From: Paludibacteraceae bacterium
GTDB taxonomy: Bacteria > Bacteroidota > Bacteroidia > Bacteroidales > Paludibacteraceae
Direction of reading: 5' to 3'
Length of the DNA: 64,000 nt
Assembly: GCA_017503075.1 (NCBI GenBank)
Contig: JAFVTU010000003.1
Coordinates: 62,001 to 126,000 of the forward strand
Shown: one piece after another, positions 1-64,000 of the stretch
How the letters are laid out: each line of letters opens with the position of its first letter
Numbering within the stretch: position 1 is the first letter of the stretch
Program-made: the position numbers and the translations under genes
Notes under the pieces: model-generated
Told to the model about the DNA's origin: nothing
The model's input: only the letters and a program-made list of their open reading frames with translations
Database searches by the model: none

Positions 1-676
1 CATCTATATAAAATAAAGTATCGTTATGTTGTACAATATCACGTACATGGCATGGCACTGGCAATGTGCCCACATGAGCTGCTTTTTGCTCCCAATCTTC
101 ACCATTATTTGATACATATATGCTAGTGCTCAATCCATCGTTGACATATACGACCAATTGCTTGTTGATTCTAAATGCCTTGGTTTGGCAGTTTGGTATA
201 GATGCAGGAGCAAATAAGTTGCTAGTCAGGCATTGCCATACGAATAAATTAGGATCTGTCTGATGTGCTGCAATATCAATCAAATACCATTTTTCCGTTT
301 CCATATCCGATGCTATTACATGCAGATAAATAGGCTTTTTGTTGAAGTTCATCGTATCTACGCCCGTACTCGTGATTGTTGTGTCAGGCAATACAAAGTT
401 GACAATACCCGGTGTGGCCATGTATGTTACTAATGGTATAACTGAGTCTAGACGTGTACCATAAGGCAGCGAATCTACACTATGAATCAATCCCGTATCG
501 CTGCGGTGTTCTATCTTATATGTCGCTGCTTTCAACCCTGGATTGGCTGTATCCGTTTGAAAGGTAAAAGTGGATACTCGCGCATCGGACGAGATGATAG
601 TATTATCATCTTCCGAGTTTAAACAACCAGTCATACACACGGACATTAGCAGCAATATTGGTAAAATATAACGCAT
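1..676 (-). CDS. Surface lipoprotein, DUF6242-like, 3' end outside window
   Basis: The frame is open from the ATG at 674-676 to the left edge, so the C-terminus is missing. The first residues are MRYILPILLLMSVCMTGC, a signal peptide with a lipobox and Cys18, followed by acidic residues (NSEDD), as in exported Bacteroidetes lipoproteins. The body is rich in beta-strand-like stretches and Thr/Asp (for example TPGIVNFVLPD, and VYVNDGLSTSIYVSNNGEDW, which resembles a sialidase/propeller strand). From memory this order (lipobox, short Ig-like part, propeller) resembles DUF6242 proteins of Bacteroides. That is a family impression, not a proven match. It has its own promoter at 694-725, shared back to back with the next gene. 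Function unknown. Confidence 0.7.
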   Translation of the reverse strand, partial: MRYILPILLLMSVCMTGCLNSEDDNTIISSDARVSTFTFQTDTANPGLKAATYKIEHRSDTGLIHSVDSLPYGTRLDSVIPLVTYMATPGIVNFVLPDTTITSTGVDTMNFNKKPIYLHVIASDMETEKWYLIDIAAHQTDPNLFVWQCLTSNLFAPASIPNCQTKAFRINKQLVVYVNDGLSTSIYVSNNGEDWEQKAAHVGTLPVPCHVRDIVQHNDTLFYID

Positions 677-693
677 AAATCTAAAATTTTGCA

Positions 694-741
694 CAAAGTT
701 ACTGCTTTATTTGCAAATTTGCAAATAAAGTTGTAATTTTG
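694..741. promoter_or_regulatory. Interleaved divergent promoter pair
   Basis: Minus promoter: TAACTTTG at 701-694 with TTTG at 725-722. Plus promoter: TTTG at 710-713 and TAATTTTG at 734-741. Both have exactly 20 bases between boxes. The two upstream boxes cross over each other inside the sequence ATTTGCAAATTTGCAAAT. They fit the Bacteroidetes consensus and serve the lipoprotein (minus) and the cyclo-ligase (plus). Confidence 0.75.
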
Positions 742-760
742 CATACAAATTTATGAAAAT

Positions 761-1375
761 ATGCTTTTTGAATCGGTATTTTTAGATATTTTTCGCCTTT
801 TGCCTAGTCAAAAACTTCGAAGAGAAAAGAATCAAGTGCGTGAGTTGCTAGCCCAAAAGCGTCGCATACTGACCAAGGATATGGTTCAGCAACTTTCTGC
901 TGAGGTACTTGCTCATTTAGAGCAGTTGCCGGCTTTTCAATCTGCTCAAACGGTGCTCATTTACTATCCTACGCACAATGAAGTGGATGTCTTACCGCTA
1001 ATCAAACGCTATAAAAAGGAGAAAACTTTTCTTTTTCCAGTAGTTCATCGCAGAAGTATGACGGCATGTCCTTATGAAGGTAATGCTAAGATGCATCGTG
1101 GGAAGTTCAATATTCCCGAACCTACCACAGAACCTTACATTGGTAAGATTGATCTAATTATCTTACCAGGTGTGGGATTTGACCTATGTGGAAATCGTTT
1201 GGGTAGGGGCGGTGGATATTATGATCGATATTTGGCAAATATTAAGCGCGGAACGGTTTTAGTAGGTGTAGGGTATGATTTTCAGCTCATTGAAGAGGTA
1301 CCAGCTGCTCGTCATGATAAGCGTCTTGGCTATATTGTTACTAACCGTGGCATTACTAAAGCAAAAATGGATTGA
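761..1375 (+). CDS. 5-formyltetrahydrofolate cyclo-ligase
   Basis: Converts 5-formyl-THF to 5,10-methenyl-THF using ATP, in the cytoplasm. The family signature is plain: YYPTHNEVDVLPLI in the middle, then PGVGFDLCGNRLGRGGGYYD at about residues 128-147, which is the glycine-rich nucleotide/folate loop. It is 204 residues long, slightly longer than usual because about 18 residues (MLFESVFLDIFRLLPSQK) precede the normal start of homology at LRREK. The ATG at 761 is the only Met before residue 40 and lies about 15-20 bases after the promoter, so it is the likely start. The stop codon lies inside a hairpin terminator shared with the convergent gene. Confidence 0.93.
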   Translation: MLFESVFLDIFRLLPSQKLRREKNQVRELLAQKRRILTKDMVQQLSAEVLAHLEQLPAFQSAQTVLIYYPTHNEVDVLPLIKRYKKEKTFLFPVVHRRSMTACPYEGNAKMHRGKFNIPEPTTEPYIGKIDLIILPGVGFDLCGNRLGRGGGYYDRYLANIKRGTVLVGVGYDFQLIEEVPAARHDKRLGYIVTNRGITKAKMD

Positions 1376-1389
1376 CTCAATCCATTTTT
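1363..1389. terminator. Bidirectional terminator between convergent genes
   Basis: A 12-bp perfect stem (AAAAATGGATTG pairing with CAATCCATTTTT) has a 3-base loop and runs of A and T on both sides, so it can work in both directions. It includes the TGA stop of the cyclo-ligase gene and lies 13 bases from the stop of the convergent hypothetical gene. Confidence 0.8.
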
Positions 1390-1401
1390 TACTTCTTATC
1401 T

Positions 1402-2154
1402 TTAAAACAGCATCGTTTGTTGTGCGCGGTTTCGTAGAATTTGCTCATCCGTTTCAGGTGTCAGTTTGGTTTCTCCTCTACGGTAATAGTAGATCATACC
1501 ATATGCTTGGCACTTTCGCAACTTAGCATAGGGTAACTCGTCTTTGTAGAAGGCCTCCACTTGATCCCATATGCTTAGTATGATTTCATCCACTTGCTTG
1601 CGCAGACTTTCGGTGTCTTCAAAAACGCGACTATGTGTCTTCTTGTGTAGTAGATGACTAGTATAGTCTTCTTTAAACATCTCAAAATGCACCTTCACCT
1701 TATTAATCGCTGGATTATATATGGGGAATCCTCCTGCGGCAGTGCGTTGTTGTTCGCCGTCAATGATATTCTGTCCCCACTCGATGAGTCCGTCTTCGGT
1801 AGTCAAATCGGGTAACGCGTTGCTTTTAGGGTCAAGTTTATACAGCTCTTTTTGGCTACGCTTGATTTCACCGCGGATTACAGCCAAATTCAGTACTTGA
1901 ATAAAATGCGATATGTACATGCGTGCGTTGCGTACGCGGTGACGATATTGTCTATTGGCTGATACCTTGCTATCAAAATTTGCATGGTATTGCGCCACTT
2001 GGTTCTCGTATTGCATCAAAAACCGTTGCGCTTCACTCAGCGTACGATAATTGATGACTTGCTCGTTGTACGGTGCATTGGCGGCTTGTTGTACTGCTCT
2101 CTGCAGTGCGTGCAAGCGTGCTTGGTCTGTTTTAGGTAATCGACGGTAAGGCAT
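1402..2154 (-). CDS. Conserved hypothetical protein, 250 aa
   Basis: I do not recognise a named family. The protein is soluble, with no signal peptide or membrane segment, and is largely helical, charged and rich in Gln/Arg/Tyr. It has a helical first half (about residues 10-110), a middle part with NPAINKVKVHFEMFKEDYTS, and a C-terminal helix with YGMIYYYRRGETKLTPETDE. From memory, proteins of this type and length occur as uncharacterised Bacteroidales proteins. It lies 56 bases downstream of the polyprenyl synthase on the same strand and probably shares its transcript with ddl. A 9-base repeat array fills most of the gap directly in front of its ATG. Confidence 0.7.
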   Translation of the reverse strand: MPYRRLPKTDQARLHALQRAVQQAANAPYNEQVINYRTLSEAQRFLMQYENQVAQYHANFDSKVSANRQYRHRVRNARMYISHFIQVLNLAVIRGEIKRSQKELYKLDPKSNALPDLTTEDGLIEWGQNIIDGEQQRTAAGGFPIYNPAINKVKVHFEMFKEDYTSHLLHKKTHSRVFEDTESLRKQVDEIILSIWDQVEAFYKDELPYAKLRKCQAYGMIYYYRRGETKLTPETDEQILRNRAQQTMLF

Positions 2155-2163
2155 ATGTGTGGG

Positions 2164-2199
2164 ATTTAAGTGTTCTAAAAGTTTTAAGAGTTTTAAGGG
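2164..2199 (-). repeat. 9-base leader repeat (CTCTTAAAA type), four units
   Basis: Read on the coding (minus) strand, four degenerate 9-mers of the form CYCTTAAAA run up to the region just before the ATG at 2154. The same unit family recurs before the starts at 61224 and 61937. Confidence 0.75.
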
Positions 2200-2210
2200 T
2201 ATAAAGGGTG

Positions 2211-3155
2211 TTAATCTTTTCGGGTATTGAGTTTATTGGCGAGTTGGCGTAGTTGTTCGGTGGCAGTGTTTTGGGGTAGTGTGTCCAGTATCCGCATGGC
2301 TTTGCGTGTGTAGTCCTCCACCACTTGTTCGCATACATCACGCACGCCCAATTGTTCGAATATTTCTTTGACAACTGCAATCTTCTCTGTGTTATCCTCT
2401 AGCACCTGACTATACCACTCTTCTAGCCTTTTCGCCTCCTCGCCTCCTCGCTTTTTCGCCTCTAAATAAACAAACGTCTTCTTGTTGCAACTAATATCAC
2501 CTCCTACGGCTTTGCCGAAGGTTTTAGGATCGCTCCAAACGTCAAGAATATCATCTTGTATTTGGAAGGCCAGTCCGATGTTGATGCCAAATTGATACAA
2601 CGCCTCTTGTGCTTGCTCATCTGCGCCTGCGATATAAGCGCCTGTTTGCAGTGCGTTGGCAAGTAGTACAGATGTCTTCAAGCGAATCATCTTGAGATAC
2701 TCATCTATGGTGACATGCTCTTGGCTCTCAAAGTCTACATCGTATTGTTGTCCCTCGCAGATCTCTGTTGCCATTTGGTTGAAGAGTTGCAATACTCTAG
2801 GCAGTTTGTCAGCAGGAACACCAGATAGCAGTTTGTATGCTTCGATGAGCATTTGGTCACCTGACAGGATAGCCGTGTTCTCGTTCCACTTGACATGTAC
2901 TGTTGGACGACCACGACGTACATCAGCTTTGTCCATCACATCGTCGTGTAAGAGCGTGAAATTGTGGAATACCTCTAACGCCAATGCCGCAGGCAGTACT
3001 TCTTCGTCTTTGCCACCAAAAAGCTGACTGGCAATCATCGCCAATTGTGGACGCACGCGCTTGCCGCCTGCCGCTAAAGTGTATTCAATTGGCTCGTACA
3101 AACCGTATGGCTCACGATCCCAATCTAGATTCAGTATCTCTTTATTTATATCCAT
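2211..3155 (-). CDS. Trans-isoprenyl diphosphate synthase (polyprenyl synthetase family)
   Basis: Condenses isopentenyl diphosphate with an allylic diphosphate to make farnesyl/geranylgeranyl or longer chains for quinones or cell-wall carrier lipid. Both aspartate-rich Mg-binding motifs are present: LLHDDVMDKADVRRGRPTVH near residue 70-90 and QDDILD near residue 200, the latter followed by GKAVGGDISCNKKTF. It is 314 residues, normal for the family. Chain length cannot be assigned from sequence alone. Residues about 230-244 (KKRGGEEAKRLEE) are encoded by a GGCGA-type tandem repeat that also occurs between genes, so this loop looks lineage-specific. The ATG at 3155 touches the same repeat family and lies 31 bases after the ddl stop, so the two are probably co-transcribed. 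Confidence 0.92.
   Translation of the reverse strand: MDINKEILNLDWDREPYGLYEPIEYTLAAGGKRVRPQLAMIASQLFGGKDEEVLPAALALEVFHNFTLLHDDVMDKADVRRGRPTVHVKWNENTAILSGDQMLIEAYKLLSGVPADKLPRVLQLFNQMATEICEGQQYDVDFESQEHVTIDEYLKMIRLKTSVLLANALQTGAYIAGADEQAQEALYQFGINIGLAFQIQDDILDVWSDPKTFGKAVGGDISCNKKTFVYLEAKKRGGEEAKRLEEWYSQVLEDNTEKIAVVKEIFEQLGVRDVCEQVVEDYTRKAMRILDTLPQNTATEQLRQLANKLNTRKD
2424..2467 (-). repeat. GGCGA-type repeat inside the polyprenyl synthase
   Basis: On the coding strand, degenerate units of the form GGCGAGGA/GGCGAAA run in tandem and encode a Lys/Arg/Glu/Gly-rich loop. It belongs to the same family as the repeats at 3155-3190, 3315-3345, 3742-3780 and 19919-19954. Confidence 0.7.
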
Positions 3156-3190
3156 TGCCTCTCGCCTTTAACCTTTAACCTTTCGCCTAA
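3155..3190 (-). repeat. GGCGAAA/GGTTAAA repeat at the ddl stop codon
   Basis: Seven-base units GGCGAAA and GGTTAAA follow the ddl stop codon (TAG, 3189-3187) and reach the next start codon. About 29 bases are identical to the element at 19919-19954 after another minus-strand stop codon. Confidence 0.8.
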
Positions 3191-4200
3191 AAATTGTCTT
3201 CCACAATTTCACTAAGCACCTCGCCAATATTCAATCCTGCGGCGCGCACTTGTTGTGGGATGAAGGATGTAGCGGTCATACCTGGCGTGGTATTTACCTC
3301 TAAGAGATTTATCTCTAGCCTTTCGCCTTTCGCCTCATCGCCTGTCAATATATAATCTACGCGAATGATACCTTTGCAGCCGAGGATGTCGTATATCTTC
3401 AATGTCATGGCTTGCACCTTATCGCGCACTTCGTCGGGTATACGGGCAGGGGTGATTTCGTCCACCTGACCATTGTATTTGGCATCGTAGTCAAAGAACT
3501 CGTTGCTGGTCACTACTTCGGTGATAGGGAAAGCGACTGCTTTGTCTTTGGTCTTGTATGCACCGCAGGTGATTTCAATACCCTTCATAAATGCCTCACA
3601 AATGACCTCGTCGCCTTCAGCAAACGCTTTCTTGATAGCGGGCTCTACCTCTTCTAGCGTCTTTACTTTGGTCACACCGAAGGACGAACCACCTACATTG
3701 GTCTTGATAAAGCATGGCAATCCTACTTGTGCTACTATATCTTCGCCTATTGCCTCATCGCCTAATCGCCTCATCGCCTCTTTGCGCAGCAATACGCTTT
3801 CCGCCACTTTTATACCAAAGCCTTTCAAATAGTGATTGCAGGTGTACTTGTTGAAAGTCATAGCCGCTGCCAATACGCCGCAACAAGAGTAGGGGAGACC
3901 AATCATGTCTAGATAGCCCTGCAATACGCCATTCTCGCCGGGTGTACCGTGGATGGTGATGTAGGCGAAATCAAAAGTGTGTTTTTGACCATTGTAGATG
4001 TAGGAAAAATCATTCTTATCTATCTCTGCCCACTCGTTTTCGCCTACTTTGGCTTTCCAATCGTTGCCTCGTAGGAGAACGATGGTAGTGGTGTATTGCT
4101 GTTGGTCGGCTAAGAAAGACTCTATGCCCGCTGCACTGCGCAATGATACCTCGTATTCGGAACTATCTCCTCCTGCTATAATGGCTATGTTTCTTTTCAT
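3187..4200 (-). CDS. ddl: D-alanine--D-alanine ligase
   Basis: ATP-dependent synthesis of D-Ala-D-Ala for peptidoglycan. The start is the ATG at 4200 (MKRNIAIIAGGDSSEYEVS). A longer frame from 4257 exists, but its first 19 codons lie on the promoter, so it is unlikely. ATP-grasp features are clear: GLPCFIKTNVGGSSFGVTKV, then IRVDYILT and the Mg/ATP-binding LLEVNTTPGMTATSFIP near the C-terminus. It is 337 residues. Two stretches, about residues 141-153 (RRLGDEAIGE) and 286-296 (GDEAKGERLE), are encoded by the GGCGA repeat family and sit in loops where relatives are shorter, so they look like in-frame insertions. The gene leads a likely minus-strand unit with the polyprenyl synthase and the 250-residue hypothetical. 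Confidence 0.95.
   Translation of the reverse strand: MKRNIAIIAGGDSSEYEVSLRSAAGIESFLADQQQYTTTIVLLRGNDWKAKVGENEWAEIDKNDFSYIYNGQKHTFDFAYITIHGTPGENGVLQGYLDMIGLPYSCCGVLAAAMTFNKYTCNHYLKGFGIKVAESVLLRKEAMRRLGDEAIGEDIVAQVGLPCFIKTNVGGSSFGVTKVKTLEEVEPAIKKAFAEGDEVICEAFMKGIEITCGAYKTKDKAVAFPITEVVTSNEFFDYDAKYNGQVDEITPARIPDEVRDKVQAMTLKIYDILGCKGIIRVDYILTGDEAKGERLEINLLEVNTTPGMTATSFIPQQVRAAGLNIGEVLSEIVEDNF
3315..3345 (-). repeat. GGCGA-type repeat inside ddl (C-terminal copy)
   Basis: Four degenerate units (GGCGATGA, GGCGAAA, GGCGAAA and GGCTAGA) run in tandem on the coding strand, directly before the LLEVNTTPG motif. They keep the reading frame and encode GDEAKGERLE. Confidence 0.7.
3742..3780 (-). repeat. 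GGCGA-type repeat inside ddl (central copy)
   Basis: About five units of the form GGCGATGA/GGCGATTA run in tandem on the coding strand, just before the GLPCFIKTN ATP-binding strand. The frame is kept and the translation contains RRLGDEAIGE. Confidence 0.75.
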
Positions 4201-4226
4201 TTTGTGTGTCAAATCAATTTTGCTTG

Positions 4227-4272
4227 CAAAATTACTTTTTTTTTTGCATATTTGCAAATAATTCTACGTTTT
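4227..4272. promoter_or_regulatory. Divergent promoters for ddl (minus) and possibly clpB (plus)
   Basis: Minus: TAATTTTG at 4234-4227 with TTTG at 4258-4255 (20-base spacer), a good Bacteroidetes promoter for ddl. Plus: TTTG at 4243-4246 and TACGTTTT at 4265-4272 (18-base spacer, last base off consensus), a weaker candidate for clpB. The upstream boxes are offset by 12 bases, as in the pairs at 694-741 and 7662-7709. Confidence 0.6.
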
Positions 4273-4381
4273 TTTATGAAAAATCCTATGACTGCCATTT
4301 TGTCAGTATATCTATGTTGGTACAGGTTTTGTCTAAAACCTAGTAACAATCTTAAAGTCTTTGACGACCTTAAGGAGCTTA

Positions 4382-6526
4382 ATGACTAAAAAACATATAA
4401 CTATGAATACAATGAACAACAAAACCGAAAACCTACAGAAGTTCGCTATTAACCTTTGCGAACGTGCCCAACAGGGCAAACTGGACCCTGTGATTGGCCG
4501 TGACGACGAGATTCGTCGCGTACTACAAATCCTCTCACGTCGTACAAAAAACAACCCTATTCTCATCGGCGAGCCTGGTGTGGGTAAGACCGCTATTGTG
4601 GAGGGCTTGGCGCATCGTATCATTCGTGGTGATGTGCCCGAGAACCTAAAGAAGAAACAAATCTACTCCCTCGATATGGGTGCGCTGATTGCTGGTGCGA
4701 AGTACCAAGGTGAGTTCGAGGAGCGCCTCAAGGGTGTCATCACGGAGGTGACAAGCGCTGCGGGTGAGATTATTCTTTTTATAGATGAGATACACACGCT
4801 CGTGGGCGCGGGTAAGACCTCAGGCGCAATGGATGCTGCTAATATCCTCAAACCAGCTTTGGCACGAGGGGAACTGCGTGCCGTGGGTGCGACCACTTTG
4901 GATGAGTATCAGAAGTATTTTGAGACCGACAAAGCTCTCGAGCGCCGCTTCCAGATGGTGATGGTGGATGAGCCCGACGAGGCAGCGACAATCTCTATTC
5001 TGCGTGGATTGAAAGAGCGCTACGAGACCCACCACAAGGTGCGTATCAAAGATGATGCGCTGATTGCTGCGGTGACACTCTCAACTCGCTATATATCAGA
5101 CCGTTTTCTTCCTGATAAAGCCATTGACTTGGTGGACGAGGCTGCGGCTAAACTACGCTTGGAAGTGGACTCTAAGCCCGAAGAATTGGATAACCTCAAC
5201 CGCCAAATTATGCAGTTGCAAATCGAGCGTGAGGCGATAAAGAAAGAGCACGACAAAGCTAAATTGGCTACTATTGAGGAGCAACTGAACAAACTGCAAA
5301 CTGAGGCGAAAGAGATGAACGCGCGTTGGGAGCAGGAGAAAGGTTATGTGGCGACTATCCAAAACGAGAAAGCCAATATTGAACAGATGAAACACGAAGC
5401 AGAGGTCGCTGAGCGTGAGGGCAACTACGGCAAGGTAGCGGAGATTCGCTATGGTCGTTTGCAGCAGGCAGAGGCAAATATCAAAGCGGCGCAAGAGGCA
5501 CTACATGCGATGCAAGGCGAGAGTCTGATTAAGGAGGAGGTTGATGAGGACGATATTGCCGAAGTAGTGGCTCGTTGGACGGGCATCCCTGTAACGAAGA
5601 TGATGCAATCCGAACGAGATAAACTCCTGCATTTGGAGGAGGAATTGCACAAGCGTGTTGTGGGTCAAGACGAAGCTATTCAGGCAGTTAGCGACGCTAT
5701 CCGTCGCAGTCGTGCGGGTTTGCAAGACCCTAAACGTCCTATCGGTTCGTTTATTTTCTTGGGCACGACGGGCGTGGGTAAGACGGAGTTGGCAAAAGCA
5801 TTGGCGGAGTATCTGTTCGATGACGAGAACATGATGACCCGTATTGATATGTCGGAGTATCAGGAGAAGTTCGCTGCTACCCGATTGATTGGTGCGCCTC
5901 CAGGATATGTGGGGTATGACGAGGGCGGACAATTGACTGAGGCTATCCGTCGCAAGCCTTATAGTGTGGTGCTCTTTGATGAGATAGAGAAGGCGCACCC
6001 CGATGTGTTTAATGTGCTGTTGCAAGTGTTGGATGATGGCCGCTTGACCGACAACAAGGGTCGCACGGTGAACTTTAAGAACACCTTGATTATTTTCACC
6101 TCGAACCTCGGTAGCCAACTCATCCGCGAGAATGAGGAGCAGGGGATTGACCATGAGAAGACGAGCCAGCAGGTGATGGAGCTATTGAAGCAGACGATTC
6201 GCCCTGAGTTCTTGAACCGTATTGACGAAACGATTATGTTCACTCCGCTGAATGAGAGTCAGATCCGCGACATCGTCGGTTTGCAGATTGAGGGTGTGCA
6301 TAAGATGCTGATGCAGAGTGGTGTAGATTTGCGCATTACGGATGATGCGATCGATTATATCGCTCGTGAGGGTTATGATCCGCAGTTCGGTGCTCGCCCT
6401 GTGAAGCGTGCGTTGCAGCGATTGGTGCTCAACGAACTCAGCAAAGCCATCATCGCAGGCAAGGTGGATCACCAAAAGCCCGTAATTGTGGAGCTGCGTG
6501 ACGGGGAATTGCAGTTTAAAAACTAA
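4382..6526 (+). CDS. clpB: ClpB-type disaggregase lacking the N-terminal domain
   Basis: An AAA+ chaperone that pulls apart aggregated proteins with DnaK. The first ATPase domain starts almost at once ([20 protein letters not shown]), with Walker [11 protein letters not shown] and Walker [12 protein letters not shown] long middle coiled coil (about residues 390-515) typical of ClpB follows, then the second ATPase domain with Walker [26 protein letters not shown], and the C-terminal small domain ([16 protein letters not shown]). At 714 residues it is about 145 shorter than usual ClpB because the Clp N-repeat domain is absent. The 120 bases upstream do not encode it. The ATG at 4382 has AAGGAG at 4372-4377; an ATG at 4403 is an alternative. 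A strong terminator follows. Confidence 0.9.
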
Positions 6527-6560
6527 ACTATAAATCGTTAACCTTTGGTATAGAAATACG

Positions 6561-6600
6561 CTACCCTTGCGCTACCTTTGCGCAAGGGTAGGTTTTTATT
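6561..6600 (+). terminator. Strong hairpin terminator after clpB
   Basis: A perfect 12-bp stem (CTACCCTTGCGC at 6561-6572 with GCGCAAGGGTAG at 6580-6591) has a 7-base loop and a following T-run. The stop codon of the convergent lipoprotein gene (6596-6598) lies in the T-run. Confidence 0.88.
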
Positions 6601-7639
6601 TATCCCAATAGATGTATTGCATATCGCTGACCTTTTGTGCGGCGGGTTCGACAATGAAGGTGGGCGTTTCTTTATCCCAACCCTGTAAATCTCCATTAAC
6701 CGAGTCTTGGATGAAACGCTGCACATTCTCACCCCATTGCAACCAATGGCGCGTGTCGGAACATTGAGCGTCAATAGTGGTAAACTCTTCGTAGCGCGTT
6801 TGGCGACCAATCACGTTATTATGCAAGTCCATATAGTGGTCGCATGGAGCATTAGGACTCTTCCACTCCCAAAAAATATCCATAATAGCGTGGGATAACC
6901 ATTCTCCGACATAAGTGCGCAACAACACATTTACATAGATATGTTTGAACGCATCACCTGGGCGACCATTATTGGTGGCTTCGCCATAGTAGTAATATGC
7001 TAGTTTTTCCGCACGTGCCTTACTTTGCAATACGCGGTAAAACATACGTGGACCGCGCCAGAGCAACAAGGATAGCAGGATATTCTCTTCCTCAAAGAAT
7101 TCGATATTGAGCGTGTCAAACGTTTCGCGCGTGAGAGGTAGGTTACTATGGATAAGCGATTGGAGTTTGTTCCAGTCTTGTTGCTCAGTGGGCGTGAGTT
7201 CTAGAGCTAGTAACTCGTCTTCTAACGAAAGGGAGTCTAGAACGGCATATAGTTCGTGACTAGGCGATTGACCAGATACCAATCGTATTTCTTGTTGCTT
7301 GGGGGCAAAGAGAGTAGGTCGTTGCGTGGAACTAACCAATAATAAGTCTGCTACGGAACAGAGCTTGCTGATATACCCTTTGTATGCTTTTTCTGGATAG
7401 AGGCGTATGAGCTCTTGCTCAATGAAATCTGCAAGGTTTTGCTCTTTTTGCAACATACTGTCCGCTTCCCATCTTGCTCCTAAGACATAAAGTGCCTCAG
7501 CGGGAAAAGAGGGGAGGAGAGTGGTATCAGGCGTGAAACCAACCCTCATTCCCTCCCTAGATGGAAGGGTGTTTTGTGTGCGGCAACCTACTAGGAACAG
7601 AAGGAGAAGAGGGAGTATGAGAAGTTTAGAAAGTTTCAT
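6596..7639 (-). CDS. Lipoprotein with DUF6973-like domain
   Basis: The signal peptide MKLSKLLILPLLLLFLVGC has a lipobox, so it is anchored in the envelope. The N-terminal half (about residues 20-190) is helical and unremarkable. The C-terminal half carries NNGRPGDAFKHIYVN, then HAIMDIFWE, then HYMDLHNNVIGR. The GDAF(R/K)H and MDLHNNxxGR pair is, from memory, the hallmark of DUF6973, whose conserved His, Asp and Asn suggest a metal-dependent or hydrolytic site. Activity is unknown. It is transcribed from the divergent promoter pair shared with panB and converges with clpB. Confidence 0.75.
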   Translation of the reverse strand: MKLSKLLILPLLLLFLVGCRTQNTLPSREGMRVGFTPDTTLLPSFPAEALYVLGARWEADSMLQKEQNLADFIEQELIRLYPEKAYKGYISKLCSVADLLLVSSTQRPTLFAPKQQEIRLVSGQSPSHELYAVLDSLSLEDELLALELTPTEQQDWNKLQSLIHSNLPLTRETFDTLNIEFFEEENILLSLLLWRGPRMFYRVLQSKARAEKLAYYYYGEATNNGRPGDAFKHIYVNVLLRTYVGEWLSHAIMDIFWEWKSPNAPCDHYMDLHNNVIGRQTRYEEFTTIDAQCSDTRHWLQWGENVQRFIQDSVNGDLQGWDKETPTFIVEPAAQKVSDMQYIYWDK

Positions 7640-7661
7640 TGTTTCTTATGCATTTATGCTG

Positions 7662-7709
7662 CAAAAGTACACAAAATTTTGCATATATCCAAAAAAAGCA
7701 GTAATTTTG
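7662..7709. promoter_or_regulatory. Interleaved divergent promoter pair (lipoprotein / panB)
   Basis: Minus: TACTTTTG at 7669-7662 with TTTG at 7693-7690. Plus: TTTG at 7678-7681 and TAATTTTG at 7702-7709. Both spacers are 20 bases. The geometry (12-base offset of upstream boxes, 40-base offset of downstream boxes) is the same as at 694-741. Confidence 0.75.
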
Positions 7710-7736
7710 CAGCATAAATTGAAAAATGTAGGTAAA

Positions 7737-8552
7737 ATGTCAGTTCATGTACAAAATAGTCGTATGACGACCACACGCCTGAGAAAGATGAAGCAAGCAG
7801 GCGAGAAGATAGCCATGCTCACTAGTTATGACTACACCCTGACCCGTCTGCTAGATGAGGCAGGTATAGAGATGATTTTGGTGGGCGATAGCGCGTCGAA
7901 TATCGTATGCGGAAACCGCTATACATTACCTATCACCGTGGAAGAAATGATCTTCCTTACCAAAGGTGTAGTACGCGCTGCGGAGCACGCATTGGTAGTG
8001 ATTGATATGCCATTTGGAAGTTATCAAGTGAGTGAAGAACAAGCGGTTAGCAATGCGCTGAAGATGATGAAGGAGTCGGGTGCTGATGCGGTGAAATTGG
8101 AAGGTGGAGAGGAGATACTGCCTGCCATTCGCCATATGGTGCAGGCGGGTGTGCCTGTGATGGGACACCTGGGATTGACTCCACAGAGTGTGAATCAATT
8201 AGGCGGTTATGGTTTGCGCGCCAAAGAGGATGCCGAAGCTGAGAAACTACTCAACGATGCGAAGTTGCTCGACGAGGCAGGATGCTTTGCTATCGTATTG
8301 GAGAAGATACCTGCAGCGTTGGCTAAACGAGTGACTGAGGCAGTTAGTTGCCCTACGATAGGTATTGGTGCAGGCAATGTGACCGATGGTCAGGTGCTGG
8401 TATTGCACGATATGTTGGGCTTGAACGAGGGCTTTAAGCCCAAGTTCCTTCGCCAGTTTGCGCAACTAGGTGAAGCCGTGAAGTCTGCGGTGAGCGATTA
8501 TATCGCAGCGGTAAAAGATGCGACTTTTCCTAGCCAAGAGGAGAGTTATTAG
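7737..8552 (+). CDS. panB: 3-methyl-2-oxobutanoate hydroxymethyltransferase
   Basis: First committed step of pantothenate (coenzyme A) synthesis: it adds a hydroxymethyl group from methylene-THF to 2-oxoisovalerate. The TIM-barrel signature is complete: MLTSYDYTLTRLLDEAGIE, then VGDSASN, DMPFGSYQ, AVKLEGG, PVMGHLGLTPQS and IGIGAGNVTDGQVLVLHDML. The start is the ATG at 7737 (MSVHVQNSRM), 28 bases after the promoter. The frame is open further upstream, but that part carries the promoter and the 5' end of the divergent lipoprotein gene. It is 271 residues, normal for the family. No other pantothenate genes are nearby. Confidence 0.96.
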   Translation: MSVHVQNSRMTTTRLRKMKQAGEKIAMLTSYDYTLTRLLDEAGIEMILVGDSASNIVCGNRYTLPITVEEMIFLTKGVVRAAEHALVVIDMPFGSYQVSEEQAVSNALKMMKESGADAVKLEGGEEILPAIRHMVQAGVPVMGHLGLTPQSVNQLGGYGLRAKEDAEAEKLLNDAKLLDEAGCFAIVLEKIPAALAKRVTEAVSCPTIGIGAGNVTDGQVLVLHDMLGLNEGFKPKFLRQFAQLGEAVKSAVSDYIAAVKDATFPSQEESY

Positions 8553-8614
8553 GCACGAAACGCTGTTTAGAGATTAGAGGACACGCCTACGGCGCTACAG
8601 TTTAGAGGCGAAAA

Positions 8615-8644
8615 AAAGCGTCAGGATTCTACCCTGACGCTTTC
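8615..8644. terminator. Bidirectional terminator overlapping the chorismate mutase 3' end
   Basis: The stem AAAGCGTCAGG pairs with CCTGACGCTTT around a short loop, with A and T runs outside. It includes the chorismate mutase stop codon (8623-8621) and ends transcripts of panB as well. Confidence 0.8.
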
Positions 8645-8881
8645 TTTATGCAATGCTTCCATCACTTCGCGGATAAGCGTTTCACTCAGTCCTTTTTGTT
8701 TGCCATATGCAAGGCATCGGTCGAGCACTTGTTGATAGCGTTGTGGCTGCATTATAGGCTCTCCGTGTGCATGCTTCCATTCGCCAATCTGGCGAGCCAC
8801 ATCCACACGCTTGCCGATGATTTCCCACAACTGCTCGTCCAGTTGGTCAATCTCTGCGCGAAGTGAAGACAAGTCTTTCAT
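8621..8881 (-). CDS. Chorismate mutase, AroQ type (stand-alone)
   Basis: Rearranges chorismate to prephenate for Phe/Tyr synthesis. At 86 residues it is a single AroQ helical unit: LRAEIDQLDEQLWEIIGKR forms the first long helix, ARQIGEWK carries the active-site Lys, and QRYQQVLDR and the last helix (LIREVMEALHKESVR) complete the fold. There is no fused DAHP synthase or prephenate domain. The gene starts one base after the valS stop, so it is the last gene of a valS transcript. The pairing with valS seems to be one of convenience. Confidence 0.88.
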   Translation of the reverse strand: MKDLSSLRAEIDQLDEQLWEIIGKRVDVARQIGEWKHAHGEPIMQPQRYQQVLDRCLAYGKQKGLSETLIREVMEALHKESVRVES

Positions 8882-8882
8882 A

Positions 8883-11579
8883 TTAACCTTTCAACTGCGC
8901 AATCGCCTCTTTGAGCGTAGCGATACGGCTCTCGGCATCGGACTTCTTCTTGCGCTCGAGTTCTACGATCTCTGGTTTGGCATTTTGCACGAAGCGTTCG
9001 TTGCTCAGTTTGCCCATCACACCACGAAGGAAGCCCTCTTGGTGCGCCAATTCGGCTTCGAGTTTCTTGAGCTCTTCTTCCACATTGATAAACTTCTCCA
9101 ATGGTACGCTATACTCAGTTGTGCCCACGATAAACGATGCGCAACCTGCGCTCTTCTCTGCACCTACTGCCAACTCTACATTACCCAATTTGGTAACCAC
9201 TGCTGGCAATGCCTCTGGAGTAATCAATGTCAGTATCTCTTTAGGAGAGATATTCTTTTGTGCACGGATATTGCGGATAGCAGAGATAATCTCGAAGCAT
9301 TGTGTAGCGTCGTGTAGCAGTTGTGTAGTGTTGTTTAGCGGTTGTGTAGCATTGATTGGAGAAACCATGAGTGATTCGCCTTCTTGGCGCTCCTCGATAG
9401 CTTGCCACAATTCTTCGGTGATGAATGGCATGAATGGGTGGAGCAACTTGAGCATCGTATCCATAAACTGGATAGTCTTCTCATACGTCGCCTTATCAAT
9501 TGGCTGACCGTATGCAGGTTTGATAATCTCCAAGTACCAACCCGAAAAATCGTCGCAGAAGAGTTTGTAGATAGCCATCAATGCTTCGCTGAGGCGGTAT
9601 TTGCTGAACAAGTCAGCCACCTCCTCTTGTGCTTTAGCCAATACAGCATCAAACCAATCTACGCCCCACTTATTGGTAGCAGGCATTTCTGCGTCTGCTA
9701 CTTCCCATCCTTTGATGAGGCGGAAGCAGTTCCAAATCTTGTTGCAGAAGTTACGGCCTTGCTCGCAAAGACTGTCATCAAACAAAATATCATTGCCTGC
9801 AGGTGCGCAAAGCATCATACCCATGCGCACGCCGTCCGCGCCGAAACGCTCAATCAAATCCAGTGGATCAGGGCTATTGCCGAGCGATTTGGACATCTTG
9901 CGACCCAATTTATCGCGCACAATACCTGTGAAGTACACATGACGGAATGGCATCTTACCGATATATTCATAACCTGCCATGATCATACGTGCCACCCAGA
10001 AGAAGATAATATCTGGACCAGTTACAAGGTCTGCGGTTGGGTAGTAGTAGTTAATTTCCTCATTGCCAGGGTTGTTGATACCATCAAACAAACTGATTGG
10101 CCACAACCACGAACTGAACCATGTGTCCAATGCGCCTTCATCTTGCACCAGTTCCTCAACTTTCAATCCCGACTTCTCGGCAGCCGCCTCAATGCTTGGT
10201 GCTACGATAATCTTATCCTCTGGATAGTTCTCGGCACCTGTCTCTTCGAGCAATGCTTTCTCGTAGTACGCAGGAATACGGTGTCCCCACCATAGTTGGC
10301 GTGAGATACACCAGTCTTTGATATTCTCCAACCAGTTGCGGTAGGTGTTTTTGTATTTCGTTGGATAGAATACGATATCGTCGTTCATCACTGGTGGCAA
10401 CGCGATGTCAGCAAAGTGCTGCATGCGAATGAACCATTGCAGACTCAATCGTGGCTCAATAGGTACATTGGTACGCTCGGAGTAACCCACTTTGTTGGTG
10501 TAGTCTTCCACTTTCTCCACCAATCCTTCGGCTTGCAAGTCCACTACAATCTGCTTGCGGCAGTCGAAGCGGTCCATACCTTGGTATGTTGCTACATTAG
10601 GATAGATATCTGCCTCTAATCCTTCTACATTCACGTGCGCATCTGCGGTAAATATATCATAGGTGGTGAGGTCATATTTTTGTCCCAATGCGTAGTCGTT
10701 CACATCGTGTGCTGGGGTTACCTTCAAGCAACCTGTACCGAACTCAATCTCCACGTAGCGGTCCTCGATTACTGGAATCACGCGACCCACCTTAGGCACA
10801 ATCACGTGCTTGCCTTTGAGCCATTGGTTCTTAGGGTCTTTAGGGTTGATACACATTGCCACGTCACCCATAATGGTCTCAGGACGGGTGGTAGCTACTA
10901 CTGCGTAGTAACCTTTCTCATCTTTGTGGACAACATTGCCTTCTACATTTGCCTCATCACCTACTGGCTCTACCACATAGTACTTCATATAGTACAGTTT
11001 CGAGTGCTCCTCTTGGTAAATCACCTCCTCATCAGAAAGGGCTGTTTGGCGCTCTGGATCCCAGTTCACCATACGCAGTCCGCGATAAATCAGTCCTTTG
11101 TTGTATAGGTCGCAGAACACATCTATCACCGCTTTGGAGCGTGTCTCATCCATCGTAAACGCAGTACGGTCCCAGTCGCATGAGCAACCGAGTTTGCGCA
11201 ATTGCTTCAGGATGATACCTCCGTGCTCCTCGGTCCAAGCCCAAGCATGTTTGAGAAACTCCTCACGGGTGAGGTCGCTTTTGTTGATACCTTGCTCTTT
11301 GAGGCGTTTGATGACCTTGGCTTCGGTAGCGATACTCGCGTGGTCAGTACCAGGTGCCCAACACGCGTTCTTGCCTTCGAGACGTGCACGACGCACAAGA
11401 ATATCTTGGATAGTGTTATTGAGTACGTGTCCCATGTGCAGTACACCCGTCACGTTTGGTGGAGGAATAACTACGGTGTATGCCTCACGACTATCAGGCG
11501 TGCTGTGAAACAACTTTTGGTCAAGCCAATATTGATACCATTTGGCTTCAATGTCTGTTGGATTGTATTTTGCGTCCAT
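8883..11579 (-). CDS. valS: Valyl-tRNA synthetase
   Basis: Charges tRNA-Val. It is a class I synthetase of 898 residues with the HIGH motif in [17 protein letters not shown] (about residues 38-54), the editing domain after it ([12 protein letters not shown]), KMSKS in [14 protein letters not shown], an anticodon-binding domain, and a C-terminal coiled coil ([18 protein letters not shown]). Residues about 743-760 ([18 protein letters not shown]) are encoded by a GTGTAG-type tandem repeat in the linker before [11 protein letters not shown]. The frame is kept and the loop is outside the catalytic core, so the enzyme should be active. A promoter lies about 95 bases upstream, and chorismate mutase follows after one base. 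Confidence 0.97.
9301..9353 (-). repeat. CTACACAAC-type repeat inside valS
   Basis: About five degenerate 10-12-base units containing GTGTAG (plus strand) or CTACAC (coding strand) keep the valS frame and encode an Asn/Thr/Gln-rich loop. It is related to the repeats at 17588-17690 and 19859-19895. Confidence 0.75.
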
Positions 11580-11674
11580 ATATTCAAGCCCTTAGGGGCT
11601 GTTTAAAAAGGGTTAAAAGTTTCAAAGTTTCAATGAGATTTTTGCGTATGAAACACAAAACGCCAAAAATCGCA

Positions 11675-11706
11675 CAAAGTTACTGCTTTTTTCTGACATA
11701 TGCAAC
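11675..11706 (-). promoter_or_regulatory. valS promoter
   Basis: TAACTTTG on the minus strand at 11682-11675, with GTTG at 11706-11703 as a weak upstream box after a 20-base spacer. The leader to the valS ATG is about 90 bases and contains the 15-base string TTGAAACTTTGAAAC (minus, 11633-11619). Confidence 0.6.
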
Positions 11707-11736
11707 AAAAAATCGCCACATGGGCGATTTTTTGTT
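11704..11736. terminator. Terminator downstream of the SpoIID-type gene
   Basis: A 14-bp perfect inverted repeat (AACAAAAAATCGCC / GGCGATTTTTTGTT) has a 5-base loop and A/T tracts inside the stem. It lies 38 bases after the SpoIID stop on the minus strand, just upstream of the valS promoter, and insulates the two units. Confidence 0.82.
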
Positions 11737-11773
11737 ATTTAGCGTATGAGATATACGTTTTATGTCATTCGGA

Positions 11774-12964
11774 TTAAATCGTTTTGAGTTCGCTGCCTGG
11801 GAAATAGTGGGCGAGGATTTGTTCGTAGGTGTAGCCCTTATCTGCCATCACGGCGGCACCGATTTGGCACAGTCCTACACCGTGACCCCAGCCAGCACCT
11901 GTGAAAATGAAGTCGCCTTGTTCGTTGCGATCTACTACAAAGGCACTACTATACAAGTGGCTGCGGCTTAGCCATTTGCGAATCTCTAACTCCTTGCCAA
12001 TCACCATCGTGCGCTTGCTGCCTACGATTTGCATCTCGTACAAACGAGCAGAAGGTCCGCGCTTGATAGGTACGAGGTCGAGGATCTCGCCAAAGTCAAT
12101 ACCCGAACGCTCACGGATAATCTCACTCAGTTCGGCTGCGGTGTATTGCACTGTCCAACGGTAGAAGTCTTTGGTCTCTTGGTCGTAGTTGTTGAGCACT
12201 TGGCTCAGTACACGTGCGTCGGTGGTGTTGCAGTAGGCAGATGGTGAAGTACGTATGAACTCCTGTGCGTTCTCCTCTATGGTCAAATCGGGTAGGGGAG
12301 TGCCAATCTCATCGCGGACAGCTTCAAGGTATGGGTAGTGTTCGTTTGCCCAAGCGTTCTCGAAGAGTTCGGTAGCGCCGCCGCAGGACTTATAGAAGCG
12401 TGCGTCGCACACCTTACCATCGTACATCAGCACTTGTCCACGGGTAGCGTCAATGGCTTTTTGCACATTGGCTGCTGCCTCAGGGTGTTCGTCACGGCGT
12501 GTGATACCCTCATAGCGTTGGCAGTGGTCGTCGGCGCATACATCAAAGCCCTCGTGTGCATCACGTTCGTACCAGATTACATGGCGATCTGGGTCGCTGA
12601 GGTCGGGTTTGCCGGTGCAGGTGGATGGACTGATGATTGGACGGAGTACCCAACTGCGGGAGATAACTGCATGTGCTTTCAGCAGTTCGAGCGAGGAGGT
12701 GGCTGACATCTCGGAGGTGATTACTGAACTGAGATAGTCTTCCACGTCAAGGCGGTTGATAGCGGTTTGTGTGCCATCGGCGTTATCGCGTATTTCGAGT
12801 GTACCTTCAAACTCTTGGTCTTCGAGGCGATCCCAGTGGAAACCAATTCCAATGCGGACATTCTTCAAGAGGAAGGTCGGACGCTCTGGTGTAGAGTGAG
12901 GACCTGGAATGACTGCTTCAATCTTTGGGGCGGTCATCACGCCCACTGCAATTTCGTGTTTCAT
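11774..12964 (-). CDS. SpoIID/LytB-domain protein without signal peptide
   Basis: SpoIID proteins cut peptide-free (denuded) peptidoglycan glycan strands. The 396 residues show the family marks: SEMSATSSLELLKAHAVISR (the EM...LKAHAV element with the catalytic-type Glu), KAIDATRGQVLMYDGKV, FYKSCGGATE, and a C-terminal GAGWGHGVGLCQIGA with YTYEQILAHYFPG. An insertion with WYERDAHEGFDVCADDHCQR and several Cys is unusual. No signal peptide is visible, and a stop codon lies in frame five codons before the ATG, so one cannot be added by moving the start. The protein is therefore probably cytoplasmic, which is odd for a wall-cutting fold. It is last in a minus-strand run after yeiH and the rhodanese gene. 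Confidence 0.9.
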   Translation of the reverse strand: MKHEIAVGVMTAPKIEAVIPGPHSTPERPTFLLKNVRIGIGFHWDRLEDQEFEGTLEIRDNADGTQTAINRLDVEDYLSSVITSEMSATSSLELLKAHAVISRSWVLRPIISPSTCTGKPDLSDPDRHVIWYERDAHEGFDVCADDHCQRYEGITRRDEHPEAAANVQKAIDATRGQVLMYDGKVCDARFYKSCGGATELFENAWANEHYPYLEAVRDEIGTPLPDLTIEENAQEFIRTSPSAYCNTTDARVLSQVLNNYDQETKDFYRWTVQYTAAELSEIIRERSGIDFGEILDLVPIKRGPSARLYEMQIVGSKRTMVIGKELEIRKWLSRSHLYSSAFVVDRNEQGDFIFTGAGWGHGVGLCQIGAAVMADKGYTYEQILAHYFPGSELKTI

Positions 12965-12994
12965 GAGTGTATGGGGTTATTTGTTAATATCTAA

Positions 12995-13360
12995 TTATCG
13001 TTCTATTTCGCCTTTCCACGAGTTGAAGCCCGTGTTGAGTTCTACGACTTGGTAGCCGTGTTGGGCGAGTTGCATGGCGGCATTTTTGCTTCTTCTGCCT
13101 GAACGACAGTAGAGAGCAATGGTCTTGTCTTTTGGAAGCAGTTGTTCTGCTTTTTGCATAAAGTCGACTTGTGTGACATCTATAAGTAGCGCGTTAGGGA
13201 TATGTCCTTGTGCATATTCGTTGGCAGTTCTGACATCCAAGCGAACGACGGTGGTGTCTTCAATGACCTGCGCAAAAGTATCTGCATCCACCGAGCGGAA
13301 GTCAGCTGCTTTGCAGCCCAAAAAACTCATCAGGCAGAGTAGGATAGGAAAGGGTTTCAT
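12995..13360 (-). CDS. Rhodanese-domain lipoprotein
   Basis: A sulfurtransferase-type domain in the envelope. The start at 13360 (MKPFPILLCLMSFLGCKA) gives a signal peptide with a lipobox and Cys16. The mature part is a single rhodanese domain: VVRLDVRTANEYAQGHIPNA, then the active-site loop LYCRSGRRS with the catalytic Cys, and VVELNTGFNSWKGE at the end. It is 121 residues. It lies 23 bases after the yeiH stop and 30 bases before the SpoIID-type start, so the three genes probably form one operon. The substrate is unknown; the neighbour transporter family has been linked to sulfur compounds only by annotation. Confidence 0.9.
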   Translation of the reverse strand: MKPFPILLCLMSFLGCKAADFRSVDADTFAQVIEDTTVVRLDVRTANEYAQGHIPNALLIDVTQVDFMQKAEQLLPKDKTIALYCRSGRRSKNAAMQLAQHGYQVVELNTGFNSWKGEIER

Positions 13361-13383
13361 AATGTTATGATAGTTATGCGTTT

Positions 13384-14355
13384 TTACTTGAGTAGGATAT
13401 ATGCAAGACTGGCGGCGCTGATAATGATCCAAAGCAAAACTCCTTGGAGCAAGGGACGGATGCCGACGGATTTGATGACATCTACGGATAGGGAGGCGCC
13501 AATGAAGAACATCGTGATGATCAGTCCTTTGCGTGCAATACCTGCAATGAATTTACCTATCTCGGGATAGTCCACCAAAAGGTAGGTGTTGATGAGCATG
13601 GCGACGATAAAGAACAAGATAAACCATGGGATACTAATCTTCTTGCCGTCGCTGCGGAAAATGATAGAAGTGACCAACGCTAATGGAATAATCCACAATG
13701 CACGAGTGAGCTTGATGGTGGTAGCCACTTGCAGGGCTTCTTCGCCATAAGCCGCTCCTGCTCCCACTACCGAACTAGTATCATGGATAGCAATAGCCGC
13801 CCATGTGCCGAACTCTTGTTGGCTTAGTCCCAACCAATGACCCAAAGCGGGAAAAAGGAAAAGACCTATAGCGTTGAGGATAAACACCGTAGCTAATGCC
13901 ATGGACATATCGGTGTCCTTGGCTTTGATGATAGGTCCTACCGCAGCGATAGCACTTCCGCCACAAATGGCTGTGCCCGAACTAATAAGGTAGGAGGTGT
14001 TGCGGTTGAGTTTCAATATTTTGCAGCCAATAAACATACCTATAAGCAAGGTACCGATGACCGATATAATCGTAAAGAGCATACCTTCCTTACCCGATGC
14101 GAGTGAGGCTTGAAGGTTCATTCCAAAGCCCAAACCGATGACGGAGTATTGGAGGAGTTTCTTAGAGACTTGCTTGTTGAAAGTGGGATAGGCTTGTCCG
14201 CAAAGTAGGGCAAAAACTAAGCCAATAAACAGCACCACAGGAGGTGTTACCCACGTCGAAAGGAAACGGAGCGCAGGGATATAATCGCAAAGCAGACATA
14301 GCGTGATGATGGATAGCAGAGCGATATATATATGTCGGTTGTATTTGCGGAGCAT
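13384..14355 (-). CDS. YeiH/UPF0324-family inner-membrane transporter
   Basis: A polytopic membrane protein of 323 residues with about ten hydrophobic segments. Family features are SVIGLGFGMNLQASLASG, TAICGGSAIAAVGPIIKAKD, and AIAIHDTSSVVGAGAAYGEEAL, all typical of the YeiH family, which is often annotated as a sulfate or sulfonate exporter without much proof. The C-terminal part (GLIITMFFIGASLSVDVIKS) is also conserved. It heads the likely operon with the rhodanese lipoprotein and the SpoIID-type gene. I could not find a clear TAnnTTTG promoter in front of it. Confidence 0.9.
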   Translation of the reverse strand: MLRKYNRHIYIALLSIITLCLLCDYIPALRFLSTWVTPPVVLFIGLVFALLCGQAYPTFNKQVSKKLLQYSVIGLGFGMNLQASLASGKEGMLFTIISVIGTLLIGMFIGCKILKLNRNTSYLISSGTAICGGSAIAAVGPIIKAKDTDMSMALATVFILNAIGLFLFPALGHWLGLSQQEFGTWAAIAIHDTSSVVGAGAAYGEEALQVATTIKLTRALWIIPLALVTSIIFRSDGKKISIPWFILFFIVAMLINTYLLVDYPEIGKFIAGIARKGLIITMFFIGASLSVDVIKSVGIRPLLQGVLLWIIISAASLAYILLK

Positions 14356-14573
14356 GGGGGTGGTAATTATGAATTATGAAATAGGAATTAACTTAGGAAA
14401 TGACTTATGAAAATGTTGTCATTTTTTTTGTAAATCAGTCTATTTTGTATTGAGTTTAATTGTAATTTTTGTTGGATATATTCGCCAATTGCGATATGCG
14501 ATTCATTTTTGCTGTCACTGTGTAATTCGTCAGTTGCGACTGACGAATTACGATCCAAGATTAGTACATGTGG
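14356..14573. other. Non-coding gap between yeiH and the methylase gene, with a hairpin
   Basis: The gap is AT-rich and without a gene. The only clear structure is at 14522-14551: a perfect 13-bp stem (GTAATTCGTCAGT / ACTGACGAATTAC) with loop TGCG, 23 bases after the methyltransferase stop on the minus strand. It lacks a T-run, so it is a weak terminator candidate or a palindromic site at the edge of the restriction-modification cassette. Confidence 0.6.
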
Positions 14574-15581
14574 TTACTTCAACTTAATATCATTTTGTTC
14601 AAAACATGCAATTATACTTTTTGCTACATGATATGCCAAATTAACAGGAACAGCATTACCTATCATTTTATAGCCATAATCCACTTTGTCATAAACAAAT
14701 TTGAATGTGTCAGGGAAAGTTTGTACGCGTGCCACCTCTCGCACTGACATGCGGCGATACAGATGTTCTTTGCCTGGCACAAAGATTTGTTTGTTAGCTT
14801 CCACTTTAATCATTGTAGGGGCTTGTGGGTGCAATTGGCATTGTCTTCCACTTGCTTGTACAGTAAAACCAGGCTCATTCCATTGGCGAACACGATTGCG
14901 CGACATGAAAATAGGCGAAAAAGACCCAATATAATATTCGTGATTTGGTACAGCACATTCTTTACCATTGGTATAATTATGTTCCTGCGCAGGAATAGCA
15001 TTATCTTTTAAGTCCCAAATCGCATCTTTGAGAGTCGGATTATTGCCTGTTGGCTTTGGATATTGATAGTTTCGTATGTTCAGGTCTTTACGGAAACCTA
15101 CATAAAAAACTCGGTCACGGTCTTCTGGTACATCAAAATCATTGGCATTGAGCAGTTTGAGTTGTACATCATATCCTGCTTCGTCAAACAATTGCATAAA
15201 GCCATTAACAGCCTCCGAATGGCGTTTGGCAAGCATGCCTGAAACATTTTCTGCAACAAAAAACAGTGGTTTTACTGCTCGCAAGATACGGATATATTCA
15301 TAAAAGAGTTGTCCTCTTTCATCCTCAATACCTTTTAATGTTCCCGCTTCGCTCCACGATTGGCAAGGTGGACCACCAATAATGCCAGTGATATTTGTTG
15401 GTAAGATGGAAGTATCCAATTTGCGTATATCTCCTTCAATCAGTTGCGTATTAGGGAAATTAGCACGGAAAGTAGGGCAAATGTTCTTATCGTATTCATT
15501 TGCCAACACGGTGTGAAATCCTGCCTTTTCAAATCCAAGGTCTAGACCGCCTGCTCCAGAAAAAAGACTTATTAAGTTCAT
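14574..15581 (-). CDS. DNA cytosine-5 methyltransferase, M.HaeIII-like (GGCC)
   Basis: Methylates a cytosine to protect host DNA from the partner nuclease. All C5-methylase motifs are present: motif [21 protein letters not shown], motif [16 protein letters not shown] with the catalytic Cys, motif VI FFVAENV, motif VIII, and the C-terminal [19 protein letters not shown]. The target-recognition region [20 protein letters not shown] and [10 protein letters not shown] agrees closely, from memory, with M.HaeIII, so GGCC is the predicted target. The start is the ATG at 15581; a longer open frame to 15644 only overlaps the nuclease gene. It is 335 residues, normal. It starts one base after the nuclease stop. 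Confidence 0.93.
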
Positions 15582-15582
15582 G

Positions 15583-16536
15583 TTATCGCCAATGACAATC
15601 AATAGTAATAATAGCAGTAGGCATACCCACAATTTGTACATCAAATTTCAAGGATGGCTCTACTTTGGTCGCTGCATTGTGTATGCGGAAAGTAAATTGC
15701 CAACCTCCGTCCATATATAGTTCAACGGTATTGTTCCTGTCTGGCATAAAATCAAGGCTTACGATACGCGTTGGAAGCGAAGCTATAGGCACTTGAATAG
15801 CAGGTTGCTCTGTGCGAGATGGTTTATTGAGTGTGCCGTGAATATTATACGATTGTACTTGAGTAAGTTGATAGCGATCAATACTGATTACCTTGTAAAA
15901 ATCAAACTTACTCAACAAATACTCTACCATTTTTGCTGGAATATCTCTATGAACGATATACTGGCTCTTTATCTCTTCTATAAAAGCTTTTAGGATAGGT
16001 ATATACACATCATTCTCTTTGTCAGGAAGCTCTTTGAATAGTGTCCCCTTGCTTTTTTCAGCAGCAAGATATGCAAAAACAGGATTGACTGCATCCCAAT
16101 ATGTTTGTGAACATGGTACACCAAACCAGCCATTACCAAAATCAATGGTTGCAGATAAACGACTATGTTTAACAGCGAAATGGTTGTGCTTAATAGACAG
16201 ACCTATTTCCCATTGAATATCGCAACGAATAATCAAAATGTCTCGTACATCTCCTTGCTGCCCTGCTTGATCGGGTTGGATGAAAATTTCAAGCATGTCA
16301 TTACCCTGTTCCAAAATAAGTGGCTCAAGGGAGAATAGTGTAGCAACTGCTGCTTCGGCGCTGCGTTGATAAGTGTGTTGTTCTGTTTCTGAGAGTGTAT
16401 TCCATGCATTCAATGCTGCGAGGAAACTACTGTTCTCTACGATTTGCGCAGGACGATGTTTAGCAATTTCACGGTGTAATGTTTGTAAACAAACAAATTC
16501 GTAGGCGCGTCCTTGGTCGTTGCTTAAATTACTCAT
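15583..16536 (-). CDS. Type II restriction endonuclease, HaeIII family
   Basis: Partner nuclease of the adjacent GGCC-type methylase. The N-terminus [20 protein letters not shown] and the central block [20 protein letters not shown], followed by [16 protein letters not shown], fit the HaeIII nuclease family (RE_HaeIII) as I know it. The conserved acidic and Lys residues around [10 protein letters not shown]...EIGLSIKHN could form a PD-(D/E)xK-like site, which is inference. The start is the ATG at 16536 (317 residues). A longer open frame to 16593 runs into the promoter at 16563-16594 and is rejected. The nuclease gene comes before the methylase gene on one transcript. Confidence 0.9.
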
Positions 16537-16562
16537 AATTCTGTGCTTTTTATTTCCGTCTG

Positions 16563-16594
16563 CAAAAGTACTACTTTTTTTGTAAATATGCAAA
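16563..16594 (-). promoter_or_regulatory. Promoter of the restriction-modification operon
   Basis: TACTTTTG on the minus strand at 16570-16563 and TTTG at 16594-16591, with a 20-base spacer. This matches the Bacteroidetes consensus well. The leader to the nuclease ATG is about 20 bases. Confidence 0.75.
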
Positions 16595-17379
16595 CAGAAG
16601 GGTTAATAGTTAGTTGATTTTTTTGAAAAACGCTGCAAAGGTACTATGACAAACTGCTAAAACTTGTCAGTATGTAAAGAAAAATGCATTTTTTTTGCAG
16701 AAAAGTGCATTTTTTATGTTTATTGGGTGTAAAACGCAATAAAAGATGAGCACGAAATGCGCAACAGGGAGTAAATCTTTTTAGGAATGGTGTAAACCTT
16801 TTCAGGAAAATAGTCAATAGTTTTAGGATATGAGTCAACCTTTTTAGGAGGGCAATCTTAACAAACAGCACTTTTTGTAGGCAAGGAGTTGATTCGGAGT
16901 TGTCTCGGTCGTCGGTCGGAGTTCTCTCGGTGGAATGAGGCAAGGTATAAGAGAGGTAAAAGAGACGGCAATCTTAAGAAAACGCACATTTTATATTTTG
17001 GAGTTCTTTGGTTCATCCTAGGTTCGTCCTTGGTTCATCCTTGGTTTTTAGCACGGAGTGTATATACAAAGTACAAAGGAAGTAAATCTTAATAAAAGTA
17101 CTTTTATCAATACTCATACATTTGGCGGTCGTGCCTACCCTGTACGGCACTACCCTATAGCCATACGGCTGCGTACCCGCAATTCAACACCCCACCAATT
17201 CACGAAATTGGTCGGGGACCCCGTAGGGTGCGCCATTCTATGTGTTGCGCTTAATCCTCAAAGTGGGTACTTTTTGGGCGCAATACTCGGAGTGCGTTCC
17301 GTCGCACTCCTTCACCTTGGTCTTTTACCCGAGAGGAATAGGGAAGGTGCAAGGGGATGAAATCTTAAAAAAGGTTGGA
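16595..17379. other. Repeat-rich non-coding region
   Basis: About 785 bases without a convincing gene on either strand. It contains five copies of an AATCTT box (16774, 16854, 16970, 17085, 17361) with purine-rich DNA before it and often A-rich DNA and ACTTTT after it. Between the boxes there are private short tandem repeats and, after 17097, several hairpins: ACCAATT/AATTGGT at 17194-17212 and GGAGTGCG/CGCACTCC at 17289-17310. No transposase remnant was recognised. Confidence 0.65.
16774..17372 (+). repeat. Dispersed AATCTTAAnAAA boxes with private microsatellites
   Basis: Boxes begin at 16774, 16854, 16970, 17085 and 17361. The first is degenerate (AATCTTTTT). Spacings are 80, 116, 115 and 276 bases. 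Intervals contain different repeats: TTTTAGGA units about 22-24 bases apart (16771-16850), TCGGAGTT/TCGGTCG units (16894-16932), and an 11-base unit TTGGTTCATCC three times (17008-17040). Confidence 0.6.
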
Positions 17380-18411
17380 TTATGTGCAAGGGTTATCTGC
17401 CACTTCGCGGATGATGTCGCGGAGGCGGGCAGGGGTGAGGCGGTCAAAACTCTCGCGGTTGGCTACAATGCCAATGCCTGCCATCTCTACCGTAGCAGGA
17501 GAGAACAATATGCGCTCTTCCTCTGGAGCAAAGAAACACATTGGGCGGGATTCGCGGCGGAAGAAGATGACGGTATGAAACATACCGTTGTGTAGGGTGG
17601 TGTAGTGTTGTGTAGAGTGGTGTAGCGTTGTATTTTCAGCGGACAATTCTACACTATTCTGCACCATGCTACACGATTCTACACTATCGCCATGTGGCGA
17701 TGGCGTGTACCACGAAACGATATTCCATCGAGGTTCGTATTCTTCGGCATGAGAAGCGCCGATAGTCAGAGAGCCCGTTTGGCTGGCTTCTTCGGGGATA
17801 GTACCCATAGCAAGCACGCGCTTGACGGCTGCTAAATGGGATTGCAAATCCGTTTCTTGCACCAAGATAGCGTTGGCGTAGTTGGTGGAGAAATGATCTT
17901 CTATCGGAAGGCTGTGGCGAGGCACAGCTTGGAAATGCATATGGTCGGGGGCACTGGCACCGCACATAGGACCATTGTAGAAAATGGTCATCTCAGGCAA
18001 CTCCTTCGCCAAATGCAACATGGCTTCGAGGTGAGGCAGCAGTTCTTGGCGTTCGTGTACGGAGGAAGAAACGGTGAAGTGCGGAGAGAAAATAGGGAAG
18101 GGGTTTACGCGTATATAATAGGTGTGCCCTGTTGGGGATTCCCAATTATGGGTGAGTTGGTTTTCCTCTACGCCATCGGGGCAGAGGAAGCATGCGCGCT
18201 GTTGCAGGGCTTCGGGGCTGACGTCAGCCATCACGCTGCGGACGCGAGCAGGGTTGAAAAACAATTTAGCAGGGAAGCCGTCGATAGTCATGTCTTTGAC
18301 TTCGACCCCTGCAAGTGCTTCATAATTAAGAAATGCTCTCCCGTGAGCACTGAGCTCGCGGGAGAACATGTCGGATATTTCTTCGAAAAGTTTCAAATTA
18401 CTTCTTCTCAT
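17380..18411 (-). CDS. DUF4922 protein, HIT/GalT-like (HxHxQ motif)
   Basis: A cytoplasmic protein of 343 residues. It carries CFLC (about residue 74-77), NPFPIFSPHFTV, and GASAPDHMHFQA (about residue 150-161). The HMHFQ element is the HxHxQ motif of the galactose-1-phosphate uridylyltransferase/GDP-hexose phosphorylase branch of the HIT superfamily, where the middle His is the nucleotide-bearing nucleophile. A nucleotidyl-transfer or NDP-sugar phosphorolysis role is therefore plausible but unproven. Residues about 241-274 are encoded by a palindromic GTGTAG/CTACAC repeat and look inserted. The ATG overlaps the end of the glycosyltransferase gene by 14 bases, pointing to coupled translation in one operon with the glycosyltransferase and the NagB-like/PIG-L fusion. 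Confidence 0.82.
   Translation of the reverse strand: MRRSNLKLFEEISDMFSRELSAHGRAFLNYEALAGVEVKDMTIDGFPAKLFFNPARVRSVMADVSPEALQQRACFLCPDGVEENQLTHNWESPTGHTYYIRVNPFPIFSPHFTVSSSVHERQELLPHLEAMLHLAKELPEMTIFYNGPMCGASAPDHMHFQAVPRHSLPIEDHFSTNYANAILVQETDLQSHLAAVKRVLAMGTIPEEASQTGSLTIGASHAEEYEPRWNIVSWYTPSPHGDSVESCSMVQNSVELSAENTTLHHSTQHYTTLHNGMFHTVIFFRRESRPMCFFAPEEERILFSPATVEMAGIGIVANRESFDRLTPARLRDIIREVADNPCT
17588..17690 (-). repeat. Palindromic GTGTAG/CTACAC repeat inside the DUF4922 gene
   Basis: On the coding strand one arm holds about four units of the type GTGTAGAAT and the other arm about five of the type CTACACCAC, separated by a short centre. The arms are roughly inverted repeats of each other. 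The insertion keeps the reading frame and encodes a Ser/Asn/Thr/His-rich loop. Confidence 0.75.
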
Positions 18412-19822
18412 TCATTTGGATACGTGCCTTCAACTCCCATGTACGGATGCGATCTTTGTACAAGTGGTTGTTGTTCATGGTCACGATATCGCAGTTAGCA
18501 TCAGAGTTGTCATCCCAACGACGGCAGTTATACACTACGTCATAGATACGACCAATTTGATACTCACGGCTTACGCGCAAACCAACTGCATAGTCCTCAC
18601 CATACTTGGTGGTTGGGAAGTTGATAGTGCGGAGCATTGGAGTATAGAAACCACGTGGTGCGCCAAGACCGTGGATACGGAGAGCATTGTTGCGGCCGTT
18701 GTCTGGTGTCCACTCTTTGTGGTCGATTACTCCAGGAGGAATCATGTTGCCGTCGAAGTCGGTGAGTTGGTATGTACCTACCACCATTGCGCAGTTTTGC
18801 TCGTGGAAAGCGTCGATGAACTTTTGTACGGTGTTCTCGTCGAAATAAGTATCGTCAGAGTCGAGTTGGATAGCAAAACGACCGCATTTCTCGTGGTGGA
18901 GAGCTACGTTCCAGTTACCACCGATAGCGTGCCAAGTCTTGTCTTGAGCGATATAAACGAGGTTGTCGTGACCCTCAGCAACGATGCTCTTGATTACATC
19001 TACAGAACCGTCCTCAGAGTTGTCGTCCACAACGATTACGTTGAACTTGTAAGGAGCTTTAACTACTTGACTAAGAGCACTCTTGATAGCGGTACCGATA
19101 GTACGAACGCGGTTTTTACATGGGATAACCACAGTAGCATCGTACTCGAAGCCACCGCCTTGGAGGTCAATGTCTTTGAAGCCAGGAGCGAGGTAACCGT
19201 TGATGTCTTTGAGGTGTTGGGTAACGGCTTGCTCCATCTCGATTTGTACGCCACGGTTCTTAGGATCTACATAGTCGAAGTTCTTCTCGCCAGTGGTACG
19301 GTTATCGAGCTCTACATCATAATAGAGGTACTCGTTGATATGCTCCAAAGCGCCCTTTTGGCTCACTTTGAGGCGAAGATCGTAGAGACCAGCGTATTGA
19401 TAATCAACATCCATGCGAGCAACAGCCTCTTTGATAGCGCTGGTGCGATAGAAGAGAACAGAACCAAACTCAAAGTCATCGCGAACAGAACCGAGTTGAT
19501 AGTCAATCACAGGAGCGTTTGTGCGCACGTCGCCCACTTGGTTGAAGTGGTCAGCGTAAACCATAGCAGCTTGTGTGTCCTCGATAAGTGCCTCCATACG
19601 CTCGAGCGCGAAGAGAACGAATGAGAGGGTGGTGTACTTGGTGTAGATCAAAGTATACTCGGTGTTAGCCTTCTCAGCGATCTCGCGAACAGTAGCTGTT
19701 GAGCGGATGTCACCGTGCAAGAAATGAATGTCTGCTACGAGCTCTTGAGCTTTCAAGTTAGCCACGGTAGCTTTTACTTGTTCCTCACTTTGGAAAGGAA
19801 TAAAACATGTGATATTTTTCAT
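18398..19822 (-). CDS. Glycosyltransferase, family 2 (GT-A fold), with extra N-terminal domain
   Basis: Transfers a sugar from a nucleotide donor; the acceptor is unknown. It is 474 residues long. The first ~200 residues form a separate, GT-like domain (FIPFQSEEQVKATVANLKAQ start, AAMVYADHFNQVGD). The second part is a clear GT2 domain: ATVVIPCKNRVRTIGTAIKS, VIVVDDNSEDGS, IQLDSDDTYF (the metal-binding DxD-type motif) and KYGEDYAVGLRV near the end. There are no membrane helices, so it acts in the cytoplasm. It lies between the NagB-like/PIG-L fusion (132 bases upstream, with no promoter seen in the gap) and DUF4922 (14-base overlap), so all three are likely one unit. Confidence 0.88.
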   Translation of the reverse strand: MKNITCFIPFQSEEQVKATVANLKAQELVADIHFLHGDIRSTATVREIAEKANTEYTLIYTKYTTLSFVLFALERMEALIEDTQAAMVYADHFNQVGDVRTNAPVIDYQLGSVRDDFEFGSVLFYRTSAIKEAVARMDVDYQYAGLYDLRLKVSQKGALEHINEYLYYDVELDNRTTGEKNFDYVDPKNRGVQIEMEQAVTQHLKDINGYLAPGFKDIDLQGGGFEYDATVVIPCKNRVRTIGTAIKSALSQVVKAPYKFNVIVVDDNSEDGSVDVIKSIVAEGHDNLVYIAQDKTWHAIGGNWNVALHHEKCGRFAIQLDSDDTYFDENTVQKFIDAFHEQNCAMVVGTYQLTDFDGNMIPPGVIDHKEWTPDNGRNNALRIHGLGAPRGFYTPMLRTINFPTTKYGEDYAVGLRVSREYQIGRIYDVVYNCRRWDDNSDANCDIVTMNNNHLYKDRIRTWELKARIQMNEKK

Positions 19823-19858
19823 AAATTTTAATAAATAAAATGATTATTTTTCTTTGTT

Positions 19859-19954
19859 TAGTGTAGGGCGTAGAGTGTAAGGTGTAGAGGCAGGGATTAT
19901 GCGGCATAGCCGCTATCCCTTCGCCTTTAACCTTTAACCTTTCGCCTAATAGCC
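19859..19954 (-). repeat. Two repeat types in the gap after the NagB-like/PIG-L gene
   Basis: At 19859-19895 there are degenerate GTGTAG units (plus strand), related to those in valS and the DUF4922 gene. At 19919-19954 there are 7-base GGCGAAA/GGTTAAA units (minus strand) directly behind the stop codon at 19957-19955. The latter share about 29 identical bases with 3155-3190. Confidence 0.75.
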
Positions 19955-21946
19955 TTAAAGGATATGATATTGTACGAATGCCTCGATAGCTTCATATTCC
20001 GCTAAACCGAGGTCAGAGTACATCTTAGCAGTATCGTGGTTGCGATCCTCAGCGCGTTGCCAGAACAGACGCTCGTCGTCGCCCAAGAATGGAGCAGACT
20101 CCATTTGGCTCGCGTGGCGGAGGATAGCATTACGTTTCGAGCGAAGCTCCTCTGGTGACATTGGCACTGCCATTTCGATGAGGTCAAGCTCCCATTCCAT
20201 CCATGCGCCACGGTACATCCAGATGCGGCAGTCCTTCAACCACTCATCCCATGCAGCGGTGTGCTTGAGTTCATCGAGAGCAGCGAGCACAGCGTCCAGA
20301 CACACGCGGTGAGTACCGTGAGGGTCAGCCAAGTCGCCAGCAGCGAAGATCTCTTGTGGTTTAACCTCCTCAAGAAGTGCTTTTACGATATCCACATCAG
20401 CTTGTGAGAGAGGACCTTTCTTGATAGTACCAGTCTCGTAGAATGGCAAGTTGAGGAAGTGGATATGGTCGGTAGGGAGACCCATGTAACGGCAAGCTGC
20501 GGTAGCCTCACCACGGCGAATAAGTGCCTTGAGGTTGAGTATCTCGCGGGTGTCGTTGTCGCCTACCTTCTCGTTGTGGAAGAAGTTCATATATTCGTCG
20601 TACTTCTTCTCAATTACTTGATCTTCAGGAAGGTGCATGAGTTTGTAACCCTTCATAAAGTCCATGAAGCGTACTACTTCCTCGTCGCAAACGGCGATAC
20701 AACCGCTGGTCTCATAAGCTACGTGTACGTTGTGACCTTGGTTGATGAGGCGTTGGAAAGTACCACCCATAGAAATGACATCATCATCTGGGTGAGGAGA
20801 GAAGATTACGATATCTTTTGGGAATGGTTTAGCACGCTCAGGGCGATTGGTGTCATCTGCATTTGGTTTGCCACCTGGCCAACCAGTGATGGTGTGTTGC
20901 AAGTCGTTGAATACCTTGATATTGCACTTGTATGCAGATTCAAATTTGGTGATAAGTTCGCTCAGCCCGAAATCGTTATAGTCCTTATTGGTGAGTTTGA
21001 GGATTGGCTTCTTTGTTTGCTCGCAGAGCCATACCACAGCGCGGCGAACGAGTTGGTCGGTCCACTCGCAGTTGGTCACTTTCCAAGGATGATTGATGCG
21101 GGTGAGTTTGTTAGCTGCCTCCAGGTCAAGAATGAATGATGCGTTTTTGTGGAGTTGCAAGTACGATGCAGGGCAAGCTGCATTTGCCACCTCTTCGATC
21201 GCTTGTTTCACGATGCCTGCTTTATGTTGACCAAACGCAAGGAGGATAACCTCTTTGGCTTGGAGGATAGTCTCAACGCCCAACGTGATAGCGCATGTAG
21301 GCACTTGTGCTACGTTGCCGAACAATGACTTAGCGTCCACGCGAGAGTTGCTGTCCATAATCACTAAGCGAGTAGAAGAGTTAGGTTGTGTACCTGGCTC
21401 ATTCATAGCAATATTACCGCATTGACCGATACCCAATACTTGGATATCAATGCCACCTGCCTCTACGATAGCTTTCTCGTATTCTTCGCAGAAAGTGAAT
21501 ATGGTCTCCTTTGGTAGATCACCAGGGAAAGTATGTACGTTCTCAGGAAGAATGTCAATGTGATCAAGCAATTGGCTTTGGATTTGAGCCATGCTGCCGA
21601 GTGATGAATCTGCTAGTGGATAGAATTCGTATGAACCGAATACGACTACATTTTTGAAACTAAGTCCCTCTTCTTTGTGCAGACGCACCAATTCTACAAA
21701 TAAATCACGCATTGAGCGACCTGAAGCCAATGAAAGAACGGTTTTTTGACCATTTTCGTTACGACGATTAATCAACTTGGCAATGCGATCAGCCACAGTT
21801 GCAATGCCCTCTTGAGGTTTCTCAACGATGGTGGTGTTTACATGCTCCAAGCGGGTAACGCGAGATTGCTCATAAGCGTCCACTGGGCGGTACAATTTCT
21901 CCTCAACTTTGCTCAGAGAAATCAATTGACTAAGATTATTTCTCAT
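19955..21946 (-). CDS. NagB-like domain fused to PIG-L/LmbE deacetylase domain
   Basis: 663 residues in two parts. Residues about 30-330 align with glucosamine-6-phosphate deaminase (NagB), and about 380-640 are a PIG-L/LmbE deacetylase with metal motif FSPHPDDDVISMGGT and the later DPHGTHRVC. The same fusion is common in Bacteroides. Here the NagB part looks damaged at catalytic places. The usual MDEY element reads SYEFY. The GGDGHIAFNEP loop reads GIGQCGNIAMNEP, so Asp and His of the active site are replaced by Cys and Asn. The phosphate loop reads LASGRSMR. The deacetylase part keeps its ligands. It has its own promoter at 22018-22049 and is divergent from the sugar kinase and murQ, which fits amino-sugar metabolism. 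The NagB part may have lost or changed its activity. Confidence 0.88.
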   Translation of the reverse strand: MRNNLSQLISLSKVEEKLYRPVDAYEQSRVTRLEHVNTTIVEKPQEGIATVADRIAKLINRRNENGQKTVLSLASGRSMRDLFVELVRLHKEEGLSFKNVVVFGSYEFYPLADSSLGSMAQIQSQLLDHIDILPENVHTFPGDLPKETIFTFCEEYEKAIVEAGGIDIQVLGIGQCGNIAMNEPGTQPNSSTRLVIMDSNSRVDAKSLFGNVAQVPTCAITLGVETILQAKEVILLAFGQHKAGIVKQAIEEVANAACPASYLQLHKNASFILDLEAANKLTRINHPWKVTNCEWTDQLVRRAVVWLCEQTKKPILKLTNKDYNDFGLSELITKFESAYKCNIKVFNDLQHTITGWPGGKPNADDTNRPERAKPFPKDIVIFSPHPDDDVISMGGTFQRLINQGHNVHVAYETSGCIAVCDEEVVRFMDFMKGYKLMHLPEDQVIEKKYDEYMNFFHNEKVGDNDTREILNLKALIRRGEATAACRYMGLPTDHIHFLNLPFYETGTIKKGPLSQADVDIVKALLEEVKPQEIFAAGDLADPHGTHRVCLDAVLAALDELKHTAAWDEWLKDCRIWMYRGAWMEWELDLIEMAVPMSPEELRSKRNAILRHASQMESAPFLGDDERLFWQRAEDRNHDTAKMYSDLGLAEYEAIEAFVQYHIL

Positions 21947-22017
21947 AATTATATTGTGTTGTTTTTTATTCCATAGTTCCTAGTAAGATTACACAATAAT
22001 CCATACTAAATCGTCTG

Positions 22018-22049
22018 CAAAGTTACATTATTTTGTGTAAACCTGCAAA
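22018..22049 (-). promoter_or_regulatory. Promoter of the NagB-like/PIG-L operon
   Basis: TAACTTTG on the minus strand at 22025-22018 and TTTG at 22049-22046, with exactly 20 bases between. The leader is about 65 bases. Confidence 0.75.
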
Positions 22050-22116
22050 CGGTTGCATAAAAAAAATAAAAAATAGTAATTTTTATATGTTTTACAACAT
22101 AAATGATGCATTTCGC

Positions 22117-22148
22117 TTGCGCGTGTAAAAAAAAATGGTTACCTTTGC
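22117..22148 (+). promoter_or_regulatory. Promoter of the kinase-murQ-sus operon
   Basis: TACCTTTG at 22141-22148 with CTTG at 22117-22120 (20-base spacer). The start codon is at 22208, so the leader is about 55 bases. No second clear promoter was seen before susC. Confidence 0.65.
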
Positions 22149-22207
22149 AAGTTATTTTATGCGTAGTGCGCAAGGTTTGGATAAATTTAACTAAAAGATA
22201 TACGATT

Positions 22208-23065
22208 ATGATTTTAATTGCAGATTCAGGTTCAACCAAAACTCATTGGTGTTTGATGGCGGCTAACGGCCATAGCAGTGAGTATTTCACGGATGGTATT
22301 AATCCGTTTCAGCAGACATCTGATGCTATCAAAAACAGCGTGAATAATCAGTTGTTGCCAAAGATGGCTGGCGAGATGTGGGCTGGTAAGATTACCAATG
22401 TTTATTTTTATGGCGCAGGTTGTACTCCGGAGAAAATACCTGTGGTAGTGTATGCATTGGAAGATATTTTCAAGGATGCTAAAATAGAGGTGTATTCTGA
22501 TATGGTAGGTGCAGCTTGTGGTTTGCTGGGTGAAGAGAAAGGTGTTGCTTGTATTTTGGGTACGGGTGCTAACTCTTGTTTGTGGAATGGTAAGGAGATT
22601 GAGAAGAATGTACCTGCATTGGGCTTTATCCTTGGTGATGAGGGTAGTGGTGCGGTGTTGGGTAAACGCCTTGTGGCTGATCTCTTGAAGAATCAATTGA
22701 GCGACGAACTTAAGGATAAGTTCTTGACTCAATATGGTATTACTGCTGCAGATGTGATTGAAAATGTGTATCGCAAACCTTTCCCTAATCGTTACTTAGC
22801 CTCGTTGAGCAAATTCTGCTCAGAAAACATGGATAACCCATTGATAGCACAGCTCGTTTACGATCACTTTGATTATTTTGCAAAGCGTATATTGCCTCAA
22901 TATCCAGCATTGCCTGTTGGCTTTATTGGTTCGATTGCATACTATTATCAAGATGTGCTGAAGAAAGTGCTCGCAGACAATGGTTTTGCGGTGGGCAAAA
23001 TCTTGCAAGGTCCTATGGAGGGTTTGAAGGAGTATCATAAGAAAGATGTGGTTCCTACAATGTAA
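22208..23065 (+). CDS. BadF/BcrA-type amino-sugar kinase (GlcNAc/MurNAc kinase)
   Basis: Phosphorylates an amino sugar with ATP in the cytoplasm. The N-terminus MILIADSGSTKTHWCLM is the first phosphate-binding loop of the ASKHA fold; GTGANSCLWNG and LGDEGSGAVLGK are the second phosphate loop and the sugar/adenosine elements, as in the BadF/BadG/BcrA family. It is 285 residues from the ATG at 22208; the open frame upstream lies on the promoter. Related kinases act on GlcNAc or MurNAc (MurK of Clostridium acetobutylicum and Tannerella, from memory). Because murQ follows after 23 bases, MurNAc is a likely substrate, giving MurNAc-6-phosphate for MurQ. Confidence 0.88.
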   Translation: MILIADSGSTKTHWCLMAANGHSSEYFTDGINPFQQTSDAIKNSVNNQLLPKMAGEMWAGKITNVYFYGAGCTPEKIPVVVYALEDIFKDAKIEVYSDMVGAACGLLGEEKGVACILGTGANSCLWNGKEIEKNVPALGFILGDEGSGAVLGKRLVADLLKNQLSDELKDKFLTQYGITAADVIENVYRKPFPNRYLASLSKFCSENMDNPLIAQLVYDHFDYFAKRILPQYPALPVGFIGSIAYYYQDVLKKVLADNGFAVGKILQGPMEGLKEYHKKDVVPTM

Positions 23066-23088
23066 TTCATAATTCAAAGTTTTTTATT

Positions 23089-23907
23089 ATGGCTTTTACA
23101 AAAGTAACTGAGCAAAGTTCGCTTCATGACAATTTAGATCAGAAGTCGGTAGGCGAGTTGTTGCGCGAAATGAATGAGGAGGATCAAAAGGTAGCGTTGG
23201 CTGTCAAAGAGTGCATTCCTCAAATAGAAAAATTGGTAGAAGGTATTGTAGAGCGTATGAAACAAGGCGGTCGTATCTTCTATATGGGTGCTGGTACTAG
23301 TGGTCGTTTGGGTGTGTTGGATGCTAGTGAGATACCTCCTACATTTGGTATGCCGCCATCATTTGTGATTGGTTTGATTGCTGGCGGTGATCATGCGTTG
23401 CGTAATCCTGTGGAGAATGCGGAAGATGATCCAGAGAAATCTTGGAAAGAACTCCTTGAACATGATATTACTCCACTTGATACAGTGGTGGGTATTGCGG
23501 CTTCGGGTACGACACCTTATGTAATAGGCGCGCTCGAGCGCGCACGTGAGTTTGGCTGCTTGACGGCTTCTGTGTCCTGTAATCCTGGTTCGCCTGTAGG
23601 TCAAGTGGCTGAGATTGCCATTGAACCATTGGTGGGCCCTGAGTTTGTGACAGGTTCTACTCGGCTCAAATCTGGTACAGCGCAAAAACTAGTTTGTAAT
23701 ATGATCACTACTATTACTATGATCAAGATGGGTCGCGTAAAAGGTAATAAGATGGTAAATATGCAACTCTCAAACAAGAAACTCGTTGACCGCGGTACAC
23801 GTATGTTGGTGGACGAACTTGGTTTGGAGTATGATAAGGCAAAAGACCTGCTGCTCTTGCATGGTAGTGTGAAGAAGGCAATGGATGCTTATCGTGAGAA
23901 GCAATAA
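23089..23907 (+). CDS. murQ: N-acetylmuramic acid 6-phosphate etherase
   Basis: Cleaves the lactyl ether of MurNAc-6-phosphate to GlcNAc-6-phosphate and D-lactate, the key step of peptidoglycan-sugar reuse. It is a SIS-fold protein of 272 residues. The diagnostic block GAGTSGRLGVLDASEIPPTF contains the catalytic Glu, and is followed by GLIAGGDHALRNPVENAEDD, GIAASGTTPYVIGALERARE, SCNPGSPVGQVAE and the sugar-binding GSTRLKSGTAQKLVCNM. All family marks are intact. It sits between the sugar kinase and the SusC gene (40 bases before it) and links import to metabolism in this locus. Confidence 0.96.
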   Translation: MAFTKVTEQSSLHDNLDQKSVGELLREMNEEDQKVALAVKECIPQIEKLVEGIVERMKQGGRIFYMGAGTSGRLGVLDASEIPPTFGMPPSFVIGLIAGGDHALRNPVENAEDDPEKSWKELLEHDITPLDTVVGIAASGTTPYVIGALERAREFGCLTASVSCNPGSPVGQVAEIAIEPLVGPEFVTGSTRLKSGTAQKLVCNMITTITMIKMGRVKGNKMVNMQLSNKKLVDRGTRMLVDELGLEYDKAKDLLLLHGSVKKAMDAYREKQ

Positions 23908-23947
23908 AATAATTAAACGGAATATTATTAATTAATATCTGATATTT

Positions 23948-26900
23948 ATGAAGAAAATACTCTTTGTTCTGGCCTGCACGATGTTATCAGTTGCTATGAT
24001 GGCAAGTATAACTGTGACAGGTACAGTAATTTCAGCAGAAGATGGATTGCCAGTAATTGGTGCTTCTGTATTGGAAAAAGGAACATCAAATGGTACAATT
24101 ACTGACTTTGATGGTATTTATGAGTTGACAGTGGCTGATGACGCTGTCTTGGTATTTAGTTATGTGGGTTTAACCTCACAAGAACTAAAGGTTTCTGGTC
24201 CTAAGATGGATGTAACCCTCAAAGGTGATGCCATTGCTATGGAAGAAGTGGTGGTAACCGCAATGGGTGTGGTTCAAGAGAAAAAACGCTTGAACTTTGC
24301 TGTACAAAACATTGGGGGTGACGCACTTACGGAAAATAAGAGTTCCAACTTTGTGAACTCATTACAAGGTAAAATTGCAGGTGTATCTGTGACCAATGCA
24401 GGTGGTTCTCCTAACTCTGGTAGTCAGATTATTATCCGTGGTATTTCTTCTGTAAATACTAGCCAAAGTAACGAGCCATTGTTTATCTTAGATGGTGTGG
24501 CTATTAGTGGTGGTGGTTCTACAGCTGCTGATATCAACCCTAACGATATTGAGAATATCACCGTGTTGAAGGGTGCAGCTGCGGCTGCTCTGTATGGTCA
24601 GGATGCTGCCAATGGTGTCATCATGATTACTACAAAGCAAGGTGAAAAGGGTAAGATCAAGGTGCAAGCTAATGGTAGCTGGCAATGGGATCAGGCTACA
24701 CGTCTACCAAAGTTACAACAGACCTATGGTCCTGGTGCTCAAGGGTTCTACAAGGATAAGACCTCTGGCGGTTGGGGACCTCTATTAGGTAAAGATGATG
24801 TGATATATGATAATATTGGAAATTTCTTTAAGACTGGTTTCTATCACAAGTATGACTTCTCGGTGAATGGTGGTAGTGAGAAATTCCAAGCGTATGCTTC
24901 TGCTAACTGGTCTAATGCTGAAGGTATTATCCCTGAGGATTATAAGACACGTTTCGGTGCATTAATCAAAGCTTCGTTTACTCCTGCAGAATGGGTAACA
25001 TTCCAAATGGGTATCAATATCACAGATACTAAATCTCGCTCTACCAGTGGTGTAAGTTCTGTATATGGCTGGCCTATCAATAATGATATTACAGATTATA
25101 AACATGAAAATGGTCTTCCATCTCATCGCTATTGGGCTGATGGAGACAAAACGGCTTCTCCTCAAAGTCCTCTTTATAGTATCTATGAGGATGATGGTGT
25201 CGCAAAGAAAACTCGTAATGTGATTAATGGTAGTGTTACCTTTAAGCCAATTAAGAACTTGCAAATCGTAGGTCGTGTAAGTTATGATGTAAGCCACTCT
25301 TCATCTGATAGTTATACAGTGCCACGCTGGGATGACTCTAACTTGGTTACTGCTGTGTCTGCTCCTAAGGGCGATTTACCAGCAGATTATTCTACTCAAC
25401 CCGCAGGTACTTATCCAGATTGGGATAAATATTATGAGTATTTGACTTGGAAGTCTTCTACTTCAGCAGATCAAGTATTCCCATTGTTGGGCTTAGTTGG
25501 TGGATATATGCATCCTGACAACTATTTGTTGACCACTGAGGATAAAGAAAATATGAGTAAATCATCTTTAGGTGCATACTCTGCATCTATGAGCCGTAGC
25601 CAACTCTTTACTGCAGGTGCTAACATTACTTACAAGGTAGAGTTGCCAAAAGATTTCTCTATTGACTTGATGGCAGGTACTGAATTGAAGATGTCAGAGG
25701 GCTATTCTACATCTGCATATGGTGTTGACTTTATTATCCCAGGTACATATAGTCTGTCTAATACCAATCGTGAATATATGGAGTTGTCCGATCGTACCGC
25801 TGGTCATAGTATGGTTCGCCGTTTTGGTTACTTCGGTGAGATTCGTGGTGATTACAAGGGATTGGCGTCCCTCTCTGTTACAGGTCGCTGGGACTGGTCT
25901 TCTACCATCAACAACAATCCATTCTTCTATCCATCTGTAACGGGTGGTGTGATTTTGTCAGAGTTGATTCCTGGCTTGAATGAAACGAAGAATAACTGGT
26001 TCTCTTATTGGAAGATTCGTGGTAACTACGCGGTAGTTGGTAAGGATGCTCCTGCATTCCTCTATGACCGTCGATTCAAGCAATTTGGTACTTATCCTGA
26101 TGGTGGTTATGGTATAGACCCTACTATGTCTTCTGCTTCGCGTGATCTCCAACCTGAGATGTCTTATTCTTGGGAGATAGGTATGGATATTAAGTTCTTT
26201 GACAACAAGACTCGACTTGATGTGGCGTACTACAACACAAAGGTGGACAACCAAATTGTTACTGTGCGTGTATCTCCATCGTCGGGATATATCCTCCAAA
26301 CTCGTAACGAGGGAGCTATCCGTAACCATGGTGTAGAATTTACATTGGATCAAGATGTCATTAAACGCAAGAACTTTAATTGGACTTTGGGGCTCAACTT
26401 CGGTCTCAACCGTGGTACAGTAGTTAGCTTGCCAGAAGATGTGCATGAGATTACGGGTGCGCAGTATGGTGATATCTTTACTTCTGCTTACCTTGGCGGT
26501 TCTACTACTGCGCTTACTGGTAAGGACTATCTACGCAACGCTGATGGTCAGGTGATTGTGGATGATAAGGGCTTCCCAAAGATCAATCCTAATAAGAATG
26601 AGTATATTGGTAACCGTGAAGCGAAGTTCCAAGCTGGCTTGAACAGTAGTATGAATATCTATGGTGTGCAACTCTCATTCCTATTTGACGGCCGTGTAGG
26701 TGGTGATGTGGTGAATGTGACGGGTCGTAACCTTATCGCTAGCGGTAATCACAGTATTCTTGAGAAGTACCGTGGCCGTCAAGTGGTATTCAATGGCGTA
26801 AAAGAGGTGCTGGATGAGAAGGGCAATGTGGTTTCTTATGAGCCAAACACTACTCCTATTACCCTCAACCAAACCAACATCATTAACTACTTCTATAATG

Positions 26901-27175
26901 TATCAACCAACTTTATTGAGGATGGTTCGTACTTGCGACTCAGTTATGTGACATTGGGTTATGACTTTGCTCAACTCATGAAGAATCAAAAAGTTCTTAA
27001 AGGTTTGAAACTCAACTTTACTTGCAACAATGTCTTCTTGCTGACTAAATATACTGGTACAGACCCTGTCTGCAACGCTTCTACATCTGCTAAGGGTACT
27101 GGTTCTGCAGGTATCGATAATAGCCCAGTGCCAAGTACACGTAGCTATAATATCAGCCTTTCGGCTTCCTTCTAA
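23948..27175 (+). CDS. SusC/RagA-type TonB-dependent outer-membrane transporter
   Basis: Imports an oligomeric ligand through the outer membrane. A signal peptide (MKKILFVLACTMLSVAMMA) is followed by a carboxypeptidase-regulatory-like domain (VTGTVISAEDGLPVIGASVL), a TonB box region (MEEVVVTAMG), a plug domain (KIAGVSVTNAGGSPNSGSQI, LYGQDAANGVIMITTKQG) and a beta-barrel ending in SYNISLSASF with a C-terminal Phe. It is 1075 residues, normal for SusC. Because it is placed directly behind a kinase and murQ, and ahead of glycan-strand enzymes, muropeptides or MurNAc-containing glycans are the predicted ligand (inference). TonB-like and ExbB/ExbD genes are elsewhere in the window. Confidence 0.95.
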   Translation: MKKILFVLACTMLSVAMMASITVTGTVISAEDGLPVIGASVLEKGTSNGTITDFDGIYELTVADDAVLVFSYVGLTSQELKVSGPKMDVTLKGDAIAMEEVVVTAMGVVQEKKRLNFAVQNIGGDALTENKSSNFVNSLQGKIAGVSVTNAGGSPNSGSQIIIRGISSVNTSQSNEPLFILDGVAISGGGSTAADINPNDIENITVLKGAAAAALYGQDAANGVIMITTKQGEKGKIKVQANGSWQWDQATRLPKLQQTYGPGAQGFYKDKTSGGWGPLLGKDDVIYDNIGNFFKTGFYHKYDFSVNGGSEKFQAYASANWSNAEGIIPEDYKTRFGALIKASFTPAEWVTFQMGINITDTKSRSTSGVSSVYGWPINNDITDYKHENGLPSHRYWADGDKTASPQSPLYSIYEDDGVAKKTRNVINGSVTFKPIKNLQIVGRVSYDVSHSSSDSYTVPRWDDSNLVTAVSAPKGDLPADYSTQPAGTYPDWDKYYEYLTWKSSTSADQVFPLLGLVGGYMHPDNYLLTTEDKENMSKSSLGAYSASMSRSQLFTAGANITYKVELPKDFSIDLMAGTELKMSEGYSTSAYGVDFIIPGTYSLSNTNREYMELSDRTAGHSMVRRFGYFGEIRGDYKGLASLSVTGRWDWSSTINNNPFFYPSVTGGVILSELIPGLNETKNNWFSYWKIRGNYAVVGKDAPAFLYDRRFKQFGTYPDGGYGIDPTMSSASRDLQPEMSYSWEIGMDIKFFDNKTRLDVAYYNTKVDNQIVTVRVSPSSGYILQTRNEGAIRNHGVEFTLDQDVIKRKNFNWTLGLNFGLNRGTVVSLPEDVHEITGAQYGDIFTSAYLGGSTTALTGKDYLRNADGQVIVDDKGFPKINPNKNEYIGNREAKFQAGLNSSMNIYGVQLSFLFDGRVGGDVVNVTGRNLIASGNHSILEKYRGRQVVFNGVKEVLDEKGNVVSYEPNTTPITLNQTNIINYFYNVSTNFIEDGSYLRLSYVTLGYDFAQLMKNQKVLKGLKLNFTCNNVFLLTKYTGTDPVCNASTSAKGTGSAGIDNSPVPSTRSYNISLSASF

Positions 27176-27196
27176 TCTAATATAATATTAAGGAAT

Positions 27197-29035
27197 ATGA
27201 AAAAGTTATTTATTATACCAGCTCTTCTTGGAGCAATGTTTTTGACAAGTTGCGAGGATTTCTTGGATATTAACAAGAGCAAGGATTCTGCGATTACTAC
27301 ATCTGTGGATCAGGTGTTGCCCGTAGCTACTTTCTATGCTTCGCAAATTTGCTATGACCATGCTGAATATGGTGTATATATGTGTCAGGCACTTACTACT
27401 ATGGGTAAGAGTCAAACAGGTAGTTATCCCTATAGTCAAGGTTGGGAGTTCCTTGGCGTAAACCGTCACCCAATGTGGCGTCGCCACTTCTATGACCTTG
27501 GTGCTAATATTCAAAAAATGAACGAATTGGCAGAGGCTAAGGGACATTACAATGCGATTTTGATTGGTCGTACAGTGATGCTTATGTCAACGATGTTGAC
27601 CACCGATGCTTTTGGTGATATGCCTCGTTCACAGGTATATCAAAGCAACTCTCCTAGATACGATACTCAGAAAGAAGTATATGAGTGGATGTTCCAAGAG
27701 GTAGATGAACTACTTGACTTGTATCAAGACCCCACTTGGACAAAAGCTACCTCCAATTTGCTGATTAATGACAGAATGGATCGTATCTACGGTGGCGATT
27801 TGAGCAAGTGGGAAACATTTTGTAAGGGTCTTAAGGCACGACTTTGGTTGCGTAAGTTGCCTAACTGGGAAAATAATCCTGCTGTTTGCCAAGAGATTAT
27901 TAAATTGGCTAACGATGCCCTCGCTAATTGGGTAGAACCGCGCTATAATTATCCTGGTGGTGTGACAGAGTCTAACTGCCCATGGGGACCATTTGCTCCA
28001 AAGATTAACTCTTGGGAGAGTCGTGATAATCGTCTTGATGAGTCGATCCCAACTACTTTCTTCTTGCATGGTATTTTGGGTAGTTATGACAATGTATATA
28101 ATATTGACCGTGGTCATGCGCTTGACCCACGAGCAACTCGCTTAATGGAAGCCCGTAAAAAAGACAATGCTGATGTGCCAATGCGTCACTTGGAAAGTAA
28201 TTATGGAACAACTACAGATGATGTGATTACTAACTATCCTGATCTGCTCACACAAAGTATTAAAACTAACCCATATACTTCCAATACAGGTTATATCCCA
28301 TTGATGACTACTGAGGAATTGATGTTTATCAAGGCAGAAGCTCAATATTGGGCTGGTGATATCAATGGAGCATATAATACTACGGTAGAAGCTACTAAAG
28401 AGAATATGAAACGTTATGGTATTACAGAGTCTTTGTTGATTGATAGTGATCCTACTAGTTACACGGGTGGTCCTTTGGATCAATATCATCGCTTCTTTAA
28501 TATCAAATTGCCAGGTGCGGGTAAGTTTACTATTGCCGACTTGATGCAACAGAAGTATGTGGCTATGTACCTCTTGCCAGAGCAATGGACGGATTTGCGC
28601 CGCTACAATTATAGTTCTTCTGAGAATGGTATCTCTTATGTGCATCCATCTGCAGGTCATGCTCCTGTCTATGTGTACGATGTGAAGAATGTGCACAATG
28701 GTAAAAATAATGTATTTAAGGATGACTCCGTAAACTTCAGGGCAGAATATTCATTGCATCGTCCATATAACCTCTATGAGGCATATTGGTGTCAACCTGA
28801 CGATTATGGTAAAAACGCGCCTCTATCACCCAACGCATGGGTAGCACGCCTTAATGCAGATACTGAGACTGAAACCAAGTACAATAAGAAGGAACTTGAT
28901 CGCATGGGTTACTATACCACCAATGCAGCGGGCGAGAAGATTCTGGATTATCGTATCTTGAAGAAACGCATGATTTGGGCACACAATACTTCTGGCAAAG
29001 CAATTTCTGCAGATCCAGATATTGCATGGAAATAA
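27197..29035 (+). CDS. SusD/RagB-type nutrient-binding lipoprotein
   Basis: Surface lid of the SusC transporter. The signal peptide MKKLFIIPALLGAMFLTSC has a lipobox and is followed by EDFLDINKSKDSAI, a typical SusD start. It has TPR-type helices and the C-terminal region LLPEQWTDLRRYNYSSSENG with the usual E(Q/R)W.DL.R element. At 612 residues it is on the long side and fits the SusD_RagB/SusD-like group. It lies 21 bases after SusC, as expected for a pair. Confidence 0.94.
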   Translation: MKKLFIIPALLGAMFLTSCEDFLDINKSKDSAITTSVDQVLPVATFYASQICYDHAEYGVYMCQALTTMGKSQTGSYPYSQGWEFLGVNRHPMWRRHFYDLGANIQKMNELAEAKGHYNAILIGRTVMLMSTMLTTDAFGDMPRSQVYQSNSPRYDTQKEVYEWMFQEVDELLDLYQDPTWTKATSNLLINDRMDRIYGGDLSKWETFCKGLKARLWLRKLPNWENNPAVCQEIIKLANDALANWVEPRYNYPGGVTESNCPWGPFAPKINSWESRDNRLDESIPTTFFLHGILGSYDNVYNIDRGHALDPRATRLMEARKKDNADVPMRHLESNYGTTTDDVITNYPDLLTQSIKTNPYTSNTGYIPLMTTEELMFIKAEAQYWAGDINGAYNTTVEATKENMKRYGITESLLIDSDPTSYTGGPLDQYHRFFNIKLPGAGKFTIADLMQQKYVAMYLLPEQWTDLRRYNYSSSENGISYVHPSAGHAPVYVYDVKNVHNGKNNVFKDDSVNFRAEYSLHRPYNLYEAYWCQPDDYGKNAPLSPNAWVARLNADTETETKYNKKELDRMGYYTTNAAGEKILDYRILKKRMIWAHNTSGKAISADPDIAWK

Positions 29036-29066
29036 TAATATTTTAGCATTATAAATTTTGAGTAAT

Positions 29067-30128
29067 ATGAAAACAATATTCAAAACTCTTGCACTAGGTC
29101 TGTTGCTATTGGCCGTAGCATCATGTGAGAAACATGATTTATTTGATGAGAATACAATTACGGGTGCTGTAGGACCAGAAGCATATTGGACTATTGAGAG
29201 TAGCATGATGAAAGCAGGCGAGACTATGGGATTCACCGGGCAGTACTATTCTACTGTGGCTGCTATTGATCACTCAGAAGTGTGGTATGATTTGTTTGAG
29301 AAAGAAGATAAAATCGTAACTGCTGCCGCTATTAAGTCCTTTACGTATAGTGTTTCATCGAGTACTGCTACACAAAAGCGCATCTTGCAAACGATTCAAT
29401 CGTATGAGCACTCAGAAGATTTATATAATGATTCTTTGCGCGCATTTGTAGTGGAAGGCAGATTCCCTGTTAGTAACACCTTGTCCCCAATTACATGGGT
29501 AAATCCTAAAGACACGGTTGGATTTACTAAAAACTTGCACGCTTATTTTGGCGAGAACTTTGCGAAAGAATTCAAAGATGGCTTGACACCTAAAATGAAT
29601 CCGACAGCAGACGAGAGACACTATGGTGCCTATATGGACATTATAAAAAGTATGAGCTTGTTAGGTGATACTATCATTACTCCTAATGGAGAAAAAATGC
29701 CTTATTTGCAATGGATTTCAGACTCTACTTTTAATGCAAATACTAACTCTTGGAATAGATATTTTAAACAGAATGATACTATTTGGAGTAAAGTTAATTT
29801 CGATACTTTGGACATGAAGGTTGATACTAATGCAACGAAAGTCAATATTGGTACTAACCGCGATCCAATAATTGTTGATACTGTGCTATATGATACTACT
29901 TATATTGTAAAACCTTTGGTGGATGATGTGATTTATGTATATCCCGAAATTCAACATGTAATTGATAGTATTTGGGAGAACCATGTTACTTTCTATGATT
30001 TGATTGATGGAGCAGAGGGTTACTCGGTTGATTTCAAGCGTGAGTACTATATCAATGCGGAGTTACGCATCTATGATGAGCATGGTAATTATAGTGCGAC
30101 AGATGCTAAGCAAATTAACATTAACTAA
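29067..30128 (+). CDS. Putative surface glycan-binding lipoprotein
   Basis: The start is the ATG at 29067; the frame is open from a TTG at 29058, but the ATG gives a clean signal peptide with lipobox (MKTIFKTLALGLLLLAVASC). The mature part (about 335 residues) is acidic and rich in Thr, Asp and Tyr. I recognise no family. The order SusC-SusD-lipoprotein-lipoprotein is typical of polysaccharide utilisation loci, where the genes in this position encode SusE/SusF-like surface binding proteins, so a role in holding the substrate is likely. It lies 31 bases after SusD. Confidence 0.75.
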   Translation: MKTIFKTLALGLLLLAVASCEKHDLFDENTITGAVGPEAYWTIESSMMKAGETMGFTGQYYSTVAAIDHSEVWYDLFEKEDKIVTAAAIKSFTYSVSSSTATQKRILQTIQSYEHSEDLYNDSLRAFVVEGRFPVSNTLSPITWVNPKDTVGFTKNLHAYFGENFAKEFKDGLTPKMNPTADERHYGAYMDIIKSMSLLGDTIITPNGEKMPYLQWISDSTFNANTNSWNRYFKQNDTIWSKVNFDTLDMKVDTNATKVNIGTNRDPIIVDTVLYDTTYIVKPLVDDVIYVYPEIQHVIDSIWENHVTFYDLIDGAEGYSVDFKREYYINAELRIYDEHGNYSATDAKQININ

Positions 30129-30158
30129 TAAGGTCTAATTTTGATAATACACAAGAAT

Positions 30159-31892
30159 ATGAAACGAGATTTTTTGAAAATGCTATTGATAGCGCTTCTG
30201 CCACTTTGTGCGGTGTCTTGTATTGAAAATGTACCAGAGGAAGAGGTGCTGCCAAGAGATGCGGTCTCTTTTGAATATTATATCGATCAAGAGGCAGACC
30301 CAAAATACTACTTGGACTTTTATGTAGATTCTGATATTACTTTCAAGAATACTTCACCTCAGACCACTCAAGGTGAACCAGTATGGGATTTTGGTGATGG
30401 TGAAACAGCTCAGGGTGACCAAGTAACGCACTTCTATGCGAAGGGCGGAACATACAAGGTGACTTTGACCATTGGTGACTTCAAGAAGGTGCAATCCATC
30501 ATGATTGCGCCAATCAAGCCAATTGTTAAGGTGGTTACTTCGGATGAGATATGTGAGGTACGCAGTACGTTAGTGACTTTTGATATTGAGTTGCCTAACC
30601 CAAAGAACAAACCCGCTACTTTCACATGGATTCTACCTATGGATACAAAAAATGCTTCTGACGAATCGGTTGATTCAATCGTGTTTGAGACATCCTTCGT
30701 GGGAGCTGATACCATCATTCCTGTACCTAAGGATTTGAAACTATGGCATGTAGGTTCGCAACAGGTGCAACTCGAGGTGAAACTAGGTGATGAGGATCTA
30801 GACCCAACCTTATTGAATGTGCAAGTGGCTTATAATAATCCTGTGCCTACATTGTACTATGCAGTGGTAGGTGGATCTATCATGGCACATAAGTTGACTG
30901 GTGCGGATGTGGATTCAACCATGATTATCAATTCTTACAACCTTGGTGTGGCTTCTGGTCAACACCCATTCAATATCCTTTTCCACGATACATTGCTCTA
31001 CGTACTAGATGCTGGTAAGCAATTCTACTATGTGAACGATGTGAACGGTGTATTGGGTGATGGTAAGATTTCTGTATTGTCAAAAGATGGTAGTAAAGTA
31101 CAAACCATGATTACCAATGCGGGTCAAGCAGCTTTTGATGATCCATTCTATGGCTTTATTGATGGTGACTTCCTCTACTATGCAAACCGTAATACAGGTA
31201 TTATGAAAGTGCCATTGAAAGATCGTGACAAAGTATATAATATTACTGATTACCCATATTATGTGCGTCATAATCACTTGCAATACTATGGTCCTAAGTT
31301 GGCGTATGGCGCGGTTAGTCGTAACTTTGCTAAGATTGATGGCGTATGGCATTGGTCCACTTGTCACACTTCTACTGCAACTTTCTGCTTTACGGATGAG
31401 GATATCTTGAAGGAGCCAGTTACTCAAGGTGATAAAGATAAATTACCAGAAGAAGGCGTAATACTTGAAGGTTTGAAAATAGGTTCTTTCTACTATTCTA
31501 AGAAACACGATAAGGTTGTTTTCTGTGCTATGGGAACAACCGCAAATTGCGTTGCAGTTTGTACTTATGCAGAGTGGAAAGAATTCCTATCTCAGGGAGA
31601 AGTGGCTAAAAAGTCTATTAAGTTTGAGGAAAAAGACTTTGCGAGTGATCTAAGTGGTACTCTGTATAGTAAAGAGGGTACTGGTGTCGAATGTGTTGGT
31701 ATCACTCAAATTGCATATGATGAGGTTAACGAATGTGTTTATTTCGCATATCGCAATCCTAAAAAGGCAGAAAATAATCCCGTATCAGGTATTTACTGCT
31801 ATAATCTTGTTAGTGGAGAGGTTACTCAACTGATTGCTAATGTTGAGGCTTATGGCTTGTCCGTTAATAATACTCCATCTAAATTGTTCTAA
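30159..31892 (+). CDS. PKD-domain lipoprotein with propeller-like C-terminal part
   Basis: The start is the ATG at 30159 with signal peptide MKRDFLKMLLIALLPLCAVSC. Residues about 40-110 form a PKD domain (PVWDFGDGETAQGDQVTHFY, GGTYKVTLTIGDF). A second Ig-like part follows, then about 330 residues with propeller-like strands (LYYAVVGGSIMAHKL, FNILFHDTLLYVLDAGKQFY, GDFLYYANRNTGIMKVPLKD). Such PKD-like lipoproteins next to SusCD are presumed surface glycan-binding proteins. It is 577 residues. The stop overlaps the start of the GHL10 gene (TAATG), implying coupled translation. Confidence 0.85.
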   Translation: MKRDFLKMLLIALLPLCAVSCIENVPEEEVLPRDAVSFEYYIDQEADPKYYLDFYVDSDITFKNTSPQTTQGEPVWDFGDGETAQGDQVTHFYAKGGTYKVTLTIGDFKKVQSIMIAPIKPIVKVVTSDEICEVRSTLVTFDIELPNPKNKPATFTWILPMDTKNASDESVDSIVFETSFVGADTIIPVPKDLKLWHVGSQQVQLEVKLGDEDLDPTLLNVQVAYNNPVPTLYYAVVGGSIMAHKLTGADVDSTMIINSYNLGVASGQHPFNILFHDTLLYVLDAGKQFYYVNDVNGVLGDGKISVLSKDGSKVQTMITNAGQAAFDDPFYGFIDGDFLYYANRNTGIMKVPLKDRDKVYNITDYPYYVRHNHLQYYGPKLAYGAVSRNFAKIDGVWHWSTCHTSTATFCFTDEDILKEPVTQGDKDKLPEEGVILEGLKIGSFYYSKKHDKVVFCAMGTTANCVAVCTYAEWKEFLSQGEVAKKSIKFEEKDFASDLSGTLYSKEGTGVECVGITQIAYDEVNECVYFAYRNPKKAENNPVSGIYCYNLVSGEVTQLIANVEAYGLSVNNTPSKLF

Positions 31893-34438
31893 TGAAATTT
31901 GTAAAACCAATATCATTACTTGCTCTTGGCTTGTGCATGGCGCTCACGCTCCATGCGCAGCCCAAGCGCGAGTTTCGTGCTTCATGGCTGACTACTGTGT
32001 GGGCAATCGACTGGCCTAATCCACATAGTCAAGCTACTGAAGAGGGACAACTCAAGCAACAAAACTACATGCTATCGCTCCTCAAACTACATGAGAGAGC
32101 TAACTTAAATGCGGTATTCTTCCAAGTTCGTGGCTTCTGCGATGCAATGTACAATTCTGAGTATGAGCCTTGGAGTCAATACCTAACTGGTACACGTGGT
32201 GGCGAACCTACCTACGACCCTTTGCAACTTGTTATTGATTCTGCGCATGCACGAGGAATAGAGGTACATGCGTGGCTTAATCCTTATCGTTATGCTAGTT
32301 CTGACGCTACTTACGGTAAGAACCATCCTAAGGATTACTACAATACCCATCCTGAGTGGTTGGTAAAGTGTGGTGACATTACTATCCTTAATCCTTCGCT
32401 CCCTGAAGTAAGAGAACAAATCTGTAAGGTGGTAGCCGACATTGTCAAAAACTATGATGTGGATGGTATTATTTTTGACGATTATTTTCATCAATCAGGG
32501 TACAAAGACTCATATGATGATGCTCAATATAATGCATACAAAGATACAGCATCTACTGTGATGTCTCGAGCTGATTGGCGTCGTGCACAAAACAATTTGA
32601 TGGTACGTATGGTGAAGGATACCATCAAGGCTGTCAAACCTTGGGTGAAGTTCGGTATCGGTCCTGCGGGTGTTGCTGGCAAGGCAAATACCTCTGCGCC
32701 TGTCTATGGCGTAGAACCTTGTCCTACTCCTTCTAGCGACTGGCAGTACAACCAGATATATGCAGACCCACTTGCGTGGTACAATGAGAAGACCATCGAC
32801 TATATGGCTCCGCAGATCTATTGGACTATCAACTCTTGGGCAAACTACGATGTGATTTGCAAATGGTGGTCAGACATGGCTTGTCATTTTAACCGCCATA
32901 TGTATGTTAGCCATAGTCTAAGCGCAATGGTGTCTGATAATGTATCATTAGGAAGTGGACAATTTCACGCAAATGAAATAGGTGCGCAAATAGAACTCAA
33001 TCGCATGTACGATCGTATGGATGCACCAGGTAGTTGCTGGTATGGTTTTAGCACTGGTATGACCACCAAAGATTACTTCAAATATATTGAAAATGATGTG
33101 AATACCAATGCAGCTATTGTCCCACAAATGTCTTGGCTCGCTACCAAGGAGTGCCTCTATGTGAGTAATATTACCAAGTCGGGCAACAAACTCACTTGGA
33201 AAGCGCCTAAGTCAAATTTACGCTATGTTGTTTATCAAATCCCAACCTCAGAACTGGGTAAACATGGCGTAGCACATTCTAGCAAATATCTTTTGGGTAC
33301 TACATACACTACAGAGTTTAATGTGAACAACAAATTTGCTCTTGATGCTACCATCCCTAGTACGTATGCGGTGGCGGTGCTTGACCGCTATGGTAATGAA
33401 CACCCTGCTCGCACGATGGATAATACATCTTGGGGCAAATCACCTATAGCTGAAATTACGTATCCATTGAATAATACCCCTGCCCTCATGCCATGCAATG
33501 TGACATGGAAACCTGTCGCAGGGGCTGACTCTTACTTCTTTCAACTCTCTAAGTCGCCTGACTTTTCTGAGATTGATTATGAGTACGAAGTGGCGGATAC
33601 AACCTTCTATTTGGGTAAAATCTATTGGCTCAAATCCGATGGCACATACTATTGGCGCTTGCGTACACGTAGTATAAACAAAGAAGATTCATTCACTAAG
33701 ATTCATACCTTTGAGGGTTCGTATTTCCGCATGCAATCTCCTGCAGAAGGTGATACCTGCGACTTTGTTACACCTACTTTCGTTTGTGATAAGGTCAACT
33801 ACTCAACTGTCAAATACATCTTTGAAATATCTTCTACTGCTAAGTTTGACGAAGCGTCTATGGTACACGTAGGTACTTCTTCTACCAATAGTTACAAACT
33901 GCCATTCGACCTCTTGGCTTCTCGCGACTATTATGTCCGTGCAACCGCTCAGTTCAATGGTATGGAGGTGAAGACAACAGATACCAAATTCCGCACCAAA
34001 GCACAATATGTGCCAATTCCTGTCATTACTTGGCCTACAAATGGCATAGATATTGCAGGACAAGATCTTAAAGTGGTTTGGAAGAAACAAGCGTCATCCG
34101 GTTTCCAAGTGGAACTCAGTACTTCCAAATCGTTCGCGCCTCGTAGTACGACTAAGATTCGTCTAGATGATCCAGCTGCAACATCTGCCACGACTACCCT
34201 CAAAAAAGGAACATGGTATATCCGTGTGATGGCGGTAGCTGAAGGTGGATACACAGACCCATCTGAAGTGGTGCAAATCAGTATGGGTGTTGATGGTGGT
34301 GTGAACGGATTGGAAGATCCTACTGCGGTAGAGGATGTGACCATTACGACATCTCCTACAAAAATTCTAGATGATGGACACGTATATATCCTTCGCAATG
34401 GAAAACGTTACAATATACTTGGACGCACCATACAATAA
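31892..34438 (+). CDS. Secreted GHL10-family glycoside hydrolase with FN3-like repeats and C-terminal tag
   Basis: The signal peptide MKFVKPISLLALGLCMALTLHAQ is followed by a GHL10 (YngK/DigH-type) TIM-barrel: EFRASWLTTVWAIDWP, AVFFQVRGFCDAMYNSEYEP, GIEVHAWLNPYRY and DVDGIIFDDYFHQSG (about residues 188-202, with the likely catalytic Asp pair), then IDYMAPQIYW. E. coli DigH of this family cuts peptide-free peptidoglycan strands, from memory. After residue ~420 come two or three fibronectin-type domains (ITYPLNNTPALMPCNVTWKP and similar) and a C-terminal tag ending VYILRNGKRYNILGRTIQ. It is 848 residues. A cell-wall glycan substrate is inferred from MurQ and the amidase in the same locus. Confidence 0.9.
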   Translation: MKFVKPISLLALGLCMALTLHAQPKREFRASWLTTVWAIDWPNPHSQATEEGQLKQQNYMLSLLKLHERANLNAVFFQVRGFCDAMYNSEYEPWSQYLTGTRGGEPTYDPLQLVIDSAHARGIEVHAWLNPYRYASSDATYGKNHPKDYYNTHPEWLVKCGDITILNPSLPEVREQICKVVADIVKNYDVDGIIFDDYFHQSGYKDSYDDAQYNAYKDTASTVMSRADWRRAQNNLMVRMVKDTIKAVKPWVKFGIGPAGVAGKANTSAPVYGVEPCPTPSSDWQYNQIYADPLAWYNEKTIDYMAPQIYWTINSWANYDVICKWWSDMACHFNRHMYVSHSLSAMVSDNVSLGSGQFHANEIGAQIELNRMYDRMDAPGSCWYGFSTGMTTKDYFKYIENDVNTNAAIVPQMSWLATKECLYVSNITKSGNKLTWKAPKSNLRYVVYQIPTSELGKHGVAHSSKYLLGTTYTTEFNVNNKFALDATIPSTYAVAVLDRYGNEHPARTMDNTSWGKSPIAEITYPLNNTPALMPCNVTWKPVAGADSYFFQLSKSPDFSEIDYEYEVADTTFYLGKIYWLKSDGTYYWRLRTRSINKEDSFTKIHTFEGSYFRMQSPAEGDTCDFVTPTFVCDKVNYSTVKYIFEISSTAKFDEASMVHVGTSSTNSYKLPFDLLASRDYYVRATAQFNGMEVKTTDTKFRTKAQYVPIPVITWPTNGIDIAGQDLKVVWKKQASSGFQVELSTSKSFAPRSTTKIRLDDPAATSATTTLKKGTWYIRVMAVAEGGYTDPSEVVQISMGVDGGVNGLEDPTAVEDVTITTSPTKILDDGHVYILRNGKRYNILGRTIQ

Positions 34439-34481
34439 CCGTACAATAACCACACAATAACCGCACAATAACCGCACAATA
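34427..34481 (+). repeat. Five tandem 11-base units at the GHL10 gene end
   Basis: Units of the form ACCGCACAATA (positions 34427, 34438, 34449, 34460, 34471) in exact 11-base register. The stop codon of the GHL10 gene lies at the junction of units one and two. The last two units are identical. Confidence 0.88.
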
Positions 34482-34575
34482 AATACAATTTTTACTTAAC
34501 GCAACCGAGGTCCAACGTGGACGTGTCCACAAGGGATGAGGAAGCAATTTATTAACCAAAAAAAACAACAAATTT

Positions 34576-37038
34576 ATGAAAAGATTTTCAATCTTTTGCG
34601 CAGCTCTGTTTGTAGCTGCAACATCATTTGCTGCCGTTGCTTATGAACTTAACGGTGGTGTGACCAATGACGACAATTGGTTGAGCAAAGGTGACATGTG
34701 GACAGCTTTCTGCGCTGACGCTGGTATTACCACTTTGGGTACTCTAGAAGAGGTAAAGGCTCTGGGTGACCCTTACGCTGCAATCTGTACTCCTCTTGCC
34801 ACAGCTAATGCTCAGGCTATTCTTGACAATGCAAAATGGGACTGGCTCGAGGCTTACATCATGCAAGTTCAAAATGCTGACGCTGGTGCTTCTGCTCTTG
34901 TAGAGGGAACTTCTGGCGCAGGTTGGCGTTATGCTTTTGCTGCTTTCTTCTTGGAAGGTAAACGCGCTTCATGGCCTGTTTCTGCAGACTTCGCTGTCGC
35001 TGGTACTCCAGAGGCTTTCATCCCAGCTTGGAAACACGCTTTCGCTAACCCAACCGAGCCTACAGCTGAGTGGGTTTTGAACGCTCCTTACAAAGAGGGT
35101 TCTACTTTCGATGGTTGGTATGCTGCTGCTGACTTCTCTGGCGATAAAGTTGTTAAAATCGACGCTACTACCACTGGTACACTTTATGCGAAATGGGTAG
35201 AGTATATCCCAACTGTAGTTGAGGTTCGCGCTTTGGCTGACGATACCGAGACTAAAGTTTCTGGTGTGGTAAACCATGTTGATGGCAAAAACCTTTATAT
35301 TCAAGATGCTACTGGTGGTATTCTTGTTTACACAAGCGAGACTCCTTCTTGCAAAGTAGGTGAGAAGATTGTGGCTAAAGGTGTGAAAGTTATGTATAAG
35401 GGTGCTCCTGAAGTAAAGGATGCAGTTGTAGAATCTGCTGAGGCTGCTGAATTAGCAACATCAGTACCTTTTGAGAACTTGGCTGCTCTTGTTGGAGATT
35501 CACTTGAGTTGAAGTATTTTGCTACACGCGTAAGCGTTCCTGGTTTGAAGATTGTTTCTTACGACGACTATAAGAATCCAACTGTGAAGGATAATCTTGG
35601 TAATGAGGCAAAATGCTACAAGATGTCTCTTAACCCTGATGAGGCTCCTGTAGGTTCTAAAATTACTGTTAATGCAGTTGCTGGCTGGTTCAATGGTTTC
35701 CAATTTGTAGGTGATGTAGCTGGTTTGAAAGTTGTGCCAGGTCCTAAGAAAGATGCATTTGAATATCCAACTCGTCATAACAGTAGTCATAGCTATACTT
35801 TGACCAACAACTGGGTGGTTTCTAATGTGTTAGACAATTTCGCAGGTAACAAACCTGGAGCAAATGACTATGTTCGCGGTATGGCTGCAAGAGACGGTGT
35901 TATGTACTTCATCAACCGTGAGTTGGGCGCAATTGTTCCTGTAAATGGTGAAACTGGTGAGATGTTGGATCCTATCGTACTTAAAGGTGAGCACCTCTTC
36001 CAAAAGGTTACTGCTACTGATTCTGTTACTGGTGAGCAAACTTGGGGTGCAGCTACTACTCTTCCATTCAACGATATTAAGTTTGACCAAGCTGGTAACT
36101 GCTTGATTGGTGCTTGTGTATCTGCTGCTACTTCTTGCCAACCATTCTTTATCTATATCGTAGATCTTGCTACTGGTGAGGCTAAAGAACTTATCAACGA
36201 TGTTCTTTGGGAGAATACAGGTTTGAATGGTGCGACATTCCGTTTCGATGCATTCGGTGTTGCAGGTGATGTAACCAAGAATGGTGTAGTGATGGCTGCT
36301 GATGCTAACGACGGCTGGAAGGTTTATCGTTGGTTGATTATCGATGGCGTAGCTGGCGAAGGTCAGCAAATTGCATGTTCGTTAGATCCTGCTGTTGATG
36401 AATCACTCTACGTTAACGCTGCTGGTCTCGGTACTGCTCCTCAAATCTTCCCTCAAGATGAAGAAGGAAAACTCTTCTATGTGGACGGCTTCAATACTTT
36501 GCCTATGTTGTTCTACGGAGAGCCAGAAACAGGTGCTATGTTGTTTGATGACTTTATCCATGTAAATAGTGGCGTAAAAGTATGGAATAATGAAGGTGAC
36601 ACAATCAGCATGAATGCGAACTTCAACGGTCTTGTTGAGTTCCAAGTTGGTGAAGAGTATTTCCTCTTGATGGCTGCTACTAACAACACTCACAGTATTC
36701 CTACTTCTTATGCGCTCTTCAAGTTTGCTGATGCAGACCGTGCATTTGAAGGTATGGAGCCATTATGGTACTTCCCTAAAAACGGACTTGGTGCAGAAAC
36801 TATCGGTTGCCGTACATCCGTTCCTTCTGTGGATGTAGTTAGCGATACAGAGGCTACTCTCTACCTCTATGCTACCAACAACGGTTATGCAACTTACACC
36901 TTCACTGTAGGTGAACCTTCTGCTGTAGAAAATGTAGAGGCTGTTAAGGTAGAAGCTAAGAAAGTAGTTGAAAACGGTCAAGTTTACATCCTCAAGAACG
37001 GCGTTAAATACAACGTTCTCGGTGCTGAGGTAAAATAA
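34576..37038 (+). CDS. Large secreted multi-domain protein with the shared C-terminal tag
   Basis: 820 residues, function unknown. The signal peptide is MKRFSIFCAALFVAATSFAA. About residues 171-212 form a Listeria/Bacteroides-type (InlB B) repeat (YKEGSTFDGWYAAADFSGDK, TLYAKW). Residues about 215-390 look like OB-fold/DUF5689-type modules (VSGVVNHVDGKNLYIQDATG). From about 400 on it resembles a beta-propeller (MAARDGVMYFINRELGAIVP, VRGMA, MAADANDGWKVYRW) of the DUF4623 kind. It ends VYILKNGVKYNVLGAEVK, the same tag as its three neighbours. It is Ala/Val-rich with little Cys. No catalytic motif was seen, so adhesion or ligand binding is the most likely role. It lies 137 bases behind the GHL10 gene, and a terminator follows. 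Confidence 0.8.
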   Translation: MKRFSIFCAALFVAATSFAAVAYELNGGVTNDDNWLSKGDMWTAFCADAGITTLGTLEEVKALGDPYAAICTPLATANAQAILDNAKWDWLEAYIMQVQNADAGASALVEGTSGAGWRYAFAAFFLEGKRASWPVSADFAVAGTPEAFIPAWKHAFANPTEPTAEWVLNAPYKEGSTFDGWYAAADFSGDKVVKIDATTTGTLYAKWVEYIPTVVEVRALADDTETKVSGVVNHVDGKNLYIQDATGGILVYTSETPSCKVGEKIVAKGVKVMYKGAPEVKDAVVESAEAAELATSVPFENLAALVGDSLELKYFATRVSVPGLKIVSYDDYKNPTVKDNLGNEAKCYKMSLNPDEAPVGSKITVNAVAGWFNGFQFVGDVAGLKVVPGPKKDAFEYPTRHNSSHSYTLTNNWVVSNVLDNFAGNKPGANDYVRGMAARDGVMYFINRELGAIVPVNGETGEMLDPIVLKGEHLFQKVTATDSVTGEQTWGAATTLPFNDIKFDQAGNCLIGACVSAATSCQPFFIYIVDLATGEAKELINDVLWENTGLNGATFRFDAFGVAGDVTKNGVVMAADANDGWKVYRWLIIDGVAGEGQQIACSLDPAVDESLYVNAAGLGTAPQIFPQDEEGKLFYVDGFNTLPMLFYGEPETGAMLFDDFIHVNSGVKVWNNEGDTISMNANFNGLVEFQVGEEYFLLMAATNNTHSIPTSYALFKFADADRAFEGMEPLWYFPKNGLGAETIGCRTSVPSVDVVSDTEATLYLYATNNGYATYTFTVGEPSAVENVEAVKVEAKKVVENGQVYILKNGVKYNVLGAEVK

Positions 37039-37053
37039 TCAGACTATCCAATT

Positions 37054-37105
37054 AATCTAGAATATCTAGAACCTCTAGACCATCTAGTCAATCTAGATAA
37101 TCTAC
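37054..37105 (+). repeat. ATCTAGA tandem repeat between stop codon and terminator
   Basis: Six degenerate units of 8-10 bases (ATCTAGA/CTCTAGA core) with five CTAG tetramers in about 50 bases. It lies directly between the stop at 37038 and the hairpin at 37112. Confidence 0.8.
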
Positions 37106-37111
37106 CTTTCC

Positions 37112-37144
37112 AGAGTGTGTCCTTCGGGGCACACTCTTTTTTGA
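37112..37144 (+). terminator. UUCG-loop terminator closing the kinase-to-820-aa-protein unit
   Basis: Stem AGAGTGTGTCC / GGGCACACTCT with a TTCG tetraloop and a T-run after it. It is the first strong terminator after the promoter at 22117-22148. Confidence 0.9.
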
Positions 37145-37202
37145 TGCTATCAAGACTATTTAGAATCTATTTTACAAAATATTTCATTTTTTTTTGCAAT
37201 CG

Positions 37203-37233
37203 TTTGTGTATGTCAAAAAAAAGTAGTAACTTT
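37203..37233 (+). promoter_or_regulatory. Promoter of the NAGPA-amidase unit
   Basis: TTTG at 37203-37206 and TAACTTTG at 37226-37233, with a 19-base spacer. The ATG is at 37262, so the leader is about 22 bases. Confidence 0.78.
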
Positions 37234-37261
37234 GCAGGTCAAATCATAAAATTATAATACC

Positions 37262-39553
37262 ATGAAAAAAGTTCTACTGAGTTTATTTAGTTTATTGTGT
37301 GCAGTGTATTCGTTTGCTATTTCATTGAATGGTATAGAATATACGATTGATACGTTGTCGATGTATCCTGCTGGTCCTGGTACTATGTATTATGAACTAC
37401 GTATGCTTCGTGCGGATAAAGTAAATGGGCGTTTGGATGTTTTTTTGTTGAAGGTGGATACCCGTGATCCATATGTACAGGTTCAGCAAGTATTGGGTAA
37501 GGGTAAGGTGACTGGGTGTGAAACGCCTTCTAGTATGGCAAAGCGTAGTACTACTGACAATGATATATACTTTGCTGGCGTAAATGGTGATTTTTTTGCC
37601 TATGAAGCTCCTGTGGGGACAACCATTGTGGACAACCAGTTTGCGCTGACTCCTGCAGGTTCTGGCGGAGGCCGCCGTCATGCAGGTATTGATGCAGACG
37701 GTAGAGGCGTGACTGCTTATACACATACGTATTCCATGACGGTAACAACGCCTGCGGATACTACTCTCACTATCCATCATGTAAATGACTTCCGTGATGA
37801 AAATCAGTTAGTGCTCTTCAACCATCATTTGGGTACAACTACTGGTTCGAATGCATACGGAACAGAGTTGAAAATTCAATTGCTAGATGGCGAAAAGTGG
37901 CAAACTACAGGTACGATGAAGGCCAAGGTCTTGGCTAAAGAAGAAAATGTAGGTTCAATGCCTCTTGCTGCAGGTTATGCTGTGTTGTCTGGACATGGGT
38001 CGATGCAAAAAGAGTTGAATAAGCTGAATGTGGGTGATGAGATACTTCTCACCTTTGAAATGCGCTTAGATGATGAAATAGTTAATGTGGCGCAGATGAT
38101 AGGCGGTGACCATTATTCTGCCATGATTCTAGATGATGGCGAGATTGCACAATCTGGTTTCTGGAACGAGTTGCACCCCCGTACAGGTTTTGGTGTGTCA
38201 CAAACTCGTGATACCGTGATGATGATCGTGGTAGATGGGCGTGGCGTAAGTTTCGGTTGTACAACTAAAGTGATGGCAGAGATATTGAAGCATTATGGTG
38301 CTTGGAATGCGGTTAACTGGGATGGTGGTGGTAGCTCATGTCTCTACATTCGTCCGTTTGATCAAATGAATAATGGCTCAGATGGCAAGGAGCGCGCCGT
38401 TACCAATGCGATGTTTGCGGTGGCGCATGTGCCAGAGGTGGATAATACTATAGTTGCTATTGCTCCATATATGCCGAACTATTATTTGCCTCGTTATGGC
38501 GTGGCAGCACCACAGTTTTTGGGATACAATAAGTATGGCGTATTGGTAGAAACCAATGTGTCGGGCGTCCAACTCTCTTGTGACCCAGAGGTGGGTGAAA
38601 TCCTTGAGGATGGGCGTTTCTTGGCGTCGGGTGAAAAGGGAGGTAGATTAGTGGCTACTTGGGGAGAGGTACAAACAGAATTGGATGTTCGGATATCTTC
38701 TACAGCTCCTATTGCTATACGTATGGATACTGTCTTATGTGGCCCACAACCTTATAAAATAGAAGTCGAGGGTACTGTTGGTAATAACACTGTTGAAATT
38801 CTATCTAGTGCATTAGATTGGACTTCTGCTGATCCTTCTATTGCGACTGTGGACGAAGAGGGTAGGGTTGTTGCTGTTAGCAATGGTATTGTAGTGGTTA
38901 CTGGAAAATTAGGTACATTCACTGATCAAATCGCAATCAAAGTGGAAATCCCAGAGTCTAATCCTTTGATTTGGGATGATTTTCGTGAGGTTAGCTCGTG
39001 GAAAGTGGAAAGCTATCCAACTTCGTTTAATCCTTCTTTGTCAGTACCAGAGGAGTCAAGTGCTCCAACTAACTTGCTGTTTACTTATGGATCAGGGCGT
39101 ACTCCTTTTGTTCAATTATCTAAGGATTCTCTTCTGTATTCTACTCCCGATAAAATACGTATTCCTATGACAACTAATGCAGTTTTTGAAAAAGTTGTTG
39201 TTATGATTCGTGCTAACAATGCAAATACTACGGAGCAAATCACTTTCTTGAATCCTAAGGTGGGTGAGGAGAATATATTGGAGATAGATGTGAAAGAAAC
39301 GTTTGGAGCAGATGCTGCTATTTATCCGTTACATTTTATGTCCATTAAAATGATCCCCACAAAGGAGACACAAAAGGGCGAATGCTATGTGACTTTACCT
39401 GGTATTATAGAGGTATTCTCAAATGAAGCAACAGATGTGGAAAATGTGCCAACAGCCCACCCCGCTACTCCTATGAAATATGTGAAAGATGCTGCACTCT
39501 ATATTGAGTCAGCAGATAAGACATATAATGTGTTAGGTTCGCAAATTAAATAA
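37262..39553 (+). CDS. Secreted phosphodiester glycosidase (NAGPA family) with Ig-like domains and C-terminal tag
   Basis: The signal peptide (MKKVLLSLFSLLCAVYSFA) is followed by a NAGPA domain at about residues 90-385: GVNGDFF, HPRTGFGVSQTRDTVMMIVV, DGRGVSFGCTTKVMAEIL and the diagnostic AVNWDGGGSSCLYIR. This family removes GlcNAc held by a phosphodiester, as in the mammalian uncovering enzyme; bacterial members are proposed to act on cell-wall polymers. A Big_2-like Ig domain follows (TVDEEGRVVAVSNGIVVVTG), then a beta-rich part and a tag ending LYIESADKTYNVLGSQIK. It is 763 residues. It forms a two-gene unit with the amidase (14 bases downstream). The real substrate is unknown. Confidence 0.9.
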   Translation: MKKVLLSLFSLLCAVYSFAISLNGIEYTIDTLSMYPAGPGTMYYELRMLRADKVNGRLDVFLLKVDTRDPYVQVQQVLGKGKVTGCETPSSMAKRSTTDNDIYFAGVNGDFFAYEAPVGTTIVDNQFALTPAGSGGGRRHAGIDADGRGVTAYTHTYSMTVTTPADTTLTIHHVNDFRDENQLVLFNHHLGTTTGSNAYGTELKIQLLDGEKWQTTGTMKAKVLAKEENVGSMPLAAGYAVLSGHGSMQKELNKLNVGDEILLTFEMRLDDEIVNVAQMIGGDHYSAMILDDGEIAQSGFWNELHPRTGFGVSQTRDTVMMIVVDGRGVSFGCTTKVMAEILKHYGAWNAVNWDGGGSSCLYIRPFDQMNNGSDGKERAVTNAMFAVAHVPEVDNTIVAIAPYMPNYYLPRYGVAAPQFLGYNKYGVLVETNVSGVQLSCDPEVGEILEDGRFLASGEKGGRLVATWGEVQTELDVRISSTAPIAIRMDTVLCGPQPYKIEVEGTVGNNTVEILSSALDWTSADPSIATVDEEGRVVAVSNGIVVVTGKLGTFTDQIAIKVEIPESNPLIWDDFREVSSWKVESYPTSFNPSLSVPEESSAPTNLLFTYGSGRTPFVQLSKDSLLYSTPDKIRIPMTTNAVFEKVVVMIRANNANTTEQITFLNPKVGEENILEIDVKETFGADAAIYPLHFMSIKMIPTKETQKGECYVTLPGIIEVFSNEATDVENVPTAHPATPMKYVKDAALYIESADKTYNVLGSQIK

Positions 39554-39567
39554 TAAATATAAATCTA

Positions 39568-42500
39568 ATGAATATGAAAAAAGTATCTTTATTTCTGTTG
39601 GGAATTTCGCTTGCCTTGGTGGGCAATGCAGAGATTCGCGTACTTAGCAATGTGAAATTGGGTGAAGGGTTCTTCCCACGTTTTGCTGATGCTGAAACGG
39701 TTACTTATCTCAAAGCTGAAAACGCTAGTTATCTGACAACTACTGTAGATGACAATGCTGTGCTTCGTGTAGATAACGAGAACCTTGATCTCAACCTTTA
39801 TCGCAATGGCGAGAAGGTGGTATTGAAACCTCATGGTGATGCTAACTATATTTGGGCATCGTTGTCTCCAGACCAAACAATGATTCTCTTCAATACCAAG
39901 TTTGGTACCGCAGTATGCGACCTTAACGGTAAGGAGATTATCAATGTGGGTAATGTCAATGCGCCTGTATGGTATGGCAACGACTATATCGTGGGTATGA
40001 ACGACCAACATGATGGCTATTATTTCACTTCCTCCAATATCGTTATCGCTTCTGTGGACGGTATGGAGCGTCAAGAGTTGACTGATGCTAAGGAAATGGG
40101 ATACTATCCTGATGTGGATGCTAAGTCTGGTCGTATTGTATATCATACCGAGAAAGGTCAAATCCGTTTGATGCAATTGAGTTTGACAGAAGAGCCTATT
40201 CGCAAACAAATGCCCCGTTTAGTACAACAGTTGGATGGCACTTTGCTCAATAATATGAAGCGCCAAGCGAAACGTGCTGCGTCTAACAATCCTGCGGATT
40301 ACAAGATTTATATCAACCCAGGTCACGGTGGCTACGATTCTGACGACCGCTTGATGTATCTTTATCCTATTTTTATCAATCAAAATGTGCAAGACGGATA
40401 TACCCGCGAACAAAGTTTCTGGGAGAGTGTTTCCAACTTGGACAAAGGTATGCGTCTCGACACCATGCTTCGTGCACTTGGCTTCCAAACCAAAATGTCG
40501 CGTATTACCAACACAACGGCTGATGACCGTAGTCTTTCTGGTATTTCTGCTGAAGCAAGTAATTGGAATGCTGACTTTATGCTCTCTATTCACTCGAACG
40601 CAGGTAACCCATCTAACTATATTCTGCAATTGCACTCAGGTATTACGCCTGGTGACCCATATGGCTTGAATGGCTATCCAGAGAAAGTGCCAGAGTGGGT
40701 TTGCAACGAGGCACGCAAGATTACCACATTGATGGGTAATAACCAATATTCTAACCAAGTTTCTTGCTGGTCACGCGAACCAAATATCGCTGGTGATAAG
40801 ACCTTCGCTCGTACCATCATGGGTTGGAGCAATGGTTATGGTGTAATGCGTAACTTGAAAGTGCCTGGTACAATCTCTGAGGGTATGATGCACGACTATT
40901 TGCCAGAGACCTATCGTTTGATGAATATCGACTACAAACGTCAAGAGTCATTCCAATTTGCAAAGACCTTCTATACCTACTTCTGCAATGGCGAATTGCC
41001 ATATGGTGCTATTGGTGGTCGCATTCATGATGTTTATCAAAAGCAAGAGTTCCCTAATTACAAGCCTCGCAAGGGTACTCGCGACGAGTATCGTCCTATC
41101 CTCCGCGGTTTGGTAGAGTTGTGGCAAGGTGACCAATTGTTGGATACATACGTTACAGATACATTGTATAATGGTGTATATTACTTCTGGAACCTCCAAC
41201 CAGGTACTTATACTGTGAAGGCAAAGCCTGAGGGGTATTATCCACAAGAGCAAACCTTCGAGGTGAAGAATAATGAGATTTCTTACGGAATCTTTGCCCT
41301 TTCAATGGCTCGCGAAACACCTCCTGAGGTGATTGACTATAGTCCAAAAGTAGAGATCACAGATAGTGTACTCGTTTCTACCCAAGTAACCTTTACTTTC
41401 AACTGGGATATGGAGACTGAGGCTACTGCAGCTGCGTTGGAGATCTCTCCTGCTGTAGAAGGTACGATTACTTTTGAAAACGACAACCATTTGATGCGTT
41501 TTACTCCTGCTAAGCGTTTTGAGCCAGGTATAGAATATACCATTACGCTGGGTACAGGTGCTTGCCACCCAGATACCGCTTATGAGAACCATTTGAAAGA
41601 GCCATTCTCTTTCAAGTTCCGCACACAAATGCGTGGTAACTTGAAACTCGTACAATCTTATCCAGTAGATGGCGCTGCGGATGTTCCTGTAGATGCTGCA
41701 TTTATCACTATCTTTGATGGCAAATTGGCTAACTCTGCCAACAAGTACTTTAAGGTATATGATGCAGCTGGCAATGATATTAGCCCAGTATCTCGTAATG
41801 TGAAATTGAATGGTGTAGCTCCAGAACCTTATGGATCAGCAAGATTTGAGTTAAAGGCAGGTACATTGAAACCAAATTCTGACTATAAGATGGTGATTGG
41901 TGCTGAGGTATCAGATGTGAATGGTGTGATTGTAAATGATCCTATCACTGTTGCTTTCCGTACAGGTGATGAGGTAGAGTCATCGTTGCCTATCCTTAAT
42001 AACTTGGATAGCTTGTTCTTTGAGGGTGATAAAGAGACATCTACGGGTGTGGCGTCTGTATCTACCTTGCGTAATACTGCTTCTAAGTTCGAAGGTCTTG
42101 CATCTAATAAATTGACATACACCTTCTCAGAGGTGAATGGTGAAGCTGTTTATGTGGCAGATGATGTGACTGCTATTCAAGGTAATAGCCAATCTACATT
42201 TGGTTTGCATGTCTCAGCTGACTATTCATTCAATACTTTGTATGCGAAGTGGGCTGTAGAAGGTGATATCCAATATACCAAGATTTGTGATCTAGATTAT
42301 GCCGGATGGCTCTATCAAGAGGTTGATATGTCCACATTACCTGCAGGCGTCGATTATCAATTTATGGGCTTTAGATTAGTTCGTCAATCATCCTTCTTGT
42401 CTGGAAAAGGCGAGGTGAGCGTGGATGCGTTGCGTGTGGAATTTAAGCCATCTTCTACAGATGTAGAGAATGTAGTAACGGATCACGTAGTAAATCAAAA

Positions 42501-42576
42501 AGTAATTGAGAATGGTTATCTTCATATCCTGTTTAATGGTGTGAAATACAACGCTGAGGGCAAATTGATTAAGTAA
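39568..42576 (+). CDS. Secreted N-acetylmuramoyl-L-alanine amidase, 1002 aa, multi-domain, tagged
   Basis: Cuts the bond between MurNAc and the stem peptide. The signal peptide is MKKVSLFLLGISLALVGNAE (the ATG at 39574 is an alternative start). Residues about 25-220 form a TolB-like propeller part. The Amidase_3 domain has its zinc ligands: INPGHGGYDSDDR (His, residue ~252), SFWESVSNLDKG (Glu) and FMLSIHSNAGNPS (His, ~341). A carboxypeptidase-regulatory-like module follows (GVYYFWNLQPGTYTVKAKPE), then two Big_5 domains (TFTFNWDMETEATAAALEIS; YPVDGAADVPVDAAFITIF), a further beta domain, and a tag ending LHILFNGVKYNAEGKLIK. This is far larger than typical amidases. Products would be denuded glycan strands for the GHL10 enzyme. 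Confidence 0.92.
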   Translation: MNMKKVSLFLLGISLALVGNAEIRVLSNVKLGEGFFPRFADAETVTYLKAENASYLTTTVDDNAVLRVDNENLDLNLYRNGEKVVLKPHGDANYIWASLSPDQTMILFNTKFGTAVCDLNGKEIINVGNVNAPVWYGNDYIVGMNDQHDGYYFTSSNIVIASVDGMERQELTDAKEMGYYPDVDAKSGRIVYHTEKGQIRLMQLSLTEEPIRKQMPRLVQQLDGTLLNNMKRQAKRAASNNPADYKIYINPGHGGYDSDDRLMYLYPIFINQNVQDGYTREQSFWESVSNLDKGMRLDTMLRALGFQTKMSRITNTTADDRSLSGISAEASNWNADFMLSIHSNAGNPSNYILQLHSGITPGDPYGLNGYPEKVPEWVCNEARKITTLMGNNQYSNQVSCWSREPNIAGDKTFARTIMGWSNGYGVMRNLKVPGTISEGMMHDYLPETYRLMNIDYKRQESFQFAKTFYTYFCNGELPYGAIGGRIHDVYQKQEFPNYKPRKGTRDEYRPILRGLVELWQGDQLLDTYVTDTLYNGVYYFWNLQPGTYTVKAKPEGYYPQEQTFEVKNNEISYGIFALSMARETPPEVIDYSPKVEITDSVLVSTQVTFTFNWDMETEATAAALEISPAVEGTITFENDNHLMRFTPAKRFEPGIEYTITLGTGACHPDTAYENHLKEPFSFKFRTQMRGNLKLVQSYPVDGAADVPVDAAFITIFDGKLANSANKYFKVYDAAGNDISPVSRNVKLNGVAPEPYGSARFELKAGTLKPNSDYKMVIGAEVSDVNGVIVNDPITVAFRTGDEVESSLPILNNLDSLFFEGDKETSTGVASVSTLRNTASKFEGLASNKLTYTFSEVNGEAVYVADDVTAIQGNSQSTFGLHVSADYSFNTLYAKWAVEGDIQYTKICDLDYAGWLYQEVDMSTLPAGVDYQFMGFRLVRQSSFLSGKGEVSVDALRVEFKPSSTDVENVVTDHVVNQKVIENGYLHILFNGVKYNAEGKLIK

Positions 42577-42601
42577 TTGCAATTTATACCTTAGATTAGA
42601 T

Positions 42602-42637
42602 AGAGAGTGCATCGGGCTTCTGGTGCACTCTCTTTTT
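42602..42637 (+). terminator. Terminator after the amidase gene
   Basis: A 10-bp stem (AGAGAGTGCA / TGCACTCTCT) with a 12-base loop that can pair further, then TTTTT. It ends the NAGPA-amidase unit before the secA promoter. Confidence 0.85.
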
Positions 42638-42667
42638 GTGGCTTTTTATTTCTTTTTCTACAATTCT

Positions 42668-42699
42668 CTTGCGTATATCCATTTTTTTTTGTAACTTTG
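42668..42699 (+). promoter_or_regulatory. secA promoter
   Basis: CTTG at 42668-42671 and TAACTTTG at 42692-42699 (20-base spacer). The leader of about 70 bases contains TATAAAC and GTTAA direct repeats at 42735-42769, directly before the ATG. Confidence 0.72.
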
Positions 42700-42774
42700 C
42701 ACGCTAATTTTGGGGTAGATTGTCCCAATAGATATTAACTGTTAATTGTTAACTATAAACTATAAACTGAAAAA

Positions 42775-45700
42775 ATGGGATTTATAGAAGTAATTACCAA
42801 ATTGTTTGGCAACAAATCGCAGAAGGATATGCGTGCTGTGATGCCATATGTGGAGAAGATCAAGGCTGTATATGCTGAGATTGATGCTTTGAGTGATGAT
42901 GAGTTGCGTGCTCGCAGTGCTGCGTTGATGCAAAGTCTGCAAGATGCTGTGGCACAAAACAAGGCACGTATCACAGAGCTGAAAGCAAGCATAGAATCGT
43001 TGGAAATTGATCACCGCGAAAGAGTATACAACGAGATTGATCACCTTGAAAAAGAGGTGTTGGATATCTATGACAAAAAATTGATGGATATTCTGCCTGA
43101 CGCCTTTGCTGTAGTGAAAAGTACCGCTCGTCGTTTCGCTGAGAACGAAACCGTGGTAGTGACTGCTACGCAGATGGACCGCGATTTGGCAGCTGATACG
43201 CGTTTTGATTTCGTAGAGATTGATGGTGATAAGGCCATCTATCACAACTCTTGGACCGCAGGCGGAAACGAAGTGGTGTGGGATATGGTGCATTATGATG
43301 TGCAGCTGATTGGTGGTGTCGTCTTGCACGAAGGTAAGATAGCCGAGATGGCTACGGGTGAAGGTAAGACGTTGGTGGCTACATTGCCAGTATTCCTCAA
43401 TGCTTTGACGCACGAGGGTGTGCACGTGGTGACCGTGAACGACTACCTCGCTAAACGTGACTCCGAGTGGATGGGACCATTGTACATGTTCCATGGATTG
43501 ACCGTGGATTGTATTGACAAACACAAACCGAACTCCGATGAGCGTCGCCGTGCGTATGCGTGCGATATTACATTTGGTACGAACAACGAGTTTGGCTTTG
43601 ACTACCTCCGTGATAATATGGCGACAAGCCCAATGGACTTGGTGCAACGCGGACATAACTATGCCATCGTGGATGAGGTGGACTCAGTGTTGATTGACGA
43701 TGCACGTACCCCATTGATTATCAGTGGACCTGTTCCAAAGGGTGAAGATCAGATGTATGACGAGTATAAGCATCGCGTTGAGCTGCTGGTGCGTACACAA
43801 AATACCTTGACCACTAAACTGCTGACCGAAGCAAAGGCTAAGATGGGCAGTGCCGATGAGAAGGAACGTGAGGCTGGTGAGTTGGCACTCTTCCGTGCGT
43901 TTAAGGGTATGCCAAAGAGCAAAGCACTCATCAAATACTTGAGTGAACCTGGCGTGAAAGTGCGCTTGCAAAAGACTGAAGAATTCTACCTGCAAGAGAA
44001 TGAGAAAAATATGCATATCGCCACTGACGAACTCTATTTCGTGATTGATGAGAAGCATAAAACAATCGAACTTACCGACAAGGGTATTGATACGCTAACA
44101 GGCAATACCGATGACCCTAAATTCTTCGTTTTGCCTGATGTGGGTAGTGAGGTAGCTGACATCGAGAAGATGGATCTTTCTGCCGAAGAAAAGCAACAGA
44201 AGAAGGATGAGGTGATGACTAACTATAGCATCAAATCCGAACGCGTACATACGGTACATCAGTTGTTGAAGGCATATACCTTGTTCGAAAAGGATGTGGA
44301 TTATATCATTGATGATAACCAAGTTAAGATTGTGGATGAGCAGACAGGTCGTGTGATGGACGGTCGCCGCTGGTCAGATGGTTTGCATCAAGCCGTGGAG
44401 GCGAAAGAGAATGTGAAGGTAGAAGCTGCTACACAAACCTTTGCTACTATCACGTTGCAAAACTATTTCCGTATGTACCACAAGTTGGCCGGTATGACGG
44501 GTACTGCTGAGACAGAAGCTGGCGAGTTCTGGAATATCTACAAACTAGACGTTGTGGTAATCCCAACCAACCGCCCGATTGCACGTGAGGATATGAATGA
44601 CCGCATCTACCGCACCAAACGCGAGAAATACAATGCGGTGATTGAGGAAATCGTAGAGTTGGTCGCCGCTGGTCGCCCTGTACTCGTGGGTACTACTTCG
44701 GTGGAAATCAGTGAGTTGCTGAGCCGTATGCTCAACTTGCGCAAGATTAAACATAATGTATTGAACGCGAAATTGCACCAACATGAGGCCAATGTGGTGG
44801 CTGAAGCAGGTCGCCCAGGTGTTGTTACCATTGCTACCAACATGGCTGGTCGTGGTACCGATATCAAGCTCACCAAAGAGGTAAAGGATGCAGGTGGTTT
44901 GGCTATCATCGGTACCGAACGCCATGAGAGCCGTCGCGTGGACCGTCAGTTGCGTGGTCGTGCGGGTCGTCAAGGTGACCCAGGTAGCAGTGTTTTCTAT
45001 GTCAGCATGGAAGATGACCTAATGCGTATGTTCGGCTCGGATCGTTTGGCTGGGCTGATGGATAAGATGGGCTTCCAAGAGGGCGAGATGATAGAGCATA
45101 ACATGATTTCGTCGTCTATTGAGCGTGCGCAAAAGAAAGTGGAGGAGAACAACTTCGGTATTCGTAAACGCCTCATTGAGTATGATGACGTGATGAACCA
45201 ACAACGTAATGTCATCTACGCGAAACGCCACCATGCCCTTATGGGTGAGCGCATAGGTGTGGATATTGCCAATATGATTTATGATACAGCCGATGCATTG
45301 ATAGCTGAGGCACGTCAGATGTTGGATTACGAGGCACTTCAATTGGATGTGATGCAAGTGTTTGCTATGGAGGTGCCATTTGATGAGGAGACATTCCGCG
45401 GAAGTCGTGAGAATGTGTTGGCAGACCAATTGGCAGAGGCAGCTTTGGAGGCTTTCAAACGTCGTATGGAAACCTTGCAAAAGGTGGCATATCCTGTGAT
45501 AAAGAAGGTGTATGAGGAGCGTGGCGCGATGTATGAGAATATCTTGATTCCAATCACGGATGGCAAAAAGGTGTATAACATAGCGGTTAACTTGAAAGCA
45601 GCTTACGAGTCGGAATGCCGTGAGGTGATTCGTGAGTTTGAGAAACGCATGGTGCTCTATGTGATTGACGATGAGTGGAAAGATCATCTTCGCCAATTGG

Positions 45701-46101
45701 ATGATTTGAAGCAATCGGTACAGAATGCAAGCTATGAGCAGAAAGACCCATTGTTGATTTATAAACTAGAGTCGTTTAATATCTTCCGTCAGATGTTGGA
45801 TGCGTTTAACCGCCGCACGATTTCGATTTTGTTCCGTGGTCAAATACCTAATCGTGATCCAGAAGATGTGCGTCAAGCGCATGCGCAACAACGCCATGAC
45901 TACTCTCGCTATCGTACACAAAAAGACGCGGTTAGTCGTGCTGCCGCGGCTAGTGGACAAGCGGCTGCCGCAGGCCGTGATACGCGTGAGATGCAACGCC
46001 CTGAGCCATTGCGCGTAGAAAAGAAACCGCGTCCAAATGACCCATGTCCTTGTGGCTCAGGCAAGAAGTACAAACAATGTCACGGTAAAATAGAGGCGTA
46101 A
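42775..46101 (+). CDS. secA: Preprotein translocase ATPase SecA
   Basis: Motor that drives proteins through SecYEG. It is 1108 residues, long as in other Bacteroidetes. It begins [20 protein letters not shown]. Walker A is [16 protein letters not shown] (about residues 190-205). Other motifs are [51 protein letters not shown] and [20 protein letters not shown]. The end has the SEC-C zinc knuckle [16 protein letters not shown] for SecB or ribosome contact. An acidic/charged insertion around residues 330-490 is common in the phylum. Its stop overlaps the lgt start (TAATG), so translation is likely coupled. Confidence 0.98.
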
Positions 46102-47030
46102 TGGTATCAATGCTGAATTTTTGTCTTACCTCTGTAGTATGGGATGTGAATCCTGTACTTATCCCTATCGGCGATGGAGGGATACGATGGTATGGCTTGC
46201 TTTGGGCAATAGGTATCTATTTGTGCTACCTCATTCAAGTTAAGTTGTACAAAAATGAGAACTGCCCACCAGAATGGACAGACAAACTATTCATGTGGAT
46301 GGTAATTGGCTTGATTATCGGTGCGAGAGTAGGACACTGTTGGTTCTACGAGTGGCATGATGTGACATTGCCAAGTATGCGAGCCTATTGCCACTATATG
46401 GACATCTCCACTGAACCTGTACAGATATTTGGTTGGACAATCAATTACCGCAATCCATATATCGAACATCCATTGCGTTTGTTAAAAATATGGGAAGGTG
46501 GATTGTCTAGTCATGGCGGCGCTATCGGTCTGCTGACAGCAGCATGGTTGCTCAATAAAAAAGTGTTCTCTAAGGAGCCGAAATATCATACCTCACTATT
46601 GTGGATTATGGATCGCTTGGTAGTAGGCGTGTGTGTGACTGCCACTTTGATTCGCCTTGGCAACTTGATGAACTCTGAGATTTATGGTACTCCTACTGAC
46701 TTGCCATGGGGCTTCATTTTCGTGCGAGATGGCCAAACAGTGCCTTGCCACCCTACACAAATCTACGAGATGCTCTATTGCATCGTAGCATTTGTGGTGA
46801 CATGGCTGATGTATTGGAAGGGTAAGGCGTACAAGCGAGAGGGATTGCTATTAGGTGTGTTTTTAGAGATAATCTTCTTTACACGTTTTATGTTGGAGTT
46901 CATCAAGAACGATCAAGAGCTTTTCGAAGCAAATCACTTGCTCAATATGGGGCAAATACTTTCGTTGCCATTTATTATTTGGGGTATTTATTTGATTATT
47001 CGTGCATATAAACGACCAGTTGCAGCTTGA
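46101..47030 (+). CDS. lgt: Prolipoprotein diacylglyceryl transferase
   Basis: Inner-membrane enzyme that attaches diacylglycerol to the lipobox Cys, the first step of lipoprotein maturation, needed for the many lipoproteins here. It is 309 residues with about seven hydrophobic segments. Conserved parts: GGIRWYGLLWAIGIYLCY, KIWEGGLSSHGGAIGLLTA (HGG site), RLGNLMNSEIYGTPTDLPWG and HPTQIYEMLYC. The start ATG overlaps the secA stop by one base; an ATG at 46110 is an alternative. Confidence 0.96.
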   Translation: MVSMLNFCLTSVVWDVNPVLIPIGDGGIRWYGLLWAIGIYLCYLIQVKLYKNENCPPEWTDKLFMWMVIGLIIGARVGHCWFYEWHDVTLPSMRAYCHYMDISTEPVQIFGWTINYRNPYIEHPLRLLKIWEGGLSSHGGAIGLLTAAWLLNKKVFSKEPKYHTSLLWIMDRLVVGVCVTATLIRLGNLMNSEIYGTPTDLPWGFIFVRDGQTVPCHPTQIYEMLYCIVAFVVTWLMYWKGKAYKREGLLLGVFLEIIFFTRFMLEFIKNDQELFEANHLLNMGQILSLPFIIWGIYLIIRAYKRPVAA

Positions 47031-48277
47031 GTAAATTGTGTTTTTCCATAGGATTCTTAATGGTCTGTATTGTGCCAATAACTTTGTCTCAAACAATAGA
47101 TGATGTTATGCTTATTGAAATTGTGACCCAACAGAGTCCTAGTTTGTATGTAAATGATACATCGTCTGTTGGAGATTCATCAATGGTGGTTTGTGATACA
47201 ATATGGGAATATTATCCGCATCCGTTATGTATGCCTCTAATGTATGTACCAGAAACGCTACCTCCCTTGTGCGACACAATACCTCAAGTAGAATATACCA
47301 TTGCAAATATCCGTCGCAATGCTAGGCGATATATTACGCGCTATCATGCTGATTTATATGTTTCAATAAGCGATACTAATAGATTGAAATCTGTTGATTT
47401 AGGCACAATGGAAGTGCAGCGAGCAATCGTTAAGGATATTGAGGAAGACCGATTGGATGCATCAAGAGCATTGCGTAACATGCGTTCGCCGTGGCGTAAA
47501 GAGGCAAATTTGGCACTACAAGTGACACAAAACTATGCTACCGAAAATTGGCAGCAAGGTGGGGTGAATGCATTCTCAATGCTATGGAATGCCAAAGCAT
47601 TCGCTAACTATAAACAAGATAATATATCCTGGCAGAATAGTGCAGAATGGCGTGTGGGATTAAGCACAATAAGTGGAGATACTATTCACAAAATGAATAC
47701 AACGGATGATGTGTTTCAATTGTATAGTAAACTAGGTTATCAGCTTCATCCTAAGTGGTATATAACGATGTTCGTAGATTTTCGAACCAATTTGTTTCCA
47801 AGTTTTCAAAAGAACTCAAATAAGGTAAATACTACCTTTTTTACTCCTATTCGCTATACGATGGGTGTCGGATTGGACTACAAACCCATCAAAGGGTTAT
47901 CCGTTAACCTTTCTCCTGCAACCTACAAACTTGTGTATGCCAATCTTGATAATCCAGAGCGAGTGGATGTGACCACCTATGGTATTGAAAGAGGTAAAAA
48001 GATGACTAATGAAATAGGTAGTTCGTTGCGCGTAGAGTGGAAGTGGAGACCCTTGCGAGAAATAGAATTAGAGACCAAATTTTATTTCTTTACCAATTAC
48101 AAGCAGATAGAAACCGAAGTGGAATTGGATGTGGATTTTATAATTAATAAATACTTGTCAGCCAAATTGATGCTTCATCCTCGATATGATGGAACTATTG
48201 AGGATGTAACGGATAAGAAGGAGAAACTGCAATTCAAAGAACTTATAAGTGTGGGATTTTCGCACACGTTTAGGTAG
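47027..48277 (+). CDS. DUF3078 outer-membrane protein (TTG start)
   Basis: A predicted beta-barrel of the DUF3078 family. Marks are NWQQGGVNAFSMLWNAKAFA, NSAEWRVGLSTI, DDVFQLYSKLGYQLHPKWYI and the C-terminal ISVGFSHTFR. The start is probably the TTG at 47027, which overlaps the lgt stop and gives a signal peptide (MSKLCFSIGFLMVCIVPITL). The first ATG at 47060 would remove half of it. It is 416 residues. A second DUF3078 gene lies at 54127. Function unknown; the family is almost confined to Bacteroidetes. Confidence 0.85.
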   Translation: MSKLCFSIGFLMVCIVPITLSQTIDDVMLIEIVTQQSPSLYVNDTSSVGDSSMVVCDTIWEYYPHPLCMPLMYVPETLPPLCDTIPQVEYTIANIRRNARRYITRYHADLYVSISDTNRLKSVDLGTMEVQRAIVKDIEEDRLDASRALRNMRSPWRKEANLALQVTQNYATENWQQGGVNAFSMLWNAKAFANYKQDNISWQNSAEWRVGLSTISGDTIHKMNTTDDVFQLYSKLGYQLHPKWYITMFVDFRTNLFPSFQKNSNKVNTTFFTPIRYTMGVGLDYKPIKGLSVNLSPATYKLVYANLDNPERVDVTTYGIERGKKMTNEIGSSLRVEWKWRPLREIELETKFYFFTNYKQIETEVELDVDFIINKYLSAKLMLHPRYDGTIEDVTDKKEKLQFKELISVGFSHTFR

Positions 48278-48323
48278 TGGGCACTTTATGGTTTACAATT
48301 GACAATATTGGAATATATTATAT

Positions 48324-49262
48324 ATGGATAAGCAATCAATGCGAATTATTTATATGGGCACGCCCGATTTTGCAGTGGAGAGTTTGCGTGCTTTGGTGGA
48401 AGGTGGCTATAATTTAGTAGCTGTGGTTACAATGCCTGATAAGCCCGCAGGACGTGGACATCAGTTGCAGTTCTCTGCGGTCAAACAGTATGCGCTGTCG
48501 GTGGGCTTGCCCGTGTTGCAACCTGAGCGTCTGAAGGATGAGGCATTTCTTGAAGAGTTGCGTTCATATCAGGCGGATTTGCAGATTGTAGTTGCTTTTC
48601 GTATGCTGCCCGAGGTGGTGTGGAATATGCCTCGATTGGGCACTTTCAATCTCCATGCGTCTTTGTTACCACAGTATCGCGGTGCGGCGCCTATCAATTG
48701 GGCGGTGATGAATGGCGATAGCGAGACGGGAGCCACGACTTTTATGCTTCAGCACGAGATCGATACTGGTAATATCATCATGCAGGAACGTATTTCGATT
48801 GCTCAGGACGAGAATGTGGGCTCTGTGCATGACCGACTGATGGTGATGGGAGCAACGCTTGTTACACGTACAGTGGATGCCATTATTAATGCTGAGAATC
48901 AGGGAGTAAAGCTCCCTACCATTCCACAAGATGATACTATATCTTTGCGTCCTGCGCCTAAGATCTTTAAGGATACATGTGCAATTGATTTCTCGTGGAA
49001 TGCTGAGCGTATCCGTAATCATGTGCGTGGGCTTAGTCCTTATCCTACTGCTTGGATTAGTCAGATGCCTAACGACCATCCACTGGCAGATATCCTAAAA
49101 GGAGCCAAAGTATATAAAGCTTCCATTGCGCATAGTCCACTGCAAAAAGGACATATTATTGTACCCTGCGCTGATGGGTATGTTGATCTGCAAGAACTGC
49201 AATTGCCAGGCAAAAAACGCATGGATGCAGCATCTTTGCTGAATGGACTCAAAAATAAATAA
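48324..49262 (+). CDS. fmt: Methionyl-tRNA formyltransferase
   Basis: Formylates initiator Met-tRNA with 10-formyl-THF. Conserved parts: IIYMGTPDFAVESLRAL, TMPDKPAGRGHQLQFSAVKQ, FNLHASLLPQYRGAAPINWA (with the catalytic Asn-His pair) and TGATTFMLQHEIDTGNII. The C-terminal OB-like domain ends the protein at 312 residues, a normal length. The ATG at 48324 (MDKQSMRIIYMG) matches the N-terminal length of Bacteroides relatives; an ATG at 48339 is possible. Confidence 0.97.
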   Translation: MDKQSMRIIYMGTPDFAVESLRALVEGGYNLVAVVTMPDKPAGRGHQLQFSAVKQYALSVGLPVLQPERLKDEAFLEELRSYQADLQIVVAFRMLPEVVWNMPRLGTFNLHASLLPQYRGAAPINWAVMNGDSETGATTFMLQHEIDTGNIIMQERISIAQDENVGSVHDRLMVMGATLVTRTVDAIINAENQGVKLPTIPQDDTISLRPAPKIFKDTCAIDFSWNAERIRNHVRGLSPYPTAWISQMPNDHPLADILKGAKVYKASIAHSPLQKGHIIVPCADGYVDLQELQLPGKKRMDAASLLNGLKNK

Positions 49263-49310
49263 CATCGATACTATCAACAAGCGACTGTGTTGCTTCTAAA
49301 TATTCTTATT

Positions 49311-50165
49311 ATGACAATCGCTATTTTTGGAAATACTCTCCGTCCAGAAACTCTTCGTGAAGTAAAACATATAATTGATTTGCTTCAACAGAGTGGAGTG
49401 AATATTGTTTTATCACAAGAGTTGCGCCAAGAGGCATATAACCGTGAGTTTCCTTCGGTGGAAGACTATGTGGCACAAACAGGTGAAATTATAGATTTTG
49501 CACTTTCTTTGGGTGGAGATGGCACTTTTCTGACTACCGCATCTTTAGTGGGGCATTTAGACATTCCTATATTAGGTATTAACTGTGGACACCTTGGCTA
49601 TTTAGCAGAAGTGCATACTGAAAGTCTTGAGAAAGTACTTGAGCAGTTGATAAATAATAATTATACGATAGAACAACGCCGGTTACTAGAGGTGTCTTGT
49701 CAATATGAAGGTAAAATAGTTTCTCCGTATGCGCTTAATGAAGTGGCGATTCTTAAGTCAGGATTGAGTAGCATGATAACGGTGGATGTAACGCTAAATG
49801 GTGAACCTCTGCATAATTACAAGTCTGATGGCTTGTTAATTGCAACTCCAACAGGATCAACAGCTTATAATCTAAGTGCGGGTGGCCCTTTGCTTGATCC
49901 TCATGTCAATGCTATCATTCTCACTCCTGTAGCAACGCATAGTTTAAACATTCGTCCTCTTGTGGTGTTGGATGATAGTCAAATTGATGTTAAAATATCG
50001 AGCCGCAATGGTAATTTCTTGCTCAGTGTAGATGGGCGAAGTCAAGTCCTCAATCAGGATATACAATTACATATTGAGCGCTCGCAACGTACTATCAAGC
50101 TCGTGCGTATTAGTGGACAAACATTTATGCAATCCCTCAAAGATAAATTAAATTGGGGGAAGTGA
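49311..50165 (+). CDS. nadK: NAD kinase
   Basis: Makes NADP from NAD and ATP or polyphosphate. The start is the ATG at 49311 (MTIAIFGNTLRPETLREV); the frame is open from a TTG at 49287 but is less plausible. Motifs: LSLGGDGTFLTTASLV (GGDGT), CGHLGYLAEV, LNEVAILKSG (NE/D) and LIATPTGSTAYNLSAGGPLL. It is 284 residues, normal. It is followed after 22 bases by an HD-domain gene and then pdxJ, an arrangement found in other Bacteroidales. Confidence 0.97.
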   Translation: MTIAIFGNTLRPETLREVKHIIDLLQQSGVNIVLSQELRQEAYNREFPSVEDYVAQTGEIIDFALSLGGDGTFLTTASLVGHLDIPILGINCGHLGYLAEVHTESLEKVLEQLINNNYTIEQRRLLEVSCQYEGKIVSPYALNEVAILKSGLSSMITVDVTLNGEPLHNYKSDGLLIATPTGSTAYNLSAGGPLLDPHVNAIILTPVATHSLNIRPLVVLDDSQIDVKISSRNGNFLLSVDGRSQVLNQDIQLHIERSQRTIKLVRISGQTFMQSLKDKLNWGK

Positions 50166-50187
50166 TAGTTGACTGCTTATTGTTGAT

Positions 50188-50754
50188 ATGGTTGATTACG
50201 AGGGAATAATAGCTACGTATTGTGCAGGTAATCTGGACTTGCAGCATATTCTTTTGACCCATTCTCGTCAGGTGGCAGATCGTGCGTTGGCTATCGTTAA
50301 GGAACATCCAGAATGGGTAGAATCGGGCGAAGTGGACCCAATATTTATAGAGGAAGCTGCCATGCTACACGATATCGGAGTAGTGCTTTGTGACGCACCT
50401 AAGATCCATTGCTTTGGTACACATTCCTATATTGAACATGGCTATTTAGGAGCTGAGATTCTTCGCCAAGAAGGTCTCACGAAGCATGCTGCGGTGGCTG
50501 AACGACATACTGGTACCGGGATTACTCATGAACAAATTATTCGTGAGCAACTGCCAATACCTGTGGGTGATTATTTGCCTCGTACATTAGAAGAACGCCT
50601 TATTTGTTATGCTGATAAGTTTTACTCAAAAACTAAGTTGGGACAGGATAAACCGATGTCTAAAATTCGTCTGCATATGTGGAAATATGGTTCTGATGCA
50701 GTTAAACGTTTTGATGATATGCAAAAGTGTTTTGAACCTATCATAGAATTTTAA
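50188..50754 (+). CDS. HD-domain phosphohydrolase
   Basis: A metal-dependent phosphohydrolase-type protein of 188 residues. The HD signature is complete: His in [30 protein letters not shown] (the HD pair), [22 protein letters not shown] and the last Asp in [13 protein letters not shown]. Small proteins of this kind (HDIG type) may act on nucleotides or phosphoesters; the substrate cannot be named. It lies between nadK and pdxJ, and its own stop borders an 18-bp palindrome (50754-50771). Confidence 0.9.
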
Positions 50755-50771
50755 ATTTAGAATTCTAAATT
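50754..50771. repeat. 18-bp perfect palindrome upstream of the pdxJ promoter
   Basis: AATTTAGAATTCTAAATT reads the same on both strands. It sits between the HD gene stop and the TTTG box of the pdxJ promoter (50787). It could be an operator or a simple AT-rich cruciform; nothing further can be said. Confidence 0.5.
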
Positions 50772-50786
50772 CAAAATTAAAAATTA

Positions 50787-50818
50787 TTTGGATATTTGCA
50801 TTTTTTTTTGTACCTTTG
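50787..50818 (+). promoter_or_regulatory. pdxJ promoter with almost no leader
   Basis: TTTG at 50787-50790 and TACCTTTG at 50811-50818, with a 20-base spacer. The pdxJ ATG is at 50828, only 9 bases after the box, so the mRNA should start within a few bases of the start codon. Confidence 0.78.
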
Positions 50819-50827
50819 CAGACGATT

Positions 50828-51550
50828 ATGATTCGACTGAGTGTTAATATCAACAAGGTGGCTACACTACGCAATGCACGTGGTGGTAATATACCTGATG
50901 TTCTGCAGTTTGCACGTGATTGTGAGGCTTTTGGAGCAGAGGGAATTACAGTGCACCCAAGACCTGATGAGCGTCATATTCGTAAATCAGATGTATATGC
51001 GTTGAAGGCTCTTGTGAATACAGAGTTTAATATAGAGGGCAATCCTGAGCCATCGTTTATCAACTTGGTATTAGATGTAAAACCTACACAGGTAACACTC
51101 GTGCCTGATGCGCATGATCAGTTGACTAGTAATCATGGTTGGGATACCAAGACGCATTTGGCGAAGTTAACAACGATTATTCAGCGCTTTAAGAATGCGG
51201 GCATTCGTGTCTCGATATTTGTAGACGCTGATCCCATTATGGTGGAATATGCGGCTAAGGCAGGAGCCGATCGAGTGGAGTTATACACGGGTCCGTATGC
51301 GGAGATATATGCGGAAAATCCGAAGAAAGCTATTGAATTATATGAACCTGCAGCCGAAAAGGCACGTGAGTTGAAACTAGGGTTGAATGCAGGTCATGAT
51401 CTCAATTTGCAGAATCTAAAGGCTTTCGCTCAAGCCTTTCCTTGGGTAGATGAGGTGAGTATTGGGCACGCATTAATCGCGGATGCATTATATTTAGGAA
51501 TAAAAGAAACTATAAAACAATACAAATATGCTCTTTCAAGTTCAAACTAA
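50828..51550 (+). CDS. pdxJ: Pyridoxine 5'-phosphate synthase
   Basis: Last step of the DXP-dependent vitamin B6 pathway: joins 3-amino-2-oxopropyl phosphate and deoxyxylulose 5-phosphate. A TIM barrel of 240 residues with [88 protein letters not shown] and [15 protein letters not shown]. All are family marks. The open frame from a TTG at 50816 lies on the promoter and is not used. The end overlaps the ExbB-like gene by 23 bases. Confidence 0.97.
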
Positions 51551-52253
51551 CATTGACTCTATGTCAAAAGCCGTACAAGATACGGTACCTACAGTTGCTA
51601 CTGATACCATTCCTGAAATGGTGATGGAAAACTCGATTCAAGTGTTCGAATTGGCGAAATCTGGTGGATGGATTATGATTGTGCTAGCGCTGATGTTAGC
51701 ATTTGCGATTTACTTGTTCATCGAGCGCTTGGTAGTTCTAGTAAGAGCTACAAAGGAAGATAAGACATTTATGAATCGTATCCGCGACTATATTAAAGAG
51801 GGGAAGATAGATTCTGCTATCAAACTTTGTCGTAGAGAAGATACTCCATCTGCACATATGATAGAGAAAGGTATCACTCGTATCGGTCGCCCTATGCAAG
51901 ATGTACAAGTGGCTATAGAAAATGTTGGAAATATAGAGGTTAGTAAGCTAGAGAAAGGTTTGGTTTTGATGGCAACCATTGCTGCTGGGGCTCCAATGTT
52001 AGGCTTTCTTGGTACGGTACTAGGCATGATCCAAACATTCTATAATATGGCACAGAATGCTAGTGGCGTAATTGAGATAGCCGCGTTATCTGATGGTATG
52101 TATCAAGCGATGGTGACTACCGTAGGTGGTTTGATAGTTGGTATTCTGGCTATGTTTGCCTACAACCTTTTGGTGTCTCGTATCGACCGCGTTGTGCGCC
52201 AACTTGAGTCTCGCACCATGGAGTTTATGGACCTCCTCAACGAACCAGTCTAA
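51528..52253 (+). CDS. MotA/TolQ/ExbB-type proton channel
   Basis: Inner-membrane part of a proton-driven energy-coupling complex. It is 241 residues with three hydrophobic segments (about 42-60, 140-160 and 190-210): [40 protein letters not shown] (the classic conserved GTVxG channel segment) and [20 protein letters not shown]. It starts within pdxJ; an ATG at 51561 is an alternative. With the next two genes it forms a complete ExbB-ExbD-TonB set that can power SusC-type transporters. Confidence 0.92.
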
Positions 52254-52310
52254 CAATTTTGAAACTTTGAAACAGCAGCCCTGCTGCGTGGAACATTTCA
52301 ACTCATTTTT

Positions 52311-52718
52311 ATGGCACTGAAAAGACGAAATAGGGTAGAAGCCACATTTGCGATGTCGTCAATGACAGACCTCATCTTTTTGCTACTGTTGTTCTTCGTG
52401 ATGGCAAGCACGATGTCTTCGCCTAATGACATTAAAATTAACTTACCTACTTCCCGCGCAAATTCAGCTACCAAGCAAGTTGTAGCTAAGGTAACGATAG
52501 ATAATTTAGGTAACTACTATGTTGCGCTTGGTAGACAAATGCCTGTTGCAATTGCAGAAGAAAACCTAGAAGCTTATCTGACTACAATCCAAAAGCAGGA
52601 TAGTACGATGTATGTGGCACTACATGCAGATCAAGATATCTCTTATCGTAATGTGGTACATGTCCTTGATATTGCTAACCAAAATAAAATGAAAATTGTA
52701 ATCGCTACAAAGAGGTGA
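52311..52718 (+). CDS. ExbD/TolR-type protein
   Basis: Partner of the proton channel. It is 135 residues with one N-terminal membrane helix (DLIFLLLLFFVMASTM) carrying the functional Asp, preceded by a short cytoplasmic tail (MALKRRNRVEATFAMSSMT), and a periplasmic domain with YVALHADQDISYRNVVHVLD, a typical ExbD end. It lies 57 bases after the ExbB-like gene; the gap has TTGAAACTTTGAAAC at 52259-52273. It overlaps the TonB-like gene by 4 bases. Confidence 0.93.
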   Translation: MALKRRNRVEATFAMSSMTDLIFLLLLFFVMASTMSSPNDIKINLPTSRANSATKQVVAKVTIDNLGNYYVALGRQMPVAIAEENLEAYLTTIQKQDSTMYVALHADQDISYRNVVHVLDIANQNKMKIVIATKR

Positions 52719-53563
52719 ACAAGCAATATCAATCACATATCATCGCATTCTTGGGCACATTGCTTTCGTTGTGCTTGATTTTGTTGTTGCTATGGTTCCT
52801 TAAGTTGACAGCGCCTGTGTATGAGGAAGAAGATGGTATTGTCGTTACTTTTGGTAATGCAGAAGAAGGTGGCGGGGTGCCTGATGCTACTCATATAGAT
52901 GAGATTACGCAGCTAGAGCATATTCCTGCTGTGTCTTTGCCTACGCTTCCATCAGACAATGATTTCATTGTACAAGATGATGATGAGTCCTTAGCATTGC
53001 AAAAGCAGAGCATCGAAGACACAAAGCGCAAAGCCGAAGATGAAGCGTTGAAGCGTAAAAAACAACAAGAGGAAGCGCGTGTAGAGGCTGAACGTATTGC
53101 TCATGAAAAAATATTGGCTGAGCAGAAAGCCAAAGAGCAAGAGGCTATTGAGAATGCAAAAGAACTAGGGGCTTTATTTGGACAAACAGCTATGGATGAA
53201 GGTGCTAATGGTGATGAGTTGTCAAATAAAGCGGATGCGAATCAAGGAAATTATGCAGGTGAACCAGAGGGTCAAGGATTTGGTAGTGTAGAAAATGCTA
53301 CATGGACTCTGCAAGGACGCAATTGCAAACATATACCAACGCCTTCTGAAGATTTTAACCAAACGGGGCGTGTAGTGGTAAACATTATTGTTGATCCAGC
53401 AGGTAACGTAACTAGTGCTTCTGTCGGCGATGGCTCTAATATCTCTGATCGTGAAACCCAACGCTTAGCTTTAGAATCTGCTCGAAGTGCTAAGTTCTCA
53501 AAAGGAGAAACTGCCCAACGGGGAACTATTGTATATATATTTACAGATAAAAAGAGTAACTAA
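52715..53563 (+). CDS. TonB/TolA-like energy transducer (GTG start)
   Basis: One membrane helix near the N-terminus (ILLLLWFLKLTAPVY), a long charged coiled coil (about residues 90-150, rich in Lys/Glu/Gln/Ala), then a C-terminal TonB-like domain: GRVVVNIIVDPAGNVTSASV and RETQRLALESARSAKFSKG. It starts with GTG at 52715, overlapping the exbD stop (GTGA). It is 282 residues. Whether it works with TonB-dependent transporters or with Tol-type envelope maintenance cannot be told. Confidence 0.88.
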   Translation: MNKQYQSHIIAFLGTLLSLCLILLLLWFLKLTAPVYEEEDGIVVTFGNAEEGGGVPDATHIDEITQLEHIPAVSLPTLPSDNDFIVQDDDESLALQKQSIEDTKRKAEDEALKRKKQQEEARVEAERIAHEKILAEQKAKEQEAIENAKELGALFGQTAMDEGANGDELSNKADANQGNYAGEPEGQGFGSVENATWTLQGRNCKHIPTPSEDFNQTGRVVVNIIVDPAGNVTSASVGDGSNISDRETQRLALESARSAKFSKGETAQRGTIVYIFTDKKSN

Positions 53564-53575
53564 ATATTATCTATT

Positions 53576-54103
53576 ATGAACTACATCTTCTTAGACAATG
53601 GCTTCGAAGAGATAGAAGCCATCACGACAATCGACCTCTTAAGACGCGCCAACATCGCATTAACAACCGTGTCGGTAACAGGTGTTGAATCTGTCTTAGG
53701 AGCACATAATATCGCAGTGAAAGCGGATAAACTATTCCAAAATGTGGATTTTGCGGATGCGGAAATGCTTATCTTGCCAGGAGGAGCAACTAATCTCTAT
53801 GAGTGTAAACCATTGTGCAACTTATTACTTCAACATAATGAGCAAGAGAAACTCATCGCTGCTATCTGTGCGGCTCCAGCGGTACTTGGGCAGTTAGGAA
53901 TCTTGCAGGGAAAACAAGCCACTTGTTATCCTGGGTTTGAACATTATCTAGGTGAGAGTTATGTGGGAGGATTAGTAGTGGAATCTAAAAATGTTATTAC
54001 AGCTAAAGGTCCTGGATTAAGTAGTGATTTTGCTTTCTGCATCATTGAGAAATTGGTTGGTCCTGAAGTTGCAGACCAAGTGTACGATGCTGCACAATAT
54101 TGA
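53576..54103 (+). CDS. DJ-1/PfpI-family protein (YajL-like)
   Basis: 175 residues with the DJ-1 fold: FLDNGFEEIEAITTIDLLRR at the start (with the conserved Glu), MLILPGGATNLYEC, and the nucleophile elbow AAICAAPAVLG with the reactive Cys. Family members are reported as deglycases/glyoxalases or chaperones, and the exact role is debated. It lies 12 bases after the TonB-like gene and 23 bases before a DUF3078 gene. Confidence 0.93.
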   Translation: MNYIFLDNGFEEIEAITTIDLLRRANIALTTVSVTGVESVLGAHNIAVKADKLFQNVDFADAEMLILPGGATNLYECKPLCNLLLQHNEQEKLIAAICAAPAVLGQLGILQGKQATCYPGFEHYLGESYVGGLVVESKNVITAKGPGLSSDFAFCIIEKLVGPEVADQVYDAAQY

Positions 54104-54126
54104 TTATCAATTAAATATAAATTAAT

Positions 54127-55230
54127 ATGAAAAAGTATATACTATCTATTTTCTCGCTCTGTTTTGCTTTGTTGGCAGTAGCTCAAGAGGCAGAGCAGAA
54201 ACCATCACCATGGTCATGTACTGGTGTACTAGGTCTTAATGCTAGCGCTACTGGTTTAGTTAACTGGTCTGCTGGTGGTAATAATAATGTGAATGGTGTC
54301 GCATTTGGTAAAGTGCGTCTTCTTTTCAGTGATACGAATCTTTCGTGGGAAACCAATTTGGATATGGAATATGGATTGTCATATATCGATCAAGAGTTTG
54401 ATCCTTTCCAAAAATCTAGTGACAAGCTCAATTTCAATACCAAATTAGGTTGGCAATTTCACAAGGCTTGGTTCCTGACTGCATCTGCTGATTTTAAGAG
54501 TCAATTTGCGCCTGGACGCAAATATGGTCAATCTGAAGATTATGATCCAATTATTTCAAAATTCTTGGCTCCTTCTTATACAGACATCGCAGTCGGTATT
54601 GATTGGAAACCAAATGATATTTTTTCGGTGTATATTTCCCCTGTTGCTGGTCGTTTGACTTCTGTGTATGTTAGCGATGTATTTGCAAAGCATAGTGAGG
54701 AAAAAGGTCAACCAGATCTTGAAAGAGCACTCAAGGAGACATATGCAGTTTGGAAATATAAAGTAAACGAAGAAACGGGTGTAGTTGAAAAATGTTTTGA
54801 TAGTAATCTACGAGGTAAATTAGGTCTTTCTATTAAAGGTGCAATCAATTATACATACAAAGACTTGAAGGTCATTACTTCTGTAGGCCTTTATACACCA
54901 TATGCATGGAATAAAACTGAGATTTACCAAGATGCAGCAGGTTTGTACTATGCGGAAGGTGTAGCAGGTAAATCGTATGCTAATAACCCAGATTACACCA
55001 AAATTGGTTATCAAGACAACAACCAACGCTTTGGTAACTTTGATGTAGATTGGGATACTTCTATTTCCTATCAATTCCTTAAGTGCCTCAATGTCACTCT
55101 ATCTACCTCTCTTAAGTATTACAATGGTGTGAAGATAGAGAAGTTTGACAAGGATGGATTGTCCTTAGGAGCAGCTGAACGTGTACAATTCAAGGGTACA
55201 CTTGGCTTAGGTATTGGATATAGTTTCTAA
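54127..55230 (+). CDS. DUF3078 outer-membrane protein (second copy)
   Basis: The signal peptide MKKYILSIFSLCFALLAVAQ is followed by a predicted beta-barrel: GLNASATGLVNWSAGGNNNV, WETNLDMEYGLSYID, KLNFNTKLGWQFHKAWFLTA, TLGLGIGYSF at the end with a C-terminal Phe. It is 367 residues. It shares the WxxGGxN and KLGxxxxKxWxxx marks with the gene at 47027. Function unknown. Confidence 0.88.
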   Translation: MKKYILSIFSLCFALLAVAQEAEQKPSPWSCTGVLGLNASATGLVNWSAGGNNNVNGVAFGKVRLLFSDTNLSWETNLDMEYGLSYIDQEFDPFQKSSDKLNFNTKLGWQFHKAWFLTASADFKSQFAPGRKYGQSEDYDPIISKFLAPSYTDIAVGIDWKPNDIFSVYISPVAGRLTSVYVSDVFAKHSEEKGQPDLERALKETYAVWKYKVNEETGVVEKCFDSNLRGKLGLSIKGAINYTYKDLKVITSVGLYTPYAWNKTEIYQDAAGLYYAEGVAGKSYANNPDYTKIGYQDNNQRFGNFDVDWDTSISYQFLKCLNVTLSTSLKYYNGVKIEKFDKDGLSLGAAERVQFKGTLGLGIGYSF

Positions 55231-55235
55231 TCAAT

Positions 55236-55526
55236 ATGGATTCTCTTGTCCAACTTGAACAAAATCTTCAGCAACTCCTTGCACAATATCAGGAATTGCA
55301 GGAAGAAATGCGTCTTTTGAAGGAAGAGAACATTCGTCAACGAGAAGAAATTCTGCAATCTCATGCGGAATTGCAGCTGTTAAAAAAAGATTACAAACGC
55401 CTCCAAACTGCTCATGCCTTAATCATGACAGAAGGAAGTAATGAGGAGGATCGTCAAAAAGCAAAGCAACGATTAACATCTCTTATCTCGCAAATTGATA
55501 AGGCATTAGATGTCTTGAAACAATGA
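55236..55526 (+). CDS. Small coiled-coil protein upstream of zapA
   Basis: 96 residues, almost entirely a coiled coil with heptads of Leu (QNLQQLLAQYQELQEEMRLL, then DYKRLQTAHALIMTEGSNEE and a last helix DKALDVLKQ). No named family is recognised. It overlaps zapA by 4 bases (ATGA) and lies 5 bases after the DUF3078 gene. The shape and place recall ZapB-like partners of the cell-division ring, but this is only a suggestion. Confidence 0.8.
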   Translation: MDSLVQLEQNLQQLLAQYQELQEEMRLLKEENIRQREEILQSHAELQLLKKDYKRLQTAHALIMTEGSNEEDRQKAKQRLTSLISQIDKALDVLKQ

Positions 55527-55813
55527 CAGAACCACGCAAACAACATATTACTTTACAATTAGATGCGCACCATATCTCGCTCAATGTGCAAGCGGATAAG
55601 GAGCACCTATATCGTAAAGCTGCGGAGATGATTAACGAACGCTATAGATATTATCAGCGAATTGCGCCTACTCGTTCTGCAGAACAAATATGGGTCTATG
55701 TCGCTCTTGATATGGCAGTTAACTTGTGTACTGATGCGTACGCCAATCGCTTGCAACCCATTGATGAGAAAATACAAGAACTAAATAAATTAATTTTACA
55801 AAATCTTAAATAA
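55523..55813 (+). CDS. zapA: Cell division protein ZapA
   Basis: Promotes FtsZ ring bundling. It is 96 residues: an N-terminal beta part ([36 protein letters not shown]) and a helical C-terminal part ([19 protein letters not shown]). These are ZapA family marks. It is placed between the coiled-coil gene and rny, an order I recall from other Bacteroidales. Confidence 0.88.
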
Positions 55814-55823
55814 TCAATCACTT

Positions 55824-57350
55824 ATGAATTCTATCGTTATAATAACAGCAATTTGTTTTTTGCTACTTGGAGCTCTGCTTTGCTTCCTTGTATTCCGATA
55901 TCATAGCAAAGGAATTCTTCGCAAGGCAACTGAAGAAGCTGAAGTAATTAAGAAAAACAAGATTATCGAAGCAAAAGAGAAATTTATTGCTCTTAAACTT
56001 GAGCACGAAAACCAAGTACGCCAAGCTGAGCAAAAACTCCATCAACAAGAGCAGCGTCAACAACAACGAGAGCAGCAACTCAATCAAAAGCAAAGTGAAG
56101 TGCAACGTGCTCAAAACGAGTTGAATACACAGCGTCAACAGATTGAAAACCAGCAAAAGGCTATTGAACACAAAACACAAGAAATCGAACGACTCCAACA
56201 AAAAGCTGAGCAACAATTGGAGCAGATTTCTGGTCTTTCTGCTGAAGAAGCCAAAAAGCAATTAGTGGATGCACTCCGTGATGAGGCTAAAACGGCTGCT
56301 ATGGCTTATATCAATGACACAATGGATGAAGCTCGCCTCACTGCTAGCAAAGAGGCCAAGAAGATTATTATACAATCTATCCAACGTATCGCTTCTGAGG
56401 CTACAGTTGAAAATGCAGTCTCTGTCTTCCATATTGATAATGACGAGGTTAAGGGACGAATCATTGGTCGTGAAGGACGCAATATTCGTGCACTAGAGGC
56501 GGCTACTGGTGTTGAGATCGTTGTAGACGATACTCCAGAAGCTATCACTCTTTCTGCCTTTGACCCTATGCGCCGTGAAATAGCCCGTTTATCACTGCAT
56601 CAACTCGTCCAAGACGGTCGCATCCACCCTGCACGTATTGAGGAGGTGGTGGCAAAAGTAACCAAGCAGGTAGAGGAAGAAATCCTAGAAACAGGTAAGC
56701 GTACAGCTATCGATTTGGGTATTCATGGTTTGCACCCTGAACTCATTCGCCTTGTTGGTAAGATGAAATATCGCTCTAGCTATGGACAGAACCTTTTGAT
56801 GCACGCACGCGAAACGGCTAACCTCTGTGCGGCTATGGCAGCTGAACTTGGCTTGAATATTAAAAAAGCGCGTCGCGCTGGTCTGCTCCACGATATTGGT
56901 AAGGTCAGCGACGAGGATATGGAAATGCCACACGCACAGCTGGGTATGAAGCTTTGCGAAAAGTATGGCGAGAAACCTGATATCTGCAATGCTGTAGGCG
57001 CTCACCACGAAGAATGTGAGATGGAGTCTATCATTGCTCCTATCGTACAAGCATGTGACGCTATTTCTGGCGCACGTCCTGGTGCACGTCGTGAGATTGT
57101 GGAGGCTTATATAAAACGTCTCAACGACCTTGAGAATATTGCAATGTCCTACCCTGGAGTTACCAAGACCTATGCACTCCAAGCAGGTCGCGAACTTCGC
57201 GTAATTGTAGGTGCAGACAAACTCACTGACAAGGAAACAGAGTTACTCTCATTCGATATTGCTAAGCGTATCCAAGACGAGATGACCTACCCAGGTCAAA
57301 TCCGTATCACTGTCATCCGCGAAACCCGTGCCGTATCATACGCGAAATAA
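55824..57350 (+). CDS. rny: Ribonuclease Y
   Basis: Membrane-bound endoribonuclease that starts mRNA decay. It is 508 residues: an N-terminal membrane helix ([20 protein letters not shown]), a long Gln/Glu-rich coiled coil (about residues 30-145), a KH domain ([20 protein letters not shown]) and an HD domain ([20 protein letters not shown], then [10 protein letters not shown]). All domains are intact. It is the last gene of the zapA unit; a perfect terminator follows 22 bases after the stop. Confidence 0.97.
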
Positions 57351-57371
57351 GCACAACTAAACTATAACAAA

Positions 57372-57402
57372 AGAATAGATTGCCGAATAGGCAATCTATT
57401 CT
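57372..57402. terminator. Bidirectional terminator after rny
   Basis: A perfect 13-bp stem (AGAATAGATTGCC / GGCAATCTATTCT) with a 5-base loop, T-rich DNA after it and A-rich DNA before it. It also ends the convergent regulator gene. Confidence 0.88.
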
Positions 57403-57404
57403 TT

Positions 57405-57450
57405 TCTCTAACCTTTAACCTCTAACCTTTAACCTTTAACCTTTAACCTC
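57405..57450 (-). repeat. GGTTAAA repeat at the end of the regulator gene
   Basis: About six tandem 7-base units GGTTAAA/GGTTAGA on the minus strand. They encode the last residues of the regulator (RLKVKG) and its TAA stop (57431-57429) and run on behind it. Confidence 0.85.
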
Positions 57451-59042
57451 TCTTCCAACCATTTATCCAGCGACTCTTTCTCTCCCAGCCCCACTCGATC
57501 TTTGATACGCATCCTTCGGCTCCAAATAGTGCGTTGTGTCAATCCCAATAGCAAACATATATCCGAGTTATCCAATCCCAGTATGTACAACGCAAGTACT
57601 TGTATATCAGTATTAGTCAATCGCGGATATTCCTTTTGCAAGCGATTCAATAAATCACCATAACATCCGTTAAACTCCACAAAGAAGTTCTTCCATTGTT
57701 CTTCTGTGGAGAATATATTCGAGTCTATAAACTGCTGTGCCCAATTAGGAATCGTTTCCTCTTTCTTTTTGGTCAGCAGTGCCTCTTGCAAGTTCTTATT
57801 CAGCTCCAACCGCTGATTCAACACGCGTTTCAGTGCATCGCGACGCAATTCCAACTCGTTTTGTAAGTCTTTGATTTGCTGCTGGGTACGTGCTTGTTCG
57901 GTTAATCGCTCTGTGCGCCGTTTCGCATTGTATAAAATCAGCAATATGCCCACACACAGAATAATAATCAACACCGCTGCTAACACGATATACAACTGCT
58001 GCTTCTCCAGTTGCAACTGCAAGTTCTTTGCCTTTTCTACTTCATTATCAAAGTGTTGCGCTGCCACAAACGCACTGGCTCTACCTTCCTCTTCCAGTTC
58101 TTTGTAGTACGCATTATACAGATCATACAGCGACTCATATGCCTCTTTATTTTTGCCTTTCAAGTGCAAATATTGACTCTCCCACAGGGCATGTTGTTGC
58201 TCACTCCATATTTGTGCTGTGGTGTCTGCGGCTAAAATATCAAGGTATATCTTTGCTGAATCTGCTTTGTGGGTGCGGATATAATATTTCACCAAGTCAT
58301 ACGCATAACGCTTCCTGCCAACCTGATGACACATGTATTGACATATGCTGGCTATCTCTGGCGAATTGGGCTGATTAATAGATAATTGTGCATATCGAAT
58401 ATCCATATACAAGATACTATCCTTCATAAATCGTGCAGCAGACAAGGCTTTTTCGAAATACTCATCTCTGCCTTCGCTGCTATTTCTTCCCAGTTCTCTA
58501 TATACCGAAGCCAGATAGAGTGGTAGCCCCGCTTCCTCCAGGTAGGGTAGTGCTTTCTGATAATTCTCTAATGCAATCTCGTATAGTTGTTCGCTTTCGC
58601 TAATACGTCCCATCTTGTAGTAGGTCATACCTCGAATGATAGATAAGGCAGGATAACTCTCCGCTTTTTTCAGGTATTGCATCGCTTGGGTGTTCTCTCC
58701 TATATAATTAAGGTATGCACCTTGTATATAATAGGCTTCAGAAGCACTTGCTTCGTCCTCACAATTAGCAAAGTATTTTGCCAATGCCTCCATATCACTT
58801 CCTGCAGGCAGTCGCAATTCACGCTTCAGCATCAGGTGTGCTTCTGCCAAACGATATCGCTGCATCTCATACTCACTCAATTCGTTGGTGTCTATCCCAC
58901 CCAACATCCCTTGTGCCGCATCTGCATCCAACCACACTTGCGATATTGCCCCCTGCAATTCTTCATTCTCAACAACCGTCCTCTTTGTACATGCTACACA
59001 TACAATCAATAGGAGAAATAATATAATTATACTCTTTTTCAT
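57429..59042 (-). CDS. Membrane-anchored TPR protein with C-terminal HTH
   Basis: 537 residues. The N-terminus MKKSIIILFLLLIVCVAC looks like a signal peptide with a lipobox. About 330 residues of helical TPR-like repeats follow (MQYLKKAESYPALSIIRGMT, LYEIALENYQKALPYLEEAG). Then comes a membrane helix (LYIVLAAVLIIILCVGILLI) at about 350-370, a coiled coil, and a DNA-binding-like C-terminus with NTDIQVLALYILGLDNSDIC and LLGLTQRTIWSRRMRIKDRV. This periplasmic-sensor, helix, cytoplasmic-HTH plan is common in Bacteroidetes regulators. The last residues are encoded by a GGTTAAA repeat. Target genes are unknown. Its leader of about 105 bases has two hairpins. Confidence 0.85.
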   Translation of the reverse strand: MKKSIIILFLLLIVCVACTKRTVVENEELQGAISQVWLDADAAQGMLGGIDTNELSEYEMQRYRLAEAHLMLKRELRLPAGSDMEALAKYFANCEDEASASEAYYIQGAYLNYIGENTQAMQYLKKAESYPALSIIRGMTYYKMGRISESEQLYEIALENYQKALPYLEEAGLPLYLASVYRELGRNSSEGRDEYFEKALSAARFMKDSILYMDIRYAQLSINQPNSPEIASICQYMCHQVGRKRYAYDLVKYYIRTHKADSAKIYLDILAADTTAQIWSEQQHALWESQYLHLKGKNKEAYESLYDLYNAYYKELEEEGRASAFVAAQHFDNEVEKAKNLQLQLEKQQLYIVLAAVLIIILCVGILLILYNAKRRTERLTEQARTQQQIKDLQNELELRRDALKRVLNQRLELNKNLQEALLTKKKEETIPNWAQQFIDSNIFSTEEQWKNFFVEFNGCYGDLLNRLQKEYPRLTNTDIQVLALYILGLDNSDICLLLGLTQRTIWSRRMRIKDRVGLGEKESLDKWLEERLKVKG

Positions 59043-59349
59043 ATCCTACTTTAATGGGGTCCCCGAAAATTTTTAATTTTTGGGGAGAGCGGAGGCAGCT
59101 ATCGCCTAATGACGCCAAGCGTCATTCTTTGCGATTGGCTTGCCGAACGCGATGCAAATTTACTACTTTTTTCCCACTCCTGCAAGCACTTTTTTGTACC
59201 TGCATCAGTTTTTTATTTTTGCAAAATCATAATCGCTTGAAAATCAGTTGTTTTTAGTATCGTGTTTTTACTAGCTGCATCAGTTTATTTTTTGGTCATG
59301 TCAAAAAAAAGCAGTACCTTTGCAGCGGATTTCAAAACAAAATTTGCGT
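59043..59349. promoter_or_regulatory. Divergent intergenic region with two promoters and leader hairpins
   Basis: Minus promoter for the regulator: TAAATTTG at 59162-59155 with CTTG at 59186-59183. Its leader contains hairpins at 59108-59126 (AATGACGC/GCGTCATT) and 59060-59086 (CCCC..AAAATT / AATTTT..GGGG). Plus promoter: TTTG at 59291-59294 and TACCTTTG at 59315-59322 (20-base spacer), 27 bases before the ATG at 59350. Confidence 0.72.
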
Positions 59350-59889
59350 ATGAAAACAATATTACAAAATCTACTAACTCGGATGTTATTTTTCCTTTTT
59401 TGGTTCGTGAGTATTGTGCTCATGTTTTTTGCTTGTTCACCATATGCTCCTGGTGCGCCAGATGCTGCATTTCCTGTTAGCTTTGCTACCGCAAGTGTTC
59501 CTTCAGAGCAGCTGCCTTTCATTTTGGCAGATACCATTACGCCGCCTGCTAATCCAATGGCACCAGAAGATCTCTCTGCTTTCCCTACATACGCAGGTAC
59601 ATTACAGATATTCGCTGCGGATGCTTTCAACAATCTCAACGGACGCTATTTCTGTGGTATTCAGTTGCAAACTCCTATTGAGATTAAGCTATCTGATTAC
59701 GAAACGAATTGCTATTCAGCCCTTTATCTGCTTGATAACGACTCTGAAAATCTAGTTCAATTCGATCATCCACTTCTCCAATTTTGCGTAGTGGGCGACA
59801 CGATTCTTGTTACAGGTACCCCTATTCAGATATCCGACGGCATTGCTCTTGGTATAGCAATGCGCTATGTGCAACCACTTCATCCTTAA
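59350..59889 (+). CDS. Hypothetical lipoprotein, 179 aa
   Basis: The ATG at 59350 gives a long hydrophobic N-terminus (MLFFLFWFVSIVLMFFAC) with a lipobox-like end, FFAC-SPYAPG. The mature part is Pro/Ala-rich at first and then beta-rich (QIFAADAFNNLNGRYFCGIQ, CYSALYLLDNDSENLVQFDH, VVGDTILVTGTPIQISDGIA). No family recognised. It leads a group of small envelope genes; the next start is 5 bases after its stop. Confidence 0.7.
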   Translation: MKTILQNLLTRMLFFLFWFVSIVLMFFACSPYAPGAPDAAFPVSFATASVPSEQLPFILADTITPPANPMAPEDLSAFPTYAGTLQIFAADAFNNLNGRYFCGIQLQTPIEIKLSDYETNCYSALYLLDNDSENLVQFDHPLLQFCVVGDTILVTGTPIQISDGIALGIAMRYVQPLHP

Positions 59890-59894
59890 GATTT

Positions 59895-60632
59895 ATGAAG
59901 ATTCGTAATCTCATATGCGCAGTTCTGCTCTTATCTTCTGCTTTTCTTATGGCAGCAGATAAGGACTACGACGCCTATCGCCATAGTTTCCGTATAGGTT
60001 GGGGAACGGCTTTTTCTGGCAAACTCGTGACAGACCTTTCTTCACGCAGTTCTGTCCCTTATTACAACAACACCTATCTGCAAGCCATCCAAGGTATGAC
60101 GGCTGAAGAAGCGCATGCTTATCTCACGAACTATCGAATGCAATCTACTTCTTCCTCTACCGTTTCCTCGGGACATATTTTTGCCTCTTATGCCTACCAG
60201 TTCACTCCGCTTGTCTCTTTTGGCGTGGAGGCGGATGCCGTCTTTCTCAAAGACCAGTTCCAGATGGTTAACGGCTATGGCGAACATCTCCAAGACCCTG
60301 CTATCAGTACGCTCTATCACCTCACATTGTTACCTACTGTTCGTTTTACTTATGTACGTGCTGGATTTCTGTCTGTCTATTCTGCTGTTGGTCTAGGTGC
60401 AACCTATAGCGACTATTCCACCAATCTCCCTTCTCAGTGGACGGAACAATCCCCTGCGAATGTGGGAGTTACGGCTAATATAGCTTTGTGCGGACTTAAC
60501 TTCCACTATCAAAATTGGTATGCTGAAGTCGAACTCGGACTCATGGGCACTAAGATGCTCCTTTGGCCTCAGTCTTCCTATCCATTCTACACCTCTCGCC
60601 TCCTCTCTGTAGCCGTCGGATATCGATTCTAA
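59895..60632 (+). CDS. Outer-membrane beta-barrel protein
   Basis: The ATG at 59895 gives signal peptide MKIRNLICAVLLLSSAFLMA. The rest is built from amphipathic strands (HSFRIGWGTAFSG, LVSFGVEADAVFLKD, LLPTVRFTYVRAGFLSVYSA) and ends LLSVAVGYRF with the C-terminal Phe used for outer-membrane insertion. It is 245 residues. It resembles the protein at 61224 in the strand pattern and end motif, so they are probably paralogues. Function unknown. Confidence 0.8.
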   Translation: MKIRNLICAVLLLSSAFLMAADKDYDAYRHSFRIGWGTAFSGKLVTDLSSRSSVPYYNNTYLQAIQGMTAEEAHAYLTNYRMQSTSSSTVSSGHIFASYAYQFTPLVSFGVEADAVFLKDQFQMVNGYGEHLQDPAISTLYHLTLLPTVRFTYVRAGFLSVYSAVGLGATYSDYSTNLPSQWTEQSPANVGVTANIALCGLNFHYQNWYAEVELGLMGTKMLLWPQSSYPFYTSRLLSVAVGYRF

Positions 60633-60665
60633 TATAAATATCAACCATTTAATAATTAATGTCTT

Positions 60666-61067
60666 ATGAAAAAGTCAATTATCTTTTTGCTACTTGCAAC
60701 CGCTTTCTTATTCACTGCTTGCGAACAACCAGAAGGCCCTCAATCACTCATCGGACATTGGAATGTGGTTGGCGATCATTGGACTGCCACTTTCGATGAA
60801 GATGGACAGTTGTATATTTCTTCAACCAAATACGATACAGGCTTACCTTATTATTACTATGCAACTAGTGATTCGTTGTATTTTAGTTGGATTGTGAATA
60901 TGCTACAACCCACACCAGATTCAGTCGCTTGTTCTTATCATTTCAAGGGAAATAACACTTTGGTTATTGATGGCTTTAATGCTATTTTCCAAGATATAGG
61001 ATCTGTAGCTGATAAGATACAGAAGAAAGACCATGTAGTCCTAACAAGAACCCCTTCATTACGTTAA
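60666..61067 (+). CDS. Small lipocalin-like lipoprotein
   Basis: 133 residues. The signal peptide MKKSIIFLLLATAFLFTAC has a lipobox. The mature part begins EQPEGPQSLIGHWNVVGDHW, followed by strands (TFDEDGQLYISSTKYDTG, YYYATSDSLYFSWIV, GNNTLVIDGFNAIFQD). The GxW start and short strands resemble lipocalin-like domains common in Bacteroidales. Ligand unknown. Confidence 0.75.
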   Translation: MKKSIIFLLLATAFLFTACEQPEGPQSLIGHWNVVGDHWTATFDEDGQLYISSTKYDTGLPYYYYATSDSLYFSWIVNMLQPTPDSVACSYHFKGNNTLVIDGFNAIFQDIGSVADKIQKKDHVVLTRTPSLR

Positions 61068-61093
61068 TCTTCCGCTATCTCCCCGCTGTCAAT

Positions 61094-61148
61094 TACGGTA
61101 GATATACGGTAGATATACGATAGATACACGTTAGATAAACGGTATATT
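61094..61148 (+). repeat. Five tandem 11-base units (TACGGTAGATA)
   Basis: Units begin at 61094, 61105, 61116, 61127 and 61138. The first two are identical and later ones drift. It lies between the lipocalin-like gene and the next start. Confidence 0.88.
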
Positions 61149-61176
61149 AGTATACCCACACCATAGGAATACCTTA

Positions 61177-61212
61177 CCCTTAGAACCCTTAAAACTCTTA
61201 AAACTCTTAAAA
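61177..61212 (+). repeat. Four tandem 9-base units (CTCTTAAAA type) before a start codon
   Basis: Units begin at 61177, 61186, 61195 and 61204, 12 bases before the ATG at 61224. The same unit appears before the starts at 2154 (minus) and 61937. Confidence 0.88.
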
Positions 61213-61223
61213 CTTCCACTCAT

Positions 61224-61868
61224 ATGAAACGACTAATCTTTACATTGACTATTCTCATCGCTGGTGTTGCGTGGAATAGTGCGCAGGCAGAAACCAAAGA
61301 AACTCGTGCCGAAAATCCTCATGAGTTGCGCCTTGGAGTTGGTGATTGCTCGATCTATTATGCACAAAGATATACGACTCCTGTACCACCATCTGTACCT
61401 CAGGATCCTGATGTGGAAGATGTAAAGAAAAGCAGACACCTAAGTTTGATTTTGCCTAATATCTTTATTGATTATCAATATCGTGTAAATAGTTGGTTTG
61501 CAGCAGGAGTACAACTCAATACGATCTGGGATAAGGGAACGGATCCTCATTATAATCCAGGAGCGAAAGATGTCCTGTTGGTAGATTTTACCGAAGGATG
61601 GCTTCATGTAATACCTTCTGCCACTTTCACTTATTTCAGCCGAGAGTGGGTTAATCTTTATTCGGGAATTGGAGTGGGCTACGCCATGCAAATGGAGACC
61701 AAAAATAGAACTCGCAATATGTGGCATACTTTTGCTGCGCAAGCCACCTTGTTAGGCATTTCTGTCGGCAAAAACCATTGGTTTGGCAACTTTGAAGCAG
61801 GTGCATTATTTACTGGACGCAGTTTCCCAGATAGATGTTTTACCTTTTCTGTAGGGTATCGCTTCTAA
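61224..61868 (+). CDS. Outer-membrane beta-barrel protein (paralogue)
   Basis: 214 residues with signal peptide MKRLIFTLTILIAGVAWNSAQ. Beta strands alternate throughout (HELRLGVGDCSIYYAQRY, LILPNIFIDYQYRVNSWFAA, VIPSATFTYFSREWVNLYSG) and the end is CFTFSVGYRF. It is probably related to the barrel at 59895, which has the same layout and end. Function unknown. Confidence 0.8.
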   Translation: MKRLIFTLTILIAGVAWNSAQAETKETRAENPHELRLGVGDCSIYYAQRYTTPVPPSVPQDPDVEDVKKSRHLSLILPNIFIDYQYRVNSWFAAGVQLNTIWDKGTDPHYNPGAKDVLLVDFTEGWLHVIPSATFTYFSREWVNLYSGIGVGYAMQMETKNRTRNMWHTFAAQATLLGISVGKNHWFGNFEAGALFTGRSFPDRCFTFSVGYRF

Positions 61869-61881
61869 TTTACTGTTACCT

Positions 61882-61912
61882 ATTGTACAATTCAAAAAAT
61901 ATATTACCTCTG
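61882..61912 (+). promoter_or_regulatory. Promoter of the vWA lipoprotein gene
   Basis: ATTG at 61882-61885 and TACCTCTG at 61905-61912, a Bacteroidetes-type promoter with one mismatch. A single CCCTTAAAA unit (61917-61925) follows before the ATG at 61937. Confidence 0.55.
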
Positions 61913-61936
61913 CAAACCCTTAAAACCCTCACGCAT

Positions 61937-63445
61937 ATGAAAAAGATTACATTTATGGCTATCGCAGCCACTATCGCAATCACATTATCTAGTTGTGCAT
62001 TTGAACCTATGGCTCCAGGTGGAGCATTTGACGGTGCTATGGGTGACTCCTATGGCGAACCTATAGAAGGTATGCCTTCTGGCGACCAGTTCGAGGAGTT
62101 TACCGACAATCCGTTTATCTCCACTTCCGAAGAACCAACTTCCACCTTCTCCGTAGATGCTGACGGAGCAAGCTACGCGTATATGCGCTCGTATATGTCA
62201 AAAGGATATTTCCCCGACAAGTCTTCTGTTCGCATTGAGGAATTCCTCAACTACTTTACCTTCGATTATCCCGAACCAGAGAACGCTGTGGGTATCAATG
62301 CCGAGATTGGCGCATGTCCTTGGAATCCAGAGCATTACCTCCTCCGCCTCGGACTCAAAGGCAAGAGCGTTGCCGAAGAAAACATGCTTCCCGCCAATTA
62401 TGTCTTCCTCGTAGATGTGTCGGGCTCCATGGATTCAAAGGACAAACTGCCACTCCTCAAATCTGCCCTCCTGACTCTCGTGGATGAACTGCAACCTACT
62501 GACCGTGTGTCACTTATCACCTATTCGGGTAGTGTGGAGCGCGTCTTAGAATCCACTCAAGTAATGCACGCAGGTAAAATCAAATCAGCTATCCGCAGTC
62601 TCGGTGCTGGCGGTAGTACCGCAGGTGGCGCGGCTATCAAGATGGCTTACGAAGAGGCATTAGCCAACTATATCATTGGTGGCAACAACCGCATTATCAT
62701 GGGTACAGATGGTGACTTCAATGTGGGTGTTACCAACACCGATAGTCTTTTGAATATGGTCTCTCGCTACGCTGACCAAGGTATCTATTTGACTATGTGC
62801 GGTTTTGGTACGGGCAACTGGAACGATGCCATGATGGAGAAGGTCTCCAATCGTGGCAATGGCAACTATTATTATATCGACTGCGAGGATGAATTTATGA
62901 AGGTCTTTGTGCATAACCGTTCTCATCTTCAGGCAGTTGCTAATGACACCAAGTGTCAAATCACTTTCGATTCTACCCGTGTAGCCAAGTACCGCCTCAT
63001 CGGTTATGAAAACCGCGTAATGAGCAACGAGGACTTTGATGATGACACCAAAGACGCAGGCGAGATTGGTGCAGGACAAACCATCACAGCTCTTTATGAA
63101 ATCGTTCCTACCGTATTTCAAACAGACGAACCAATCCCTTATGCCACGTTCGACTGCCGTTACAAAGAGCAGCTCGGGCTCAGCAGCAAACAACTCACTT
63201 TACCTGTCTATGGCGACATTAAGAGCGACACAGAGAATCTTCGCTTTGCAGCAGGTGTGGCTGCGTATGGTATGTTGCTCCGCAATTCAGAGTACAAGGG
63301 TTCCGCTAACCTCGAAATGGTTAAACAGCTGATTGGTAGTTCGTTGACATATGATCCTAAGGGTTACCGCCAAGGATTGTTAAACTTGCTCAACCACCTC
63401 AGTAGCGAACAAGTCAACGAACTCAACAACCGTGCTGCGAAATAA
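61937..63445 (+). CDS. YfbK-type von Willebrand factor A lipoprotein
   Basis: The start is the ATG at 61937 with signal peptide MKKITFMAIAATIAITLSSC; a longer frame from 61835 overlaps the previous gene. After a low-complexity Gly/Met/Pro part comes the YfbK N-terminal region (STFSVDADGASYAYMRSYMS, SVRIEEFLNYFTFDYPEP), then a vWA domain with an intact MIDAS (FLVDVSGSMDSKDKLPLLKS; GGSTAGGAAI; IIMGTDGDFNVGVT), and the DUF3520-type C-terminal part (GAGQTITALYEIVP, ENLRFAAGVAAYGMLLRNSE). It is 502 residues. vWA proteins bind protein partners through a metal; the partner is unknown. Confidence 0.92.
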   Translation: MKKITFMAIAATIAITLSSCAFEPMAPGGAFDGAMGDSYGEPIEGMPSGDQFEEFTDNPFISTSEEPTSTFSVDADGASYAYMRSYMSKGYFPDKSSVRIEEFLNYFTFDYPEPENAVGINAEIGACPWNPEHYLLRLGLKGKSVAEENMLPANYVFLVDVSGSMDSKDKLPLLKSALLTLVDELQPTDRVSLITYSGSVERVLESTQVMHAGKIKSAIRSLGAGGSTAGGAAIKMAYEEALANYIIGGNNRIIMGTDGDFNVGVTNTDSLLNMVSRYADQGIYLTMCGFGTGNWNDAMMEKVSNRGNGNYYYIDCEDEFMKVFVHNRSHLQAVANDTKCQITFDSTRVAKYRLIGYENRVMSNEDFDDDTKDAGEIGAGQTITALYEIVPTVFQTDEPIPYATFDCRYKEQLGLSSKQLTLPVYGDIKSDTENLRFAAGVAAYGMLLRNSEYKGSANLEMVKQLIGSSLTYDPKGYRQGLLNLLNHLSSEQVNELNNRAAK

Positions 63446-63454
63446 TGATACACT

Positions 63455-63486
63455 CTTGCACAATTCAAAAAAATATCGTACCTTTG
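63455..63486 (+). promoter_or_regulatory. Promoter of the last gene
   Basis: CTTG at 63455-63458 and TACCTTTG at 63479-63486, with a 20-base spacer. The ATG is at 63522. Confidence 0.72.
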
Positions 63487-63521
63487 CAAACAGATTTCTA
63501 AACTCTTAAATATTTAATGTT

Positions 63522-64000
63522 ATGAAACGCTTTGTGCTATTTTTTGTGCTGTGTTCTGCATTGCTCGTTGCTTGCGAACCAATTAATCCGAATGAAGACC
63601 AATATCCTGTAGTATCTGCGGATGATTATTATTGGTATAACGGTGAAAAAATCTATCTAGAAAGAGGAAATCAAGAATATATCATTTATGACGATGCATT
63701 ACTTTCCGAGATGGATAAACAAAAACTCGAGATAAGCGAAAGTGATTCATATCTTGAAGAGCCTAATCTAAAATGGGGAATCACCAAGCCTAATACAGTT
63801 ATTGAAGATTTGGAGCATGTGCTATATAGAATGCCTTCCTATACTAGTGAAGGAACCAACTTCTTTGTTACACACTCTTTCCTTGTCAAACTCAAGGACA
63901 GTGATGACTTGTCTATCTTGCAAAATATGGCAGAGCAATACAATGTGAAAATCGCTAAAGAGGGAGCTTTTCCTCTATGGTATGTATTGGTATGTAATTT
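63522..64000 (+). CDS. Lipoprotein, probable subtilase (S8) N-terminal part, cut by the window end
   Basis: The ATG at 63522 opens a frame to the right edge. The signal peptide MKRFVLFFVLCSALLVAC has a lipobox. The visible 159 residues include YYWYNGEKIYLE, then FFVTHSFLVKLKDSDDLSIL and MAEQYNVKIAKEGAFPLWYV. From memory, Bacteroides S8-family peptidases have such a pro-region (a YxWYxGEKI element and a ...YNVKI...PLWY element) before the catalytic domain. The catalytic domain itself would lie outside the window, so the call is tentative. Confidence 0.65.
   Translation, partial: MKRFVLFFVLCSALLVACEPINPNEDQYPVVSADDYYWYNGEKIYLERGNQEYIIYDDALLSEMDKQKLEISESDSYLEEPNLKWGITKPNTVIEDLEHVLYRMPSYTSEGTNFFVTHSFLVKLKDSDDLSILQNMAEQYNVKIAKEGAFPLWYVLVCN

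Follow-up and report, generated by a model that had tools for sequence, protein, structure and literature searches.

A likely SusCD-type locus for the use of peptidoglycan in a Paludibacteraceae-like bacterium, a probable MurNAc auxotroph

The window, a 64,000-nucleotide stretch of contig JAFVTU010000003.1 from a Paludibacteraceae bacterium, a gut inhabitant akin to Paludibacter (GCA_017503075.1; genome 99.55% complete), contains ten genes between 22208 and 42576, each of which was found by open reading frames and profile searches where the original prediction had put it, all on the plus strand (Table 1). With a tandem SusC-SusD pair, lipoproteins and degradative enzymes (GHL10, NAGPA and Amidase_3), they have the make-up by which a SusCD-type locus is recognised. 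The genes probably form two transcription units, kinase to p820 and nagpa-amidase, as suggested by the hairpin with T run and the promoter-type box between p820 and nagpa. A second hairpin and box set the nagpa-amidase unit apart from secA. Promoter-type boxes number 32 in the window against 14 expected from shuffling. The kinase start given here fits, because the unit 1 box lies within a longer open reading frame that begins at 22103.

Table 1. Genes and predicted signals of the locus and of the upstream divergent cluster (window coordinates)
Feature	Position	Strand	Evidence
SpoIID/LytB-type protein, probable wall enzyme	11774..12964	-	PF08486 92.5 bits; TIGR02669 184.6, cut-off 83.3
DUF4922 protein, upstream cluster	17380..18411	-	PF16269 160 bits
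GT2-domain protein, upstream cluster	18398..19822	-	PF00535 72.4 bits
Glucosamine-6-phosphate deaminase-like protein with PIG-L domain	19955..21946	-	NF002557 983 bits, cut-off 384; PF02585
Promoter-type box TANNTTTGC, unit 1	22140..22148	+	putative function
Murein-sugar kinase, MurK type	22208..23065	+	best solved relatives 1zxo, 1zbs, 8oqw
MurQ, MurNAc-6-phosphate etherase	23089..23907	+	TIGR00274 318.6 bits, cut-off 302; motifs
SusC, TonB-dependent outer-membrane importer	23948..27175	+	TIGR04056 612 bits, cut-off 368
SusD-like lipoprotein	27197..29035	+	PF12771 80.7 bits, cut-off 27; lipobox-like LTSC
Lipoprotein without Pfam family (lp), conserved in module	29067..30128	+	lipobox-like VASC
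PKD-domain lipoprotein (pkd), conserved in module	30159..31892	+	PF18911 46.1 bits
Long GHL10 glycan-strand cleaving enzyme, C-terminal tail	31892..34438	+	PF02638 225 bits, cut-off 27.9
p820, exported protein, C-terminal tail	34576..37038	+	List_Bact_rpt stretch only
Hairpin then T run, probable terminator unit 1	37112..37137	+	sequence
Promoter-type box, unit 2	37227..37235	+	box search
NAGPA phosphodiester glycosidase, Ig-like stretch, C-terminal tail	37262..39553	+	PF09992 76.8 bits, above cut-off
N-acetylmuramoyl-L-alanine amidase (Amidase_3), Big_5 domains, C-terminal tail	39568..42576	+	PF01520 35.4 bits, above cut-off
Hairpin then T run, probable terminator unit 2	42602..42633	+	sequence
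Promoter-type box before secA	42692		box search

The kinase, called BadF-type in the original prediction, matches that family weakly (22.2 bits against a cut-off of 31.5), but its closest solved sequences include Tannerella MurK (8oqw, 284.6 bits). It retains D98, N122 and D144, and the small residues P136-A137-L138 and S97 correspond to S133-P134-L135 and T94 of MurK, as given in the available part of the MurK account (PMC10465942). Judged by sequence, a pair of MurK-type kinase and MurQ is present, as in Tannerella-type MurNAc salvage. The deaminase-like gene is divergent from the kinase gene, and the SpoIID/LytB gene adjoins DUF4922-GT2 in loci L054, L058, L059 and L060. The deaminase-type, GT2, DUF4922 and SpoIID/LytB genes are probably members of the same system as the locus, the last of them by presumed association.

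SusD and both lipoproteins of the window have a lipobox-like cysteine as a pattern match, as do the same three proteins in the fetched relatives (96/106, 100/100 and 95/99, with some genomes counted twice). The lp protein had no significant Pfam or PDB match. Sequence and profile searches for a possible kinship of the two lipoproteins with solved accessory proteins returned PKD domains or noise alone.

The GHL10 profile has its best solved match in Cwp19 (350 bits), which degrades peptidoglycan according to the available part of its description (PMC6016235). Residues Q78, W128, R133, D196-D197-Y198, Q308 and Y310 are invariant in 15 alignment rows and were paired, by motif rather than by structure, with the Cwp19 residues given in the accessible text of PMC5765458. 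GHL10 by itself was dropped as a marker of wall harvesting, since 144/150 family genomes carry one and the bacterium's own genome has six; with the domain near universal in the family, only the long form at the module position is telling. The p820 protein, which matched no catalytic family among the Pfam and NCBIfam profiles, is probably a binding protein. NAGPA, with 3ohg as its best solved match, carries the motifs HPRT, VDGR and DGGGS, which we take to be the catalytic motifs of these phosphodiester glycosidases; HPR[TS] is found in 39 of 41 long relatives (a pool with duplicates), and the gene is absent from some close loci (L130, L132 and L044). In the amidase, H253, E286, H342 and E438 are invariant in 10 rows.

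GHL10, p820, NAGPA and the amidase have a common C-terminal tail, which the original prediction did not include. It occurs at 47 places in the genome, four of these in the locus, and lies at the stop codon in all 20 sampled from the other 43. The genome encodes the type IX secretion (T9SS) protein SprA (2664 bits). The canonical T9SS sorting domain TIGR04183 gave no match in the window's four tailed proteins; it was matched (E 0.001) by 23 of 43 GHL10 orthologues, chosen from 61 complete ones as the 45 least like that of the window, after removal of two L125 proteins whose ends are dockerin-like. The shared tail resembles a type IX secretion signal, and the four exported proteins that bear it probably act outside the cell, which they would reach by that route.

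The gene set was sought in other Bacteroidales, and the module of susC, susD, the two lipoproteins and GHL10 recurs, across named families. The best 80 of 206 relatives were kept, and flank counts include only loci with the stated flank; loci L032-L046 and L047-L126 partly overlap, being the same contigs under different names. Both lipoproteins are present in 58/58 loci and GHL10 in 54/58 (at least 6 kb downstream). Within the genus, the SusD clade is present in 15/61 genomes, and 12 of its 14 other loci keep the order kinase-murQ-susC-susD-lp-pkd-GHL10, at SusD identities as low as 43%. The module is also found, among the best 80 of 206 relatives, in Barnesiella sp. An22 and An55, records without a MAG label and presumably cultured isolates, so that the question of outer-membrane uptake is testable.

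Presence of murQ follows that of the SusD clade: among 150 family genomes it was found in 24/25 with SusD versus 16/125 without (p=3.6e-16), and by genus in 9/9 versus 1/24 (p=2.6e-7), with p values that ignore shared ancestry. In 14 of the 25 SusD-positive genomes murQ lies less than 4 kb from the SusD module on the same strand. Among relatives with at least 9 kb of upstream flank, murQ stands upstream in 34/54 and not in 20/54, namely in 3/26 Paludibacteraceae, 8/17 without a family name and 9/9 from Muribaculaceae, Barnesiellaceae, Porphyromonadaceae and Prevotellaceae together. The kinase-murQ pair is thus not obligatory.

In several relatives the module is accompanied by further genes of wall salvage. 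L146 has murQ together with a NamZ-like protein and one of D-2-hydroxyacid dehydrogenase type, L180 has a NamZ-like protein and an AmpG-type MFS permease, and AmpG-type MFS permeases lie near the module in L074, L078 and L102. In L077 an epimerase and an NlpC/P60-SH3 protein are divergent from susC, with no murQ in the 10 kb upstream. The AmpG-type and epimerase matches in relatives lie below the NCBIfam cut-offs; the L077 epimerase scored best against NF042940 (N-acetyl-D-Glu racemase DgcA; 204.8 bits, cut-off 400), and 137.6 bits against the L-Ala-D/L-Glu epimerase NF011708 (cut-off 343). Several flanking open reading frames of relatives are housekeeping or unrelated and speak neither for nor against salvage. 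At some loci with another arrangement, for instance in Muribaculaceae, no peptidoglycan-salvage genes were recognised. Outside the window, the bacterium's genome carries two NamZ genes, one on contig C28 along with an SSF symporter and the other on C30, as well as an AmpG-like gene on C5 (156 bits, cut-off 350). A paralogue set of SusD and lp-pkd (L040) lies about 3 kb from the symporter and NamZ. It was rejected as a complete second locus, as it lacks SusC and comprises a SusD and one protein in which lp and pkd are fused, and with two other genes in between, its proximity to the symporter-NamZ pair is weak evidence only.

The search for MurA gave no candidate in the bacterium's genome, whereas 14 of 14 controls were found, ten of them above the cut-off; a family search agreed. 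Because the bacterium seems, by this search, to be without the gene that starts MurNAc synthesis, it may need wall scavenging, and it probably cannot make MurNAc itself. Across the family, MurA is absent from 11/25 SusD-positive versus 9/125 SusD-negative genomes (p=2e-5, again ignoring shared ancestry), six of the latter nine being less than 85% complete, and is retained in 14/25 SusD-positive genomes. Among genomes with murQ, it is absent from 10/24 with SusD versus 0/16 without (p=0.003, with the same proviso). The MurA states imply at least four changes on the SusD tree, which is uncertain at two long branches and at the join of genera g1 and g15.

We consider it likely that the locus serves the utilisation of peptidoglycan by a SusCD-type system, in a Paludibacteraceae-like bacterium probably unable to make MurNAc. 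The original proposal of bacterial cell wall as substrate is supported by murQ co-occurrence, by adjacency and by the wall-salvage neighbours in some relatives; its wording "foreign or self" now leans to foreign, given the tailed enzymes and the lack of a MurA match. In our reading, the locus provides the outer-membrane half of a system for MurNAc salvage of the Tannerella type, and the walls that it targets are foreign. The exported amidase would remove stem peptides and the exported GHL10 would cleave the glycan strands once these are bare. The resulting fragments would be held by SusD and both lipoproteins, and perhaps by p820 as well, for import by SusC. NamZ-type enzymes, encoded elsewhere in the genome, would free MurNAc in the periplasm, and the SSF symporter or the AmpG-like permease, also encoded elsewhere, would carry sugar or disaccharide into the cell. 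There the MurK-type kinase would give MurNAc-6-phosphate, which MurQ would convert to GlcNAc-6-phosphate and lactate, with the deaminase-like protein acting downstream, and a share of the MurNAc would enter the cell's own wall.

In Gram-positive walls, teichoic acid is attached to MurNAc through GlcNAc-alpha-1-phospho-6-MurNAc, and the human NAGPA-type uncovering enzyme cuts the same type of bond in GlcNAc-1-phospho-6-mannose. We hypothesize by this analogy that NAGPA would remove teichoic acid and so unmask MurNAc-6-phosphate, the substrate of MurQ. The accessible parts of two papers mention a NAGPA domain beside wall enzymes, and not this reaction (PMC11488536, PMC12419801). A tentative and on balance doubtful extension is that, throughout Bacteroidales, foreign peptidoglycan passes the outer membrane by way of this module, which would have let several gut lineages abandon MurNAc synthesis, with NAGPA as an uncovering enzyme.

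The SusCD pair might instead import stem peptides released through amidase action, and not sugars, with kinase-murQ handling sugars that enter otherwise. Some SusCD pairs are known to transport peptides, an amidase parts peptide from sugar, and L077 combines an L-Ala-D/L-Glu-type epimerase and NlpC/P60-SH3 protein with the lack of a murQ nearby. However, the enzyme kept in the module (54/58) is GHL10 and not a peptidase, murQ is the commoner neighbour (34/54), and NamZ-like or AmpG-type genes stand at further loci, so that peptide import appears rather unlikely. The exported enzymes could also serve separation and turnover of the cell's own wall, SusCD recovering self fragments; secA lies downstream in the window, and directly or one gene on in 6/9 loci fetched downstream, and DigH and amidases work in E. 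coli cell separation, according to the available part of PMC12288456. We regard this as decidedly improbable, since secretion-type tails would place the enzymes beyond the outer membrane, the genome search turned up no MurA, and a SusD present in only 15/61 genus genomes is unlike a housekeeping function.

The original prediction had itself named two adverse possibilities, that SusCD homologues bind a plant or host glycan and that kinase-murQ and the SusCD block are chance neighbours; together they make up a third alternative. In its favour, the ligand of SusD cannot be told from the sequence, and 20/54 relatives have no nearby murQ. Chance neighbours were nevertheless not borne out and were rejected on murQ co-occurrence and same-strand adjacency; wall-salvage genes flank the module in some relatives, and no plant- or mucin-glycan hydrolase family was matched among the ten locus genes (Pfam, E 0.001). 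Thus a plant or host glycan is disfavoured as substrate and very improbable indeed.

If the link to MurA is true, MurNAc dependence on neighbours would extend across several genera of Paludibacteraceae-like gut bacteria. Their growth would then depend on other bacteria dying, which would aid their cultivation and add a sink for wall fragments sensed by hosts.

We found no described locus that joins SusCD, murQ, GHL10 and NAGPA in the open-licence literature. One of the closest known systems is the Tannerella forsythia salvage operon Tanf_08345-08385, with a xanthan lyase, two gtf genes, lytB, ampG, ybbC, murT, murK and murQ in the part of the account available (PMC5388701). That account, as far as available, places the cluster at the inner-membrane and cytoplasmic steps, names no outer-membrane importer and does not describe passage of peptidoglycan fragments across the Bacteroidota outer membrane, for which our module supplies candidate parts. 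Both systems combine MurQ and a MurK-type kinase with nearby genes for a LytB/SpoIID protein and a protein of glycosyltransferase type, and both have NamZ and symporter or AmpG-like genes in a genome with no MurA found. We take ybbC of the Tannerella operon to be NamZ. In contrast to Tannerella, kinase-murQ is accompanied in the window by SusC, SusD, two lipoproteins and three exported enzymes (GHL10, NAGPA and amidase), while NamZ and the transporters are encoded elsewhere in the genome; in the relatives L146, L180, L074, L078 and L102 some such genes are near the module. The epimerase and NlpC/P60-SH3 pair beside the module in L077 resembles the B. subtilis-type ykf genes, which are stem-peptide genes; the window does not have this pair. 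Cwp19 of C. difficile and DigH of E. coli, the latter presumably a GHL10 member, have the catalytic domain in common with the window GHL10, which keeps the Cwp19 active-site positions by motif; unlike them it has additional domains as well as a tail, at a length of about 850 residues, and is placed behind a SusCD pair. With SusCD-type polysaccharide utilisation loci our locus shares the clustering of a SusC-SusD pair, lipoproteins and degradative enzymes, and it differs from them in that no regulator family (common, though not universal, in such loci) was found among its ten genes with Pfam and NCBIfam profiles, and in its wall enzymes with a T9SS-like tail and its murein-specific sugar steps.

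All ten genes that the original prediction placed on one strand were found there, and the first seven are separated by gaps of at most 40 bases. Between the gene for an 820-residue exported protein (p820) and nagpa lie a hairpin with a T run and a promoter-type box, which probably set nagpa-amidase apart as a second transcription unit, and another such hairpin/T run and box pair ends the locus ahead of secA. The genome itself (2.06 Mb, 30 contigs) is rated 99.55% complete and 5.49% contaminated, and its closest named SusD relatives, 82% and 78% identical over the best segment, come from Paludibacteraceae MAGs of buffalo and cattle gut, which makes it very likely a member of this family. Upstream, the SpoIID gene and DUF4922 flank a restriction-modification pair (endonuclease PF09556, 469 bits) that looks inserted, because the two flanking genes adjoin each other in four related loci (L054 and L058-L060).

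Features of the locus, its surroundings and other loci (L handles; L040 lies in our own genome, the others in related genomes)
Feature	Position	Strand	Content
Ten-gene locus	22208-42576	all +	kinase, MurQ, SusC, SusD, family-less lipoprotein, PKD-domain lipoprotein, long GHL10, p820, NAGPA, amidase
Genes upstream of locus		divergent	glucosamine-6-phosphate deaminase-like gene, GT2 protein, DUF4922
Restriction-modification pair	14574-16593		HaeIII-type endonuclease and C5 methylase
SusD-lipoprotein paralogues	L040:7606-12392		SusD and fused paralogues of the two lipoproteins
Esterase	L058:5589-6701		GDSL/GxDLY esterase between murQ and susC
Additional GHL10	L135:9432-11384		copy beside module
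Additional GHL10	L115:17103-19793		copy beside module
Additional GHL10	L125:3404-6778		copies beside module

The SusD clade of this locus occurs in 15 of the 61 genomes of its genus (our own counted); identity to those in the other genomes ranges from 43 to 77%. Among the 15 stretches fetched, the 14 from other genomes all keep the order susC-susD-two lipoproteins-GHL10, hereafter the module, and 12 carry kinase and murQ directly upstream (the exceptions are L044 and L045). The amidase is present in all nine loci fetched further downstream, adjoining nagpa in seven and directly following p820 in two (L130 and L132). Because NAGPA is missing from these two close loci, it is a non-essential part of the module. 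A wider scan with a SusD alignment against a species-genome collection yielded 206 relatives, and the 80 best of these were taken as loci, some being the genus loci again under public names. Within these best 80, both lipoproteins were found in 58/58 and GHL10 in 54/58 loci with at least 6 kb downstream, while murQ was found in 34 and the kinase in 31 of the 54 loci with at least 9 kb upstream; SusC, SusD, the two lipoproteins and GHL10 are therefore the stable core. By family as named in each record, murQ lies upstream in 23/26 Paludibacteraceae, 2/2 Dysgonomonadaceae and 9/17 loci with no family named, and in none of nine from Barnesiellaceae (2), Porphyromonadaceae (1), Muribaculaceae (5) and Prevotellaceae (1), so that its link to the module is strongest near Paludibacteraceae. 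No protein of the locus varies more in length than p820, whose relatives have ~450 to ~1,500 residues (L037, L038, L059, L062, L064, L073, L091). Of the additional GHL10 copies in L125, one has a dockerin domain and another, by eye, a dockerin-like end in place of the sorting domain.

The distribution of murQ argues against the possibility, raised with the original prediction, that kinase-murQ and the SusCD block are only chance neighbours. Among 150 family genomes drawn evenly, our own included, murQ is present in 40 and the SusD clade in 25; murQ occurs in 24/25 SusD-clade genomes versus 16/125 others (Fisher p=3.6e-16, uncorrected for ancestry), and in 9/9 genera with the clade versus 1/24 without (p=2.6e-7, likewise uncorrected). 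Within the 25 SusD-clade genomes, murQ lies on the same strand across a gap of 3.1 to 3.8 kb in 14, on the same strand at 10 kb in one and at 33 kb in another, 149 kb off in one, on another contig in seven (some at contig ends) and is lacking in one.

Further wall-salvage genes stand beside the module in some relatives. MurQ releases D-lactate. On one contig of Paludibacter sp. 47-17 (L071 and L146), the order is murQ, a NagX-like gene (126 bits, cut-off 480), a NamZ-like gene, an FAD/FeS protein, a second GHL10 and the module. The FAD/FeS protein is of the D-2-hydroxyacid dehydrogenase kind (GlcD and YdiJ matches below cut-offs), which would suit the D-lactate set free by MurQ. In L180, a permease of AmpG type (148 bits, cut-off 350) stands upstream together with a NamZ-like gene. 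Such permeases stand directly upstream of susC in L074, L078 and L102 (178.6, 153.6 and 146.6 bits, same cut-off), with murQ close by on the opposite strand; these three relatives, Dysgonamonadaceae and Ca. Symbiothrix, are of termite origin. L077 has, in divergent orientation to susC, an epimerase-type gene and the gene for an NlpC/P60-SH3 protein. The NamZ-like calls in L146 and L180 are by similarity (161 bits each) to our genome's NamZ, which matches PF07075 (250.6 bits) and PF20732 and forms a pair with an SSF symporter. Two other genes separate this pair, at a distance of ~3 kb, from the SusD paralogue of L040, which is accompanied by the fused paralogue of the two lipoproteins. The L040 paralogues lack a SusC and have N-termini with a different leader. 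The L058 esterase is possibly a wall de-acetylase; L059 and L060 have a similar-sized ORF at its position. Such neighbours are not seen in all relatives: in several Muribaculaceae-type loci, the flanks that were scanned held housekeeping genes.

DigH is a GHL10 enzyme. Bare strands are the substrate of the E. coli protein (extract of PMC12288456), and the top solved relative of our GHL10 profile is Cwp19 (350 bits), which degrades peptidoglycan and is described as a lytic transglycosylase (extract of PMC6016235). Counterparts of the Cwp19 residues named in an extract of PMC5765458 are invariant in 15/15 GHL10 rows. The alignment with Tannerella MurK spans the whole kinase, which carries small residues at the positions where, in the extract of the MurK paper, MurNAc needs room, though the authors of that paper state there that MurNAc binding is not identifiable by sequence analysis (PMC10465942). 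NAGPA and the amidase keep their motifs.

GHL10, p820, NAGPA and the amidase all end in one C-terminal tail, a model of which matches 47 places in the genome, four of them in the locus; in all 20 sampled of the 43 other places, no more than 4 residues separate the end of the match from the stop codon. The canonical T9SS domain found no match in the window's proteins. It is matched by 23/43 chosen GHL10 orthologues, and our genome has 11 such domains over cut-off as well as SprA. We read the tail as probably a local version of the T9SS signal, so that the four tailed proteins would act outside the cell. Two tail matches on contig C13 recur on C29 with equal scores and almost equal spacing (~15.3 kb), and further contigs also pair up in their tail scores, a sign that parts of this MAG may be duplicated or assembled twice.

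A TIGR01072 search found no MurA in our genome (controls 14/14 positive, 10 over cut-off). Across the 150 family genomes, with absence called at E 1e-50, MurA is absent in 20: 11/25 SusD-clade genomes versus 9/125 others (p=2e-5, uncorrected for ancestry), six of the latter nine being <85% complete. MurA-less genomes with versus without the clade number 5/5 versus 1/8 in the window's genus and 3/3 versus 0/6 in genus g15; among murQ-bearing genomes, they number 10/24 with the module versus 0/16 without (p=0.003, likewise uncorrected). MurA is retained in 14/25 genomes with the module, and on the 25-row SusD tree, where some branches are long and weak, its states require at least four changes.

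Our best reading is that foreign walls would be digested outside the cell, fragments would be imported through SusCD, and NamZ and kinase-MurQ steps would follow inside, with part of the imported wall material used for the cell's own wall; the substrate, secretion and order of steps are thus putative. The original prediction did not regard the joining of SusCD, MurQ, GHL10 and NAGPA as a standard, named locus type, and the open-licence literature searched on SusC/SusD and MurNAc, muropeptides or peptidoglycan yielded no such locus. We read it as a SusCD locus probably aimed at peptidoglycan and coupled to Tannerella-type MurNAc salvage. Tannerella has neither MurA nor MurB and depends on exogenous MurNAc (extract of PMC7670621); our genome resembles it in that no MurA was found.
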